The notes below the pieces were generated by a model. The model had not been told where the DNA came from. It made no database searches and saw only the letters and a list, made by a program, of their open reading frames with translations. Positions 1 through 64,000 of a stretch of 64,000 nucleotides of DNA are shown in pieces. The position numbers were made by a program, and so were the translations under genes. The DNA is taken from NCBI GenBank assembly GCA_030247885.1, contig JAPDRO010000011.1, forward strand, positions 248,001-312,000, written 5' to 3'. How positions within the stretch are numbered: the stretch's first letter is position 1; each line of letters begins with the position of its first letter. The stretch comes from Taxawa tesnikishii (nom. ined.). Taxonomy: Eukaryota; Ascomycota; Dothideomycetes; Dothideales.

Positions 1-650
1 AGACGTGTTTGCTGATCAGCTACACGACAAACAAGTTTCCTTCAGAATACGTCCCGACTGTGTTCGACAACTATGCCGTGACCGTCATGTGAGGCTGATC
101 TGCAATCTGCAAATGCTGAGCCGCGGCTGATCTCGGTGCCACAGGATTGGAGATGAGCCATACACACTCGGACTTTTCGATACCGCAGGACAGGAAGATT
201 ATGACCGACTGAGACCGCTGTCCTACCCTCAAACCGACGTCTTCCTCATCTGCTTCTCCGTCACATCTCCAGCGTCATTCGAGAACGTGAGGGAGAAGTG
301 GTTTCCGGAGGTCCACCACCATTGTCCCGGTGTCCCATGCCTTATCGTCGGCACACAGACTGACCTGAGAGACGATCCTCAGGTCAGGGATAAGCTCGCC
401 AAGCAGAAGATGCAGCCTGTGAGGAAGGAGGACGGCGAGCGGATGGCGAAGGAGTTGGGTGCGGTCAAATACGTTGAGTGCTCGGCGCTTACACAGTTCA
501 AGCTCAAGGATGTCTTTGACGAGGTAAACAAACTTCATTCATTCGTTATTTCTTACCATTCTAACACAAGCGACATAGGCGATCGTCGCGGCGCTAGAGC
601 CACCAGCAACAAAGGACAAAAAGAAGAGCAAGCATTGCATCATCCTCTGA
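1..650 (+). CDS. CDC42: Cdc42 Rho-family GTPase, 3' part
   Basis: Partial at the window start. Three exons are visible: 1-88, 145-523 and 579-650, with introns 89-144 (GTGAGG...ACAG) and 524-578. The first reading frame starts at base 3. Effector region motif [15 protein letters not shown], switch [19 protein letters not shown], nucleotide-binding TQTDLRD and CSAL are all visible. The Rho insert carries [11 protein letters not shown]. The end is polybasic KDKKKSK followed by the CAAX box CIIL; the final Leu predicts geranylgeranylation and membrane attachment (family knowledge). The residues match Cdc42 better than Rac. Role: switch for polarised growth, septins and actin at hyphal tips. The P-loop lies outside the window. 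Frame is intact over both introns. Very sure of the family. Confidence 0.96.
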
Positions 651-1743
651 TGGAGGCTATCGGACTGCTGGGCTTTGGGCGTTCTGTAAGCGACCTTTCT
701 ACCTCGTCTCTTCATATCGGGCTTTACACGCGCCTTTGGGAGTCATGGCGTACCTAGGCGCGTTTGGCTGGCCGTTGGGTTCAGTACTGGGTGTTTCTAG
801 AGCGGAACTCTTTACAGACCTTTGAATCTCTTTTGACATTGAATCGCTTCACCATTCGCAAGAGAAAAAAAGAGGATCTCTTGGTTGGTCCCGGAATATG
901 CGAGAGAGGTGTTCTTCTGAAACCAACGCTGGTGGGCGATGAGTGGCGACTACTTAGCATAAGGTATTGAGAGTAAGCACCCTGGGTCCTCTCACCCTCT
1001 CCTGTCTCTTATTTCCATTCACTCGATTGACTTGGTGTTGTGCACACCTTCAATGGGAGTAACAAGAAATGTGGCAAACAGGATTAGCTTCAAAGAGGGC
1101 CGTGTGTTTGAGGAATACAGTGCAGTGCTCTCGAAGCCGTCAGTTGAATGGACCGACTATCATCACAAGGCAGCAGCAACCCTACCTCATCTGCACACTT
1201 GAAAGGTATGCTGGTCTGACATGTGTTGCGCTCGCTCCCAGCACTTAGCGGCCATCCACTTGCAAATGGCAATAAGATTTCCAGCAGACAATCGAAACTG
1301 ACCGACAGCTTGCTGTCACAATTCAGCAGCACAGCCTTACGGGTACCTTAGACTTTGTACCCAGGTCTCCTAGGGCTGAAATAGCTGCCGCAAACCGTTA
1401 TAGTCAGTTATATGAGGGCTGATGTCTGGACAGACGTAGGGTAGCGTATGCGAGCATGGTCTTATCGCTGCTGCCACGCAATGGCAGCCACTGGTCTTTT
1501 TGACTGACTGTTGAGAGTACTGAGTGGCAAGATGGTTTTGGAGGACCCTTTCGGGCCGAGCAGGCGAGTTTCACATTCGGTCGTTGATGTTTTAAGGTGC
1601 CAAGCCACAAGTAAAGAGGTGGAAGAATCGAGCTCACTTCGCGGTTCACGAACTACACACGTACACAAACATTCCCACTTTCTTCTAATTTTGTACTCCG
1701 AACCGAAACCACACGTCTCTAGAGGATCCAGCTCGAAATAGCC
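651..1743. other. Intergenic stretch, no gene seen
   Basis: The 3' flank of CDC42 and 5' flank of the next gene. Short open frames on both strands have no recognisable motif and no supporting splice structure. I see no repeat or RNA gene. Confidence 0.6.
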
Positions 1744-4737
1744 ATGCCCGAACCGACTCGCAGAGTCCGTGAGGATGTCTCCTCCAAGCCGAGAGCTGCG
1801 CCGCTGCCACGCTCTGCCTCTCCTCAGCGTGCAAACACTTCAGGAACGGGCCTGCTAAACAGAAATCCAGGACCGAACGCATTCGCTATGAGGGAAGAAG
1901 AGACCAACAGACAGAGACTCAGAGGCAACGCCTTCTTCCAAGAAGAGCACGCACGCCGTAACGCAACTCCGCCGACCGCAATCCACCCGCTGCTGCGCGG
2001 CCGCCTCGAAGAGTCCTCGTCTCCCATCGACGCGTTGTCCAAATACGCACTTGACCGCGTTTCTCAGGTTACCACTTTCTCACCCTTCATCAGCCAAGGC
2101 AATGGTGAGACCTTCCATCGTCCAGCTTCTTCTCCTTCAGAGCCCCTCGATCTCATTCCCGAGAGCGCGGAAAACGCGATTCCCACACACCGTGGCGTCA
2201 TCGAGGAGAAGCGCGAGCAATCTCAGTGGAACGCGTCTGGCATAACCGACGAGCGTACACCTGTCTACATGCCTACCCCCAAGCTTGCGTTCGAGGAGCC
2301 AAGTTGGCGTCGCAAGTCTGCCGACAAGAGAGCTGATCATGAGCGTTCGGCCAGCCCCAGAAGAGGCTTTCTTGATCGTCTCAACACTAGTCTGGGCTTC
2401 AGATCATCGACGAACGTAAACCAGATCCCGTCGCCCACCGTCTCTGTTCCACCTAAGGCAGCGGCTACGCTGGGCACTTCGTCGCCTTCGAAGGGCCTCA
2501 GCCTGAACCTCCTCACTCGCTCGCCTTCGAAGAAGAAGGGCCCGGGCAACCAGAGCCGCCAAAGTGACTTCACCGACGCCAGTTCTTCCACCCCTACGTC
2601 CGTCAAGCAGTACGAGTATGTCAACGACAGAATATATCCCGTTCCAGCGGGCCTCACCACGCGCAGCAGAAACAACGACAGCTACTCTCGTCCAACGACC
2701 GAAGCCAAGCGTATCGTTTCCGATACGCACATCAGTCCTCCCCTAGATCACAGCAAGAGCAGTCCGGCGATGGCGGCGTCACTCGCTCCAAGTCCCTGCG
2801 CGACACCGAGCGCGTCCACGAATCCCACGTCGACAGGAACGGTCTGCTGAAGTATTACGACAAGCAGTCTCCGCCAACCCCACCGACCAAGGACACCCCG
2901 CCCGAGGTCAAGGCTATGTTGGATGGCATGCCGCACCACCGTCGCAACAACACGATTGCGGATGAATCGCCGAGCAAGCGCGGCATCCGTCTTTCCGCGG
3001 ATGCGTATCTCGGTCCAGAGCACGCCGGTTCAACCAAGGATGGCGGCGTCGCGTACCGTGAGGCCCCGCACGTGGTCGAGAAGATGGGTAGCGTGCAATC
3101 CATGTATGGCGCTGTGGTTGATCTGGGCGGCGCAATGAAGGAGGTGATGGAGACGAAGATGATGGAACCCAGCACGCCGGAGGGCAAGATGAGCGGACTA
3201 CTGGACAACGGGCAGCTTCCTCAGACGGTGTACAAGAGCATGAGCTACCAGGTCTACTCGCCGAGCGTATACAATGCCGCATTCGGGCCAAGTCCAGACC
3301 GTGAGAGTGGATGGAAGAGCGGCGAGGTGAGTTGACTCTTTCCCTAATGGTTGCACGAAACGAAGAGTGAAAGCTTGCCACGGCTTTCTCCATTACATAT
3401 CCTCACTTCACCTCCACCTTTCCTTCACCTGTCCCATGACACAAACACTGATGCTAACATGACGTCTTTCCGCAGTCCTACACGCGTCCCTCACTACCTC
3501 GCTGCAACCCCACCTCACCCACCACCTCGCGCGGTAACAACGACTCCAGCAACCACAGCACCTCCAACAACTCCCCCAACAGCGCCGGCGTCTCTTCCAC
3601 CAGCGGCAGCATCCCCGTCCGCCTCGACCTTTCGCCCCACGCCGCCGCTGCCACCGCCGTCTTTCACTCCAACAACGACAACGACAACGGCAACGGCCCA
3701 GCTTCGCCCAAGCGCGTGACATTCCAGTCCCCCCACCCGACCAGCTCGCCCTCAAGCACCGCTTCTCGCGCAGCGACGTGGGCGCGGGAGCCATCGGTAC
3801 CGAAGCCATCGGAGACGAATACCGCCACCTCATCGACAAGCTCACCCCATTCAGCACCAGCCCTCGTGCAGAGCGGCACGCGCGTCGCAGGACCACCCTG
3901 CGCGAGAGGTTCGAGAGCGGATCCTGCAGCGGCGACAGCCGTGAGGAGAGCGACGGAGGAGGCTTCTTCAGGCACGGCAGCGCGGTTCCGAGTCCCCTGC
4001 ATCTGGGCGGAATGGGTGGTGTGAGAGACGTGGGAGGGGATTGGCAGGGTCGGGCGGGCCAGCCGACGCCGACTAGCACGTTCATGGTTGCGGAGTTGGG
4101 GCATGAGATGGGCGTTGCGATGGATAAGTTGGATGATAGGATCGGAGAGATGGGGAAGAGTGTTGGGGGCATCAATGCGAAGGTGGGAGCGCTTTGTGAC
4201 GACGTCAACGCGCTGATCGACAGCAGCCGGCGGACCAGCGAAGGCATCAGCAAGCTCGATGAGAGGATCGATGGCGTGGAGGCAAAGGTCGATGGCGTCA
4301 ACTACATGGGCAGCAAGATCAACTTCAACGTTGAGCAGACCACGACGCTCGCTCTCACGATACAGGAGGTGGGCAGGAAGCTGGACAAGCTCGGGGAGAT
4401 GGAGAAGAGAATGGTCAAGCGCATGGACGCGATTGAGGAGACGATGGATGCGAAGATGGACGATATTGGTGAGAAGTTTGGACAGAAGATGGATCAGATG
4501 CTCAACGACTTCGGCGAGAGGTTCGCTGCGAGAGTGGAGGCTGCCATGGCCAGCTTCGAGGTGCAGGGCAAGCAGCAGAGGTTGGAGATGGTTCAGCGGG
4601 ATGCTGTCGGCGTTCGCAACACTCGTCGCCGCGACGACGGGGACAGCGAGCCAGACAAGCGTGGAAGCATCAATGGCGATCCTGTCAAGCGCAGCTTCGG
4701 TGGAAGAAGTGGAAGAGGTGGAAGAGGTGGGCTGTGA
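1744..4737 (+). CDS. Uncharacterised Ser/Pro-rich protein with C-terminal coiled coil, two frame breaks
   Basis: Not recognised. Start chosen at the first ATG (MPEPTRRVRED). Exon 1 is 1744-3326 and exon 2 is 3476-4737, with intron 3327-3475 (GTGAGT...CCGCAG, branch GCTAAC) in phase 0. The first two thirds are disordered and rich in Ser, Pro and Arg with SPSK/SPTK phosphosite-like motifs. The last ~230 residues form long amphipathic helices of heptad type (repeats such as MDKLDDRIGEMGKSV, KLDERIDGVEAKVDGV), ending in an Arg/Gly tail. The frame needs one extra base near 2763 (CCGG) and one in the C6 run 3729-3734; with both, the two exons give exactly 948 residues. The frame after the second break continues as PPPDQLALKHRFSRSDVG. 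Cytoskeletal or scaffold function is only a guess from the coiled coil. A host gene with consensus errors is more likely than a pseudogene, since both parts remain open for hundreds of codons. Confidence 0.75.
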
Positions 4738-4838
4738 GTGCTGCTCCACGACGACGCAGCTAAGCTGGAAGTGAGGCCGGCGTTGGATGGCAGGCAAGGC
4801 AAGCGCCAGGCCGCGGTGGTCTGTTTGGGAAGGCAAGG

Positions 4839-4870
4839 ATCAGGGTATCAGGGCATCAGGGCATCAGGGT
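4839..4870. repeat. 8-bp tandem repeat, 4 units
   Basis: Unit ATCAGGGY repeated four times, just downstream of the coiled-coil gene. Confidence 0.85.
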
Positions 4871-4898
4871 CTTTCCTGGGTAGTGGGTAGTAGGTGGT

Positions 4899-4982
4899 GA
4901 GTGGTGGGTATTGAGTGGTGGGTATTGAGTGGTGGGTATTGAGTGGTGGGTATTGAGTGGTGGGTATTGAGTGGTGGGCGGT
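4899..4982. repeat. 14-bp minisatellite, 5-6 units
   Basis: Unit GAGTGGTGGGTATT repeated five times almost perfectly, followed by a degenerate sixth unit. Strongly G/T on the plus strand, so one strand is G-rich. Confidence 0.92.
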
Positions 4983-5668
4983 GGGTAGTGCTTTCCAGAC
5001 TGGGAACCCGAGTTTTGACGATGGATTGTACTTTTAGATCAGCAGTCACGGGCGTCATGATTGGGCGCGAGCATTGCGGCCCTTGGTCGATTCAAGCAAA
5101 AAACTAGTCAAGTTGTGGAGACGGGCTGACTCTGACTCTGACCTGAACCGAGACATGGAAGCGGGAGCTAACACGATATGGAGCAAAGAGCAGATAGCCG
5201 ACGGAGATAACACACGTCCTATGTCGGCACGCAAAACAGCACTCCCGTCCCGCTGTTGCGGCTACGGCTACGGCTACGGCTACGGCTACGGCTACGGCTA
5301 CGGCTTCCCAAGGAGGCACATGTCAAATACCTGTAGGGCTGGCCACTCACTGCTGTAGCAGTACGCAGTATGCAGGCACTCGGATCTCAGCGCCAGCAGC
5401 GACGGTGGCTGGCCTGGCCACGTGCGAGATCAGCTGCAGCTCATTTGGATTGAGTGCTATTGCTGTGTGCACAGACGCCTTCCACCCGATTGGCTTTGAG
5501 CGATGCCTCCGGCGCGCATTGCCCGTTGGACAGCGCGACTCTAGCGGTGCCGAGCCAGAGCCAGAGCCTGAGCTTGAGCCTGAGCCAGAGTCGACAGTCG
5601 ATAGTCCCCTCGAGCCTTGTTGTCGTTTGCAGCCGAGTCTCTCCTCCTCTCCCTCCCCTTTCCATGTC
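4983..5668. other. Intergenic / 5' flank of kinase
   Basis: Contains the hexanucleotide repeat and the probable 5' leader of the kinase. An open frame in register with the kinase extends upstream to 5405 but has no ATG before 5669. It has low-complexity EPEPE and SLSLS tracts and is probably untranslated. Confidence 0.5.
5260..5304. repeat. (GGCTAC)n hexanucleotide repeat
   Basis: About 7.5 copies of GGCTAC in the 5' flank of the kinase gene. It gives GYGYGY or VAVAVA frames that are not genes. Confidence 0.93.
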
Positions 5669-7983
5669 ATGGGTGATTGCCCAACTACTCCGACTGCCCC
5701 TGTGGTCTACCAGGCGCATACTTCCACTCTCCGCGATCCATCCGCCGACGACGGCAAGGCCGACAGTGACAGACACGGCACGCCTACGGGAACCCCTCCT
5801 CCTCCTACGCGCCTGCGCCTAGATCAGCAGCCATCCGCCGTTGCAGCAGTCGACGCGCCTATATCGATAGTCGCCCAGAATCACAACAGTCAAGCCTTTC
5901 TTACCACTGCCCTTAATACTACCACCGGTACCGCACTCCCTCGCATAACTGCTACCCACCACCCCTCAGTCCCGCAGCCGCAACCTGCTGTCACAGTCCG
6001 GCCATACAACACTCCTGCAAGTGCCGGTCTCCATCTCCGAACCGACTTTGCACCTCCAAGCAGCGCACCAAATCGCATATCCAGAGCATCACCCGTTAAA
6101 GAAACGCCGTCAACGGCTTCATCACTTGCGCCATCGATGACCTCGCCCATACCTATACCAGGCAGCACTCTGTCACCACAGAGGCCACATCTGCGAACCA
6201 CGCTCTCCACAATGTCAATAGCGAGCATGGCAAGTTCTCTGTCGCCCGCTTCCGCCCTGCCTTCACCAGCTCTGGCAGCCCTCACGGACATCACACCTTT
6301 ACCATCACCACTTATGGCCTCGGACTCGTCGCCGGGCCCATGGAGAAGGGCATTCCGCACCAGCTCTGGCGAACACATGATATCACGCTCAGCATTCAGC
6401 GACGATGCCATTCCCCGGCCGAGCGGTTCCTTGCAGCCGATCTCTCCCTCCTCTCCACCTAAGAAAAAGAAGGGCTATGGTAGTCTCGCGTCCACCGCGG
6501 TCGAGGCGCAAGCTGCAAACGCCCAGGCCGCACAACACAACAAGAAAGTCTCCCATGGCAGGAATCGGAGCATCAGCGAGTTCGTGCCGGAGGCCCTCGT
6601 CAACACCCGACCTAGACATGTCACAATAGGTTCGGGGAACGCACCAGACTTCCAGATGCACAGAGAAGAGTACTTGGCAGCGCAAAGGGGACTAACACAG
6701 CCACCGAGAGATCCTGCACTCACCCTCCCAAGCCCACCGCCGAGCAACAAGAGTGTTACGGAGAGCGAGATCGACGAAGAAGAGCAGCCGCAGACTCCAC
6801 CTGATGAGCCAGGTGTCGAATACCTGACGGTGAGCTCACCAAACATGAACTTGAAGAAGCGGAAATGGCGGACCGTGAGGCCGTTGGGTCAAGGCACGTT
6901 CAGCAAAGTGCTGCTCGCTACTTCCCAAAGGTTACCCCGCATACACCGTACACCGAGGAGAACTTGGATCCTCATCGACTGGTTGCGATCAAGGTGGTGG
7001 AACATGGACCTGCTGGTGGTGCGGACGAGGAGCGCATCGAGACCAGCCTGAAACGCGAGGTTGAGATTCTCAAGAAGGTTTCGCATCCGTCGCTCGTACA
7101 TCTCAAGGCGCTGGAGTTTGCGGACGACAGAGCCTTGCTCGTCCTAACCTACTGTCCCGGTGGTGACCTCTTCGATTTGGCGAGTGAACATCGCGATATC
7201 CTGACCCCGTCGCTGGTGCAAAGGTTGTTCTCGGAGTTGGTCAGTGCAGTGAGATATCTTCACAGTAACTGGATCGTGCACCGAGACATCAAACTCGAAA
7301 GTGAGTGCTGTTTCGTGTTCCTACCGTCTCCGCTGTCTTCTACCCCCTCTCCCCAAAGCAACGAACACAAAAAGCCCAAAAGCGACATGAAACTAAACCA
7401 ATCCCTCCCAGACGTCCTCGTCAACGTTCCCGCCGCGCAGCTCGCCCGCATGGAATCCCCCACCGCGCACCCACGCCCGCTCATCACCCTCACGGACCTG
7501 GGCCTCTCCCGTCAGATCCCGCAACCGCCCGCTTCACCGCTCCTCTCGACGCGTTGCGGCAGCGAAGACTACGCCGCCCCCGAAATCCTACTCGGGCAAC
7601 CCTACGACGGCCGCGCGACCGACGCGTGGGCGCTCGGCGTGCTGCTGTACGCGCTCATGGAAGGCCGGCTGCCCTTCGATGCGCCGCCCGGAAAGGTCGA
7701 CCGGAGCAGGAACACGCACCGGATCGCGAGGTGCGACTGGATCTGGTGCCGGTTCGGCGACGAGGACGGCGAGTGGGACGTGCAGGGCAAGGAGAGCGAG
7801 GCGTGGAGGCCGGCGGGCGAGGTCGTCGAGGGTCTGCTGAAGAAGGTCAGGATGGGGAGGAAGAGCTTGGAAGAGGTGGAGAGGAACGGGTGGGTGGCCA
7901 AGGGTGTTGACGTCGAGGGAGGACTGAAGTGGAAGGAGGAGGATGAGGAGGGCTGGAGTCGGAGGGGAGTGCCGAGTGAATGA
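5669..7983 (+). CDS. Ser/Thr protein kinase with long disordered N-terminus, one frame break
   Basis: Exon 1 5669-7300, intron 7301-7411 (GTGAGT...CCCAG), exon 2 7412-7983; with one added base the total is 734 residues. Start is the first ATG in the open frame (MGDCPTTP). The first ~390 residues are Pro/Ser-rich and disordered. Kinase motifs follow in order: glycine loop GQGTFSKV, VAIK lysine, GGDLFDLAS hinge, catalytic HRDIKLEN (the intron splits the Asn codon), DLG in place of DFG, and the APE motif in YAAPEILLG, then DAWALGVLLYALM. After subdomain IX the conserved-looking THRIARCDW segment appears. One base is missing at about 6925-6932, between ATSQ and VTPHTPYTEE. Catalytic residues are all present, so it should be active. 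It belongs to the yeast-type CAMK-like kinases; I cannot name an orthologue safely. Substrates unknown. Confidence 0.88.
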
Positions 7984-9051
7984 GCGAAAGGTGGGATGTC
8001 GGAGTCGGATGCTGAGGGTTGAAGAGGGGGTAGGGGTGGGTGCTGCTTCTGGGCTGGCTCTCTTTGTTGCCGGTTTGCGAGCCCTTTTGCTGGGACTTTT
8101 CCCTTCATCCCACCTTTCCTCCTTCCCGTTTTTTTCCCTCCCTTTTCCCTTTTCGTTCGTTTTATTCGATATTTGGCGGCGGTGTCGGCTGACTTGTTCC
8201 TTTTTTTTACCTTTCTTTGCAAAGTGTATCAGATACCATGGGCTGCGCTTCGTTATACTGGATTGCGTGGTGTTGTCCCTGCGGAAAGGGGGTTTGGATT
8301 AACAGCGGTCTGTCGCTATCTTACCGGAAAAAGCATAGAGGAAGATTAAGACTTCACTTGCTGATTGCCCTCACTGTCCGTGACGGTTCCTGAAGGCTCT
8401 CTTTTTCGTACCGAAGGGAGACATGCGTCCGATTTGCTCTTTGCCAAGGTGCTGCAGCATGCGACGAGCTCGATCACTGGAGTGGTAGCAGCTAGCTAGC
8501 GCCGATACGGTCGGGGCCCCTACCCGGGTGACTGCCTTTCCTACACGATCCTGGCCGTCTATCGCACCCGCTGTTTGGGTTGATGAAGCCGGCCGCCGCC
8601 CCCCCCCCCCGGGGAACCTGCACAAGGAACGTCGCCATGCGGTGCATCCTCCACCTCCATTTCTTCCTTACAAGTCTTTGTCAGCCGCAACAGGTTTCAG
8701 GCAATTCCTTCTTCATCCGACCGTGGCGATTTCATGGTGTACGGAGAGCTTCACTGCGGAAGGTGGTGATGATCGGTTCGAGCTGCCGGAACACCGGCAT
8801 AGAATCGTGTTCACTGCACTGCATGTGTGTTGCCTGGATGTGACGTAGGTGTAGATGATTGTAGTGGCATGTATGCTGCTGCGCCGCGTCAAGTAACGCA
8901 TGGAGCAAGGCTTTGGACTTCGACGAGACCTGCGCTGCGTCCTCCCGTTTCTGAAAGGACGGTCTCCGCAAAGCCTTTACTTATTTTGGCTAGCGCCTCG
9001 ACATTTGGGCAGAGTTGCGCGTTTATTGAGGATTCCTGTATCCCTGCCCGC
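7984..9051. other. Gene-free stretch before the Tc1 element
   Basis: T-rich 3' flank of the kinase (8100-8220) and a poly-C run at about 8599-8608. Open frames on both strands are short and overlap each other without recognisable motifs. Confidence 0.55.
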
Positions 9052-9053
9052 TA

Positions 9054-9078
9054 TGATACCTCGGCAAAAGTCTGCGTA
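9054..9078 (+). repeat. Left terminal inverted repeat of Tc1 element
   Basis: 25 bp, identical to the reverse complement of 10377-10401, preceded directly by TA. Confidence 0.95.
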
Positions 9079-9228
9079 ATTCCCCGAATCCTCCGAATCT
9101 AGAAGCCTACCCTCTAATGCACCACCTTATGCCCTGTACCTATAACACTAGCAATTAACTAGCAAACTGAGTATAGAATAGTTCAGATCTTAGAGGTTTG
9201 CATGGCAACTTAGGAATAGTGATTTTCT

Positions 9229-10322
9229 TCAGTATCTAGTGTACCAGCCATCATTCTGAAGGCAAGCCTGGATCCTATCCACCATACTCACAACATAGTT
9301 ATACACTGCATTACTACTGATATGATCCTAAGCATGTACAAGGGCATCTTCCATCCTTTCATGTACAAAGTCATTACCACTACTCCATAGATCCATGCCA
9401 GGATATAGCTAAAAGAGCTGCTTTTTGAGCATAGCCCATACATGCTTAATGGGGTTCAGATCTGGTGAGTATGCAGGCCAGTCTTCCACCAGTTTGATGC
9501 CTTCCTTTCTGAAAAAGCTGCTGTCTTTCTGGCTGTGTGTATACTAGCGTTATCTTGCTAGAATAGCAGGTCCTTATGGTACATAGGAAGTAGGCTCATA
9601 GTAAGAGCATCAATGTATGAGTTTGCTGAGTACCCTTGCCTCTTTGACTCCATATCCCTACGCATAACAATCAATTCAGTCTTGTAGTTGCTATATATGC
9701 CAGCCCATACCATCATACGTATGTCCTTGCTCTTGTTGAATGGTTGAACCTTGTCTTTCTGGTATGCTTGGCCAGTAGCACGCCATACATAGGCAGCTGG
9801 TTTACCAGATCCACGCTCTACAGAGTACTTATCTGAAAAGATGACTTTTAGCCAGTCTTCAACACTCTAGTCTTTGTGTAATTCACACCATTCTCTTCTC
9901 CTTTCAGCTAAGGCTTCTGACAACAAAGGTCTCTTCTTGGCAATCCAATCCTTGATGCCTTGGTCCTTTAGAACTCGGTAGACTGTAGCATGGCTGCAAT
10001 CTAGCTGGAGATCCTTCAAAAGCTGGCCATAGTTGTGAAATGGATATTTACGCGCATAACGCACAACTGTACGCTTTGTGCGCTCTGTACAAGCTTGTGG
10101 ACGGCCTATGCGAGGTTTGGAGACACCGTGTAGTCGCTGAGAGGACCTTTTGATAGTAGTACTAATGGTACTGGCTGTAAGGTTGAAGATCTCGCGTATT
10201 TGACGCTGTGGTATACTAGCAATAGCCATTCCAACGATCTGATTTCTTGTAGCTGGTGAGATCTCAGTATTGCGACGTCTATTACGCGGTATTACAGCAA
10301 GAGCACGAGTTTGTGGCGCCAT
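9229..10322 (-). pseudogene. Tc1/mariner transposase, inactivated
   Basis: Starts MAPQTRALAVIPRN at 10322 and ends with TGA at 9229-9231; about 364 codons once one base is added in a T5 run. The N-terminal ~130 residues form the helix-turn-helix DNA-binding part (PQRQIREIFNLTASTIS; GRPQACTERTKRTVVRYAR). Then the DDE_3-type catalytic core: FSDKYSVERGSG (first Asp), FxQDNASIHTARK (second Asp) and SPDLNPIKHVW, where the usual Glu is Lys. Stops TAG fall after HKD, in LLF*QDNA, in KQLF*LYP and in VHA*DHI; each fits a CAG-to-TAG or TGG-to-TAG change. A fossil copy, not a host gene. The open N-terminal part alone (151 codons) could still be translated. Confidence 0.9.
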
Positions 10323-10376
10323 AGTGGTGGTTGAATTGATAGAGTGTTATTCTAGCTGACGCGTCGCGCGAATCTG

Positions 10377-10401
10377 TACGCAGACTTTTGCCGAGGTATC
10401 A
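10377..10401 (-). repeat. Right terminal inverted repeat of Tc1 element
   Basis: 25 bp, reverse complement of the left repeat, followed directly by TA. Confidence 0.95.
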
Positions 10402-10691
10402 TATCTGTGTGCACTGCGTTCGTCGATTCGTTCGTTTCGTCACGCTAACGATCTTTGGTTAGCTAGTTATGTCCGGGGCACTGTTAATTATAGTCATGGC
10501 GCTGGGTGTCCCGCTGGTCGCGTCTGGTCTGCTGGATACTACGATCTTGAATATGAAGCCTGCGACTCGGTGTCTGATAAATAGTAGTAACTCCTGCACA
10601 ATGTCTGTCGTTATCCTTTCTTCAGCATCAAAACTTCCTGTCCAGGTCGTGCACTATTCAATTTACTTCGCCGGAGAGAGGTTTCTTTAGG

Positions 10692-11185
10692 ATGCCCTCA
10701 CTGAGAACCATTGTAATCCTCCTAGCATTCAGCCTCTTCGCGGCGCCATCTGTGGCTATACCATCTTGCCTCAACACAACCACATATGCCAGCAACAACC
10801 AGGATGGAAATTGGACGCTCACTCTCGACACTATCGTTGCCATACTAAGCGGTACAATCGCTATCGCCTTGGGTATCATACAGACACTCATCGCATGGAG
10901 ACAATTACGTATTACTCTCAGGCTTGCTAGAGGTATGTTCTCCCTGTTTAATGTTGTTTAGGGAGAAGATCTTTCAGTTATGCTAATAACGTCCCAGATC
11001 ATCATGACATCGAGCCTAATGCCCAGTTACGAGCCCATAGTCATGCGCAACGGCCGACCCAACCTCAGCAGCACAATCCAAGATACCGTCCACGACACAA
11101 TGTGCCAGATCAAGCGCCCATGTCTGCACGTCCTCCTGCTGCTGCCAAAGCTTCCGCTACCGCCAGCGTTGACCGTCGTCCCTAA
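10692..11185 (+). CDS. Small secreted/membrane protein, unknown
   Basis: Two exons, 10692-10932 and 10998-11185, around a 65-bp intron (GTATGT, branch GCTAATAAC, CCCAG); 142 residues. The start ATG opens a signal peptide (RTIVILLAFSLFAAPSVA). Residues ~40-75 hold a second hydrophobic helix (TIVAILSGTIAIALGIIQTL) preceded by NWTLTLD, an arrangement common in small fungal hypothetical proteins. The tail after the intron is basic and rich in His, Gln, Pro and Ala. There are two N-glycosylation sequons (NTT, NWT). The intron is needed to escape an early stop and fits all splice signals, which supports a real gene. Function unknown; a membrane-anchored small protein of lineage-restricted type is the best description. 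Confidence 0.65.
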
Positions 11186-11970
11186 TGGTGTTGTCAATCC
11201 ACCTCAACTGCCCGTCCTTCCCGGAGGAAGATCTCCCCTCAAGACCGGCTACTGTATCGACCAGATCAGCCTGAGATCATTGCTAACAGCGCGTCTAGCC
11301 CTCTTGTCTCATAGGCCAACTGCACTACTTTCCTACTATGCGCGGTGCTAAGTGTCTCGGCGCTCGTAAAGTGCCGTGAGATCTTTCCTCTGAAACGAAG
11401 GGTTTACCTGTTTGACATTGTAGCTTGTTCTGATTCAATGCTTGGCATGGGTGAAAGTACATATAACTCAAATTCCAATACATGTGTCACGTTCGGCCAT
11501 AGGCGGCTGAAAACAGAGGATCCCGTTCGCTCTCCTGAACTTAAGCAGTCGACCGACGAGTTAGTACTATAGTGGGTGACCATATGGGAATCCTCGTTGC
11601 TGAACGTTTTGTTTTGCCCTTGCAATAGGGGAAATCAAGATTTTTGCCGTAATCCGTAGTCTACCGCCCAGCCTTTTGTGCAGGTGTGTGGGGGTGGGGT
11701 GAGGCTGACACCATACTGGCAGAGGGTCTAGTTTGTCGGTTCTACAAGCGTGAGACCTCTTGAACGACTTCAAATACAATCTTGCATATCCAGGACATTC
11801 ACGACTAGTTATGCCGGATGAAAAGATGAAGATAGGGGTTTATTTGTCCCGGATTTGGTTGCTTTGGCATTGATGTTTGACTCGAAAATGAACATGTACT
11901 GTTCGCTCAATTCGAGTGGAGCAAGAAGCTCTGAGTTTGAAACCCCGCTGTTGTCGATTGAATCTCGCCG
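11186..11970. other. Gene-free stretch
   Basis: No convincing frame. A bZIP motif would be expected upstream of a DUF3425 domain but I do not find one here in any frame. Confidence 0.5.
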
Positions 11971-12742
11971 TTGTTGTTCGGTCCTGACGAAGTAGAAGGC
12001 GATCAGATTCGCTGGGTGAACACGACCTTCTACCACCGACGCGAGCACTCCCGTCATCTTGTCCAGCAAGGCATCCCCATCGAAGCCATTCTAGGCAGCG
12101 AATTTCCTGCGTCGCTTGTTGCTCCTCAAGCTTCGAATGCGCTCCACCCGGACAACGCCCTGACTGTTTCGGACTGGGCTGCTCGCTACGTTGGTAAATT
12201 TCCAATGAGCCTGTCGGATAGATTGGCTTGTTGGCTTGTTCTATATCTCCACACAAAGGTGCGAGGACGACGAATCTGCCATTCTTACTATATCATAAGT
12301 ACGCCCTTCTTTCCACTGACTCACTGGCGATCTAGTGGCAGGTGTATCCTAGTCCTGAGACGTGGCGACAGATTCCCGAATGGTATCGTCCACTCTCTAT
12401 CCAAAGCTTCGTGCCACACATGGCATGCCTAGACGCTGTGATCTGGTACCACCATACCTTTCCTTTTGTTGGCGCTAACAGCTAAAGCACACAAGGCCCG
12501 GCGTCAGAGAGCATTTTGTGCAGCACCCTGGAGATTTCATCTTGGCCATCATGAACAGCGTCTCGGTCTCCTGGCCTTTTCCAGACGATGCTCTGTTCGA
12601 AACAGACAAAACTACCGACACGTCTCAACTCAACGCCGCCTTTTGCCGCTGGTGTTCCGACCTCGGCCACTGGAGTCTTGATCGCTCGGCCCTCATTATC
12701 ATGCCCGAGCTCGAGGGCAGGGTTAAACTCAGAGGAGTCTGA
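11971..12742 (+). CDS. DUF3425 (bZIP-type C-terminal) protein, 5' end unresolved
   Basis: Exons: up to 12258, 12336-12445 and 12496-12742; introns 12259-12335 and 12446-12495. The frame is open from just after a stop at 11959, with no early ATG, so the true start or an upstream exon is missing. Downstream it shows the landmarks of DUF3425: a tryptophan-rich WQVYPSPETWRQIPEWYRP, SIQSFVPHMACLDAVIW then PGVREHFV across intron 2, SVSVSWPFPDDALF and the closing NWxL-like HWSLDRSALIIMPEL. Splicing intron 2 at ACACAAG restores the conserved Trp-Pro. Family members are usually bZIP transcription factors with this domain as their C-terminal half; here the basic-zipper half is not visible, so it is either a stand-alone domain or a 5'-truncated remnant. 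Confidence 0.6.
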
Positions 12743-13282
12743 TCAACGTCTGGTGCCATGATACATAAGAGCAACCCTCGTCAGCTGAGATCATGGCCGT
12801 GTAGTTGCTCATTCCAAGGTAATAACGTCTGCAACGTGTGAATCAGATTGACATTACATTGTCAGGTTGATGCTACCTGGCAGATTCTGGGATTCTGCGC
12901 GAACGGCGGACCATATGTGCGAACAGACTCGACAAAACAGAAGTATTTGCAGCTAACACGTCAAGGATCGAAGCAAAGGCCGGATGACAAAAAGCACCTG
13001 ATTCGCTCCCAACGCAGCGTAATGATTGTTCATTGTGTCATTTGGAGCCTAGATCGGCACATCTTAATGTAGTAAACAGTACTTTCGGTCGCTTAGATCG
13101 CGACATTGTGGATCAACTAGGACGCATACAAATCGGTGCTGGAACATGGTCTCCAAAGCATCTGTTACAAGTAAGCTCGTGACATTGTTCTGGTTGTTGG
13201 TTGTGGGTTTTGCTGTCATCGAGATCGAGGTTACCGTTTTACTGGGTCTATCATTCACGAATAAGCCGGCTCGACATGCTCA
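12743..13282. other. Intergenic, nothing recognised
   Basis: Short frames only. Separates the DUF3425 gene from the convergent monooxygenase. Confidence 0.55.
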
Positions 13283-14547
13283 TCAATGCTCTTCCTTCGA
13301 CCTCCAATCCCCTACCCCTTGCGGACCAAGCGTCTGGCTTGTTTCCTCGTCAATGTGAACTTTGAACGCCTTGGTGGCCATGCCATAGCTCGTCTTGACT
13401 GCCTCACTCGCGTATACACGCATTTCCTTCTCGTACGCCGCCGTCACTCCTTCCTTGGAGCCACCAGCCTCTCCCAACAATCGTCCGAGCAGCGCAGAGT
13501 CTCTCACCGCCGTATTGGCACCAATCCCACCAGCAGGCGTCATCGAATGTGCTGCATCACCAATGACGGTGACGCGAGGATTGTTGGGCCATTCAGGTAC
13601 GCCGCTGGGCGTTGAACAGGTGATCTTCCAGAAAGCTGCTTCTGACTCGACCAGGTTCTCGAACAAGGGCTTGAAGCGTTTGTCCCAACCTGCCGTAAGT
13701 GACTTGGCAAGGTCGGCTGCCGTCTTTCCAACGACCGTGTAGTCGTCATTGGGCGCCTTGATCACTCCGGGCGATCCAACCATTGTCCAACCAAATTGGA
13801 CGTTGGGGTCATCCATATCGTCCGGCCGCACGTTGGTGATGACCCCGACCTGGCCGTCAGCTTTGGTGTTGTCAACGATGCGGAAGACACCCTCCCCAAT
13901 CCTCTGAATGCCGTCGTTGGCGCTTGCCCATGTATACCGCGGGCTCCCGTGTCGTAGACCTTGAGACGGCCACCAGATAGCTGTTGAGCAACATGGGAAT
14001 TGATTCCTTCGCCACCGACAAGCAACGAGCCTTCAACTGACTTCGTTCCATCGGCGAAGATGGCCTTCACCCCATCATCTGTCAACTCATACCCCTTGAC
14101 GTTCTTGCTGAAATGGACAAACTCCTCGCACCCTTCCATGAACAAGTTCCTCATATCGCCCCGCGCAATACCGATAGTCTTGCCCTCTCGCGACGTGAGC
14201 TTCTCACCACCGCCGCCGCCGCCACCACCAGTCCCCTTGCCGTCGCTGCCGCTACCCGGCGCGTTCTGCTCCGTCTGCTCACCCGTAACCGCATCGAAAG
14301 CCGCGAACCCGCTACCGCCCGTCTTCCCACAGCGATCCCAGAACTTCCGGAACGCCGCGGGCTCCAGCGCCGACTCGATGGCGTCCAAGCCTTCGGCGGA
14401 GAGCCGCAGGCGGTACCCCTGGCCTCTGAACGCGAGGGAGGCGTCGCGCTCGTAGATGTGGAACGGGATCCCGGAGCGCAGGAGGGAGCGGCCGAGGAGG
14501 AGGGAGGCGAGTCCGGCCCCGGAGATCAGGACGGGCTTTTGTGCCAT
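13283..14547 (-). CDS. FAD-dependent monooxygenase, one frame break
   Basis: Class A flavin monooxygenase (PF01494 type). Start ATG at 14547. The N-terminal dinucleotide fold is GAGLASLLLGRSLLRSG followed by YERD; the second FAD motif is VIGDAAHSMTPAGGIGAN near residue 320. The substrate-side central strand HGQAPTTAFRGLG then breaks: a G4 run (13894-13897 on the plus strand) should be G5, after which the frame continues EGVFRIVDNTKADGQVG. With that base, 421 residues, a normal length for the family. Residues ~105-115 are a Gly run encoded by a GGY repeat (plus strand ~14204-14237), unusual inside the fold. No intron. Such enzymes hydroxylate aromatic or polyketide compounds; substrate unknown. 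No biosynthetic cluster is visible around it. Confidence 0.87.
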
Positions 14548-14624
14548 GGTGATGTGGGCGTTTTGGCTTTTTTTTTGCTACTTCTCTTCGCGGGTTAATT
14601 CGATGATGGCAGGGGATATACAAG

Positions 14625-14647
14625 TATATATATATATATATATATAT
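14625..14647. repeat. (TA)n microsatellite
   Basis: About 11 TA units in the 5' flank of the monooxygenase gene, within 80 bp of its start codon. Confidence 0.9.
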
Positions 14648-15398
14648 GTTTTCTCAAGCGTAAGCGTCGAGAAGCGTAAGATGGACGGGCCAATATCGAC
14701 TTGGATACAACGGGGCTGAAACGTTAAGGGTAAGCAGGAAGCCGATTACAAATACGCATTTAGCGAAAGACCGAAGCGAGGTGGTACTGATGAAATATGA
14801 CTGGATCGCGGATGGGGTGATGATGATCTTCGAGTTTGTATTCACACCTGTCCAGTTGTTGCAACGAGGTATAACAGACCGGAACTCCGTGACCATGAAG
14901 TAAGTCTCCCTGCTGCGCATGACTCGTGCGTGATGATGATGAGGTCGATCCGGGGGTGGGGGAGCGATCCTCGTTGCTGGGCATCGTTTTCTTTCCTTGC
15001 GCTATGAAGCGAATTACGTGCTCAGTCTGAGATCCACGTGAAGTCCGATACAGGACGCAAATCCGTACGAGTTCAGGTTCATTTCCTTCCCAGCCATCAA
15101 GGTTTACAATACATGTAGTGCACAGGTCCCTATGGCAGTCTTACATGTCATTCTCTTCCATAAGCCCGCTGCTCGATAACATTCTAACGCAATGCCCGCT
15201 CCAACCAGTGTGCTGAACGCTTCCCCGAAAGAAAAGAATTCCCTGATTCCCTGCCTGCAAAGTATCAATTCAATCGCTCGAACGCTTGGAAACATGCCGG
15301 AAAGAAGACAGGAAAACGAAGAAGTAAGAAAAAAACTGCTGAACAGCAGAGGCATTGATGCTCGTCAAGAGCATCGTCAATCAACCAGCTCCTCCACC
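14648..15398. other. Intergenic, nothing recognised
   Basis: Between the 5' flank of the monooxygenase and the 3' end of VAC7. No motif-bearing frame found. Confidence 0.5.
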
Positions 15399-18300
15399 CT
15401 ACCATCCACTACCTCCCTCTTCAGCGTTGTCGAACTCGATCCATTGCCACTCCTCGCTCCGATCTACAACCTCAACTCTCATTCTTCCTTGCTCGTCAAT
15501 CCCCTCTTCGGGGTGCACTAGCACACTCGCACCGATCGCATGCGTCTGTGCTCTGCTACTGATCGGAAGCTGATACTTCAACACGCCTCTGACGATGAGT
15601 TCGAAGGGGAACTGTAGGACGCGCTCCCAGCGCTCGGTGCCTCCCATTTCGGTCTTGTTGCCCGGGTGTGGCAGCCGCAGCTCGCCGACCGAGAAGTGTG
15701 GATGTCGCTTGATGGGCGAGCCCTCGAACGTTAGAGCTTGGTCGAAGTGAAAGATGCGACCCAGGAGCATGGTTTGTGCGTCGCCTTCGCGGTCGTCGAT
15801 TGGATTGGTGCCACGGTCAGGTGGCTGCCAGTGGCCAGAGGGGTCCTGCCAATCGCTGTCTGCTACTCTGGGCTGGCTCCTTCGTACCCTGCGCCGACGC
15901 CTGCTTGTTGTTTCAAGCCCGTCGCCAAATCCATGCTCACGCCAGAACTTGCTGGAGCCGACATGCTTGCTTTTGGCGAAGACATTTACGTCCATGTCCA
16001 TCACGGTAACACCAAGGACGTTGGGGTTCACCGCACCGACCAACAAATCCAACATGATCTCCTGCTCGCTGGCGAGTACATTTTGTATTTTCTTGACCTC
16101 CACATCGTACAACGGTTTGTTGGACATGACAAGGAAGCCCACTGCGCCCATGACGATCAGCACGATGACGATCAGGCCAAGCATGCAGCCGCCGAAGCGG
16201 CTCAGCCACGACCTCTGCCGGACACCGTAGTAATCGATGGAACGAGCGCTTCCACTGTTGATACGATGGGGATGCCTGATACTCCTCGAAGTCCGTACAG
16301 ATCCAATCAAGGGCGTCCGTTCGTTTCGCTCGTCATCCGCGCCATCACCGTCAAAGTCGTACTGAGACAAATCGCTCTTCTTGGTCCAAGGCCCGGAAGG
16401 TCTGCGTTGGCCGCTTTGTGTACTTCTTGGGGTGTTAGGCCGCGATGAGTGTCTACCAGGATTGCCCAGATTCGTGCGTAGTTTGGAAGCTTGAGTGAAT
16501 GGCGAGTCCTCGCTGTAGAGTGAGGCATGACTGCCACCAGCACGACCAAGTCGACCAAAATGCCTTGGATGAGCGCGCACGGTGCCGTTGCCAATATCTG
16601 TAGGACTGTCCAGGGCATTGTAGGGATTGTTGGAGAACTTCATACTCCTTTTCCCTGCTACACGGTGAGTGTCCATAACACCGCCGTATCCACGAGCGCC
16701 ACGGTGTGTCTCTGCTTGACTGTGCGCAGATGTCGCGCTTGGCGTCCGAGAATGATGGCGAGGTCGGTGTTGGGGCTCGGGTGGATTCGACTCGTAGACG
16801 AAAGTTTCATCGGAATCCGATGAATTAGCTTCGTTAACTGCGTTGGCCACCCGTTGTTCGAAGATATCGGCTTTGGAAGAAGCTTCGTGACAGAACATGT
16901 TAGTGCTTGATTGTGCGTGCGCTGAAGACTTGCAAAAGAACCGATGAGAAGCGAAGAAACTTGCAAGGGGATCATTGCTGTCCTTTTGAGGTGCGAACGA
17001 CTGTCCGAGACTGGCCGAGATACTCTGCCGTCCCACAACAGTCTCCTCGAACATTACCTTGTGGTAAGAGGAAAGAATTGACGCAAGCGAGTGACGATGT
17101 AGTAAAGGTGGCATACCGGTACCGTTGTTGATCGAAGGAGCCTTGCGAGAAGCTCTCTTCCGCTCTTTCCTGGGCCTGATTGTCTCATTGCTCGGTTTTA
17201 ACCTGATACTTCCGCCAACATCCGCTGGACCTGTCGCAGATCTGTCTCCCAGGCCGGCGTTGAGGGCGGTCTGTGGTATTGAGGCGACTACCTCTGTTTC
17301 AACTGTCATGTTCCTAACCCCATCTGCCTGTCTTGACTTTGCTGATGATAATGGCGTGTACTGGTTTTTGCCGGTACAGTCTTTGGCCTCGGTGCCGTCG
17401 TCATCCTGTATTGTTGCTTTCTTCCACGCTCATCGCTCTTGTTACCCTCGCTTTCGCTCTCGCCAATCTTGTTGGACTTCTCCATGCTCTCGTCGCCTTT
17501 GTGTTCGCGGATGCTTCGTCCATCATCGTCGGATGACCGTCCAAGAGGTTTTGGGGTAGCGGGGCTGCGGAAAATAGATTAGCGCGGACCGAGTTCATGC
17601 GTGTCAGTTGGACAGGGGTTGCTTGTGGTTTCGCTATACAAGTTCGTGTCATGTATACGTCACTAGTATAGAAATTCCCCAGATGAAGCTAATGTAGGAA
17701 CCGAAGGTGGAGAAACACGTGGGCTCAGTGAATCGCTTACCTTTGGGCAACGGAGGAGTTCGCTGCTAAGATTGCTGATGCCGGTGGTGTGTTTTCCTCG
17801 ACTGTTTCCAAACTAGGTTTAGGGCCGCTCGGCCCTCGGGAAGGAGCTTTGGTGTTTGCTTGCAGCTGGTCGTCTTTTGCACCACTCTCGGAGTTGACAA
17901 CACTCATTGGAGGAGTTGCCGTAGAAGGTGTGGAACTTTGAACTGTGATTGTCGGTGTTGGGCCAGGCTCAGTCTTGCTCTTGGCGAGTAACGAATTTCT
18001 TCTCGAGCTAATTGACGGCGGTGGTGATTTTATCCGTGGCGAAGCCGACCAGTGCGGTGTGTTCTCGCCAGATCCCACTCCTGAGCGCTGCGCTCTAGGC
18101 AACCGTGACAAGGCTTCGGTCACTGAACCTGGGTGCAGCTGAGGCACGCTCGTCGCGGACAGAGCTCGCTGGATGGATGCGGCAGAAGGCACCGTGGATG
18201 TTGTTGGTGTAAGCGTAGGTGGGCGGCTAGGGCTTGCATCGTGGCTGTTTTTCCGTGACCTCAATCCCCCTGCTCGTGTTACAGTCTGTGGTGTTTCTTG

Positions 18301-18558
18301 TCGTATCGAGGGACGTATTGGTGACGTATTTTGAGAAGAATACGGGCTGGCAGCCGCAGAAGATGTAAGTTGAGGAGCTAGGTTGCTCGAAGGTTGTTTC
18401 CGTAAGGAAGGAACGGCCGTCGAGGCTTGACGTCGCGCAACGGGGCTGGTGTCCCTTGAGGTAGTAGGCGTTTGCTGAAGAGCTGCGTCTGCCTGGGCAG
18501 GTTCGGCAGTTTCGGCTTGGCCGCTGACGGAGCGGAAGTCCTGGCCGCCGGACGCCAT
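15399..18558 (-). CDS. VAC7: Vac7-like vacuolar membrane protein (PtdIns(3,5)P2 regulator), one frame break
   Basis: Three exons read on the minus strand: 18558-17741, 17564-17117 and 16882-15399; introns 17565-17740 and 16883-17116. Start ATG at 18558 (MASGGQDFRSVSG). The first ~450 residues are Ser/Pro/Thr-rich and disordered with RLPRAQRSGVGSGENTPHWS. Later come SSKADIFEQRVANAVNEANS and SDSDETFVYESNPPEP, the recognised Vac7 signature, then RTPLIG and one membrane helix (CMLGLIVIVLIVMGAVGFLV), followed by a lumenal domain. Vac7 activates the Fab1 lipid kinase at the vacuole (known for yeast). One base is missing in the A run at plus 17418-17424 (GGAAGAAAGC); with it, 916 residues close exactly. 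The 234-bp second intron is a multiple of three with no stop, so unspliced message would stay in frame. Confidence 0.88.
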
Positions 18559-19085
18559 TACCGGAATGGAGGCGGTTGTGTTTCAGAAACGGGTGGGATG
18601 CGGTGGTGCTATTGAGAAATCATGACTGTCAAAGAAAGAAGTGCTAAGGCTGTCTGTCATCGGGAACCGGTGATGAACACGGACAGAGTTAGGCGACTAG
18701 CGAAACGGAGATTTTGGCGGGTCGTCAATATCGTGGGGAATGCGGGCGGGTGAAACTAGAAGGCTTTTGTGTCGGATGTGTTCGGTGATGTGTTTGTTCT
18801 AGTGTGATGTTTGGGGTCACGTTGAGAGAGAACAAGGAACGAGGGACATCGGGACGGAGACGATGCCGTACGTGGCTTGTGAACCGGGCGTTCGGATTCG
18901 ATCGCGGATTCACGGTACGCGGTACTTTTCACGCTAGAAGTCTTCTCGAAAACTATGATGGCGGTCCAAATTCAATATAGAGTCTATTCAACAACACTTT
19001 CTTCGCGTTCTGTCCCGCTTATGTAGGTTTCTACGAAGCCTTTTGCTTGTTTCCTGATGTTTTGGTTTTCTTCTTTTGTTACGGT
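18559..19085. promoter_or_regulatory. Shared divergent promoter region, VAC7 / esterase
   Basis: 527 bp between the start codons of the divergent VAC7 (minus) and esterase (plus) genes. No specific site identified with confidence. Confidence 0.45.
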
Positions 19086-20961
19086 ATGCTGGCACGTGTG
19101 CCCGTGATTCTTTGGCCTCACCTGACATGGCGTTATATACTGGCCTCGGGCTTCACTGTATACGCGGTAGCCTGTTTCATACGCGGATCACCTCTTCACT
19201 CCTCTAATCTGCCTGAATATACTGGGCCTTGTTCGGTTGGAACGATCGATATAGAAGCTCCGTGCGAGCCGCGAACCGTTAGCGACTTCACGTTCAAGGA
19301 GACGGGGCAGCCCGCATTCCAGGTGGGACTATCATAACGCAGCATCCAAAGCCGTTGGGTGGATTTATGTACCTTCTTTGCTCTGTTTCTCTGTTTTCCC
19401 AGGGCAGAGATTCTTGGAGGAAGGAGTGACCCTTTGCCAGCAGTGTAGTGTACTACACTTGCCTTGTTTAGACGTTCCGTTTGAAGCTCGATCACCAACC
19501 TCCTTTTGTTCTTCTCCTTCGTACCACCAGACCGTTAACCTATACTTCTTCTCTGTAGCTCGAAACAGTCCTTTTCTCTCTCTACTGTCCATCCATTAGA
19601 GGCGCCCAATCCCGTAAACCCAAGCACTACTGGGTTTCCAAACCCATAGCATTGATCTCAGAGGGCTATGCGCGCTCTGCTCATATCAACAACTTCCTCA
19701 CCAACAACCTCTTCACCCTTGGCCTGTGGGTTCATCCCCGCCGCTGTTGATGTGCCGCTGAACGCAAACCCTCCAGTCTTGCGCCCAACTCCGAAAGTGG
19801 ACTATTGGCCCAAGGAAGAGCCGTCGGTGAGGGCTTTCCAGTCGTCGTGCTTTCGCATGGCATGGCCAGCTCCCGCACCAGCTATTCACAGTACTGCGCC
19901 GAGCTTGCCAGTCGCGGATACGTGGTCGCGGCTGTTGAGCACAGAGACGGTAGCGCGCCCGGCAGCGTGATCATGGAGATTGATGGCACGAAGAAGAGAG
20001 TTTTTCACATCACTCCCGACCAACTGCAGTACGTTCGATTCCCCACCTTGGCAGATGTATATACACATTTCCGCACGTACAGCTCCCGACTCTCGCAACA
20101 GACGCAAGGATTCGCCACCCGACGTCGAAGGCCTGAAAGCAGCACAGCTCGGCCTGCGCCAAGCTGAAGTCGAGGAAACAGTTCGTGTTCTCCGGAACAT
20201 CAATAAAGGGGCAGGTGGCCCGATTTACGATCACAATCCTCGGCGCGAGGGTTCCGATCTGGCCAGTTGGCACGGGCGGCTGGCGACGGACGACATAACT
20301 GTGGTCGGACACTCCTATGGGGCCACGCTTGCCCTCCAGACGCTCAAAGATGCGCCATCGAAGAAGCTGCCTATCAAAGGCGGTATCATACTTGATCCAG
20401 GCAAGCAGAGCGGCCCATCGAATGACATTGTTGATGTGCCAATCTTGGTATTGCATTCAAATTCCTGGTCAAAAAAGCATTCCGTTTTCTACAGTCGGCC
20501 GCACTTTGACGTCGTCGGAGATCTGGTGCAGGGCGTGTTGGATAAAGGCGAAGCTGCCTGGTTCATGACTTCGAGTATGTGGATGTCCCGCCTCATCTTC
20601 CCAATACGTCACACCCCGTCCCTCGACTTCTTTTGTTCCCTTCCCACTCACAGAGATCCCTCACTGACCCGTCCCAGTCGATACAACGCATCCCTCCGTG
20701 ACTGACGCACCCCTTATCGAGCCCTTGCTGCTTAGCTGGACCACAGGCGCTACTATTGACGTATATAAGGGAGTCGACATGTACGTCAGGGTGTCGGAGG
20801 AGTTTTTACGGTTCCAGCGGACGGGAAGAAGGACCGGTTTATTGGCGCAAACGGTCTCCCATCCGAAGTACGATAAAGCGGTGCCAGAGGCGAGCTTGCC
20901 GGAGCAGTGGAAGAATGAATGGCAGGTCCATGTCGCCCCGCGCAAAGGAAGGGAGGGTTGA
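19086..20961 (+). CDS. PAF-acetylhydrolase-like serine esterase, membrane anchored, several frame breaks
   Basis: Platelet-activating factor acetylhydrolase II-like alpha/beta hydrolase. The first in-frame ATG is 19086; exon 1 runs to about 19321 and carries a hydrophobic N-terminal anchor ([16 protein letters not shown]) then [16 protein letters not shown]. Exon 2 begins at 19559 (acceptor CTGTAG) with [12 protein letters not shown]. Catalytic features: [30 protein letters not shown], the nucleophile elbow [14 protein letters not shown] and a late VSHP histidine. The last intron is 20575-20677 and the final exon 20678-20961. Breaks: one base too many near 19727 (TGTGGG), one missing near 19827 (TCGGTGAGG), and an unresolved frame change between 20087 and 20160 that may be an intron with a damaged donor. 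Family members cleave short acyl chains from phospholipids; substrate here unknown. Confidence 0.8.
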
Positions 20962-21049
20962 TTTCTGAACTCTGAAGAGATAGATGGATGCGTCCCAGCC
21001 AAGGCGCCGAGGCGGAGGCTTGGACCGTATGCTGTTGGTCTAATGTATC

Positions 21050-22908
21050 TTAAGAGGCAGTACCCGACGGCAGACAAGGTGCAGGGGAATAGTACGGGCT
21101 GGCGATGTTGGGACCCTGTGAGCACTCAGGGTCGCATTTGGTGGTAACAATGCAACAAAAAGCGTCTTTCCAAAATCGCTCTATCTCTACGGTCAGCTTC
21201 GTTTCCGGTGTCAAAAGTTGGGGCTTCACGTACAATACTGCAGCGTAACCGACTGCAACTCCAACAATCTGAACAAGATCGTCTTTGGTTTGGTATACGG
21301 CTGCCGCTGTCACGGCTGTCGCTGCTATACTGCCTGCGGTAGGCAGGATGGCAAGAACGTCGAAAGTCTGTATACGGAGATGTAAGCCACTGGCACCGTC
21401 TTTCCTACTGGTCACACTTACCTCGCCGTTCTTTCCAAAGAATCGTTTTACGAACGCCAAGTTGAACACAATCCTCAATGCCATGTTTACGCAATTCGCC
21501 GCGACCAGCCCTTTCGCACCCCATCCCAACACTCTGAGAAACAGCCACGCAGATCCTGCAAACGCTGCCGAAAACCCGCCCATCCACACCGACTGAGCGT
21601 ACAGTTCCGCGTTGTCAGCAACGGCGGCCACGAAGGCTTCGCTGACGCCATTAAGAGCGAGCAACGGGATGTAGTAGCAGTACGTGCCTAGCACATCGCC
21701 GGCGCCTGTGTTGGCCCACTTGGCACCAGCGACGATACGCAGGAGGAGAGGAGCTAAGGACGGAGCGAGGGAGAAGAAGGGCAGGGAGAAGAGGGTGTAG
21801 AATTGCAGGATACTCGTGAGTGTGGTGAGAGCCTGCTTGACGCTTTCTGAAGCTGCTTTTCGGGGCGTGTCCTTCTCGGCCTTTTCGTTCTGGGATACCG
21901 GTATTGGCTCTTTCAAGGGCGCAGTCGCCTTGTTCACTGGAGTACCTGCATTTGCAGGAACAGTCGGCGCGCAGAGCTTGGCAAACAGGTTTCGTGATGC
22001 TTCTTCGATGGGCTGGAACAGCATGCGTGCGATGAGACCGCCGTAGTTGGAGGACAACGCGTACGTTCCTTGGTCTTGCAAGGATGCAAGCGCGGCGACA
22101 AGGAGTGAATCGCCCTGGGTCAAGACGTATTTGATGCTAGATTGCACGGTAAGGCTCAGGCTCAGCATTAGTAGAGGCTTGGAGAACAGCGATAGATAGT
22201 GTTGCTCGGAAGTGCTTGAAATGGCGTCAGCAAAAACGTATCAGTAGATGGAGAGTCTACGAACCTTGAGAGAGCGGTGGGCAAGAGAGAGTAACGTTCT
22301 GTAGTAGCATTCAAAGCCATACGGACAGCGTAGACCAGTAGAAGCGTTGCCGCGTACGCCATCTGTCCTATGGCAAATGGCAACACGCCTACATCCTCTC
22401 CTTGCTTGCTGGCCCAGAAAGCTAGCCCGCAAGTTGCGAGCGTTTTCATTACAGTGGCGGCAGCTTCTGCCGATGCTCTGACTTTGTACAGCATCTTCTG
22501 CTGCGCGGCAACGAATGCCGGTTCCGAAGCGAGCTCCAGCAGTGCCGCCACACCATATAGCTTTAACGACTGCACCAAGAATGGGACATTGGGAACTTCG
22601 GTCCGCAGATACAGCTCCGCCAGTAGAAAGGAAAGGGGCAGTCCCGCTGTAAGCGCGAGGTATGATAGATTGATGACGGTTTGCACGCCCTGTGCACGCC
22701 GCTGACACGCTACGCGCAGGCTTTCTCGGGAGAAGTAGAGGACAGAAATGCAGTAGAGCTCTAACTGGACGGCTACACCAAGGATTGCGGGAGACAAGAA
22801 ACGTAACAGAATCTGGTTTAGAGCGAAAGTGAGGGCGCGGGATCCAATCTGGAGAAGGATGAGGAAGGAGGCTCCTTTCGCGGAAGCGGAAACTGCAGAG
22901 TCGCCCAT
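21050..22908 (-). CDS. RFT1: RFT1, ER lipid-linked oligosaccharide translocation protein
   Basis: Exons on the minus strand: 22908-22265, 22214-21422, 21367-21050; introns 22215-22264 and 21368-21421. Lengths close exactly to 584 residues with no correction. Start MGDSAVSASAKGASFLIL. Multi-pass membrane protein with the RFT1 signatures FLSPAILGVAVQLELYC, the motif SIKYVLTQGDSLLV straight after intron 1, and YALSSNYGGLIARMLFQPIEE. Role: needed in the ER for Man5GlcNAc2-PP-dolichol flipping and N-glycosylation (family knowledge; direct flippase activity is debated). The second intron is 54 bp, a multiple of three with no in-frame stop, so retention would add 18 residues. One of the few long genes here without an indel. 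Confidence 0.93.
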
Positions 22909-23885
22909 TGTGTCGTGCTGTAGAGAAACTGTTTCGCTATATCATTCTGTCCAATGACCTGGAGGGTGATGGAGTTGGTTGGTCTGGAGGAGACGTTGCA
23001 CTCCCAAAAGGCCGAAGCAACCCCGAGAATCACTCCTTTCTTGTTGAACGTGGGAATCTCACTTCGTGTAGATGACCAGACAGAATCTATCTGTGCGGTT
23101 GGGATATGGCAAGAACCTCATGCACAAGTCCTGTTCTGAACAACCAAACATAGCAATATGCCTATCCTACTGCAAGGCAGCAGTCACACCACGCCGCCAT
23201 GAAAAGGCTTCTGTATTAGGTTTCTGGTATCCTTGCGCTGCAGCTTACCATAATGAGTAATCTATATGGCCAACATCTTGGTTGTGGTATCTAAATAAGT
23301 ATGATAACGTTGCTTTTGCAAAGCAAAAATAGTCGGTCATCTACGCGTCTTTGGCTGTTTAGAACAATGATGAGGAACAACATCGTAAGTCTTTCGTATG
23401 CAGGTGTAGCTGTTCTCAAGGCAGATACTGTCTCGGTCACATTATTGCTCACCGCTTCCGGTAGCATGATATTGCTTACATATATACACCCTTCGCCCTG
23501 CGCCTTCGATACACTGATCATAGAGCACCATTGTTTATCGACGTTCTGGACACCGATGAACATTGGGTACGACTGGCAGCTGAGACTACCGAACCACGCC
23601 CTATACTACCAGATGAACCCATCCACTGCCTGAACCAATACCCAAACCTTACGAACAACGGTCCCGTTGACTGCACTGGCTATTGGGCTAGTCTTGGAAG
23701 GGAAACGTAGCTTCGCAATTCGAAGACGCAAGGCACAAGTGCAGGTTCGTCAAGCATTGACGGGTGCTGCTCAAGTCTATAGGTCAACACAACAACATGC
23801 CATGGATCTAGATACATGAAGAGAGTCCCGACGAGCTGAGATTACCAATGCCTTGTGGGAGCAGTCAGTCAATCAGTCAGTCAGA
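22909..23885. other. Gene-free stretch
   Basis: No frame with a recognisable motif. A short CAGT-rich tract lies at about 23864-23884. Confidence 0.5.
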
Positions 23886-24400
23886 CTACATCGACCCCAG
23901 ACCTGACTTCTCAATCCGGTACACAACACCATCGTTCTGTCCTCCCTCCGGCCTTGGGCGATCCTTCTCTAGCACCCCTTTCCCTACGAATCCACATCTC
24001 TCGAGCAAGCGACAACTGGCTTCGTTCTCAACACACGGATGTGCGAATGTGTAGCTGAATCTAGGGATGCACTTGCACAGTGCAGTCGTAAATGTCTTGA
24101 GTGTTTCTGTCGCATATCCATAGCGTTGGTATGCTGGTGAGAAGGCGTAGTGGATCTCGAAAAGGTGCGGTGTCCCGATTAAACCGATGGTTTTGGGGTC
24201 TCATGAGGGAATTAGGGGAGAATGCGACGAAGTTGAAGAGGGTGGCGCCGCGGAGTTGGGTCGAGACGGTGGAGAAGAGTGGAATTCCCCTGTGCTGGTG
24301 TAAGGTCGGCTGGACGAGGTCTGGTGTTTGAGGAGAAGAGAGAGAAGATGTGGAAGGGACGTACGTGTACTGCATTACTCCAGGGAGGGAGGAAAGTGAG
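23886..24400 (-). CDS. GNAT-type N-acetyltransferase, 5' end unresolved, one frame break
   Basis: Read on the minus strand to TAG at 23886-23888. Order of features: VMQYTYVPS near the 5' limit, ATLFNFVAFSPN (beta strand), DPKTIGLIG, HLFEIHYAFSPAYQRYGYAT (acetyl-CoA binding region with the usual GxG/A core), then ENEASCRLLERCGF and the closing VYRIEKSG. This is the small RimJ/RimL-like fungal GNAT layout. Between SLM and DPKTIG one base is in excess (or two missing), near plus 24205. I cannot find a normal N-terminal strand or start codon, so the 5' boundary is approximate and the gene may be incomplete. Substrate unknown. Confidence 0.6.
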
Positions 24401-24661
24401 TAGGTCCGATTTGACCAACGTTGTGCCCTGCAGTAAAGCATCCCGCATCAGACTGGGCAAAGCACTCATGAACAAGGACGTTGTAATGTCCTGGTTGGAG
24501 ATTCGAAATGTTACAACACGCTTCCGAATTCGTAAATATAGTGTACATGTCGCGGCACAGCAGACACCCCTGCGACGACGGAACCTGTTAAATCCTGCCA
24601 CCGGACGTTCGCTCTCAATACCCTGTATACCGATTAGCGTGGGTCTTCGTCAGCAGCAAAA

Positions 24662-26347
24662 TCAGGTCTCACCACCCTGCTCCCTCCTCCCATTACCCTC
24701 CTCCCCACCACCAGCCGCATTCTCCGCCCCCGCAGCCGCCAACTTCATCGCCTCATCATCACCCCTCAGCTTCGCAAAATACGCCTTGATATCCTCCGCA
24801 CCGACCGCCTGTCCACTCTCCGCAAACGGCTGCAGGAAGCTCTTCACCTTTTCCTTGAGTGCGTTGTACGCCATGACGCCCTCGATGGCGCGCACGCGGT
24901 CCATTCCGCTCAACGCAGCCTCACCGCGCTCCAGCAAACTGCCAGTGCCTACGCTTCCGCCGCCGTTCGCGTCACCGGCGTCAGTTTCGGATATAGGTGG
25001 CTCGTAGGAATCTTCCTCCTCGAGCAGCTGTGGGTGGATGGATAGGCGGGGAAACAGGTGCTGCACCGGCAGAGATGGTTGCGGAAGTCTTCTTCCAAGA
25101 AGAGGGAGATATCACCTGAGGGAGGTGAGGGCAGGGATTGGTGCTTTTCCTGGCTCTGTTCTGAGGGTTGATCCGTGTCCTTAGGCGAAGTGACCTCCTT
25201 TGCTGCGGCTAGAGTGGCAGTGTTAGAGTCGACAGATAGCGAGGCTTCTACCTGGGCAGTCCGCGCTCTCTTAGAGGCAGATTCGTCGGCATCATCGTCT
25301 TCCACTTTGCGTTTTCGGGTACTGTCTGCGTCATTGATAGATAATGGCATGAACGGGACTGCGGGCAAGAAGCCTTCAGTACCGGCGTAGGCCTTGATCC
25401 AGGGAAACGCGTTGACACACTTGTAACATATGAAATGGTCGAAATCGTCTTCCTTGGGAAAGCCAGATGGTAGCGGATCTTCGCCGACATCGCCAGCTTG
25501 CGAAGCACTCTCCATGTGCTCTTCTGACGTTTGTTCCATACTATTTGCAGGCTCCTCTTCGATCGTACCCAGGTTGCCGTTGGTCGCGTGAGTCTGGCCG
25601 TCTACCTTCATGACTTTCTTCTCTCCAGTCGTCGCATCCTCAGGCTGGGTCTTGTTCCTCGTCAAGCCCATCAAACATTCAGGGTGCCACCAGTCCTCAC
25701 CACATCCCCGTCCTCGATGGTGCCCAGGCCAAGACATTGGAACATAGTTCCCTTCTCTTTCGCTGGGTCATACACCTCTCCACATCCGCAGAATCGTCCA
25801 GCGAAGTTGTGGTTGTAATTGTTCTCCTTCCTTGGTGTCTCGCCGGTGACATCGCCTTTACGTCCTGTAGTCTCGCTCATTCGTAGGGTGCAGGGTGCTG
25901 ACGAAGGAAGTCGTGTAGTACCGCAGTCACATGTGAAGTCGCGCTTGGAGAAGAGCTCCACGAGGGTGTGCTCGCCATGACAGGAGATGCTGCAGGAATA
26001 GCACACACCGGCGGGGGTGTATGGATCGTTCGAGGATGCTGGAGGGGATTGCAGGTCAAGCACGAGAAGAGCGACTGCCGTAGAGGGCCGAGTGGTCGTG
26101 TGCAGGTATCGAATTGCTGGAGGAGTTAGAACGCAGCAAGGTATAGTGATAGAAGAAAAATCTACGTATGGCAGGACTTCACGCGCCTCGGCCTCCAGCT
26201 GAAGCTGACTTGCGATGAACCTGACGCAGATATCAGACTCATGTTAACAAGCGCATGTGTTCTCTCATACTCTTGCGCCGTCTGTGAGCTCTCAGACGCC
26301 TGCGACATGCTGTTGGATCGCTGCGGTTTGGCGAGCTCGTCTGCCAT
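24662..26347 (-). CDS. UBR7: UBR7/Mlo2-like E3 ubiquitin ligase, three frame breaks
   Basis: Exons on the minus strand: 26347-26271, 26220-26166, 26116-24662; introns 26221-26270 and 26117-26165. Start MADELAKPQRSNSM. Splicing gives TAQE joined to FIASQLQLEAEAREVLPY and then QFDTCTRPLGPLRQSLF. Next the UBR box, CYSCSISCHGEHTLVELF with RDFTCDCGTTR, a Cys-rich PHD-like part (NHNFAGRFCGCGEVYDP, DWWHPECLMGL, HFICYKCVNAFPWI) and CRCSTCFPR near the end, then an acidic/Gly tail. UBR7 proteins bind degrons or histone substrates as E3 ligases (family knowledge). One base is missing at each of three four-base G/C runs: plus 26044-26047, 25706-25709 and 25048-25051. With these, exon 3 closes exactly and the protein is 529 residues. 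Confidence 0.92.
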
Positions 26348-26777
26348 TTTGTGCGCTTTGCTTTGTCGACGCTCTGCTGATAATTTCGTAAAAAGCCAGT
26401 GGACGGCCTTTGTCAGATGCCAGGTACGTTGAAGCGCGACAGTGTATCTCTGAACCTGCGTGGATGTATGACAGCTTGAGCTTTGGATGATGTGACTGTC
26501 CGGATCGGGAAGTAATTTAGCTGCAACCACTTAAGTTCGCGTTGCGCTCACAACGCGCTAAGACGCGAAACATGCATTGCTTCACAACTTCTCCTAACAA
26601 CCGATCAATGAATACTGACAACATTTGTGCCTGCACACACCTACACTCAACCCCGCACTCACTGCAAAGTATTTCGACGTTCGCAAGGACAACAAACACA
26701 CACATTGTTCCCTGTCCGTTTGGTTGAAAGAATTACACCACAATTAATCACTGTCATTGCCCTTGATATCTGCAGTG
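26348..26777. promoter_or_regulatory. Divergent promoter UBR7 / MCM2 with ACGCGAAA site
   Basis: 430 bp between the two start codons. ACGCGAAA at 26563-26570, about 210 bp upstream of the MCM2 ATG, resembles the MBF/SBF/E2F-type G1/S element (ACGCG core, CGCGAAA). AACGCGC lies close by. Such sites drive MCM genes in G1/S in yeasts; use here is inference. Confidence 0.5.
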
Positions 26778-29539
26778 ATGTCTTCCTCTGGCGCCGGCCG
26801 TGCGAATGGCCGCAAACGTGGGAGAGACGAGGATGTTGACATGACTTCGACACCTGTTCCGCCTTCAAGTCGTATGTGCAGCGTCCTTCTCGATAATGGT
26901 CAAGCAACTGATTCCGTCTAGCACCTGCTTCCTCTCCTCCGGTCATGCCACGAGATGACGATATCGAAGAAGATGATATGCTCGACCCAGAAGACCAGAT
27001 CCAGGACCTCGATGATGCGGAGGAAATGCTCGAAGACGATGCAGGCATCGATCTGTTCGGCGACAACTTCGACAGGGACTACAACCGAACGGCAGACGAT
27101 CAGTACGAACAGGCTGGATTGGACGATGAGGAAGACTATGAGGATATGGATCTCGCTGCAAGACGACAACTGGATGCGCGCCTCAACCGCCGTGACCGCG
27201 AGATTGCACGACAGAGGCAGATGCCTCAGGCCTTCCTTGACGCCGACGACGACGATCTTGCGAATCTTACCCGCCAGCCACGGAGACGGCGGCACAGATA
27301 TGACGAGGAAGAAGACATGGACGAGGCAGAAGACATCATGCAGGAAGAGCTATCTATGGAAGCCCTGGAGAACGTTAAGGCAGCCAGCTTGACGGATTGG
27401 GTCATTCAACCAGCAGTGCACCGCAGCATTGCCCGCGAGTTCAAAAATTTCCTTACCGAGTTCGTGGACGAGCATGGCTCTTCCGTCTATGGTGTCAGAG
27501 TGCGGACGCTCGGAGAGGTTAACGCCGAATCGCTCGAGATTGAATGGGATCATCTGGCCAACATGAAGCCCGTGATTGCTATGTTCGTTGCCAATGCACC
27601 AGTTGAGGTCCTCAAGATCTTCGATCAGGTGGCGATGGAGGTCGTCCTTTACCAATACCCGGACTACGAGCGCATCCACTCCGAGATACACATTCGCATC
27701 AACAACCTGCCGGTTAGCTACACCCTGCGTCAACTCCGCCAATCGCATCTCAACTGCTTGCTTCGCGTCAGCGGTGTCGTCACCCGTCGGACCGGAGTCT
27801 TCCCTCAACTCATACACGTGAAATTTGACTGCATCAAATGTGGTGTTACTCTGGGCCCATTCCCGCAAGATTCCAACGCCGAAGTCAAGATCTCTTACTG
27901 TCAAAACTGCCAGTCCCGGGGTCCATTCACTCTCAACTCCGAGAAGACGGTCTACCGCAACTACCAGAAGATCACTCTCCAAGAGTCTCCAGGTACTGTT
28001 CCCGCTGGCCGTCTTCCCCGCCACAGAGAAGTCATCTTGCTCTGGGATCTGATCGACTCTTGCAAGCCTGGCGAGGAAGTTGAGATCACCGGTATCTACC
28101 GCAACAACTACGATGCAACCTTGAACAACAAGAACGGCTTCCCTGTCTTTGCCACAATCATCGAGGCGAACCATATTGTGAAGTCGCACGACCAGCTGGC
28201 TGGTTTCCACTTAACCGAAGAAGACGAACGCGACATTCGCGCACTGTCCCGCGACCCACGCATCATTGAAAAGATCATCAACAGCATTGCGCCCAGCATT
28301 TACGGTCACAAAGACATCAAGACGGCGGTCGCTCTCTCGCTTTTCGGTGGTGTGAGCAAGGAGGCACAAGGCAAGCACTCGATCCGTGGCGACATCAACA
28401 TCCTTCTCCTCGGAGACCCTGGTACCGCAAAATCGCAAGTGCTCAAGTACATCGAGCAGACCGCACACCGCGCCGTCTTCGCAACAGGTCAGGGTGCATC
28501 CGCCGTGGGTCTGACAGCCTCCGTGCGCCGCGACCCCCTAACAGCAGAATGGACACTCGAAGGCGGGGCGCTGGTGCTCGCAGACAAGGGCACCTGTCTC
28601 ATCGACGAGTTCGATAAGATGAACGATCAGGACCGGACTTCGATCCACGAAGCCATGGAGCAGCAGACTATTTCTATCTCCAAAGCGGGCATCGTGACGA
28701 CCCTGCAGGCGCGCTGCGCCGTCATCGCCGCCGCAAACCCGATTGGCGGTAGATACAACGCCACTATCCCTTTCAGCCAGAACGTCGAGCTCACAGAGCC
28801 CATTCTCAGCAGATTCGACATCCTGTGCGTCGTCCGCGACACCGTGGATCCGAGCGAGGACGAGCGCCTCGCCAAATTCGTCGTCAACTCGCACGGCCGT
28901 GCGCATCCCCTCGGCAACGCGGCCGAGACACAGGACACGGCGATGGAGGTCGACGGCGGGGCCGAGGAAGACGAGGACGTGGACGGCGCGGTCAACGGCC
29001 TCCTAGGCGGGAACCGACAACCCGGCGGCGAGATCGGGCAGGAGTTGCTGCGCAAGTACATCCTCTACGCACGCGAGCGCTGCCGTCCCAAGCTCTACCA
29101 AATCGATCAGGACAAGATCGCGCGGCTGTTCGCGGATATGCGACGTGAGTCGCTCGCCACTGGCGCCTATCCCATTACCGTGAGTTCTAGCCCTCCTTAA
29201 CCTCCCTCCCTCCCTCTCCCCTCTCACCCCTGCTGTTCCGTCTGCGTTGCGAGCTTGCGAAACTGATGAGATGTGTAGGTCCGTCATCTGGAGTCTATCC
29301 TCCGTATCAGTGAGGCTTTCGCTAAGATGCGGTTGTCGGAATACTGCTCGAGTGCTGACATCGACCGCGCTATCGCCGTTGCCATCGACTCGTTTGTCGG
29401 TAGCCAAAAGGTTAGCGCTAAGAAGGCGCTCGCGAGGGCGTTTGCAAAGTACACGCTCTCGAGGCCGGGTGCGGGTCGAGCGAGGGGTGGCGGTAGGAGT
29501 GCGAGGGGTGCGGCGAGTGAGGTCAGGGTTGGTGCATGA
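26778..29539 (+). CDS. MCM2: MCM2, replicative helicase subunit
   Basis: Exons 26778-26871, 26922-29179 and 29279-29539; introns 26872-26921 and 29180-29278; exactly 870 residues with no break. Start MSSSGAGRANGRKRGRDED. The acidic N-terminal region (MPRDDDIEEDDMLDPED) is the histone-binding tail typical of Mcm2. The zinc finger is CIKCGVTLGPF with CQNCQSRG. AAA+ core: Walker A GDPGTAKSQ, GQGASAVGLTA, Walker B CLIDEFDKM, sensor AAANPIGGRY and the arginine finger LSRFDIL. The last exon gives VRHLESILRISEAFAKMRLS and the winged-helix end. It is part of the Mcm2-7 ring at replication forks. Divergent from UBR7 and convergent with NIF3. The cleanest large gene in the window. Confidence 0.98.
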
Positions 29540-29863
29540 GGAGAAGGTCAAGCTTGGTAGGTGAACGAGAAAATGGGAGATGCGTGATGTTTTGCATGGC
29601 ACGGAATTTTTGCGTTTTGATTGAAGGGAGTTGGTTTTGGGAAGGGAAGGGTGGCTGGTCACAGTGATATCCATCGTATAGGGTTGCTGTATTATCTGCG
29701 TTAAAACAGTAACTTGTCTCTCCTATCCCCATGTCGCATGAAGGGTATAATGCTTCTCCTCGAAACAAAGCATGACTCCTGTGCACGTCATCCCTTTTCT
29801 TCGTCTTGTTCCTCCTCCTACGCCCGGCGAGTACACCCTCCCCTCACTGTCTCCTTCCATTCA
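29540..29863. other. Convergent 3' flanks of MCM2 and NIF3
   Basis: 324 bp, no gene seen; probably both 3' UTRs. Confidence 0.5.
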
Positions 29864-31266
29864 TCAAACCTCATCTTTCGAGATCATGATACCAAACGGA
29901 TCCCTATCAACCTCACTCACCTGCACCTCAACATGATCGTCCTCCAACAAATCGCGATAGTCCTCACTCAACCCATCCCTGCCCATCTCTTCCTTCCTAA
30001 TCCGATCCCACTCCTCACGTATCGTCTTCTCCAATTGCGGCTTCAGCACACTGTGCAAGAAGCCGCGCTCCGTGTTGCTGTGAAACAGACAAATAACCAC
30101 CTGGTCCTTCTCGATCGCCGCCAGCGCCTCATGGTGCGACAACTCCCCGTGAAGAGCAAGTCGACGTGCTCCTTCAAGCTGGACGGGCTGAACAGATGCC
30201 CACCCGACCCGGCGCAGATGGCGACGGATGAGATGGAGATCTGGTCCATCGTCTTGCCCTGCGGGACGGCGATGGGAAACCCCTTGGGGTTCCCGAGGCC
30301 AAGCCCTATGCGGTCGATGATGGAGAGTAAGGGCTGCGGAGAGGAGAAGCGCACGATGCGACCCATTCCCGCGCCCGTGTTCTCGTACCCGGGGACCTTG
30401 CTCGCGATGATTGGGGAGCGGGTGTGCTTCTGTTTATTCAGCGCGATCGCGGAGCTCTGCAGGGAGAGTTGGGAGGGGTGGTGCTGCAGCTGGAACGTCG
30501 GGCGGCGCGGCGCGAGGAAAGGGTCGTCTTGCTCGAGGGGAGTGGGGCGGTCTCGCTTGGTGGGTGAGGCGGAGCGTTTAGTCGGAGAGGCCGGGCGCGA
30601 CGATGATGCTTGCGAGGTACTCTCGTCTTGGGCTTGGTCGGATGGTGTACCGGATACCACGTCCGCAAGCCAATCGCCCAGTCCGCCTGGTGCGGCGTCG
30701 ATGGCGGTGTGGGGGCTGTAGACCTGTGTTCCTTTCAGCTGCTGTGCTAATGTGGTGGTGCAGGGTTATGAAGGAAGACGAACACTGATGCCCTCAGCTG
30801 CCAGGCGTAGCAGAGACCTCTGCTGGCTGTCGGATAGCGTCAAGCTCTTGAGGCCGCGGAAGATGACGGGATCTATGCTTCATGTAAGGTCAGGTCGGGT
30901 TTCTGCAGCAGGAGGGAGGTGGGTGCGCACGGTAGGCGACTATGATGGAGTCGTTGCGCTCAATGGCTTCGTCTGCCACGGCTTTCGTGAGGTCGACGGT
31001 GAGCAGGACAGAGTTCATCTGGCGGCGGAGAGGATCGAAGGGGGACTCGAGAAGTACTGCTTACAGTCAGCATTGCGGCAGACATTGATTTGAATGTGTG
31101 CGTACAGCCAGTGTTGTCGAAGCTCTTGTCTGCCAGTGATTCTGGGTAGCTGGTATAGTTAGCACATGCACATGCACATGTTCGCAAGGGGTTAGTTGAC
31201 GCACAGCTTGCGCATTGCGCTCACCACGGCCTTGGAGAAAGGCGCGCTGGTGGTGTTGGAAGCCAT
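29864..31266 (-). CDS. NIF3: NIF3-like protein (GTP cyclohydrolase I type 2 family), one frame break
   Basis: Five exons on the minus strand: 31266-31205, 31149-31106, 31056-30931, 30872-30784, 30723-29864; four introns of 49-60 bp. Start MASNTTSAPFSKAVVSAMRK, then LYPESLADKSFDNTGLLLE across introns 1 and 2, VDLTKAVADEAIERND, YHPVIFRGLKSLTL and SVYSPHTAIDAAPGGLGDWL; near the C-terminus ICAGSGGHL, then ELSHHEALAAIEK and CLFHSNTERGFLH with the metal-binding His/Glu residues. One G is missing in the run at plus 30145-30148 (ACGGGGAGT); with it the five exons give 393 residues. NIF3 is a conserved dinuclear-metal protein of uncertain role, in yeast linked to mitochondria and in other systems to transcription regulation. 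Residues ~110-200 are a disordered SPTK-rich insert. Confidence 0.93.
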
Positions 31267-32627
31267 CTTATATGCGCGTCTCAGTGTTGGCGAGAACATG
31301 CAGGGAGAGGGAAGAGCGTGGTGTATGTACAGTACACAGAATGATCGTGTTGTATCTACACAAAAAGATGAAGATGTCAGTGGCTGGTGATCCATGCGCC
31401 AGCTTTCTGGATGTGGCGCATCATCGCATCGCATCGCATCGCATCGCATAGACAGGTAACAATCATGTTTTCAAGCTCGAATACTGGGAACACCATTCTA
31501 AATTTACCCCAATGGCACACAGATTTGTCTCTTCACATGAGCTATCAGACGTGAATCTTTCAGATGATAATTTATGCAAACGCGGTAGTCGCGGTAGGAG
31601 CTCCAAAATAGGAAGTTTATCACGTGACGTTGGTCTTGCGCTGCAAGGCTAGCCGGCTGCAGGGCTGAGCAGTCCAACGTCAGGTCATGATGAGCCGTGA
31701 CAACAGACGGCAACACCCATCCACATTCTCAATATAGGCACCCCTTGTATCCTAGGTTATTGTGTATGCTGAGGACAGCGCGAGGCAGGCTTAGTTGCCA
31801 GAATGGGATGCGAGAAGCACCAAGCAGGGAAAGCTAATAGTTAATGGTTGAACCTCCAGGCTGTGACTCGGATGGATGATTGAATGTGAGCATATAGGAA
31901 GCCCTCGTGCTATTCTAAAGGTCCTTGCGCGGCATAACTCATGTGAGTTGAAACGCAGAAAGTTGCTTTGCAAATGCACACCGCGGTTCAGAGCAGAAGC
32001 TCCCGGTGTTGCTAACATGCTCGAGCAGTGCATTCTGGTTGACGGCAATGAAGTTCTCACGCTGAATTGATAGGAGTAAAACACATTCCTATCTCCTTGA
32101 AATGATGGTCGCCACTTGTCTTGCCCTGTGTTTTGCCGTTTTGTATTGCTATCTACCTTGCTATCTCTTTTGCCATTCATCTGCTGTTTTTCCTATGCTA
32201 TCTCTCTGATATATTTCCTGCCAACTATCTACTATTTCTTCTGTCATACCTAACGAAACATAAGCTTTCATACATAACAAACCTTAAAGGAACGGAAGCT
32301 TATCTCGCAGAACGGACCTCGGTACACACTCATCAGGACTAGAAACTCGGTTGAATTGGCTGACTGCCTGCTATCACAAGGCGGTTACAATAGCACGAAA
32401 TCTGCACAAAACCCCTCACACGCAGTTATGCGGTGTGCATTGGTGCTTGGTCGTAGCTACGGAGGTAACGAGGCCTACGTGGCTATAGATTCGCCGTGTA
32501 ATAGCAGTCAGTCAGTTGGTTGAACTGATAGTGCGGAAGTATTGCTCGCCGCCTATGGCTAAACGGCTGCCGAGCAAGCTCACCCTCGTGAGGTTACCGG
32601 CACTGACTGAGCGGAAGTGTGCGCGCA
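31267..32627. other. Gene-free stretch
   Basis: 5' flank of NIF3 with a pentanucleotide repeat, then T/C-rich sequence around 32100-32260. No frame with a recognisable motif. Confidence 0.5.
31426..31450. repeat. (GCATC)n pentanucleotide repeat
   Basis: Five units of GCATC ending in GCATA, upstream of NIF3. Confidence 0.88.
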
Positions 32628-32754
32628 CAGGATTCCCAACGACTGAACATCCAAACATCATCATTCACTCAAGTGCTAGATATACTGAACACTCATTGTT
32701 CGGTTATTACTCAGTGATTAACAGCGATTGAATGTTCGGTCATTGGAAACCCTG
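32628..32754. mobile_element. hAT-like MITE, copy 2 (diverged)
   Basis: 127 bp bounded by imperfect inverted repeats of ~27 bp: left CAGGATTCCCAACGACTG and right end read inward CAGGGTTTCCAATGACCG. The arms differ from each other only by transitions over this length. The interior (ATATACTGAA, then TTATTACTCAGTGATT and the right arm) aligns with the MITE at 35088-35218, so they are one family. A clean 8-bp target duplication is not visible here. No coding capacity. Confidence 0.7.
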
Positions 32755-33718
32755 CTGCAACGCACAGGCTGCCACTGTACTGTCTCAAAGTCGGCCCCGG
32801 CGTCGGCGTCGAATCTTCTGGCTGCGAGGGCATCGAAGGCATTCTGTCGCCATCCTGATGGAAGCTGTAAGCTTACCTAAAACCAAGGGTTGTATCTATA
32901 TTATACGTGGTGAAGATCTACATCCCTATGATGGGGTACTGGCTCTGGCGCTGTGGAAGAGATTTTAGCACAGCCTCCCCACGGACATGCGACTAACCTC
33001 CGCCATCTCAAGAGTCCTGGAGGCAGGCGCTATACAGCGAGTGCTTTCCTACCTCCCTTCTGCAGGGTTAAATCTTGGCACGTACGCAGGTGTAGACAAT
33101 TCTCACCAACGCATAGGCCAATGTGCTCCCGAGGGCAGTAATGGCGGTGAATTGCACCTTGATCTCATTAGAGCAATGTCGCCCGACAGTTCTTGCTTAT
33201 CCAAATGCCTAGCCGGCTCTGGCCTTGAGAGCAATGGCTGAGCTGAAGAGACAGGAGCGATGCGTTGTGGGTGCTACGCTCTTGCGGTCAGCGGTGATGC
33301 CCGCTTCCACGCCGTTCTCGAGAACTCTCATTGGGACTGGTCAACGTCGCTATTGCAATGCAAGAACCTTGAGACGCTGGTGCCCTGACAGTTGTACCAT
33401 GGCCGGCTCTTCCTTCCAATGCTTGCCCGGCTGTTGCACTGGTCGAGCGAGAAGGTTTTAGGCACCCAGCAACTGGTATGCTAGGTTTTTGCCCCGTTCT
33501 TTACGCCTTCCCGCAGCAGTCTATCGTGGAAACAAACTCAATGGAAAAAACTGCGAGAGGCAGAGTATTCCCTTGCCCGTCTGACAAAAGGGCCCTCGTC
33601 CGCTCTGCTACTTTTCTCTTCTCATCATTACTGCAGACCAGTATTACAACGCATAACGAGTCACGACCCCAGGACTACTTCACTCATAACCAATACCAAC
33701 ACTCATCATCATTAAAAG
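32755..33718. other. Gene-free stretch
   Basis: Short frames only, nothing recognised. Confidence 0.45.
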
Positions 33719-34507
33719 ATGGCATCCACCACTACTTCCTCCCTCCCCATCTCCTTCCTGCCCATCTCCCTTCCCGCGCCGGAGGATATCATCACGGCGC
33801 TTGCTCGTGCTGGGTGTCTCCGTAACCAAGGTAAGCCACGGGATGACTGCCACGGCAGAGTCATGTACCTCCCAACGAGAGATGAGGGTCTGGCGAAGGA
33901 TTCGATAATCCATGAGCAGCTCAAGTCCCGTACAGACAAACCGTGTGGTCACCCTGTGGTGGTCCTTGATAATCGACGCGCCGACGGCACCGTCAATATC
34001 GTTTTACTAACATCGTTTAGCATGCAGGGCGAAAACGGCTTCTTCGCCAAGAACAAAAGCCCAACCTGATCAAGAATGTTTGTCCCTTTGTACCACTCCC
34101 GGTACGCTGGGTTCAGACATCCAGAGGGCGAGTCCAAGTTCGATCGTTGGGGATATGGTGATGCAAGCTACACGCCCCTAACGGCCAACGCGGACATGAG
34201 AAGCCATACCTTCGCAAACATCAGCGAACACCCATTGAGCATCGAGATCAAGAATCTTCGGGAGTACCGTCCCTGCAAGCACCTCCGCTTGGACGAGACC
34301 TCCGTGGCTCGTCTGGTGGAGAACATTGCAGAATACGTCCCGCCCCGTAGACGTAGATGCTCATGGAGGCCGCAAACGCGAAAACCCGGGCTCAACTGCA
34401 GAACCGGGGCCTCAACTGTCGCAACGCAGGTCCCTCAACTGGTGGCCATGTACCTCGGTGCTGGTCATCTCCCTGCTGCGCAGTACACGCTACGAGTCTC
34501 CGGTTGA
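33719..34507 (+). pseudogene. Unnamed fungal protein family member with in-frame TGA
   Basis: ATG at 33719 (MASTTTSSLPISFLPI). The frame reads through HGRVMYLPTR, CGHPVVVLDNRRADGTVNIV and LLTSF to TGA at 34067-34069, then stays open in the same frame: RMFVPLYHSRYAGFRHPEG, SHTFANISEHPLSIEIKNLREY and a short LRLD end, stop near 34507. I recall a family of small fungal proteins with the pattern HPVVIL-(D)G-VLLTSF followed by a Pro/His segment and SYV-x-LRPY, but I cannot name it. A C-to-T change of CGA would explain the stop. It could instead be an unrecognised splice or an error. Sits in a gene-poor, MITE-bearing region. Confidence 0.5.
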
Positions 34508-35079
34508 GTCCCGGGGTCCCTTTCGCGCCGGCTGATGTGACGGGGTATGTTATACATCGCAAGGCATGACGACAACTTCCTCCGGACTATTGCTGGATCC
34601 TTCTCTGGGCGCTGATGGTTACCTTGCCTGCATCAACTCGAGGCCGTCTAATCTTCGTGTGTTGCTTCCTCCCAAGCGCCGCAACTGGCATCACAAGATC
34701 AACTATCACAATGCGCAATTCTATCCGAGAAAGTCGATAAGAGCATTACAGAACCAAGCATTCTTCTACCGTCTCGCCGCGCTGGTTTCGCACCCGTCAA
34801 AGTCTCACGACCCTCATCGTTCCCAATCGTTGCGATTCTCCGCAAAGGTATCCATCTCAATGCAGATGTCCAGCGCACATCTCCCTCGACCTGATCTTCA
34901 CACTGGCGGGTCCACTCACATACTGCCGCGCACGCCCTCCCGTCACGCAAACTCCGTCTCCACGCCCTTCTCGACTGGATCACCAGGGAACTCGACAATC
35001 GTCTATCACATGGCAAAGCATCTACAAAACCGCCTGCATCATTAGACAAACTCAAGCGACAGCCGACCAAAACCTTGAC
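34508..35079. other. Gene-free stretch with possible decayed fragments
   Basis: A plus-strand fragment LRKGIHLNADVQRTSP near 34840-34895 loosely resembles the SYV-type motif of the preceding gene. Too degraded to annotate as a gene. Confidence 0.35.
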
Positions 35080-35226
35080 CATATCCTCAGGGTGGGCAAT
35101 GAACGCATGTTTATACATTATAAAGAAGTGAATAACAACTGAATATACTGAATACACTGAATATTCAGTTGTTATTCAGTGGTTTACAATGATGAATATT
35201 CAGTCATTGCCCACCCTGCATATCCT
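35080..35226. mobile_element. hAT-like MITE, copy 1, with 8-bp target duplication
   Basis: Element 35088-35218 (131 bp) begins CAGGGTGGGCAATGA and ends with its reverse complement TCATTGCCCACCCTG. It is flanked on both sides by the identical 8-mer CATATCCT (35080-35087 and 35219-35226). CAGGG ends plus an 8-bp duplication are the marks of the hAT superfamily. The interior is AT-rich with a second internal inverted repeat around GAATAACAACTGAATA, so the whole element can fold into a hairpin. No ORF, so it is non-autonomous. Confidence 0.93.
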
Positions 35227-37962
35227 CTCCGGCCCTTCAGCAATACACCTCGTACCGATTTCATCCCGCAACAGATCGAGCGACGCACCACCTATACCAA
35301 GACAAACGTTCAATACGCGCCTGTCAATGCTCTCGGTTCCAGCTCCAGGCTGCGGCCAGCTTCTTGATCATCTCTGTTCTGGCCCGCCAGCAACACTTAT
35401 CATATCCCTCTCATCCGATGACAGCCGGAGCAGTGAGCTACCCATACCAATGCAGACATCGAGCACACATCCGCCTATGCTGTTGGCTAATGCCCCAAGC
35501 CTCGGGATCTCCTTCGCCACGCGGCAGATGGACCATCTTCCGGGAGGTCTTGAACTTGGACAAATTCGAAGATACTCGTTACCCATCGCACCCTACGCAT
35601 TGTTGCAATACCGCGATCACGTAGAGAGTGGCTCCTCTAATGCGCATCTACATCCTACAGCTTACGGGCCTCTTGTGTGGCGGGGCGTCTCTCCATCTGC
35701 AATTGCTCACAATCAGCCAGCAGGCGACTCGAGTCCCGCCTTTCCTGAATGCGCACAGTACGACATCCGCATATGAACTGCTTTCTGGGAAACTACCAGC
35801 ACAATACGGCTCTACGGACCATACAAAAACTGGACCCCCTTCACGGACCGTGTCGTGCCTTGCGATGAGAAGTCTGAAGATAGGCAAGAACGGGCTTGGT
35901 AAGGAGATGGACTTGGTAGTCGCATTCTCAAGGAGCCTGTGTTCTCTCGGGTGGATCAGACTGTATTCGGTTTTCTTCTGTTGGGGTGTTTTTGTACTGA
36001 CATTTGTTTGCTTTCTTTTTGCGTTCTGTTGTGCTTTATTGCTTGCGTTCTGTTTTTTGCTCTCTTGTCTGCGTTCTGCTTTGCGTATGTATGGTTTTGC
36101 GGTGTTTTGCTTTTCACGTTAGTAGTTTCAATGCTTAATGCTTAATGTCGGGTGACCCCTCTCCTTTGGGGAGGAACAGAGGCGAGAGTCACCTACAACC
36201 AACATGGTGTGCCACTCTTCGCTTGTTTTGATGTGAGTTGGGTGACCATGCATGCTCTAAATACGTTCATAGCTTGTACGTGCGCCATGATCCCTCATCA
36301 TCCATCGAAACAATACTATTGAACCACTATGGCGAGCTGGCAGGAGTAATTGTCGCTGAAAATTAGGCTCAATACTAAGAGTATGGCGACTACACCAGCA
36401 CGTCCCTGTCTCAAAGGTATGTTGCAAGCGAAGCATTCAGCCCTTATAAACCTATTAGTTAGAAGTATTCATTCCTAAGCGATCAGTGTCTGTACGATAG
36501 CCACGCAAATACTGATTGACCCTTCGACTATGGCGACGATCATATTAGGATTAGATGCCAGTTGCCCTATCATAAATGCAGCCTTCAGACGACGTCGTTG
36601 AATCTTCTGCATGGGGGCAAGATGGTGTGGCCACAGATGATACATTTAGACGATATGATTGCAAGGCCAAGTACCAAAGACATGAGAGTAATCCCTAGCA
36701 GAGCCATTATCGAGCATGTCAGAGGTAGAAGAGTGGCCTCGGTGCCGGAACTATACATGGAGTACAGTACAGTAGAGTGCAGCCAAGCTGCTAGAGCCAG
36801 GAGAACACATGTGGAACACGGGCTTCGGATGATGGTACAGTGTGAGAGTTTGAGTTCGGTTCGTCGTTCAGGCACGATGCGTAGCGCCGGGTACGGGCGG
36901 CATGCTGGCGTGCTGGAACGGCGCGGCAATCGGGATTCCCACGATATGGACGTTTCATCCGTCGACTTGCTAAAGCGTGGAGGAAGACATTGACTGCTCA
37001 CGAGCGCTCCGAGAGATCGAGAGCATGACGAAACACGCACTTGAATGCGAGATGTCCCGGTTAGAGAAGGCTGGGATGGCGTTCGTGTATGCCTACAGGG
37101 ATAGTTCTGGAAGCATGACCTGCATGAACGCGCCGGAAGCGTGGTAAGCAGGCTGATTGGCTTGCGGGCGACACAGAACCGTTCGGGCATGAACCGAAAA
37201 ACAGAGACGTCTCACACACCATCTCTGTCAGTAGAACATCATCTCGTCGTGCGTTTGACAGGCAATCTCCACTGCCGCCAATGTCGTTACATGAACCTCG
37301 CGCCCGCCTCTGACGCCCCGCATCCGTGACGATGGACAAAGTCAGCATCAGCATCAGCATCAGCATCAGCATCAGCGGAGCGTCCGCGCGCAGACGTGGG
37401 CACAGAGATGCAGGGATCTCCTCGGCAAAGGAGAGACCGGAGGCCCATCAATGCGTTGGCAGCAGAGATTCGATGCGTGCCCAACCATCCTCACCGCTGT
37501 CTTGACTTGCCTTCCGTTCGCCTTGATCCAAACGTGCGCTGCTGGTCCCGGTTTGCCATAGCAGCGACAGGGAAGGGACAGAGAAGAGTTTCTGCGTCGC
37601 ATTGCACGCTTTTGGCGCGGTACAGAACAGCAGTAACACAAGCGTCGAGCCTCCCTCCTGGATAGCAGCAGTAATATGGATGCAAAGAGCCTACAGCAAA
37701 TTGCTTTCCCTTCACCGTTGCATCTGCTCTTGTCCAGGCCTTGTCCAGTGGCACACAAGCCAACGGCCTCTCAAAGTCCCTGGACTTCTTCTTGTTCTTC
37801 TTCCCCATCGCTGCCCCTCGACCGTTGCAGGAACGCCTGGCATTGCGCCTTCCACCTGCAACTCACCGGCACTGGCTGGTGACGACGACTGCAGCTTGCC
37901 AACGCATCAGTCAATCAACTACAACTAATTGACTGCCACCTCTCCCGATTGTGCGCATAGTA
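35227..37962. other. Gene-poor stretch
   Basis: Fragments RTTYTKTNVQYAPVNALG (35282-35335) and ATHTNADIEHTSAYAVG (~35411-35475) look like further decayed copies of the motif seen at 34.2 kb. A small hairpin (GGTGAC 36151-36156 with GTCACC 36188-36193) lies downstream. A minus-strand open frame 36585-37190 has a hydrophobic C-terminal part but no family I recognise. A CAGCAT repeat lies at 37342-37375. Confidence 0.4.
37342..37375. repeat. (CAGCAT)n hexanucleotide repeat
   Basis: Five to six units in tandem. Confidence 0.88.
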
Positions 37963-40900
37963 ATGAACAGCAGACCTCCGCGCGCGTCATCACCGAACAC
38001 TAATTATACGGCTTCCGAGGTGCTTCAGGTGCGTTTGGTCCGCTCTCGCTTCGCGCTTTGATGCTTCCCAGCCTCCTCCGCCTTGACCACGACTGCCACT
38101 CGCCCTGCCACAATTATCTACCAGCCTCCCTTTGCAGAACCTTGTTTGCACCTTTTCGTAGTAGTCCGCCATGGAGAACCACTCTAGCCCACTTTCAGTG
38201 CCATTGTCTAGTTTCTTCGCATTCCTCACCGTCGCTTATCGCAACGCCCATCGGAAGGCTAACCACCGTTACAGCTTTCACCACGCTGCTGAAGCAGCAC
38301 CGGTATAGGCGGTTGCTATCGTCGCGCGTGTTAGACCTCTCCCACGTGCGTGTCGCGCGAGGTCGTCGCATTGACGTCGCAGGTTCCCTCGCACTCCATC
38401 AACCTGTCACGCCCACGCCCACGCGCCCAAAGTAACGATACCCACGACGCCTACGAAAACTTCACGACTTCCCTACAGCAGCGCCAGCAGCAAGCGCACG
38501 CCTACCTGCACGCGACTCAAGATATCTCGCGCCCGTCGAGCTCGTCAGGCAGCGTCCCTCACACTCTCCGTCGCACCCCGAGATTCGACGAACCGCGTCG
38601 AGCGCGTCAACGATCGGCTTCGCTTGACTCCCTCACTCGCGCGCAAGGAGATCCTTCAGCTGGTGCCGAACCCGCTTCACCCTCACGCCGCGCAACCTCC
38701 GCTCACCCACAAGGTCGCACTCCACATCCCGCTCTCCGCATCTCGCGTCGCACTGCATCGGCCATCCTATATGCGCTTGAGGAAGCCATAAGGACACCAT
38801 ACCCCTTCACACCAGACTTGGTCGAGGAGAACGCGCAGATGTCAGATCTCGGGGGTGGGGGCAACGGACGCGGATCCAATGGCGGCGCAAGAGCCGCTGC
38901 CGGCCCGGTGCCGGTTCCACAGTCGTCTACTGGAGGACTTCGAACACCAAGAGACATTATGAAAGATCGCGAAGCTCGAGAAGCAAGAAGACTCGCCGAG
39001 GCGGAACAAGTACAGGCACAAGCAAGAAGGCAACAGGAGGAGGAAAGGCGAAGGTCTGCGGAAAGACGGGCCGCTGCTGCTGGCGTTGCCGGTTCGACGA
39101 GGGACAGCGGTGGAAGTCAGAGGAGGAGTCAGGCAAGTGCCGGAGCACCACCCCAACAGACACCGGCAAGGCAAGGGGAACGGCTGAGTGGAGGTGGCAG
39201 GCCTGCTTCAGGCACTCAACAGGTGGACCCATCACTTGTCATCGGACAATCACAGTCCGAACCTCGAGTATCCTCATCACGCACAAGGGGCGCAACGGTT
39301 TCGCAGGCACAGCCACAACCACGAGTCGCTACGGAACCGGCAACAGCACGTCGGTCCCAGCCAACGCAACCTGGACTGCGACCAGTGTCAGCAGCCGCAA
39401 GCACCACCCAAGCTGCCGCTGGCTCGTCAGCAGTACCGCAACGTGATGGTGGAGCCGAACAACCGCAGCAACGAAGTAACGTTTCATCGTTCCCCCATGC
39501 CTTCGAGCGCTGGGAGCAACTATCATCGCATTGGGAGGGGTTGACCTCGTACTGGCTGCACAAACTCGAATCCAACCAAAGCGAAATCGGCCGGAACATC
39601 CCCTCAGCATCCGCAATGTCCCGCCAAATAACCGACCTTTCGGCCGCTGGTGCCAACCTCTTTCATGCAGTCGTCGAACTCCAACGACTACGAGCAAGCT
39701 CCGAACGCAAGTTTCAACGGTGGTTCTTCGAGACGAGAACAGAACAGGAACGTGCCAGGGAATTACAGGGCGAATTGGAGCAGCTGTTGCAGGCCGAACG
39801 AGCCGGAAGGATCGAGGCTGAGGCTAGTAGGACCAGAGCTGAGCAGGAAAAGCGCAACGCCGAAAGGATGGTTGGCGAAATGAGAAGAGAACTAGCCATC
39901 AGCAAAGACGAAGCTCGCCGTGCCTGGGAAGAACTTGGCAGGAGAGAACAAGAAGAAAGAGATCGCACGACAAGTCTGAGGGAAGGAATGCCTACCGTCG
40001 TTGGTGGCGTGCAAGTCGTTCCCATGCACACCGGCGCTGGTCTCAGCCGGCAAGATAGCGAAAGCCAACGGCCCACTACGAGAGAGGGAGCTCAATACCC
40101 GGCTGCCCCAAGCGCTGGACAAGGTCAAGATCCACCGTATTACGAAGAAGGCCAGTCTCCTACTGATACGGACCCTTTCACTGAGAGTGGCCACAGAGGG
40201 CCTGGTCCTGTACTACACCACGAGCCTGACATGCCTTCGCTTGCAGCCGGCACGTATCAGCCATACCCACTGGGCAGCACACCGGCAACAACATCAGCCT
40301 CCGTTCAAACAGCCATTCCACCGGCGCAGCAACAGCAATCGGAAGACCAACCATATGTGCCACAACAACCTACCCGCGCCGCACCGATCCCCACCGCAGT
40401 GCAGCAAGCGATTCCGTCAAGCCAACAACAGCCACCGATGTCCCAAGCGGCGGGGCAGCCGACTTTTACCAGCAACCGCCCGAGCAGACATTCCTCCACT
40501 CCCGTGAATCATCAACCTCGGCGCCCGGTCCCGAGCAGCCAGCAACGTCCCAGCCGCAAGAGCTGCGCTCAGAACCCTCCTACGTTTCGACCACCAGCGA
40601 AGGTGAGACCGAGGAGGAGATTGACAGCTCCGGCAACCTCCGCCGCGACGCGCAGGGCAGACCAATCGTCTTCCATCCCTCCGTAACCCGGCGTCAGGGC
40701 GCACGGAGTGAGGAAAGCGACGACTACGATGTCGAAGCCGACGTTGCACGTGAACACGAACTCGCCGCCAGATACGGCGCCAGTCCTCAGCGGCTGGTGC
40801 CTGCGACGAGCGCAGAGGCCATGGCTGGGTATCCCGTCTCTTCCGGCGCGGCCGGCACGCAAGCCGGTCCTGGGTACAGTTATGGATCGAGACCGAGTTA

Positions 40901-41015
40901 TAGCGGCGAGGGATACAGTGGGTGGGAGGCGGTGCAGACGACCAGACACCATCATCCTACACGATTGAGCGACGTTTTGGAGGAAGATGAACGTAGTAGG
41001 ACTACGGGCGACTGA
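37963..41015 (+). CDS. Uncharacterised coiled-coil protein, one frame break
   Basis: Exon 1 37963-38028 (MNSRPPRASSPNTNYTASEV, ending LQ), long intron 38029-38382 (GTGCGT...CGCAG), exon 2 38383-41015 continuing VPSHSINLSRPRPRAQS in the same phase. An ATG start for exon 2 alone does not exist, which supports the two-exon model. Layout: disordered Ser/Arg/Gln-rich N-terminus, a conserved-looking helical block FERWEQLSSHWEGLTSYWLH and QITDLSAAGANLFHAVVEL, then a charged coiled coil (RASSERKFQRWFFETRTEQE; EEAERAG-type heptads), a Gln/Pro-rich stretch and a C-terminal acidic/Gly/Tyr part (GETEEEIDSSGNLRRDAQGR). One base is missing, best placed in the G4 run 40452-40455; with it, 899 residues. Function unknown; not a named domain to me. 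Confidence 0.78.
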
Positions 41016-42297
41016 GCGATGCAGGCTGGGTGAATATGGTGTTGCCGCTTACGGACCGCTTCATTGGACGTATCCAGGTCTTGAGCTGCGCCGCTCCCGA
41101 ACTTAGAGAACGACAACATGTCGTCACCGACAAGAGACAAGCGCTTTTCATCCCTCCATCGCCACTCCACAGCACACTCGGGCGCGTATCCATTAGGGCA
41201 CGCGGTCCCCTTTTTCGTATTTTTCCCATCTCTGTACTATTCTCAGCATGGCGCAACAGGCGCTCTCTCTGGACTGCTCTTGGTTTTCTGGATATGGATG
41301 GCGCGTGGGTGGCCGGTCGGATGACGGGTGGAGGATGGGATTGTCGAAGATTCTACACTTCTTACTGTAATGCAATGCATGGCGCCGGCGTCAACATGCG
41401 AGTGTGACGCGGGAAAAAGTGTGCATCTTGGATGATGGATGGTGTTTGCCCTTGTGCGAGGAGTTTTGAGGAAGGGAGGGAGGGTGAGGGGCGAAGGATG
41501 GGATGGGCGATGCTGGATACTGGGTGTTGTTGTTCTGTACACGATTTGAGGGGGAAGGGGCATGCCATGTATTTAATGCGAAGGGTCTGAGGCGTAGTTG
41601 GTCGCCATCAGACGGTAATTAATTATCGAGGGCTGTGAGAGCAGCATTTTTTGCCTGTTGAATCTTTTGCGAAAGACGTCCTCTGCGCTTCCTTTTGCGT
41701 ACTCGATCCTCTACTATCCAAACGTTCGCTTGTGGAAAGGTGGTGCTTGTGGCGCTTCGTACCAAGATCTCTCGCTTGTACCAAGATGCACGACGGGGGA
41801 TTGTGGATAGTAAGCTGCATACGTGGGATCGAGTGCTGTGAGGGTTGTGGTCGGATTTCATCTACTCTGAGGATTGAACCGGGGCTGGCTTTGTGGCTGC
41901 CACGAGTTCTGCTGCGGCTAATCTCACCAGGCTAACAGTCGCAGGAACAGGAGGAGATCACGGCACGCCTTAGAACGATCCTTTTCCTGGAGAGTGGAGA
42001 CGAGCGACTGCTTACACGGCTCTCGAGCGTTCAGTTTCAGAGTTGCTCTTGCTGTCAGCCAGAGGCTAAGGATGGGCCAGAGTAATGCTGTTGTATGTTG
42101 ATGAGGTGGACGAGCATCACGGCAAGTTGCTCTATTCATCTGCTTATCGTACGGGCTATCAGATGCTCACGCATCATTGTCCACGGAGATGGTTGAAGCT
42201 GCCCGGAAATAAAGAGGATCGTGACCAAACAGGACGCGGACGGCGTGTTATGCTATCAGTCTGACAGCGGGTTCTAGCCACGAGCGATGCAACGTTA
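41016..42297. other. Gene-free stretch
   Basis: 3' flank of the coiled-coil gene. A minus-strand frame near 41619-41861 (RRGRLSQKIQQAKNAA) has no partner exons I can support. Nothing else recognised. Confidence 0.45.
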
Positions 42298-42665
42298 TCA
42301 CCCCTTCTGAAATATTACCCTCGCTCCGCGCAAGCCAGCCACGATTCGGTTGTCAGTCGCCCCGGCGGGGTCGAACGGCACGGCGCACCCCACGATCCCT
42401 CCATCCTCATGCTTCCCACAATCTGTCTGAAACGTCCTCGTCTTTGGAGAAAGTATCCCGCTCCAACTAGGCGTCGATGGAAGCACGTCGGCAAGTCGTT
42501 ATACCGGATATCGGCACGAATCATCGCTCGTGAGTTGCCCAATCCGGCCTGGTAGAGAATCATGGGCAGGACCGAAGGTTGGATCGATTGCCCAAAATCC
42601 CCGGTGGAGGAGATCTGCTGGGCCGGTGAGCCAAAATCTCGCAACATCGGCGCTGCTCTATCCAC
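42298..42665 (-). CDS. Hypothetical protein fragment with one probable frame break
   Basis: Two overlapping minus-strand frames join smoothly if one base is added near plus 42490 (TTGCCGACG): VLPMILYQAGLGNSRAMIRA then DIRYNDLP, followed by DVLPSTPSWSGILSPKTRTF, CGKHEDGGIVGCAVPFDPAG and a stop at 42298. The joined text looks coding rather than random and matches the indel pattern of the real genes nearby. No start codon or upstream exon is certain; the frame before it (42675-42923, Cys-rich) might belong. No family recognised. Confidence 0.35.
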
Positions 42666-42923
42666 TTCAGCCGCTCAAGCAGAGGACCAGAGGTTGCAGT
42701 TTACGCGTCCAGAGTTCAAATCTCGCCGGAGATCGCGAGGGAACCACAATGCCGGGACGTGCAATTTACTTTTCGTCCTTGCAGTGACACATGCAGGACA
42801 AATACCTCCAGCATTAGCCTGGAAGGGCATGCATGCAGCTCCGATACACTGGATATGAAGCATCTCTAGGAGCGTTTCACCATCTGGCGGTCGACGGTTA
42901 AGTCGTGAGTCTGGTGCATGCAC

Positions 42924-43621
42924 CCCAGACGTGCAAATGCCTGAAGAGTCAAGACTGAGGAGAGTGAGCGAGGGACACAGGGCCCAAAACCCATCCCTGC
43001 AGATCGTGTCTGTCCGTGCCCCTTACCGCCAATCGTCATCAACAATAACCCGATCAACTATAGACGCCTCCAGGTTACTTGTTCCTAGGTCGGAGGCTCA
43101 GATTGTGCCCTGCAGTGAAACCCAGATTCCTTCTTGATGTTCGTATCTCCGGGCGAAGGCATAGCGAATTTAGAAAGTGACCGATGACTGCTGACCACGG
43201 AGCAGCTCACTGTTTTCTTACTTCCCCTCCCGGATCTTGGGAACGTGGCCGGCCGTGCTACCTACAACACTTGGAAATCGATCACAGCGTTCTCTGCGTC
43301 ACCCGAAACTCATCATCCTTGCCGCCAGAGCAGCGTATGAGCGCAGGTCTCCAGCTCACTCGGTTCCTCTCGCCCTGATCAGCACAGCTTGCCTTGTAGG
43401 AGCCGGCATTCACCCTAAAGTCTAGTTCACATATTGACCAGCGATCGTCTTACTCCATTCGCCCGCGGCACTCTTTCACTGTCTGACCCTCCACTGAATC
43501 TAAGACTATCGCCGCTTTAACAAGCTCTGGCCTCCGGACACTTACTCGAGCAATATCTAGGTCGCTGTTCCCCACGTTGTTGGTCTAGGACTCCGGACCA
43601 AAGCGAAAGACAACTGCCAAC
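42924..43621. other. Intergenic / 5' flank of GPCR
   Basis: Contains the probable 5' leader of the GPCR gene. No other gene seen. Confidence 0.5.
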
Positions 43622-44974
43622 ATGGTGGTCGAATCCCCCAAAGCAACAGCATCCCCAAACTCACCATTCTTCCCATACCCATACAGCCTGTGGCCTCTGC
43701 CTCCGGATCTCAAACGCGGTCTCATAGCGCCAGGACTCTTGGGCCTGCTCTCAGCCACATCGACGCTGGGAGTACTCACGTTCATAGTATGGCGCTTCTT
43801 CAAATGGCGATCACACTACAGAACCTACATCGGCTACAACCAATACGTGGTGCTGGTCATGAACCTACTGCTTGCGGAGCTGGCACAGGGCATATCTTTC
43901 CTATACTCTTTCCACTGGATTGCTCAGAACGGCATCTTTGCTCCCACTAGGACATGCTTCGCTCAAGGAATGCTCCTCCACCTGGGTGATGTAGCCTCTG
44001 GCTTCTTCGTCCTAGCCATAGCCCTCCACACCTTCTACAGTGCTGTGAAGGGCGCACGCGTATCTTACGCGACATTTGTCTGCTCTGTCATCGGTATATG
44101 GATCCTTACACTCGTCTTGACCTTCATCGGTCCCATCCAACACCGCGAGCACTACTTCGTGCGCGCCGGTGCCTGGTGCTGGGTATCCCCGGAGTATGAA
44201 AAGGAGCGGCTGGTACTGCACTATATATGGATCTTCCTGGACCAGTTCGGCACAATCATCATCTACGCCATGATCCTGCTGCATCTTCGGCGCACCATGT
44301 CGATGATCCAGCCGGCGGCAGCGACCTCCTCCACCTACGCCAAGGTCGACCGCGCGACCAAGATCATGGTCGTCTATCCGTTCTCTTATATCCTCCTCAC
44401 CCTCCCACTCAGCGCGGGTCGCATGTGGAGTATGGCCCACGACGGCGCGAACCTGCCAGACGCCTATGCATGCGTTGCCGGCGCTCTGCTCGGCAGCTGC
44501 GGTTGGGTCGACGCTATGCTGTACACCTTGACGCGTCGTTCACTGCTGAAGAACAGCATGCCGGGCTCTGACGGTGCACAGAGCGGCGGCAACGGCTCCC
44601 ACAAGTCCACTGGCCAGAAATCTAGCTGGGAGCTCGAGGAAGTCAACTTCGGCATCACGCAGACCCGGACAGTCACCGTTACAGATCACAGAGTGTCGTC
44701 GGACGCAGCGTTCGTGGAGGAAGAACGCGGAAGGAACACTTTGGACCAGAAGAGTAAGCGCGGCGTCAGTCCCACGGGCAGTTTGGATCCCATTATTTCG
44801 GGCAGAGGCATCGGCATGCCGCCGTCTGCGGCCGCGAAGACGGGGACTACGGTCGAGGTCACTGCTGAACCGGCCGTCGAGGACGATGCGAGAAGTAGCG
44901 CGAGCTCGGATTCCATCACCGTGTATCCGAACAGGGAGTACCGTGCGCGAGGCTCGACACGGGTACATTGGTGA
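43622..44974 (+). CDS. Seven-transmembrane GPCR, Git3/CrlA-like
   Basis: Single exon, 450 residues, no break. Start MVVESPKATASPNSPFF. About seven hydrophobic helices occupy residues ~30-300: GLLGLLSATSTLGVLTFIVW, YNQYVVLVMNLLLAELAQGI, LGDVASGFFVLAIALHTFY, FVCSVIGIWILTLVLTFIG, then WIFLDQFGTIIIYAMILL and two more near VYPFSYILLTLPL and AGALLGSCGWVDAMLYTLT. The motif RAGAWCWVSPEYEKERLVLH before helix 5 is characteristic of fungal cAMP-receptor-like/Git3-type GPCRs. A long Ser/Thr-rich cytoplasmic tail follows with TQTRTVTVTDHRVSSD. Such receptors couple to heterotrimeric G proteins in nutrient or carbon sensing; the ligand is unknown. Convergent with VMA22. Confidence 0.9.
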   Translation: MVVESPKATASPNSPFFPYPYSLWPLPPDLKRGLIAPGLLGLLSATSTLGVLTFIVWRFFKWRSHYRTYIGYNQYVVLVMNLLLAELAQGISFLYSFHWIAQNGIFAPTRTCFAQGMLLHLGDVASGFFVLAIALHTFYSAVKGARVSYATFVCSVIGIWILTLVLTFIGPIQHREHYFVRAGAWCWVSPEYEKERLVLHYIWIFLDQFGTIIIYAMILLHLRRTMSMIQPAAATSSTYAKVDRATKIMVVYPFSYILLTLPLSAGRMWSMAHDGANLPDAYACVAGALLGSCGWVDAMLYTLTRRSLLKNSMPGSDGAQSGGNGSHKSTGQKSSWELEEVNFGITQTRTVTVTDHRVSSDAAFVEEERGRNTLDQKSKRGVSPTGSLDPIISGRGIGMPPSAAAKTGTTVEVTAEPAVEDDARSSASSDSITVYPNREYRARGSTRVHW

Positions 44975-45401
44975 TTGTGCCAGCGGAGGTGCGGCAGACA
45001 TGCCATTATTTCCTCTCTCTCTTTTTTTATATAATACCCTTGTGTCTTCTTGTGTTGCGTTGCGTTGGTTGATTGGTTGGTGAGACTGGAAAAGCGCGGC
45101 CCCGGTCGTTGGGAACGATACCCTTGGCTTGCATGAGATTTCAACAGCGATTTTTTGTTAGGTTGGAAACAGGTTTTCTCTAAGCGTTTGAGGAGGGGAC
45201 ACGAGATTGCCATGGCGTGACGCCTCGAGATGAGCACACATCCAGCTCAAAAATGGATAGAGGAGCGTGAACTGCTCACCACATTTTTACCATCAGATAA
45301 ACAATTTCCTCAGCTTTGCATCACTTTGCTCTCGAAATACTTCTACTGCGTTATCCTGCTCGCCGCTCTCAGAGATCGAATCGCCACCTTCCCTCTCTCT
45401 C
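44975..45401. other. Convergent 3' flanks of GPCR and VMA22
   Basis: 427 bp, T-rich near 45020; no gene seen. Confidence 0.5.
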
Positions 45402-46155
45402 TCATTCGGATACTCTGGATCTCTTCTCCGCCTTGCGGATCTCCTTCCTGAGCTTCCTTATTTCCGTCTCGACCTCACGCATCCCTCGCGCAGCATTTAC
45501 CGCTTCGGGGACAGGATCCTCGATGGCCGATACAAATGACCTCTGACAGCTGCGCAGGGCGGGAGGGACCAGAATGCCGAACCACTGTAGCGGATCCCTC
45601 GGCTTCTTTGGTTCTGCTGCGACCTCTGGCGCGTCGTCCGGTGATCCTGATGCCGAGGCTGTCTCGTCCGAGTCGTTAGCTGGTGGCGGTGTCGATGGAG
45701 GAGTCGGCTGCTGTTGCTGCGGCTCCGTGGAGGTGGTCTTTTGGACTCCCCTTGGCTGCGGGTATTGTGGTGGGTTCCGGTTGTCCGACGTTGGCTTGCG
45801 GTTTGAGTACGGAGATGGTGTACTGTCCGTTCTCTGTAGATTGGATAGACGCCAGGCGGGTGGCTTGCATGCGCTCATCGTAGTAGTCTTGACCGTACCT
45901 GGCACGTGACGGGGACTTGAAGTTCGCCTGTGCTATAGAGAAGAATGCCTACTATGTGGTGAGTCTCGCTTTTGAGCGGATTTGAACGGGGAAGGTTTTG
46001 TTGTAACCTACAGATGAGGTATGTTTGGATAGCTGCTTCTGCGCTTGGTCGTATCGGTCGAGCAGTTGTAGATGCTTCTCCCATAGGTTGTCTAGACGGT
46101 CCTTGAGCGCTTTGACTTCAATGGTTTGCTCATCGTTGTGAACAAAGTCCTCCAT
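45402..46155 (-). CDS. VMA22: VMA22/CCDC115-like V-ATPase assembly factor, one frame break
   Basis: Exon 1 46155-46012 (MEDFVHNDEQTIEVKALKDR), intron 45949-46011, exon 2 45948-45402. Splicing at CATAGTAG joins KHTSS to AFFSIAQANFKSPS and RYGQDYYDERMQATR, the recognised Vma22 layout: an N-terminal helical LDNLWEKHLQLLDRYDQAQ, a Pro/Thr-rich middle, then DPLQWFGILVPPALRSCQRS and a C-terminal coiled coil (EVETEIRKLRKEIRKAEK). Role: ER assembly of the V0 sector of the vacuolar ATPase (known in yeast). Here the sequence has one base too many in an A4 run (CCAAAAGACC, plus ~45740); removing it gives 229 residues exactly. Divergent from the next gene by only 191 bp. Confidence 0.88.
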
Positions 46156-46346
46156 AGTCCGTGATTGCGGCTAATGTATTTTGATGTTGGCGAACGTATT
46201 GCATGCTCTAAAGTAGATGTACAGACAGCGCGAGTGAGGAGGCGTGCAGGCTTGGCAGGCTTCTCCGCTCCACATCTCAGCATCATACCATGTCCCATAC
46301 TCTCCGACCTTACAAATGTTATAACTATATACCCGCTCCGCCCACA

Positions 46347-48125
46347 ATGCTGCCCAGGTGTGCTCCTGTGGCCCGAAAGCCTCCACTACTCCGTCCTCTA
46401 CGCCCGCTGAATGCCACCGCTGCCGTACCTCGTCCGCGCTTCTTCACGCAGAAACACCCTCTCCTCATCATTAACCGAACCAGTCGTCCTCGACCTGAGC
46501 TCCAATATCTCTCCCAGCCTTCACATCTTCCGCAGTTACTTCCACGCGGCCCAGCTTTCCAGCGCCAGCTCGCCCGCCTCCTGACCACCGAGACCCGCCG
46601 CTATGTCAAGGAGCAGTTCTGGCTGGCTACGAAATGGACCGCTGTTGTCTACGTCATGCTCTGGTGTCTCGCATTCGCACAGTATGGTTGGGAAATGGAG
46701 TTGATCGAGCGCGAACATCCATCGCCCCCGGAATGGCGGTACTGGACTCGGAGAGACTTCCGCATGGGCTGGCTCCGTACGAATCCCGATGTCGATGAGC
46801 TGGGCATCGTCAATTGGGCAAGGGTCGCAAACGAGTTCAGACGCTGCGTTCAAGCACTGGAGGACACGGAGAAGGATGGCCGAGGGCTCGTCAGACTTCC
46901 TGTCGAAGGTGACGGCGGGGAAGAGGTCGCAGGCGTGGCCAAGGCGAGTTGGGATGCCACCGCCAAGTCGGAAGCGTGGCGAGCGGGCTACTTCGAGGCG
47001 GTCATGGGGTGTGCGCGCGCATCAGAACATCTAGCCGATATGGTCAGGGACAAGACGCGGGGATTGGTGTTTCCGAGAGAGGTCATGATTGGGCCCTCGA
47101 ACCCCGATCCACGTCCTGTACCTCCGAACATGGAGGCTGCGCCGCTCGAGGAAAACTGCGATCGCCCGTTTGCCCCGCCGGAATGGTGGTACGATAGGAT
47201 CCTGAGCAGCAAGGGTTTCACCACCCGACAGAAACTGGACGCCGCCCTGGCTTGCGCCAACTGGCTCGAGATCAAGGGCTTGGGAGACGCAGCTGAGGGT
47301 CTCTACAGGCAGGGCGTTGATATCGCCGCTTCAGCACTCCCTAATCCGGATGAAGTGATTGACACCACCACGGGTGTGATCAAGGAGCAGGCAATCGGAA
47401 GGGCAAGCCCTAATCTACTACGTGCATCCACTGCCTTTGCTACATATCAAGCTAGGACTGGTCAGGTCTCGAACGCCCTACCCGTTTTCCTTTCAGTTCT
47501 GCGAGCCCGCCGGTTTGCTACGGTCAATCCCTCTGCTGCGCAGCAGGAGGCGCCGAAACGTCACGAAGCGGCCAGTACCGATATTGAGGCGGTCGTCCAT
47601 TTCTTCGGAAGCATAATCCGCTCATCTGAATACCCTCTTCCGAAAACGTCCGGTGACGAACCTCTAGTGCGTTCATCAGCGACGCAAGCAGATTGTGCGG
47701 AGGCAGAGCTTATGATGTATGTGGGCGAAATCCTGTTCGCCACATCGACCTCCAAGCCAGATGAAGGCGTCGGTTGGACCAAGCAAGCTGTTGACATGAG
47801 CGAGCGACGCCTACGAGAACAAGGTGTCGGCAAGGAAGAGATGAAGCAATGCAAAGCTTGCCTCGAGACTAGCATGAGCAATTGGAGCACCATGGCTAAG
47901 CGACTTGCGAAGCAGGAGCAAGAGCTCAATACCAGAGAAGGTGATGCTGCTCAAGGCTGGAGAGGTTGGTTTGGTGGGAGCAAAACGCCCGAGAAGGTGG
48001 AGAGCACTTACTGGAAAGAGGAGGCTGAGCGGGTGGAGGCGAGGAGAGTGGAGCTGGTGAGAGAAGGTATCACTGAGAGGTTGATCGCCAACAGTGGCGT
48101 ACCAGGCAGTGTGTGGATTGGTTGA
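46347..48125 (+). CDS. Mitochondrial inner-membrane protein, TPR-like, unnamed
   Basis: Single exon of 592 residues. The frame opens at 46290 but ATG 46347 gives an ideal basic presequence (MLPRCAPVARKPPLLRPLRP) and is preferred. One membrane helix near residues 97-114 (WTAVVYVMLWCLAFAQYGW), then WELIEREHPSPPEWRYWTRR-like conserved segment (actual EMELIEREHPSPPEWRYW) and a long helical C-terminal domain with repeat-like helices (QKLDAALACANWLEIKGLGD; YRQGVDIAASALPNPDEVI) suggestive of TPR. It ends WFGGSKTPEKVESTYWKEEA and a short tail. The layout recalls yeast Mgr3 (i-AAA protease adaptor) but I cannot confirm that. No indel in 1.8 kb. Confidence 0.82.
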   Translation: MLPRCAPVARKPPLLRPLRPLNATAAVPRPRFFTQKHPLLIINRTSRPRPELQYLSQPSHLPQLLPRGPAFQRQLARLLTTETRRYVKEQFWLATKWTAVVYVMLWCLAFAQYGWEMELIEREHPSPPEWRYWTRRDFRMGWLRTNPDVDELGIVNWARVANEFRRCVQALEDTEKDGRGLVRLPVEGDGGEEVAGVAKASWDATAKSEAWRAGYFEAVMGCARASEHLADMVRDKTRGLVFPREVMIGPSNPDPRPVPPNMEAAPLEENCDRPFAPPEWWYDRILSSKGFTTRQKLDAALACANWLEIKGLGDAAEGLYRQGVDIAASALPNPDEVIDTTTGVIKEQAIGRASPNLLRASTAFATYQARTGQVSNALPVFLSVLRARRFATVNPSAAQQEAPKRHEAASTDIEAVVHFFGSIIRSSEYPLPKTSGDEPLVRSSATQADCAEAELMMYVGEILFATSTSKPDEGVGWTKQAVDMSERRLREQGVGKEEMKQCKACLETSMSNWSTMAKRLAKQEQELNTREGDAAQGWRGWFGGSKTPEKVESTYWKEEAERVEARRVELVREGITERLIANSGVPGSVWIG

Positions 48126-48145
48126 GGGTGTGAGGTTTGCTCTAA

Positions 48146-48349
48146 ATGAGTATAAGTGGTGCATTTGAAGGCGTCTCACGTTCTTTTCTCCAAGCATACG
48201 ACACAACACCCAAGGACTTCGAGCACGTCCCACATCTGTCTGCTGCCCAGCTTGCCCCGAACGAGATTGCAGGAGTCATGCACGAGCTGGCGGACAGACA
48301 AGTGGCTTTGGAAAGGCAGTCGCGCACGGTGTACAGCCTGGTGACTTGA
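48146..48349 (+). CDS. Small ORF, unknown
   Basis: 67 codons, MSISGAFEGVSRSFLQAYDT then LSAAQLAPNEIAGVMHELAD; moderately helical, no family recognised. Opens 20 bp after the previous stop, so it may be part of that gene's 3' UTR. Weak support. Confidence 0.25.
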   Translation: MSISGAFEGVSRSFLQAYDTTPKDFEHVPHLSAAQLAPNEIAGVMHELADRQVALERQSRTVYSLVT

Positions 48350-51300
48350 AGTGGAAGGAGAAGGACGGTATGAAGAAGACAACACGGAGTTGAGCTCAAA
48401 GACCTCAGCCGCTAGTCTTTGAGGAGGAGGCAGAGGCATTTAAGGGTTGAAGCAGTGTCGATCGCATGAAGCTCTCATCACTGTTCGTTCCGGGCGCTTT
48501 GGTGCAGGAGAAGGAAGGGGATGACTTCACTCGAGTTCGCACATGAAATCTGAGCAGGTTCCTACTCGTGTAGGTGTGGCGGTCAGCGACAGCAGAGGTT
48601 TCGCTTGTAACTCAAATCATCCATTCTCGCCGTTGCCTTCCTGTCCGGCTGCTTCACATGCTCCTTCACCTCTGATCTTGGCCTGCTGACGTAATTTGGG
48701 TCACATGCTCATGTGCGCGAACTCGCACAGGCACGAAAGTCCTCCAATGTTCCTTTCAGCTTCTTCCTTCTCTCATCCACTTCATGGTTGGCACCACGCT
48801 CAAAAGCAACCTCGTCGCCCAGTGACTTTTGCTCACACCGTCCTGAGCGACCCACATGGAAGCCTAGTCAATGGCCTCTTCCTGTCGCAATGAGCGTGGT
48901 CCACCTCTCGCCAGTGCCGCTGCAATCTGGATGACAAGCCGACGCTTTCCAGGGAGGTTTAGCCAACCTCGAGAACCCGGGTCAACCTCTTTCCCCATCT
49001 CCATCTTCTATAACATCACTCCTTCAAGAGCGGACACCTTCACTGGACCCGTCTGCACCACGACTGCACCTCTATCGACTATTGAAGGAACTTGCTTCGC
49101 TACGTCCAAGAAGCATAGCTGTCTATCATATCCCCTTGGCGAAGTGACGCCGTCAAGGGGTTGAAAAAGCACTGTCAGTAGTTCCGACTAAAATCTCACT
49201 TCACGCATACACGAATCACCCCTCGACGGCTGAGACGTTTGCCCCGCTACCTCCAGAAATTTAGCCAGTCTCATCACACAACAGCGGACCCCTCCACCAG
49301 GCCTGTCTGCACACGATATGGGATAGACGAAGATAATCTTCACAATACCTATCTGCTACTCCAGTCTATAAGAAGATCCGAAGTCAAGCTTCACTTTCGA
49401 TTCGGCCTACCTCGAGGACTTCCTCCCCTCCATCCTTTATTAACTCCACAACAGCAGACTCCTTCCCAGCACTTGTCTACACACGTGATCATTCACTCGG
49501 TAGTATGCCAGTGGCTTGCTATCTTTCACTCGAACACCCAAGCCCTTCATTCAGCCCGTTACGGCCCCGCTTTCACTGCGGCTGCAGGAAGGGAGCTTGA
49601 ATGCACATTCCCTACAGTTTCGGAAAGATAGTTCAGAGCAACATTTATATACGGCGCCGGTCGCTGGCCTCCACCGCCTGCCTCAAACGACTGAGCATTC
49701 ATGCCGATTTCACATCGCGCATACACCCTATTACAAAGAATAGCAAGACGGAGTCAAGCACTGGTGCGGTCGGTTGCTTCCAGCTCGTTCCACGCGTGGG
49801 CATGTGGCCTGTTCTAGCTACTACCCACACCTTCGGGCACTGAGTAGTCGCCTGATCTCTTTCACCGACTCTCGGTCCAGCTCGCATGACAGAACAATGA
49901 CGAGCCGCTGGCGAAAAGACTCATCACATTTTGTAGCGCCAACACTTGAGATACGACAGCTTCACTCACAACAGCTTCACTCACATGTTGGACAATCTGA
50001 TTTAGGATACGTGGGGCATGCGTTTTGTCGACTACGATGGTTGAGTGCACAGCAAGGTCTCTCCAACAGAGAGACATCTCCGATCTCTTGACCATCTTGT
50101 GTCAGAGCGCTGAGTCTTCCTTAGCATCACCACCGTAGCTCCAACACTGCCAGCTCTCTGCTCTTCGCATCTCATCCCACTGCAGCCTTCCGCTTGTGGA
50201 TATGCGATGAACCACACTCTACCGCTGTTGTGAGCTGCGATGACCGCCGACGGCTTCATCGGTCCGCCAGAGCTATAAAGGCTGGTATGTCGTGCATGTA
50301 CCTACATCCAACTCATTGATAGGCAGGCTTCCCCTCCGAAGCCGCCTCAATCAATGCTGCTGCTGCTGCAGAGAATGACAGTAGGCAGTCAAGCACTGGC
50401 GCGGCCCGTTACTTCCAGCTCGGACAAGTCCACTTTCCACGATTGTTCACAGAGGGGGTCACCTTCCTACCTTCCCTCCGATTCCGCGCTCCCTGCTGAG
50501 GACGCTGCCGTCTCTTGCCATCACGCCAACTACATTCAGGAAGGCGGCGCCATCCCACACGACTGCAGTGATGCCGCTACGTTTGCTGGCTGCACCCCTT
50601 CTGCTCAGGTGTATGCGAGCCTTTGCTGGCAGGAGGCCATTCCAAGTCGCAGCTCTCACCTCAGGAGTACCATCGTCGATGCGGCTGCCCCGACTGCAAG
50701 GATACCTGCAGCCGCACCGGCTGTCCGGTCGCTTTCGTAGACCTCCTCGCTGCAGTCTGCTGCACGACCGTCATGCGCTGCACCTCTCCGCTCTTCGTAC
50801 CTCATTTCGCTGCGGACTGCCTCGCGGAGATAGGCGATGACTCATTGGCAACGACAGCATTGCCGCTATCGCTCAACTCTGCACCTAAGTAACAAAGCCC
50901 TGCCGCCGGCATAAGCATATTGCTAACGGAGCAGTACGTTCAACAGGAGAAGAGTCGAGGTCAGAGACGACGTGATGACCGAACCGTTCGCATCCATCTG
51001 CTGTTCAGCCCTCAAATGTGGACAGCAGATTCTCATATGTCCGCAGACAGTATCGCTGGGGGTCATGGATAGATAGCTGAAGGGAGTCGGTGGACGAAGG
51101 GAAATGGGTAGTTTCCATGCCGTAGATGGATAGCAAATGGTATCCACAGCGTTCCCTGCACGTATCTGTTACTCACATTATGCTTCTCGTGCCCAGACTG
51201 TTGTGACACGTCTGGCAATCGGCGTGTTGACCATCAGCCTAAGTCAACCCCTACGTCATTTCCCTATACAACCCCTTCACTGATGTCTTGTCCACGAAAC

Positions 51301-51651
51301 TACGTACCAATCGGTGGAATCGGTGGATCTCCTAAACGTTCCCGTTCATTCATATCTTGACTATTAAACACTATGGTGCTTCAGCATTATTTCAATTGCG
51401 AATCCCACCATTTGAGGTTTCGCAGGTGATTTCAACTCAGGTGCACGTACCCCTGCTGCTAGGCTTGTGTCAGTATGATAACAAGCCTACGACACGAAAC
51501 CCCGACATCCCAAGCGACTTAAATCCCACCACTACACACACCAATCTCAGCAAACCACAAACACAGTCTTCCCAAAAACAAAAACGCCCAAGCCACTACA
51601 AAAGACAAAATAGTCTCCAAGCAAAACCACACCGTTATCACCGCCACCACC
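48350..51651. repeat. Gene-free region built partly of decayed repeats
   Basis: 3.3 kb without a supportable gene. Degenerate related segments recur: CACAACAGC...TGTCTRCACACG at ~49277 and ~49449 (172 bp apart), a looser copy near 49030, and AGTCAAGCACTGGYGCGG...TTCCAGCTCG at ~49753 and ~50388. Differences between copies are largely transitions, as after RIP. A short direct repeat CAGCTTCACTCACAA lies at ~49959-49985. Cys-containing short frames at 50.4-50.9 kb are not convincing. Confidence 0.5.
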
Positions 51652-51960
51652 ATGCTCACACGCCGCACCGTCCCCCGCGCTATCCCCACACTCCGCATCC
51701 AACCCCGCACTCTCGCGACCACCGCTCGTCTTCGGTTCCCAGAGTCCAGCGACAGCGGTAGCAGCAGCGGCAGCGGCACTGCCGACCAAATGCCATCGGA
51801 TGCGCAAGCAGTCGAGCCAGGCCAGAACTCGAGTACGTCGTCGCACTCGGGACGTATGGGCAGCGGGACGAGAGGTGGAGCGGGCGAGAGCGCGACCGCG
51901 AAGCAAGACGAGGAGGGCGCAAAGAAGAAGCAGAGCGGTCTCGGAGGAGACGGACCTTGA
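51652..51960 (+). CDS. Small mitochondrial-type protein, unknown
   Basis: 102 residues, MLTRRTVPRAIPTLRIQPRT then LATTARLRFPESSDSGSSSG. The N-terminus is a basic amphipathic presequence with a likely processing site near RTLATTAR. The rest is disordered, Gly/Ser-rich and ends with a KKKQSGLGGDGP tail. Many ascomycetes carry a small protein of this design (presequence plus low-complexity acidic or Gly-rich body); no known function. A long antisense frame over the same bases (51547-52314) is a composition shadow. Confidence 0.5.
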   Translation: MLTRRTVPRAIPTLRIQPRTLATTARLRFPESSDSGSSSGSGTADQMPSDAQAVEPGQNSSTSSHSGRMGSGTRGGAGESATAKQDEEGAKKKQSGLGGDGP

Positions 51961-52319
51961 GGTGATGATCTTTGGTCGTTGTGAAGGAGAAAGGAGGAGA
52001 TGGGCGTGTGAAATGAGGAGGAAGGCGGCGCGCAGAAATGGACCGATAGTGACGGTCGTACGATACAGTAGTAAAAGCGAGAGCCCTTTGGAGCACTGCA
52101 ATGGCAGTGATGTGACTAGTACTGGTGTACACAATGCCCTTTCCCGTGTTGCCGTAAGCAAGAGCATCTCTGCAGCTGTTCCAACCTCGACTCTCGTTGA
52201 TACAATCCTGGCCATGTTCTTCTGCCATGTCTGCTGTACAAGTGAACTTTGAATGCGCGGGCAGAATCGTACAAACCGTCCAGCCACAAAATAGGAAACG
52301 GCCTTCATCATCATCTTGA

Positions 52320-55300
52320 CTAATCATCGACAATCTCGTCATTCTCCTCTGCCTCGCTGGAGGAAGAATCGTCCCCAGCGTCAGATCCACCCGCCTCGCT
52401 AGCCGTATCCTCGACCACCGCACTCGAGGACGAGGACGCAGATGCACGTCTCGCAGGATCCAGCTCCGCGTAAGGCGGCGGGGGCTGATATAGCTAATTA
52501 TGCTTGGGGAGCCCGCTCCTGGTTGTGGGATCCATCCTCAGAGTCCGAGCTATCGGAGCTGGGCAGGCTGCTGAGGTCGCTGGGAACCTCGTCGTCATTG
52601 GCATTGGCATTGGCATTGGCATTGGCATTGACAGGGATCGCTTGGCGTGGCACTGCCGGAGAGTCTGGCAGGATAGGAGACTGGGACGAATGGGAGGACG
52701 AAAGAGAAGATGAAGGGCTTGAAGTATCGCCGTGCGGGGTGGGCAATCTGAGGGATTCTATCGACGCCCGGCCATGTTTACCGTGCGCGAACAGTTGGCG
52801 GGTTGGAGACTGGAGAGCATTCCCTTCACCTTCGGAGTCAGGGATTGCTTCTTCGTCATCGCCACCCTCTGCTGCTGCTTGCACGGCATCAATTTCACGG
52901 GCCGCGCTCCAACCCTGTTCGCTTCTGTTTGGGGCCTCCTCGGAACGCCGAGAGGCAATGTCGGCCATCTCAATGTCCTCGCCTTCATCTTCAGTCTCAT
53001 CCTTGACAAAGTCCTCTGATGTCGGGCGCTTTCCTTTGGCCGTTTTGCCCTTACTTCTCGCCTTTCTACGAGCAGTCTGCTTTTCCAACTGCTCTGGTGT
53101 GTATGTGTTCTCCAGCAGATCCAACATCAACCTTATGTTTTCGTTGAAATTATCCGAATCCTGTCCCTGTTTCCTGAGCTGTCTTCGGAGCCTCTTGTAA
53201 ACGGCCTTACGTTCCGCTGTCTTCCACTGGCTGTTCGGAGCCATTTGCGTGGCAACCATCCAGAAGGTGTGTCCGTGGCTATAGGTGCCGGTCTCACTGG
53301 CCTGAATAAGTTCTTGGACGATGGCGTATTGGTCGCCAGGTAGCATCTTCTCAAAGATTTCCTTCGCATCCCGTCTGTCAGTCGACGTCGGCTTTTTCTC
53401 GACTGCTGCGTGCTGGTTCGTGTGTCTTGAGTAGCGGAGTCGGGCTGCGATGATGCCGTTTTGCTCTGACGCCTCTCCATCTTCTTCCATTTTGCAAAAC
53501 ACTGCAACCTATCGCGCGTGCCGCCTAGCTTCTTGGCTACGAAGTTCCACGATATCAAGTCCTTATCCTCAAGCGCGGTCTCGCCAGCCTTGCCCGCCTG
53601 CCGTTGCTCTTCGATGCATTCTTGGACGGCCTGCTCGAGCTCGTTTTCCTCTTCTTCTGTCCAGAAGCCTTCTCGACGGACACCAACCGATGAAAGACGA
53701 GCCCAACGATCACGGCAATCATCGACCCTTCTCCCAACCCTCGCCGCGATGAAGACCCATTTGTTCGGTTTCTCGGCATATGCTTGTTTCAGGATCTCGT
53801 GCTCTTCTTCTGTCCACTCGCCAGTGCTAAGATTGTGATAAAATCGACGGCAGAACCGCTGAAGAGACTTGCGGTTACGATTCGGAAGAGCGGAAGACAA
53901 GCGACTCCATAGCTCCTTGATGTCTCCCCTACCGTTGCTGGTATCCTGTATCTTTTCCGCCAGTGCTGCCTTGGTAAGACGATGTTCTTCTTGGTATTCT
54001 TTGAGAACCTCGTCCACGATGTCGACTTCTTGCTTGATGAAAGTGCCTCTCGAAGGGAAAGGAGTTGCGTTCGCGGTAGCGACTGCTGATGCTGCGCTGG
54101 TACCAGGGCGCTTCTTTGATACTTTATCCGCGACAGGTTTGTCGCTGTCTTTGCGCATCCGCTTTCTGCGTGATCCTGGTTCGGGCACAGGGTCCGGATC
54201 TCTAGTGACCGATGCCGTCGCTTCGTCTGCTGCCACCGCCTCATTGGCTTCGCTTTTGCGTTTTCTGCTTTTTCGGGCTTAGACATAGAAGCTGAATCGT
54301 CTGTAGGGGATGCAGGGACCTCGAAATCTTCGTTGGCCCCTACTCTTTTTGCTGTCTGTTGCCCGGGACTGAGCATGTCATCTGGGCTCTGAGGCTGGCT
54401 GCTGAACCATTGAGCAACCTTTCCAACTCCCTTGGCTCGCTTGTCGTTGACTGGTACAAGTGCTTCTTCGTCGTCGTCTTCCTCCTCCTCTTCTCCCTGC
54501 GGCGCTTGCGCACCGTCCATATTTTGGATAATCAACTCCTCATCTTCCGGCACGCCTTCAACGCCATCGGACACTATCGGCTCAGACTTCTTCTTTCTCG
54601 ACTTACCCGTACTTTTGAGTTTGCCCTTCTCGCGCAAAGGCGCCTCGGCACGTTGCGCCTCAGGCTCGTCGAGTTCTTGTTGGGTCGCTTCTTGCGGTAC
54701 ATCCCTTTCCGAATCCTCATCTTCCACAACTTCCGCAGACAGATTCTCTTTCAGTGAACTTTTGCGCCGACGTTTTGTAGAAGGTCGCTCCTGTGCTTTG
54801 CCGTCCTCCACAGTAGCATTCTCCTGGGATAGCTCGTCTTTTTTAGCCTTTCTCGCCTTCTTAGACTGTCGCATTTTTGTCGCTCCAGAACTCAATGCCT
54901 CTTGCATAACGTCACCCTCTTCTCCTCCGAAATGCTTGCGCTTTCGCTTTTTGGATTTGCGGTTGCTCGCTCCTCGCCCAGCTGCGAGTCCGGAATTGCC
55001 TCTTGCTCAGCTCCTGCTGTCGCTTGCGATGCTCTTCTGGCTTCATCTTGCAACTGTTCGTCGGCGGTGATAGGCAAGGTCCTTCTACGTCGTGCTGGCG
55101 TAGGGTCCAGAGCATCGCTCATTGCGTCTTCCGGCTGATCTGGGATTGATTCCTGAGACTTCCTCAACTTGCGACCCCGTTTAACGTGTCCGGCACGTTT
55201 CTCAAATGGGGTCGCATCCGGCGATATAGGCTTGGTGGGTGACGAAAATCCGACCTGCCTAGCCATGATAGACGACGAGGCCTCCTCGAGCGTATCTGGT

Positions 55301-55383
55301 AAAGCAGGTTCTGTGTCTTCGACAATGGTGAGTTGGGACTGCTCAACCTCCTGTATCACCGGTTGGGATGAGGTATTACCCAT
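52320..55383 (-). CDS. Myb/SANT DNA-binding protein, Reb1/Nsi1 (Pol I termination factor) type, several frame breaks
   Basis: Intron-free. Start ATG at 55383 (MGNTSSQPVIQEVEQSQ). Layout: acidic and basic low-complexity N-terminal half with nuclear-type KKRKRKHFGGEEGD and EEEEEDDDEEALVP; central DNA-binding part with three Myb/SANT repeats: HRLTKAALAEKIQD, STGEWTEEEHEILKQAYAEK with WVFIAARVGRRVDDCRDRW, and EGFWTEEEENELEQAVQ with WNFVAKKLGGTRDRLQCFAK; then a helical DUF-like C-terminal part (HGHTFWMVATQMAPNSQWK). One base is missing at plus 54948-54952, 54244-54245 and 53477-53478; with these the frame closes at 52498 (962 residues). Two more missing bases in C runs would carry it on through PPPPYAELDPARRAS to an acidic tail ending NDEIVDD at 52320. 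Role inferred: rDNA binding and Pol I termination or silencing. Confidence 0.85.
52596..52630. repeat. (CATTGG)n repeat inside the Myb gene
   Basis: About six hexamers, encoding an Asn-Ala run on the minus strand. Confidence 0.9.
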
Positions 55384-55687
55384 TACACCGCATCGTTGTA
55401 GAGACAAACAAAAACAGTAGCGAAAGCGTCGAATGAACCTGGAAGAGAAGGAAACTCCAATCCGCACGTGGAAATGCCAAGACCGAGTCACGCTAACCGC
55501 AACAGTCAACGCGCCTCCTTCTTATATTCGCGGCATGCCATTACTATACCACTACTCGACAGCTTGCATCGAACCATATTGCGGCATGGTCAAAGTTTGT
55601 GCGGATCGCCATTGAAACAGGCCTATGTGTGCAAGACAGCGCTGAGTTTTGTCTTCTGCACCACCAAAAAGAAGGCACGCGTCAGAC
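55384..55687. promoter_or_regulatory. Divergent promoter Myb gene / CHL1
   Basis: 304 bp between start codons; no site identified beyond a CGCG pair near 55508. Confidence 0.4.
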
Positions 55688-58585
55688 ATGCCAACATCCA
55701 CCATGGACGGAGGCCTGGAAAGAAACTTTCATCATCCGTACGAGCCGTATGACATACAGAAACAGTTTATGAGTGCGCTGTACGACTGCATTAACGATGG
55801 GAAAGTCGGCATCTTTGAATCACCTACCGGTAAGTGGAAGTGCCTGACATCTTTTGAATGGCGATATTCTTACTAACAGCAACAGGTACTGTAAGTATCA
55901 CTGCTCGGTAGGTGTAGTCTTGCTTGAATACTTATGCGGAACAAGGGAAAATCGTTGAGTCTAATCTGCGGTTCTTTGACATGGCTCCGCAATCACAAGC
56001 GCCAGCTCTATGATACACAATTAGCTGCGATCGATGCAGGTGCAGGTACATAGTAAGTCTGATACCTACCTTCTTGACTTTTTACTCAAAGACACCAGAA
56101 AATGAGCCGGAGTGGATGCTTGAGCACGCCCGAGAGGAAAAGAAGCGAAACGCTCTACAAAAGCGAGCTGATCTGGAAGCCAAGCTTGAGGCGGTCAGGC
56201 AAAAGGAACGCAAGGTGAGGGAGAGATATGAAAGTGGCGAACCCTACGCGAAAAGGAGAAAAGTCATGGATGGTAAATCTGGGGCCGAGGACGACGAGGA
56301 ACGGTTTGTTCTTGATGATTATCAGAGCGACGATGAACAGTCAGTTTCTGAAACTAAGCGATCCGGTCCGGATCTGGGATTGTCCAAAGAGACACAGGCA
56401 CTCATGGAGAAACTGGGTTATTCTGGCAGCGTCACCATCAAAGAAGACGAGACAGAGCTGGACGATGAGCTAAAAGTCTTCTTCTGCTCGAGAACGCATT
56501 CACAGTTATCGCAGTTTGTCGGAGAGCTTCGCCGGGTCAAACTTCCGCCAGCACTTCCAGTCGAGGACATTGCTAAACATATCGGGAAAGGCAGCAAGAA
56601 CGGCGCAGAACTCCATGAGGAACTGAAGCATTTGACCCTGGGCTCTCGAAAGAACTTGTGCATCAATCCGAAAGTAGCGTCCTTGAAGCACCCCACAGCC
56701 GTCAACGAGCGATGCCTTGAGTTGCAGCAATCGAATACACCGGCGGATAAGAAATGCCCCTATCTACCCACCAAGGAGAATGAGGCTCTTGTGCTGGACT
56801 TCCAGACACACGCTCTCGCAAAGATACGGGATATCGAGGACTTCAGCGGTCTCGGAAAGAAAATAGGCATATGCCCGTACTACGCTTCGAGGACAGCCAT
56901 CAAACCCAGCGAAGTACTTCACGGCTGTTGATTCACAACCCAGCCTGCACTAACTGATCCGATAGATTGTAACTCTGCCCTATCCTCTGCTTCTACAGAA
57001 GTCAGCCCGCGAGGCGCTTGGCTTGGCTCTGAAGGATCACGTGGTCATTGTCGACGAAGCTCACAATCTTATGGACGCCATTACTGGAACATATACTGTC
57101 GAAGTCTCGCTGGCACAACTGCAGCGTGGGAGAACACAATTGACTGTTTACTTACAGAAGTTCCGCAACCGCCTGAAGGGGAAGAACCGCGTATATGTGA
57201 CCCAAGTCGTGCGCTTGCTCGACTCATTGAGCGCTTACCTACAGGCCAAGAACGCCGACACGAAGGCTGCAGATGATACCGTTCATGTTTCTGATCTCCT
57301 GGCTGGCAAGGGTGTTGACCAGATCAACCTTTATAAGTTGATGCAGTATCTTCAAGAGAGCAAGCTAGCCAGGAAGGTGGAAGGCTATGCAACGCATGTG
57401 ATAGAAGAAAAGCAGAACGCACAGACCGACAATAGGAGTGCGAAGAAAAACCTGGAGCTCACAGCAGATGCTGTTCTGCCTGTCCTTACACACATTCAAG
57501 GCTTCTTCCTGGCCCTGACAAACCCGGACAAAGAAGGCCGTTTCTTTTGCACTTCCGGAGCTAGTGGAGCAGGACCTGCATTGAAGTACATGCTGCTGGA
57601 CCCGTCGGAACACTTCAAAGAAGTGGTGGAGAATGCCAGAGCTGTAATCCTGGCAGGTGGCACAATGTCTCCCGTCAGTAGTACGAGGCTCATGACTTGA
57701 GACTCCGCTAACACCACCACAGATGGATGACTACATACAACAGCTCTTTCCATACTTGCCCGCAGGCCGCATCCGCACTCTGTCCTGCGGACACGTAATC
57801 CCTGCTTCGAATCTTTTCGTCAGTCCTGTTTCGAGGGCACTCGACGGCTCCGAGTTCGACTTCACTTTCAATTCGCGCGACTCGCAGGGGACAATCACTA
57901 AACTCGGCGAGTCTCTAATTCGTCTCGTTGCCACCGTCCCAGACGGCGCCGTCATCTTCTTTCCCAGCTATGCCTATCTCGACAAAGTTGCAACGACCTG
58001 GAAAAGGGGTTCATCGTCCAGTACTTCTCCGATCTGGAGCCGCTTAGAAAAGATCAAGCCCATCTTCACAGAAGGCCAATCATCCAGTGTCGATGAAACT
58101 CTCTCCGCCTACTCTTCAACCATCCAATCGCATTCGAATCGCGGCGCGCTTCTCCTTTCTGTCATCGGCGGGAAGCTCTCCGAGGGCATCAACTTCTCTG
58201 ATCGCTTAGGGCGCTGCGTGATCGTAGTGGGTCTGCCTTACCCTAATCCTCATTCTCCGGAATGGAAAGCCAAGATGGAATACATCGAATCCAAGGCAGT
58301 GTCTAAAGCTGGTGGTGCTTGTACCGGATACGTCAAGGGAGCTGCGAGCAGAGAGTTTGCGGAGAATGTATGTATGCGTGCAGTCAATCAAGCGATTGGA
58401 CGTGCCATCAGACACAAGGGGATTGGGCGAGTATCCTGTTGCTCGACCGGAGGTACAATCAGCAGAGGATACGAGGGAAGCTGCCAGGATGGATCCAAGG
58501 CAGTCTGCGCGGTGCGGAAAGGGAGAAATTTGGAGACGTGGAGGGGAATCTGAAAGGCTTCCTCGACGGGAAGAGGGTCAGGTGA
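55688..58585 (+). CDS. CHL1: CHL1 (DDX11-type) Fe-S DNA helicase, one frame break
   Basis: Six exons: 55688-55829, 55886-55890 (5 nt), 55946-56045, 56099-56913, 56966-57673, 57723-58585. Start [21 protein letters not shown]-like superfamily 2 helicase: Q-motif region [10 protein letters not shown], Walker A ESPTGTGKSLSL assembled from exons 1-3, then a charged insert ([20 protein letters not shown]), [11 protein letters not shown], Fe-S cluster cysteines in KNLCINPKV...ERCLELQ...KKCPYL...GICPYY, DEAH box [43 protein letters not shown] and the final [11 protein letters not shown]. One G is missing in 58418-58421; the frame then gives [20 protein letters not shown]. Total 877 residues. Role: sister chromatid cohesion and replication of structured DNA. 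The exon 3/4 donor could alternatively lie at 56040. Confidence 0.93.
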
Positions 58586-59629
58586 GCAATGGGCGTGTAC
58601 CGCGCCTGCTTTGTATCTGTGTGGTGACCATGCAAGGTTGGGCACAGCTACTGTGCATTTGTAAACGACGTTCTTTCATATGCTCTCCCTGATCTGTGAC
58701 TCACGCGTACAGCGCAGCACCGTAGAACGACCTCGTCCCATCAAGCCATCAGCTCAAACAGTGTTTGGAGGAGGATTCTCGTCTAACCAGGTTCCTCTTC
58801 CATCCCATCGATATTCATCAAAAGAAAGACCGATAGGTTATTCTACACACTCCCAGCCTAGGGGAAAGACATGCAGCCTCCACAAGACAACCAGGTAGGA
58901 AATTGGCTATATTCAGAGACCCCTGTTGATAATGCTCCGATGGACATGTCGGATGGCGGCGGGGCCGCTCGTCTTCACCAATAGAAGCGTCTCAAAGACG
59001 GTGCGACGTAATTGTTTGTTCCGCCTCTGACAGCAACGCTCCGCGACATGCTCGACCCTGGATGACAACGATCCACAAAACACATGGTGGCACTGTATAA
59101 GCGAGGCGCCACAGACTTCGTCCCTGACTGCATTGGGCATAGACGCGACTTTTTCATCATGAGCGAGCTTAGCTTGGCGCATGATTCGCTCGGCTCAGCG
59201 TTGATCGTCGCCCCAGCTCCGGAAGTCTCTTGCCTGTGACCTCATGCTTAATGTGCGCTGTCCTTGCAGCGGCGTCTGGCCAGGGCAGCGCAGTGATGAA
59301 GCTGTTGGTGTGTGTGCATCGCATCAGTTATGAGGTCGCCGCTAAAGGACATCGAGATATGTAGCAATCTACATCTCACACGCGGCACGGCCGAATGCTT
59401 TTCCTTCCTTTTCCCACGACACGTAGAGACATTCACTTGTTCCTCTATTGCCTCTGATTGTTCCCTCAACATCTCCCGTCCAATACATCCGACCCGCCCT
59501 CGATTGATATACCCCCGTAACCTATAACACAACAAACCAGAACAGAATCTGTACGCGATCAACGATCAGAAAAACTCCCGCAAACCAATGTCTTCTTTCT
59601 CGGCACTGTTTTACCCATCGTAGATTGTC
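58586..59629. other. Gene-free stretch
   Basis: 3' flank of CHL1 and 5' leader of the kelch gene. Only short frames. Confidence 0.5.
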
Positions 59630-61820
59630 ATGAATGAGATATCGGCAACAGCAGAAAGTACCCCAGCACGCCGCAGATCCGTGTTTCAAGAGATAGGTCT
59701 GGAAGAAGTACAGAACAAACTCGGGAACCCGTCGACAACAGAAGGAGAACGACCACGGACTTTGCGATTTCGCAGCAAGCCCGACGTATACCATTATTCC
59801 AGCGAGGACGGCGATCTGGAGTTCAAAGAGGGAGAGAAGCGAAGGCTAGCGCGTGCTGGGAAAGACACGACGCCAACATCGGTACTCAGGAAGACAACAC
59901 CGCCAAACACCCAACCGGAACGTGACAACCGTTTCATCATGTATCGCTTCGGTGCGGCAGCGTTCGCGCTTGCCGTTGCTCTACCTCTGTTGCAGAACAT
60001 GCCCTGGCTCGGCCACACGACTGCGCCCGCGATAGGCGCGGAAGGAGGACCGATACCGAAAACGAACACTGTGATTATTGAAGACCAAGCAGACAAGTTG
60101 GCGCGTCGAGACAACAGCCCAGACGTCGTGTGCACGCGATGGGGCCAACAATGTGAGTATTGTCCCCGATCAACAATCCTCAGAGCTAACAAATTGCTAG
60201 CTGCCGTCGTCAACGGGACCTTGTACATGTACGGCGGTCAGGCGACTACACAAGCAGGACAGACTGACAACACGTGGAGTAAGTAGATCTCCACTGCTCC
60301 ACACCGCGCGTGCTGAACCAGTTGCTAGACAACGATTTCCTCTCGATGGATCTCACCAAGACATGGCAGATCTCGTCACCTTCATTGACCGGACTCCCAC
60401 AGCCATCTGGTCCTCCAGCAGTGTCTTTGGGAACTCTCTGGAGCTCTCATGATTCTCTCTTCCTGTATGGTGGCGAGTTCTCCTGGAAGCCGGCTGTCTC
60501 TCCCACAGCCAACTCATTATGGGAATACAACATTCCATCCTCGCAATGGATCGAACACCAAAATCCGACAACCTCGGCCGGCAACAACGCCGTAGGCGAT
60601 GGGCAGGCAGTTCTGCGAGCCGCCGAGGGTGCTGGCGTTTCTGTGCCATCGCTCGGCCGTGGATGGTATTTCGGCGGTCACGAAGACGGCTATACTGTTC
60701 AAGGATGGTCCCAGTCTGTACCGCGCATCTATCTCACGTCACTCCTAGAGTTCACCTTCCCTGGTTTCCAGAACGACCAGGTCGATACGCTTTCAGGAGG
60801 GAAGACTGCAGGCACAGACGGAAACTGGCGCAACATCACTGAAGGCGGTACACAAGATGGTGCGGGGTTCCCCGAACGTGCTGATGGTATTCTCCACTAC
60901 GTACCCGGATTCGGCGACCAGGGCATCCTGCTTGGCCTTGCAGGAGGCACCAATGCTACTTTCCAACAGATGAACATCATCGACGTCTACGACATAGCCA
61001 CCTCGACTTGGTACAAGCAAGCCACAAGCGGTCCCACTCCAGGTACCAGAGTGAACCCTTGTGCAGTAGTAGCGGCTGCTCCGGATGGCTCTTCGTACAA
61101 TCTCTATATGTTCGGTGGCCAGAACCTGCAGCCAGCGGCTGAACAAACCCAGTACAATGATATGTGGATCCTGACGATGCCTTCGTTTACGTGGATCAAG
61201 GTGGACACCAGTGACCAAGCCACGCCTTATGGCAGATCGGGACATACCTGCCACATTTGGGATGGACAGATGGTCGTCGTTGGTGGTTATGTTGGAGACG
61301 AGATTAGCTGTGACAGCCCCGGCATCTACGTCTTTGATCTCAGCAACCTCCAATGGGTTGAACAGTTTACAGCACTCAGTCCAGCATCTGGATCTGGTTC
61401 GTCATCTTCATCCGGATCCGCAGCCTCCTCTCAAGGCTCTGGTTCAGGATCTGCGGCATCCGCTACCTCAGGCTCCTCCGACCCCTCCTCCACCGTCTCT
61501 AGTTCCGGCTCATCCTCTTCGGGCTCATCCTCGTCCAACTCTGACTCCGACTTCAATTCCAACAGCGAAACCAACCCCTTTAACCAACAACCAGCCCAGC
61601 TCTCCAACAGCACCAACTCTGGCGGCCTCGAGGGCTCCTACGGCTACCAAGTCCCCAAGGCCATCATTTCCGTCATTGGCGGCGCCTCGACCGGCGGTGC
61701 GACAATCACCGCGCCCGCTCAGACGGCAACCCGTGGACCTCTCGCCACTGGCAAACCGATCACCTACACCGTTACCCAATCCAACGGCGCCGTTGTTACG
61801 CAGACTGGTACCGCAGGCTC

Positions 61821-61863
<43 letters not shown>

Positions 61864-62347
61864 GGGGTGGAAGTACAGGCGGCCCAAACGTCGCAGCCAT
61901 CGTGGCAGGTACCATTGCCGGCCTGCTATTCCTGCTGGTCTGTTACTTGGCCTTCTGCGCCTGGTTATACCGCAAGCAGCTGCAGCTCTACAAGCAGCAC
62001 GTCGAGATGTCTCAGCGTGCCGCACGCGGCGAGAACAAGCCCACAATCCCCGGCCTCATCCCCGTCAGCGACAGCGAGAAGCCGAGCTCCGAGCGACAGC
62101 GTGTGCAGTTCGGCGGGGTTTACGGCGGATATGGAAACGTCAAGACCAGCACCGAGAGCGCGGCGGGCAGCGGAGGAGGCGTGGGAAGCGTGGTGGCGGG
62201 AGGGGTGGAAGTGGTGGATACAGCAGTCTCAGGAGGAGCAGCAGCAACACGACGAGTGATGAGGAGTTGTTGGGTGGTGCGGAACCGACGTTCTGGGGTA
62301 CAATGTTGGCGCCCAGGAGGAGTTTGAGGGTCATCAACAGAGACTGA
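59630..62347 (+). CDS. Kelch-repeat single-pass membrane protein, two frame breaks
   Basis: Exons 59630-60152, 60201-60278, 60329-62347; introns 60153-60200 and 60279-60328. Start MNEISATAESTPARRRSVFQ. A hydrophobic segment near residue 105 (MYRFGAAAFALAVALPLLQN) may be a signal anchor. Kelch blades: NGTLYMYGGQA, SLFLYGGEFSW, GWYFGGHEDGY, GILLGLAGGTNA, NLYMFGGQNL, GQMVVVGGYVGD. A Ser-rich stalk follows, then (GNN)n, one membrane helix (AAIVAGTIAGLLFLLVCYLA) and a basic cytoplasmic tail ending TMLAPRRSLRVINRD. Missing bases: G4 at 61864-61867 and G4 at 62202-62205; with both, 873 residues. Fungal proteins of this plan are thought to be plasma-membrane sensors or cell-wall-linked proteins (inference). 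The 9-bp repeat is at 61822-61863. Confidence 0.88.
61822..61863. repeat. 9-bp coding repeat GGCAACAAC
   Basis: Four tandem units encoding GNN repeats just before the membrane helix. Confidence 0.92.
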
Positions 62348-62941
62348 GGGGAAGTGAGAGAGACAAGGTATGACCTTGACAAGGGATGAAACGCGGGTTG
62401 GTGGATGACGTGACGAGGAACGAAGAGCAAACGATCTCGAACAATCTCGTACCATGCAAGCTACGGAGGATGTCTGTATGTATGTCTGGCGGCTTTTTTT
62501 TTTTTTTGGCTTCTCTTTTCGGTTGGGCTTTTCTTAATGTATAGATACCATTCTTGCAAAGCAACGATGTATTCATATCAACCAGAGCTTCTATTGACTG
62601 ATGGACGTGAGGATGTCCACTTTGTCCCGTTGGATCTCGTGCAACTTATTTCTTTTCTTCTTCCTTCCAGTCGGCACATCAAGCGCATGGCCGAGCGATA
62701 AGTCCTTGAGGGGGTGGGGTAGGTGATTGCCGATAAGGGAAGGAGGAGGAGGAGGGGTCGGCTACGTCATCGAGTAAACAGTTCGACTTCTTTTACTGAT
62801 CGTGCGCGCATTACAGATTACGCATCGCTCGATATCTTGCTTTTATCGCTGGTTGAATACTTGTTGGATACTTGTTGAGTTTTGGGAATTGCCTAAACAT
62901 AAAGAACAAGTTTTGTAGGAGTAGATCACAGACTGTGAAAG
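62348..62941. other. Intergenic, nothing recognised
   Basis: T-run near 62494-62505 in the 3' flank of the kelch gene, then the 5' flank of the deacetylase gene with a short GGA repeat at 62741-62755. Confidence 0.5.
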
Positions 62942-64000
62942 ATGCCAGCGAAAAAGGTAAACCATGGGAACAAGAACGGATCGCGAAACAACGCTGACTG
63001 TATGTCAATTACAGTACAGTGTTGCATCTCGGTACGCCGACAAGCCAATCCGTCAATCTTGCGCGAAAATTCCATCTCTGACGGTTACAGGTCGACATCG
63101 ACGCCGTGGCCGGGTGGGTAAGAGAAGACCCTTCCTTCTCCCTTCATCAGCTTCCCAGCCTTCTCGCGTGATTGACACAATCTTTTTCCTTTCAGCTTGG
63201 CTCCTACGGCGGCGAAGACTCAACGTCGGACATTTCGCGCGGTCTCTTCGCAGGCTCCATCGGTGTCCGCCGTATGCTCAAGCTCTTCGATAAATATAAC
63301 ATCAAAGCCACATGGTTCATCCCCGGCCACTCGCTCGAGACGTTCCCGGATGAGTGTCGCGCTATCGTCGAAGCCGGTCACGAGATCGGTCTTCACGGTT
63401 ACAGCCACGAGAATCCGATTGCAATGACCCTGGAGCAGCAGACGGCCATCATGGACAAGTGCTACAAGCTGATTATGGAGTTCACCGGGAAGAAACCCAG
63501 GGAATTGTGGCGCCGTGGTGGGAGAGCAGTAAGGAGGGCGCGGAGTTGATGTTGAGGTGCGTTTTGTTGAGCTTTGCTTTCTTCTTTCGCTTCTTCCTCA
63601 CAGGGTTGCCCGAGTTGATGCGAGTGAATGGCGGAGGGAATCGAGGAGGAACCTTGCAATGGTGGGGCAGCGGAAAAGGATCGAGTTTCTGACGGAAATC
63701 ACAGATATGGGTTGGAGTACGATCACAGTTTCAGCCATCACGACTGCCAGGTACGGTCGCCCTTGCACAAGTCTCCATACCAGACGCGGGCCGTGCTGAC
63801 GTATGCTACGACAGTGCTATTGGCTGCGTACCGGTGACAAGTGGATCCCAATTGACTACAGCAAACATCCCGATCACTGGATGAAGCCGCTCGAAGGCGG
63901 CGAAATGACCGGGCTGTGCGAGATCCCCGCCAGCTGGTATCTGGATGATCTGCCACCGATGATGTTCATCAAGAAAGCGCCCAACAGCCACGGCTGGGTC
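62942..64000 (+). CDS. Polysaccharide deacetylase (NodB family), 3' end beyond window, one frame break
   Basis: Six exons visible: 62942-62956, 63020-63031 (12 nt), 63091-63117 (27 nt), 63196-63556, 63705-63750, 63815 to the window end. Start MPAKK, then [13 protein letters not shown] and [16 protein letters not shown]. NodB features: the catalytic/metal Asp in [20 protein letters not shown], and metal-binding histidines in [14 protein letters not shown] (HxxxH pattern). Later [31 protein letters not shown] and [29 protein letters not shown]. One G is missing in the G run 63500-63502; otherwise exon lengths close. No signal peptide, so probably cytosolic and acting on a small polysaccharide or N-acetyl substrate rather than wall chitin; close relatives are often annotated chitin deacetylase-like. 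Substrate unproven. Confidence 0.9.

Follow-up and report, generated by a model that had tools for sequence, protein, structure and literature searches.

Frame changes in otherwise open coding sequences of a fungal contig very probably reflect homopolymer-length errors in the consensus

The question raised by this 64,000-nucleotide stretch of a Taxawa tesnikishii contig (hereafter, the window) is why the reading frames of so many of its genes are broken by single-base steps. The window looks filamentous-fungal, with short GT...AG introns and a gene content that, by Pfam matches, includes VAC7, a Gpr1-like receptor, RFT1, MCM2, a CDC42-like GTPase, a CHL1-like helicase, NIF3, a UBR7-like protein, VMA22 and a Myb/Reb1-like protein; the exact names UBR7, CHL1, Reb1 and CDC42 are presumed assignments that go beyond the family matches. 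These features would suit a member of the Pezizomycotina.

Frame changes and the genes that carry them

We modelled 19 genes comprising 10,825 codons (32,475 coding bases), with the in-frame segments fixed from three-frame prints, and found 21 frame changes in 14 of these genes, a density of 0.65 per kb. At 18 of them one base is missing (a loss, or step of -1) and at three one base is extra (a step of +1); the two-sided binomial P value for this bias is 0.0015 against an even expectation and 0.15 if 70% losses are expected. The single-base indels interrupt coding frames that are otherwise intact, the chosen segments containing no stop among their 10,825 codons. The frame changes, the prevalence of losses and the openness of the chosen frames are direct observations. 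All ten missing-base sites listed in a preliminary description of the window (58418, 30145, 61864, 62202, 40452, 13894, 25048, 25706, 26044 and 3729) are frame changes, and its three extra-base sites (19727, ~24205 and ~45740) likewise fall at frame changes between neighbouring segments; to these we add eight more (2740, 6935, 17369, 19838, 54952, 54273, 53397 and 63500).

The assigned frames are broadly supported by codon usage trained without the tested gene: the assigned frame is the best one in 39 of the 42 flanks, equivalent to 33 of 36 distinct segments given that a segment between two faults is counted twice, and both flanks prefer it at 18 of the 21 faults. The assigned frame fails to score best in two short flanks, of 23 codons in the UBR7-like gene and of 43 codons in the kelch gene, and in the long initial part of an unnamed gene at 38 kb. 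A preliminary six-frame scan of codon usage gave too much noise to be of use. The intron gaps between segments can all be closed in phase by GT...AG introns (19 of 19), under a permissive search that had no chance control.

Five genes show no frame change, namely those for CDC42, MCM2, RFT1, the receptor and an unnamed protein at 46-48 kb. The 3' part of the CDC42-like gene (3..647, + strand) matches the Ras family without a fault, and MCM2 (26945..29536, +) runs through 831 codons in the same condition. In RFT1 (21053..22908, -), a frame change at about 22220 is closed by an intron; this intron (22215-22264, -) is 50 bases long and has a less usual donor, GTTCGT. A frame change at about 20030-20100 in the PAF acetylhydrolase-like gene is also closed by an intron and is not counted as a fault. 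The preliminary description had emphasized hits in essential genes, which was an overstatement: CDC42, MCM2 and RFT1, which are regarded as classically essential in yeast, are intact.

Homology locates only three of the 21 frame changes to within a few bases, those in the CHL1/DDX11-like helicase, NIF3 and polysaccharide deacetylase genes, and at all three the match is weak in its second half. In the helicase gene, the step of -1 is at GGGG (58418..58421, +): positions 2-141 of the Helicase_C_2 profile are matched in one frame, ending at 58418, and positions 140-168 in the next, beginning at 58412, the second piece scoring 18.2 bits, below the curated cut-off. Two alignments flank the same step, that to FANCJ ending at ...IRHKG and a weak one to XPD (E = 0.76) beginning at DWAS.... 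The NIF3 (DUF34) gene steps by -1 at GGGG (30145..30148, -), where positions 92-199 of PF01784 in one frame and 197-242 in the next meet at 30151-30142 (second piece 18.3 bits, below the curated cut-off); one search of this protein against PDB gave no match and another gave one weak match. In the deacetylase gene, with a step of -1 at GGG (63500..63502, +), residues 52-154 of PDB entry 3qbu are aligned in one frame and residues 154-173 in the next, the latter weakly (E = 0.55).

Two further faults have matches on both sides with a gap between them, which brings the faults bracketed in this manner to five of 21. One is in the FAD_binding_3 monooxygenase gene (step of -1 at GGGG, 13894..13897, -), where profile positions 117-240 and 285-347 lie in two frames and codon usage supports the step; PDB matches were found on either side of this fault and none across it. 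The other is a step of +1 at GGGG in VMA22 (45748..45751, -), with positions 17-79 and 90-142 of the Vma22 profile in two frames.

The remaining 16 faults, which have no profile match on both sides, were placed by inspection. Three of them, all steps of -1, are in the UBR7-like gene on the - strand: at CCCC (26044..26047), just upstream of a zf-UBR match and with the 23-codon upstream flank that is not best by codon usage; at GGGG (25706..25709), indicated by the frame prints and codon usage; and at TTTCCCC (25048..25054). Comparison of this protein with PDB yielded no useful alignment across the faults. The kelch membrane protein gene (+) has two steps of -1, both at GGGG, one (61864..61867) outside the Pfam-supported kelch repeats and supported by codon usage, the other (62202..62205) with the poorly scoring 43-codon flank downstream. 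The unnamed gene at 38.4-41.0 kb, which matched no Pfam family above the cut-off, steps by -1 at GGGG (40452..40455, +), its upstream flank being the one not best by codon usage. In the unnamed gene at 1.7-4.7 kb (+), one step of -1 lies within 2568-2848, with CCCC at 2740..2743 as one candidate placed by inspection, and another, supported by codon usage, is at CCCCCC (3729..3734). Just downstream of this gene is a perfect 14-base tandem repeat in 5.8 copies (4898-4978), and a CGGCTA tandem in 7.8 copies occupies 5259-5305.

The protein kinase gene steps by -1 at CCCC (6935..6938, +), between the glycine loop and the VAIK region, with the Pkinase match running from profile position 23 onward in the second frame. 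Steps of -1 at AAAAA are found on the - strand in VAC7 (17365..17369), where the Vac7 profile is matched in the downstream frame, and three times in the Myb/Reb1-like gene (54948..54952, 54269..54273 and 53393..53397), each time with the support of codon usage. The PAF acetylhydrolase-like gene (+) combines a step of +1 beside CCC (19716..19727), with a short upstream flank of 19 codons, and a step of -1 beside GGG/TTT (19831..19838). The GNAT acetyltransferase gene has a step of +1 at CCCCAAAA (24191..24198, -), with Acetyltransf_3 positions 79-138 in the frame after the step and no match before it. A search of a plasmid collection with one gene region gave no match.

Homopolymer runs at the missing bases

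The runs at or beside the 18 losses are G4 (seven), C4 (four), C6 (one), A5 (four) and three-base runs (two), most of these placements having been made by eye within wider free intervals. Sixteen of the losses are placed at G/C runs of at least four or at A5, mostly by inspection; among the homology-pinned sites, CHL1 and NIF3 are at G4 and the deacetylase is at G3. The four-base G/C runs stressed in the preliminary description account for 11 of the 18 losses, but A5 is the run at four (one in VAC7, the others in the Myb/Reb1-like gene) and a three-base run at two.

When the faults were placed blindly by codon usage, the mean posterior mass on runs was 0.058, compared to 0.027 in simulated deletions (P = 0.048 for all 21 faults; P = 0.08 for the losses alone), a marginal enrichment, so that codon usage supports the run association weakly. 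With the chosen placements, the runs read short are 11 of 25 among G/C runs of true length five, none of 10 among A/T runs of true length five and four of six among A/T runs of true length six. On these placements, longer runs lose a base more often, and G/C runs do so from a shorter length than A/T runs. The runs are probably the site of the fault at most of the 21 frame changes.

Long runs are scarce in the coding segments: in-frame G/C runs of at least five number 15 when counted by segment (one of them being the truncated end of the C6 at 3729, which leaves 14), compared to 52.9 over 500 shuffles of synonymous codons (range 36-71); for A/T runs of at least five, the figures are 13 observed and 30.4 in the synonymous shuffle. 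Considering that restoring the faulted sites leaves the deficit unfilled and that A/T runs are scarce too, a natural tendency to avoid long runs must contribute as well. A census of the whole window found two G/C runs and 14 A/T runs of at least six, counts for which no related genome served as a yardstick. The intact genes, which include the classically essential ones, contain only one G/C run of five among them, in MCM2.

Competing explanations for the frame changes

Ordinary introns or misread gene models could mimic frame changes, as they evidently do in RFT1 and at 20030-20100 in the PAF acetylhydrolase-like gene, and the 16 faults without profile matches on both sides leave room for such a reading. 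However, under strict splice signals a fitting intron is found at none of the 21 faults, compared to 12 of 400 control positions; with a longer reach, at one of 21 faults, compared to 15 of 500 simulated ones; and under loose signals at eight of 21, compared to 187 of 500, with no enrichment (the strict scan recovers seven of the 19 known introns and the loose scan 11). At CHL1, NIF3 and the deacetylase, moreover, homologous positions are directly seen to be adjacent across the step, leaving no room for an intron. Because fitting signals are no commoner at the faults than at control or simulated positions, we rejected introns as the cause of the 21 faults and regard this explanation as extremely unlikely. 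Alternatively, the frameshifts could be real and recent, the product of a mutator strain deficient in mismatch repair or of a decaying region in which many genes are losing a homopolymer base. Mismatch-repair mutators favour homopolymer indels and fungal hypermutators have been described; the intactness of CDC42, MCM2 and RFT1 also fits this explanation. Yet 14 of the 19 genes are hit with no stop in any chosen segment and with intron gaps that close in phase, and the affected runs are only three to six bases long as written, whereas the usual mutator targets are longer. The expected number of stops is 6.3 at eight substitutions per indel (P = 0.002 for none), 3.2 at four (P = 0.04) and 1.6 at two (P = 0.21), so that, if the substitution to indel ratio is small, the missing stops are not decisive against decay. 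Genuine decay is represented in the same window by an IS630/Tc1-mariner transposase remnant (9.3-10.2 kb, -), which steps by -1 near TTTTT (9498..9516), a change at about 9500 that is not among the 21, and is matched by the IS630 profile at positions 19-248 and 247-276 in two frames, both below the curated cut-off. This remnant carries three in-frame TAG stops among 285 codons, compared to none among the 10,825 host codons (Fisher P = 1.7e-5), although the contrast is favoured by the selection of the host segments as open frames. In all, we consider real mutation or decay very unlikely.

A third possibility is that full-length proteins are restored by programmed -1 frameshifting, transcriptional slippage or RNA editing at G4, C4 or A5. 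In programmed -1 ribosomal frameshifting, the frame moves back by one base at a slippery heptamer, and the losses described here are similar in requiring a backward one-base move; furthermore, the frames on both sides of the faults are open and coding-like, and the UBR7-like site at 25048 has TTTCCCC. A strict X XXY YYZ heptamer is, however, lacking at the other 17 of the 18 losses; about 0.02 matches are expected per site by chance, which makes the single match unusual. The missing recoding signals are, like the frame changes themselves, directly observed. The runs at the losses vary in base and length, three sites require the opposite shift, no shift is needed at 124 G/C runs of four and 10 A/T runs of five that these genes also contain, and recoding would be required in 14 of the 19 genes. 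Thus, unlike programmed -1 frameshifting, the pattern involves no consistent slippery heptamer or common site, affects many genes and runs in both directions, and recoding of this type seems to us exceedingly unlikely. We give next to no credence to the variant in which the homopolymers have their short, written length in the DNA itself and the fungus still makes full-length proteins from many genes, through slippage or editing that lacks a classical signal. Were the runs real, recoding would occur at many short homopolymers within one genome, a phenomenon of which, to our knowledge, there is no precedent in the literature.

The transposase remnant lies in an AT-richer stretch. Over the two 1-kb windows between 9 and 11 kb, the TpA/ApT ratio is 1.01, compared to 0.66 for the whole window, which is perhaps a trace of repeat-induced point mutation. 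A solitary 5S rRNA gene, away from other rRNA genes, is found at 11489-11608 (+) and differs by two one-base insertions and two one-base gaps from a consensus that is that of the family rather than of a close relative. At 12330-12446 (+), there is a weak match to DUF3425, below the curated cut-off.

Consensus error and its parallels in other assemblies

The explanation that we favour with high confidence is that the frame changes are errors of homopolymer length in the consensus sequence, not in the organism. A sequencing platform that is poor at counting identical bases would leave homopolymers one base short, mostly where five Gs or Cs or six As stand in a row, and occasionally one base too long, and each such error in an exon would shift the reading frame. 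Single-base loss at runs, with all else intact, is the pattern to be expected of homopolymer miscalling. The preliminary description had already preferred consensus error to recoding, a preference borne out by the 18 losses compared to three gains, nearly all of which can be placed on runs, without in-frame stops or recoding signals. The sequencing was probably single-molecule, resembling above all nanopore data that have had no polishing with short reads. Against consensus error, it can be argued that the intact genes include the classically essential ones, which pure error need not spare. Most likely, then, the window presents an ordinary data artefact rather than new biology. Without polishing, the record is an unsafe basis for counting genes, calling pseudogenes or predicting proteins, given that 14 of the 19 modelled genes would appear truncated or split.

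Published accounts describe similar situations. Homopolymers of C and G are reported to be called less accurately than those of A and T, with the length of longer runs being underestimated (PMC8486125); in prokaryotes, isolated, homology-supported frame transitions are expected to be sequencing errors, not mutations (PMC3711429). Systematic nanopore homopolymer indels have been found to shift frames and to persist after read-based polishing, with homologous polishing as the remedy (PMC8011154). The indels in the window shift reading frames in the same manner, but that study started from known reads and covered bacteria, viruses, fungi and metagenomes, whereas the window is known from assembled sequence alone. 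A close parallel is provided by nanopore-only assemblies of the fungus Drechmeria coniospora, in which homopolymers reportedly accounted for most of the errors, with reading frames altered, and about one fifth of the genes were incorrect after long-read polishing (PMC7500977), with over-prediction exceeding under-prediction. As in the window, conserved fungal genes were broken there by single-base homopolymer errors, several open frames together representing one protein. The two cases differ in direction, a point that counts against consensus error here: in the Drechmeria assemblies, over-calls reportedly exceeded under-calls after polishing, so that insertions were the commoner error, whereas in the window losses dominate, 18 to three.
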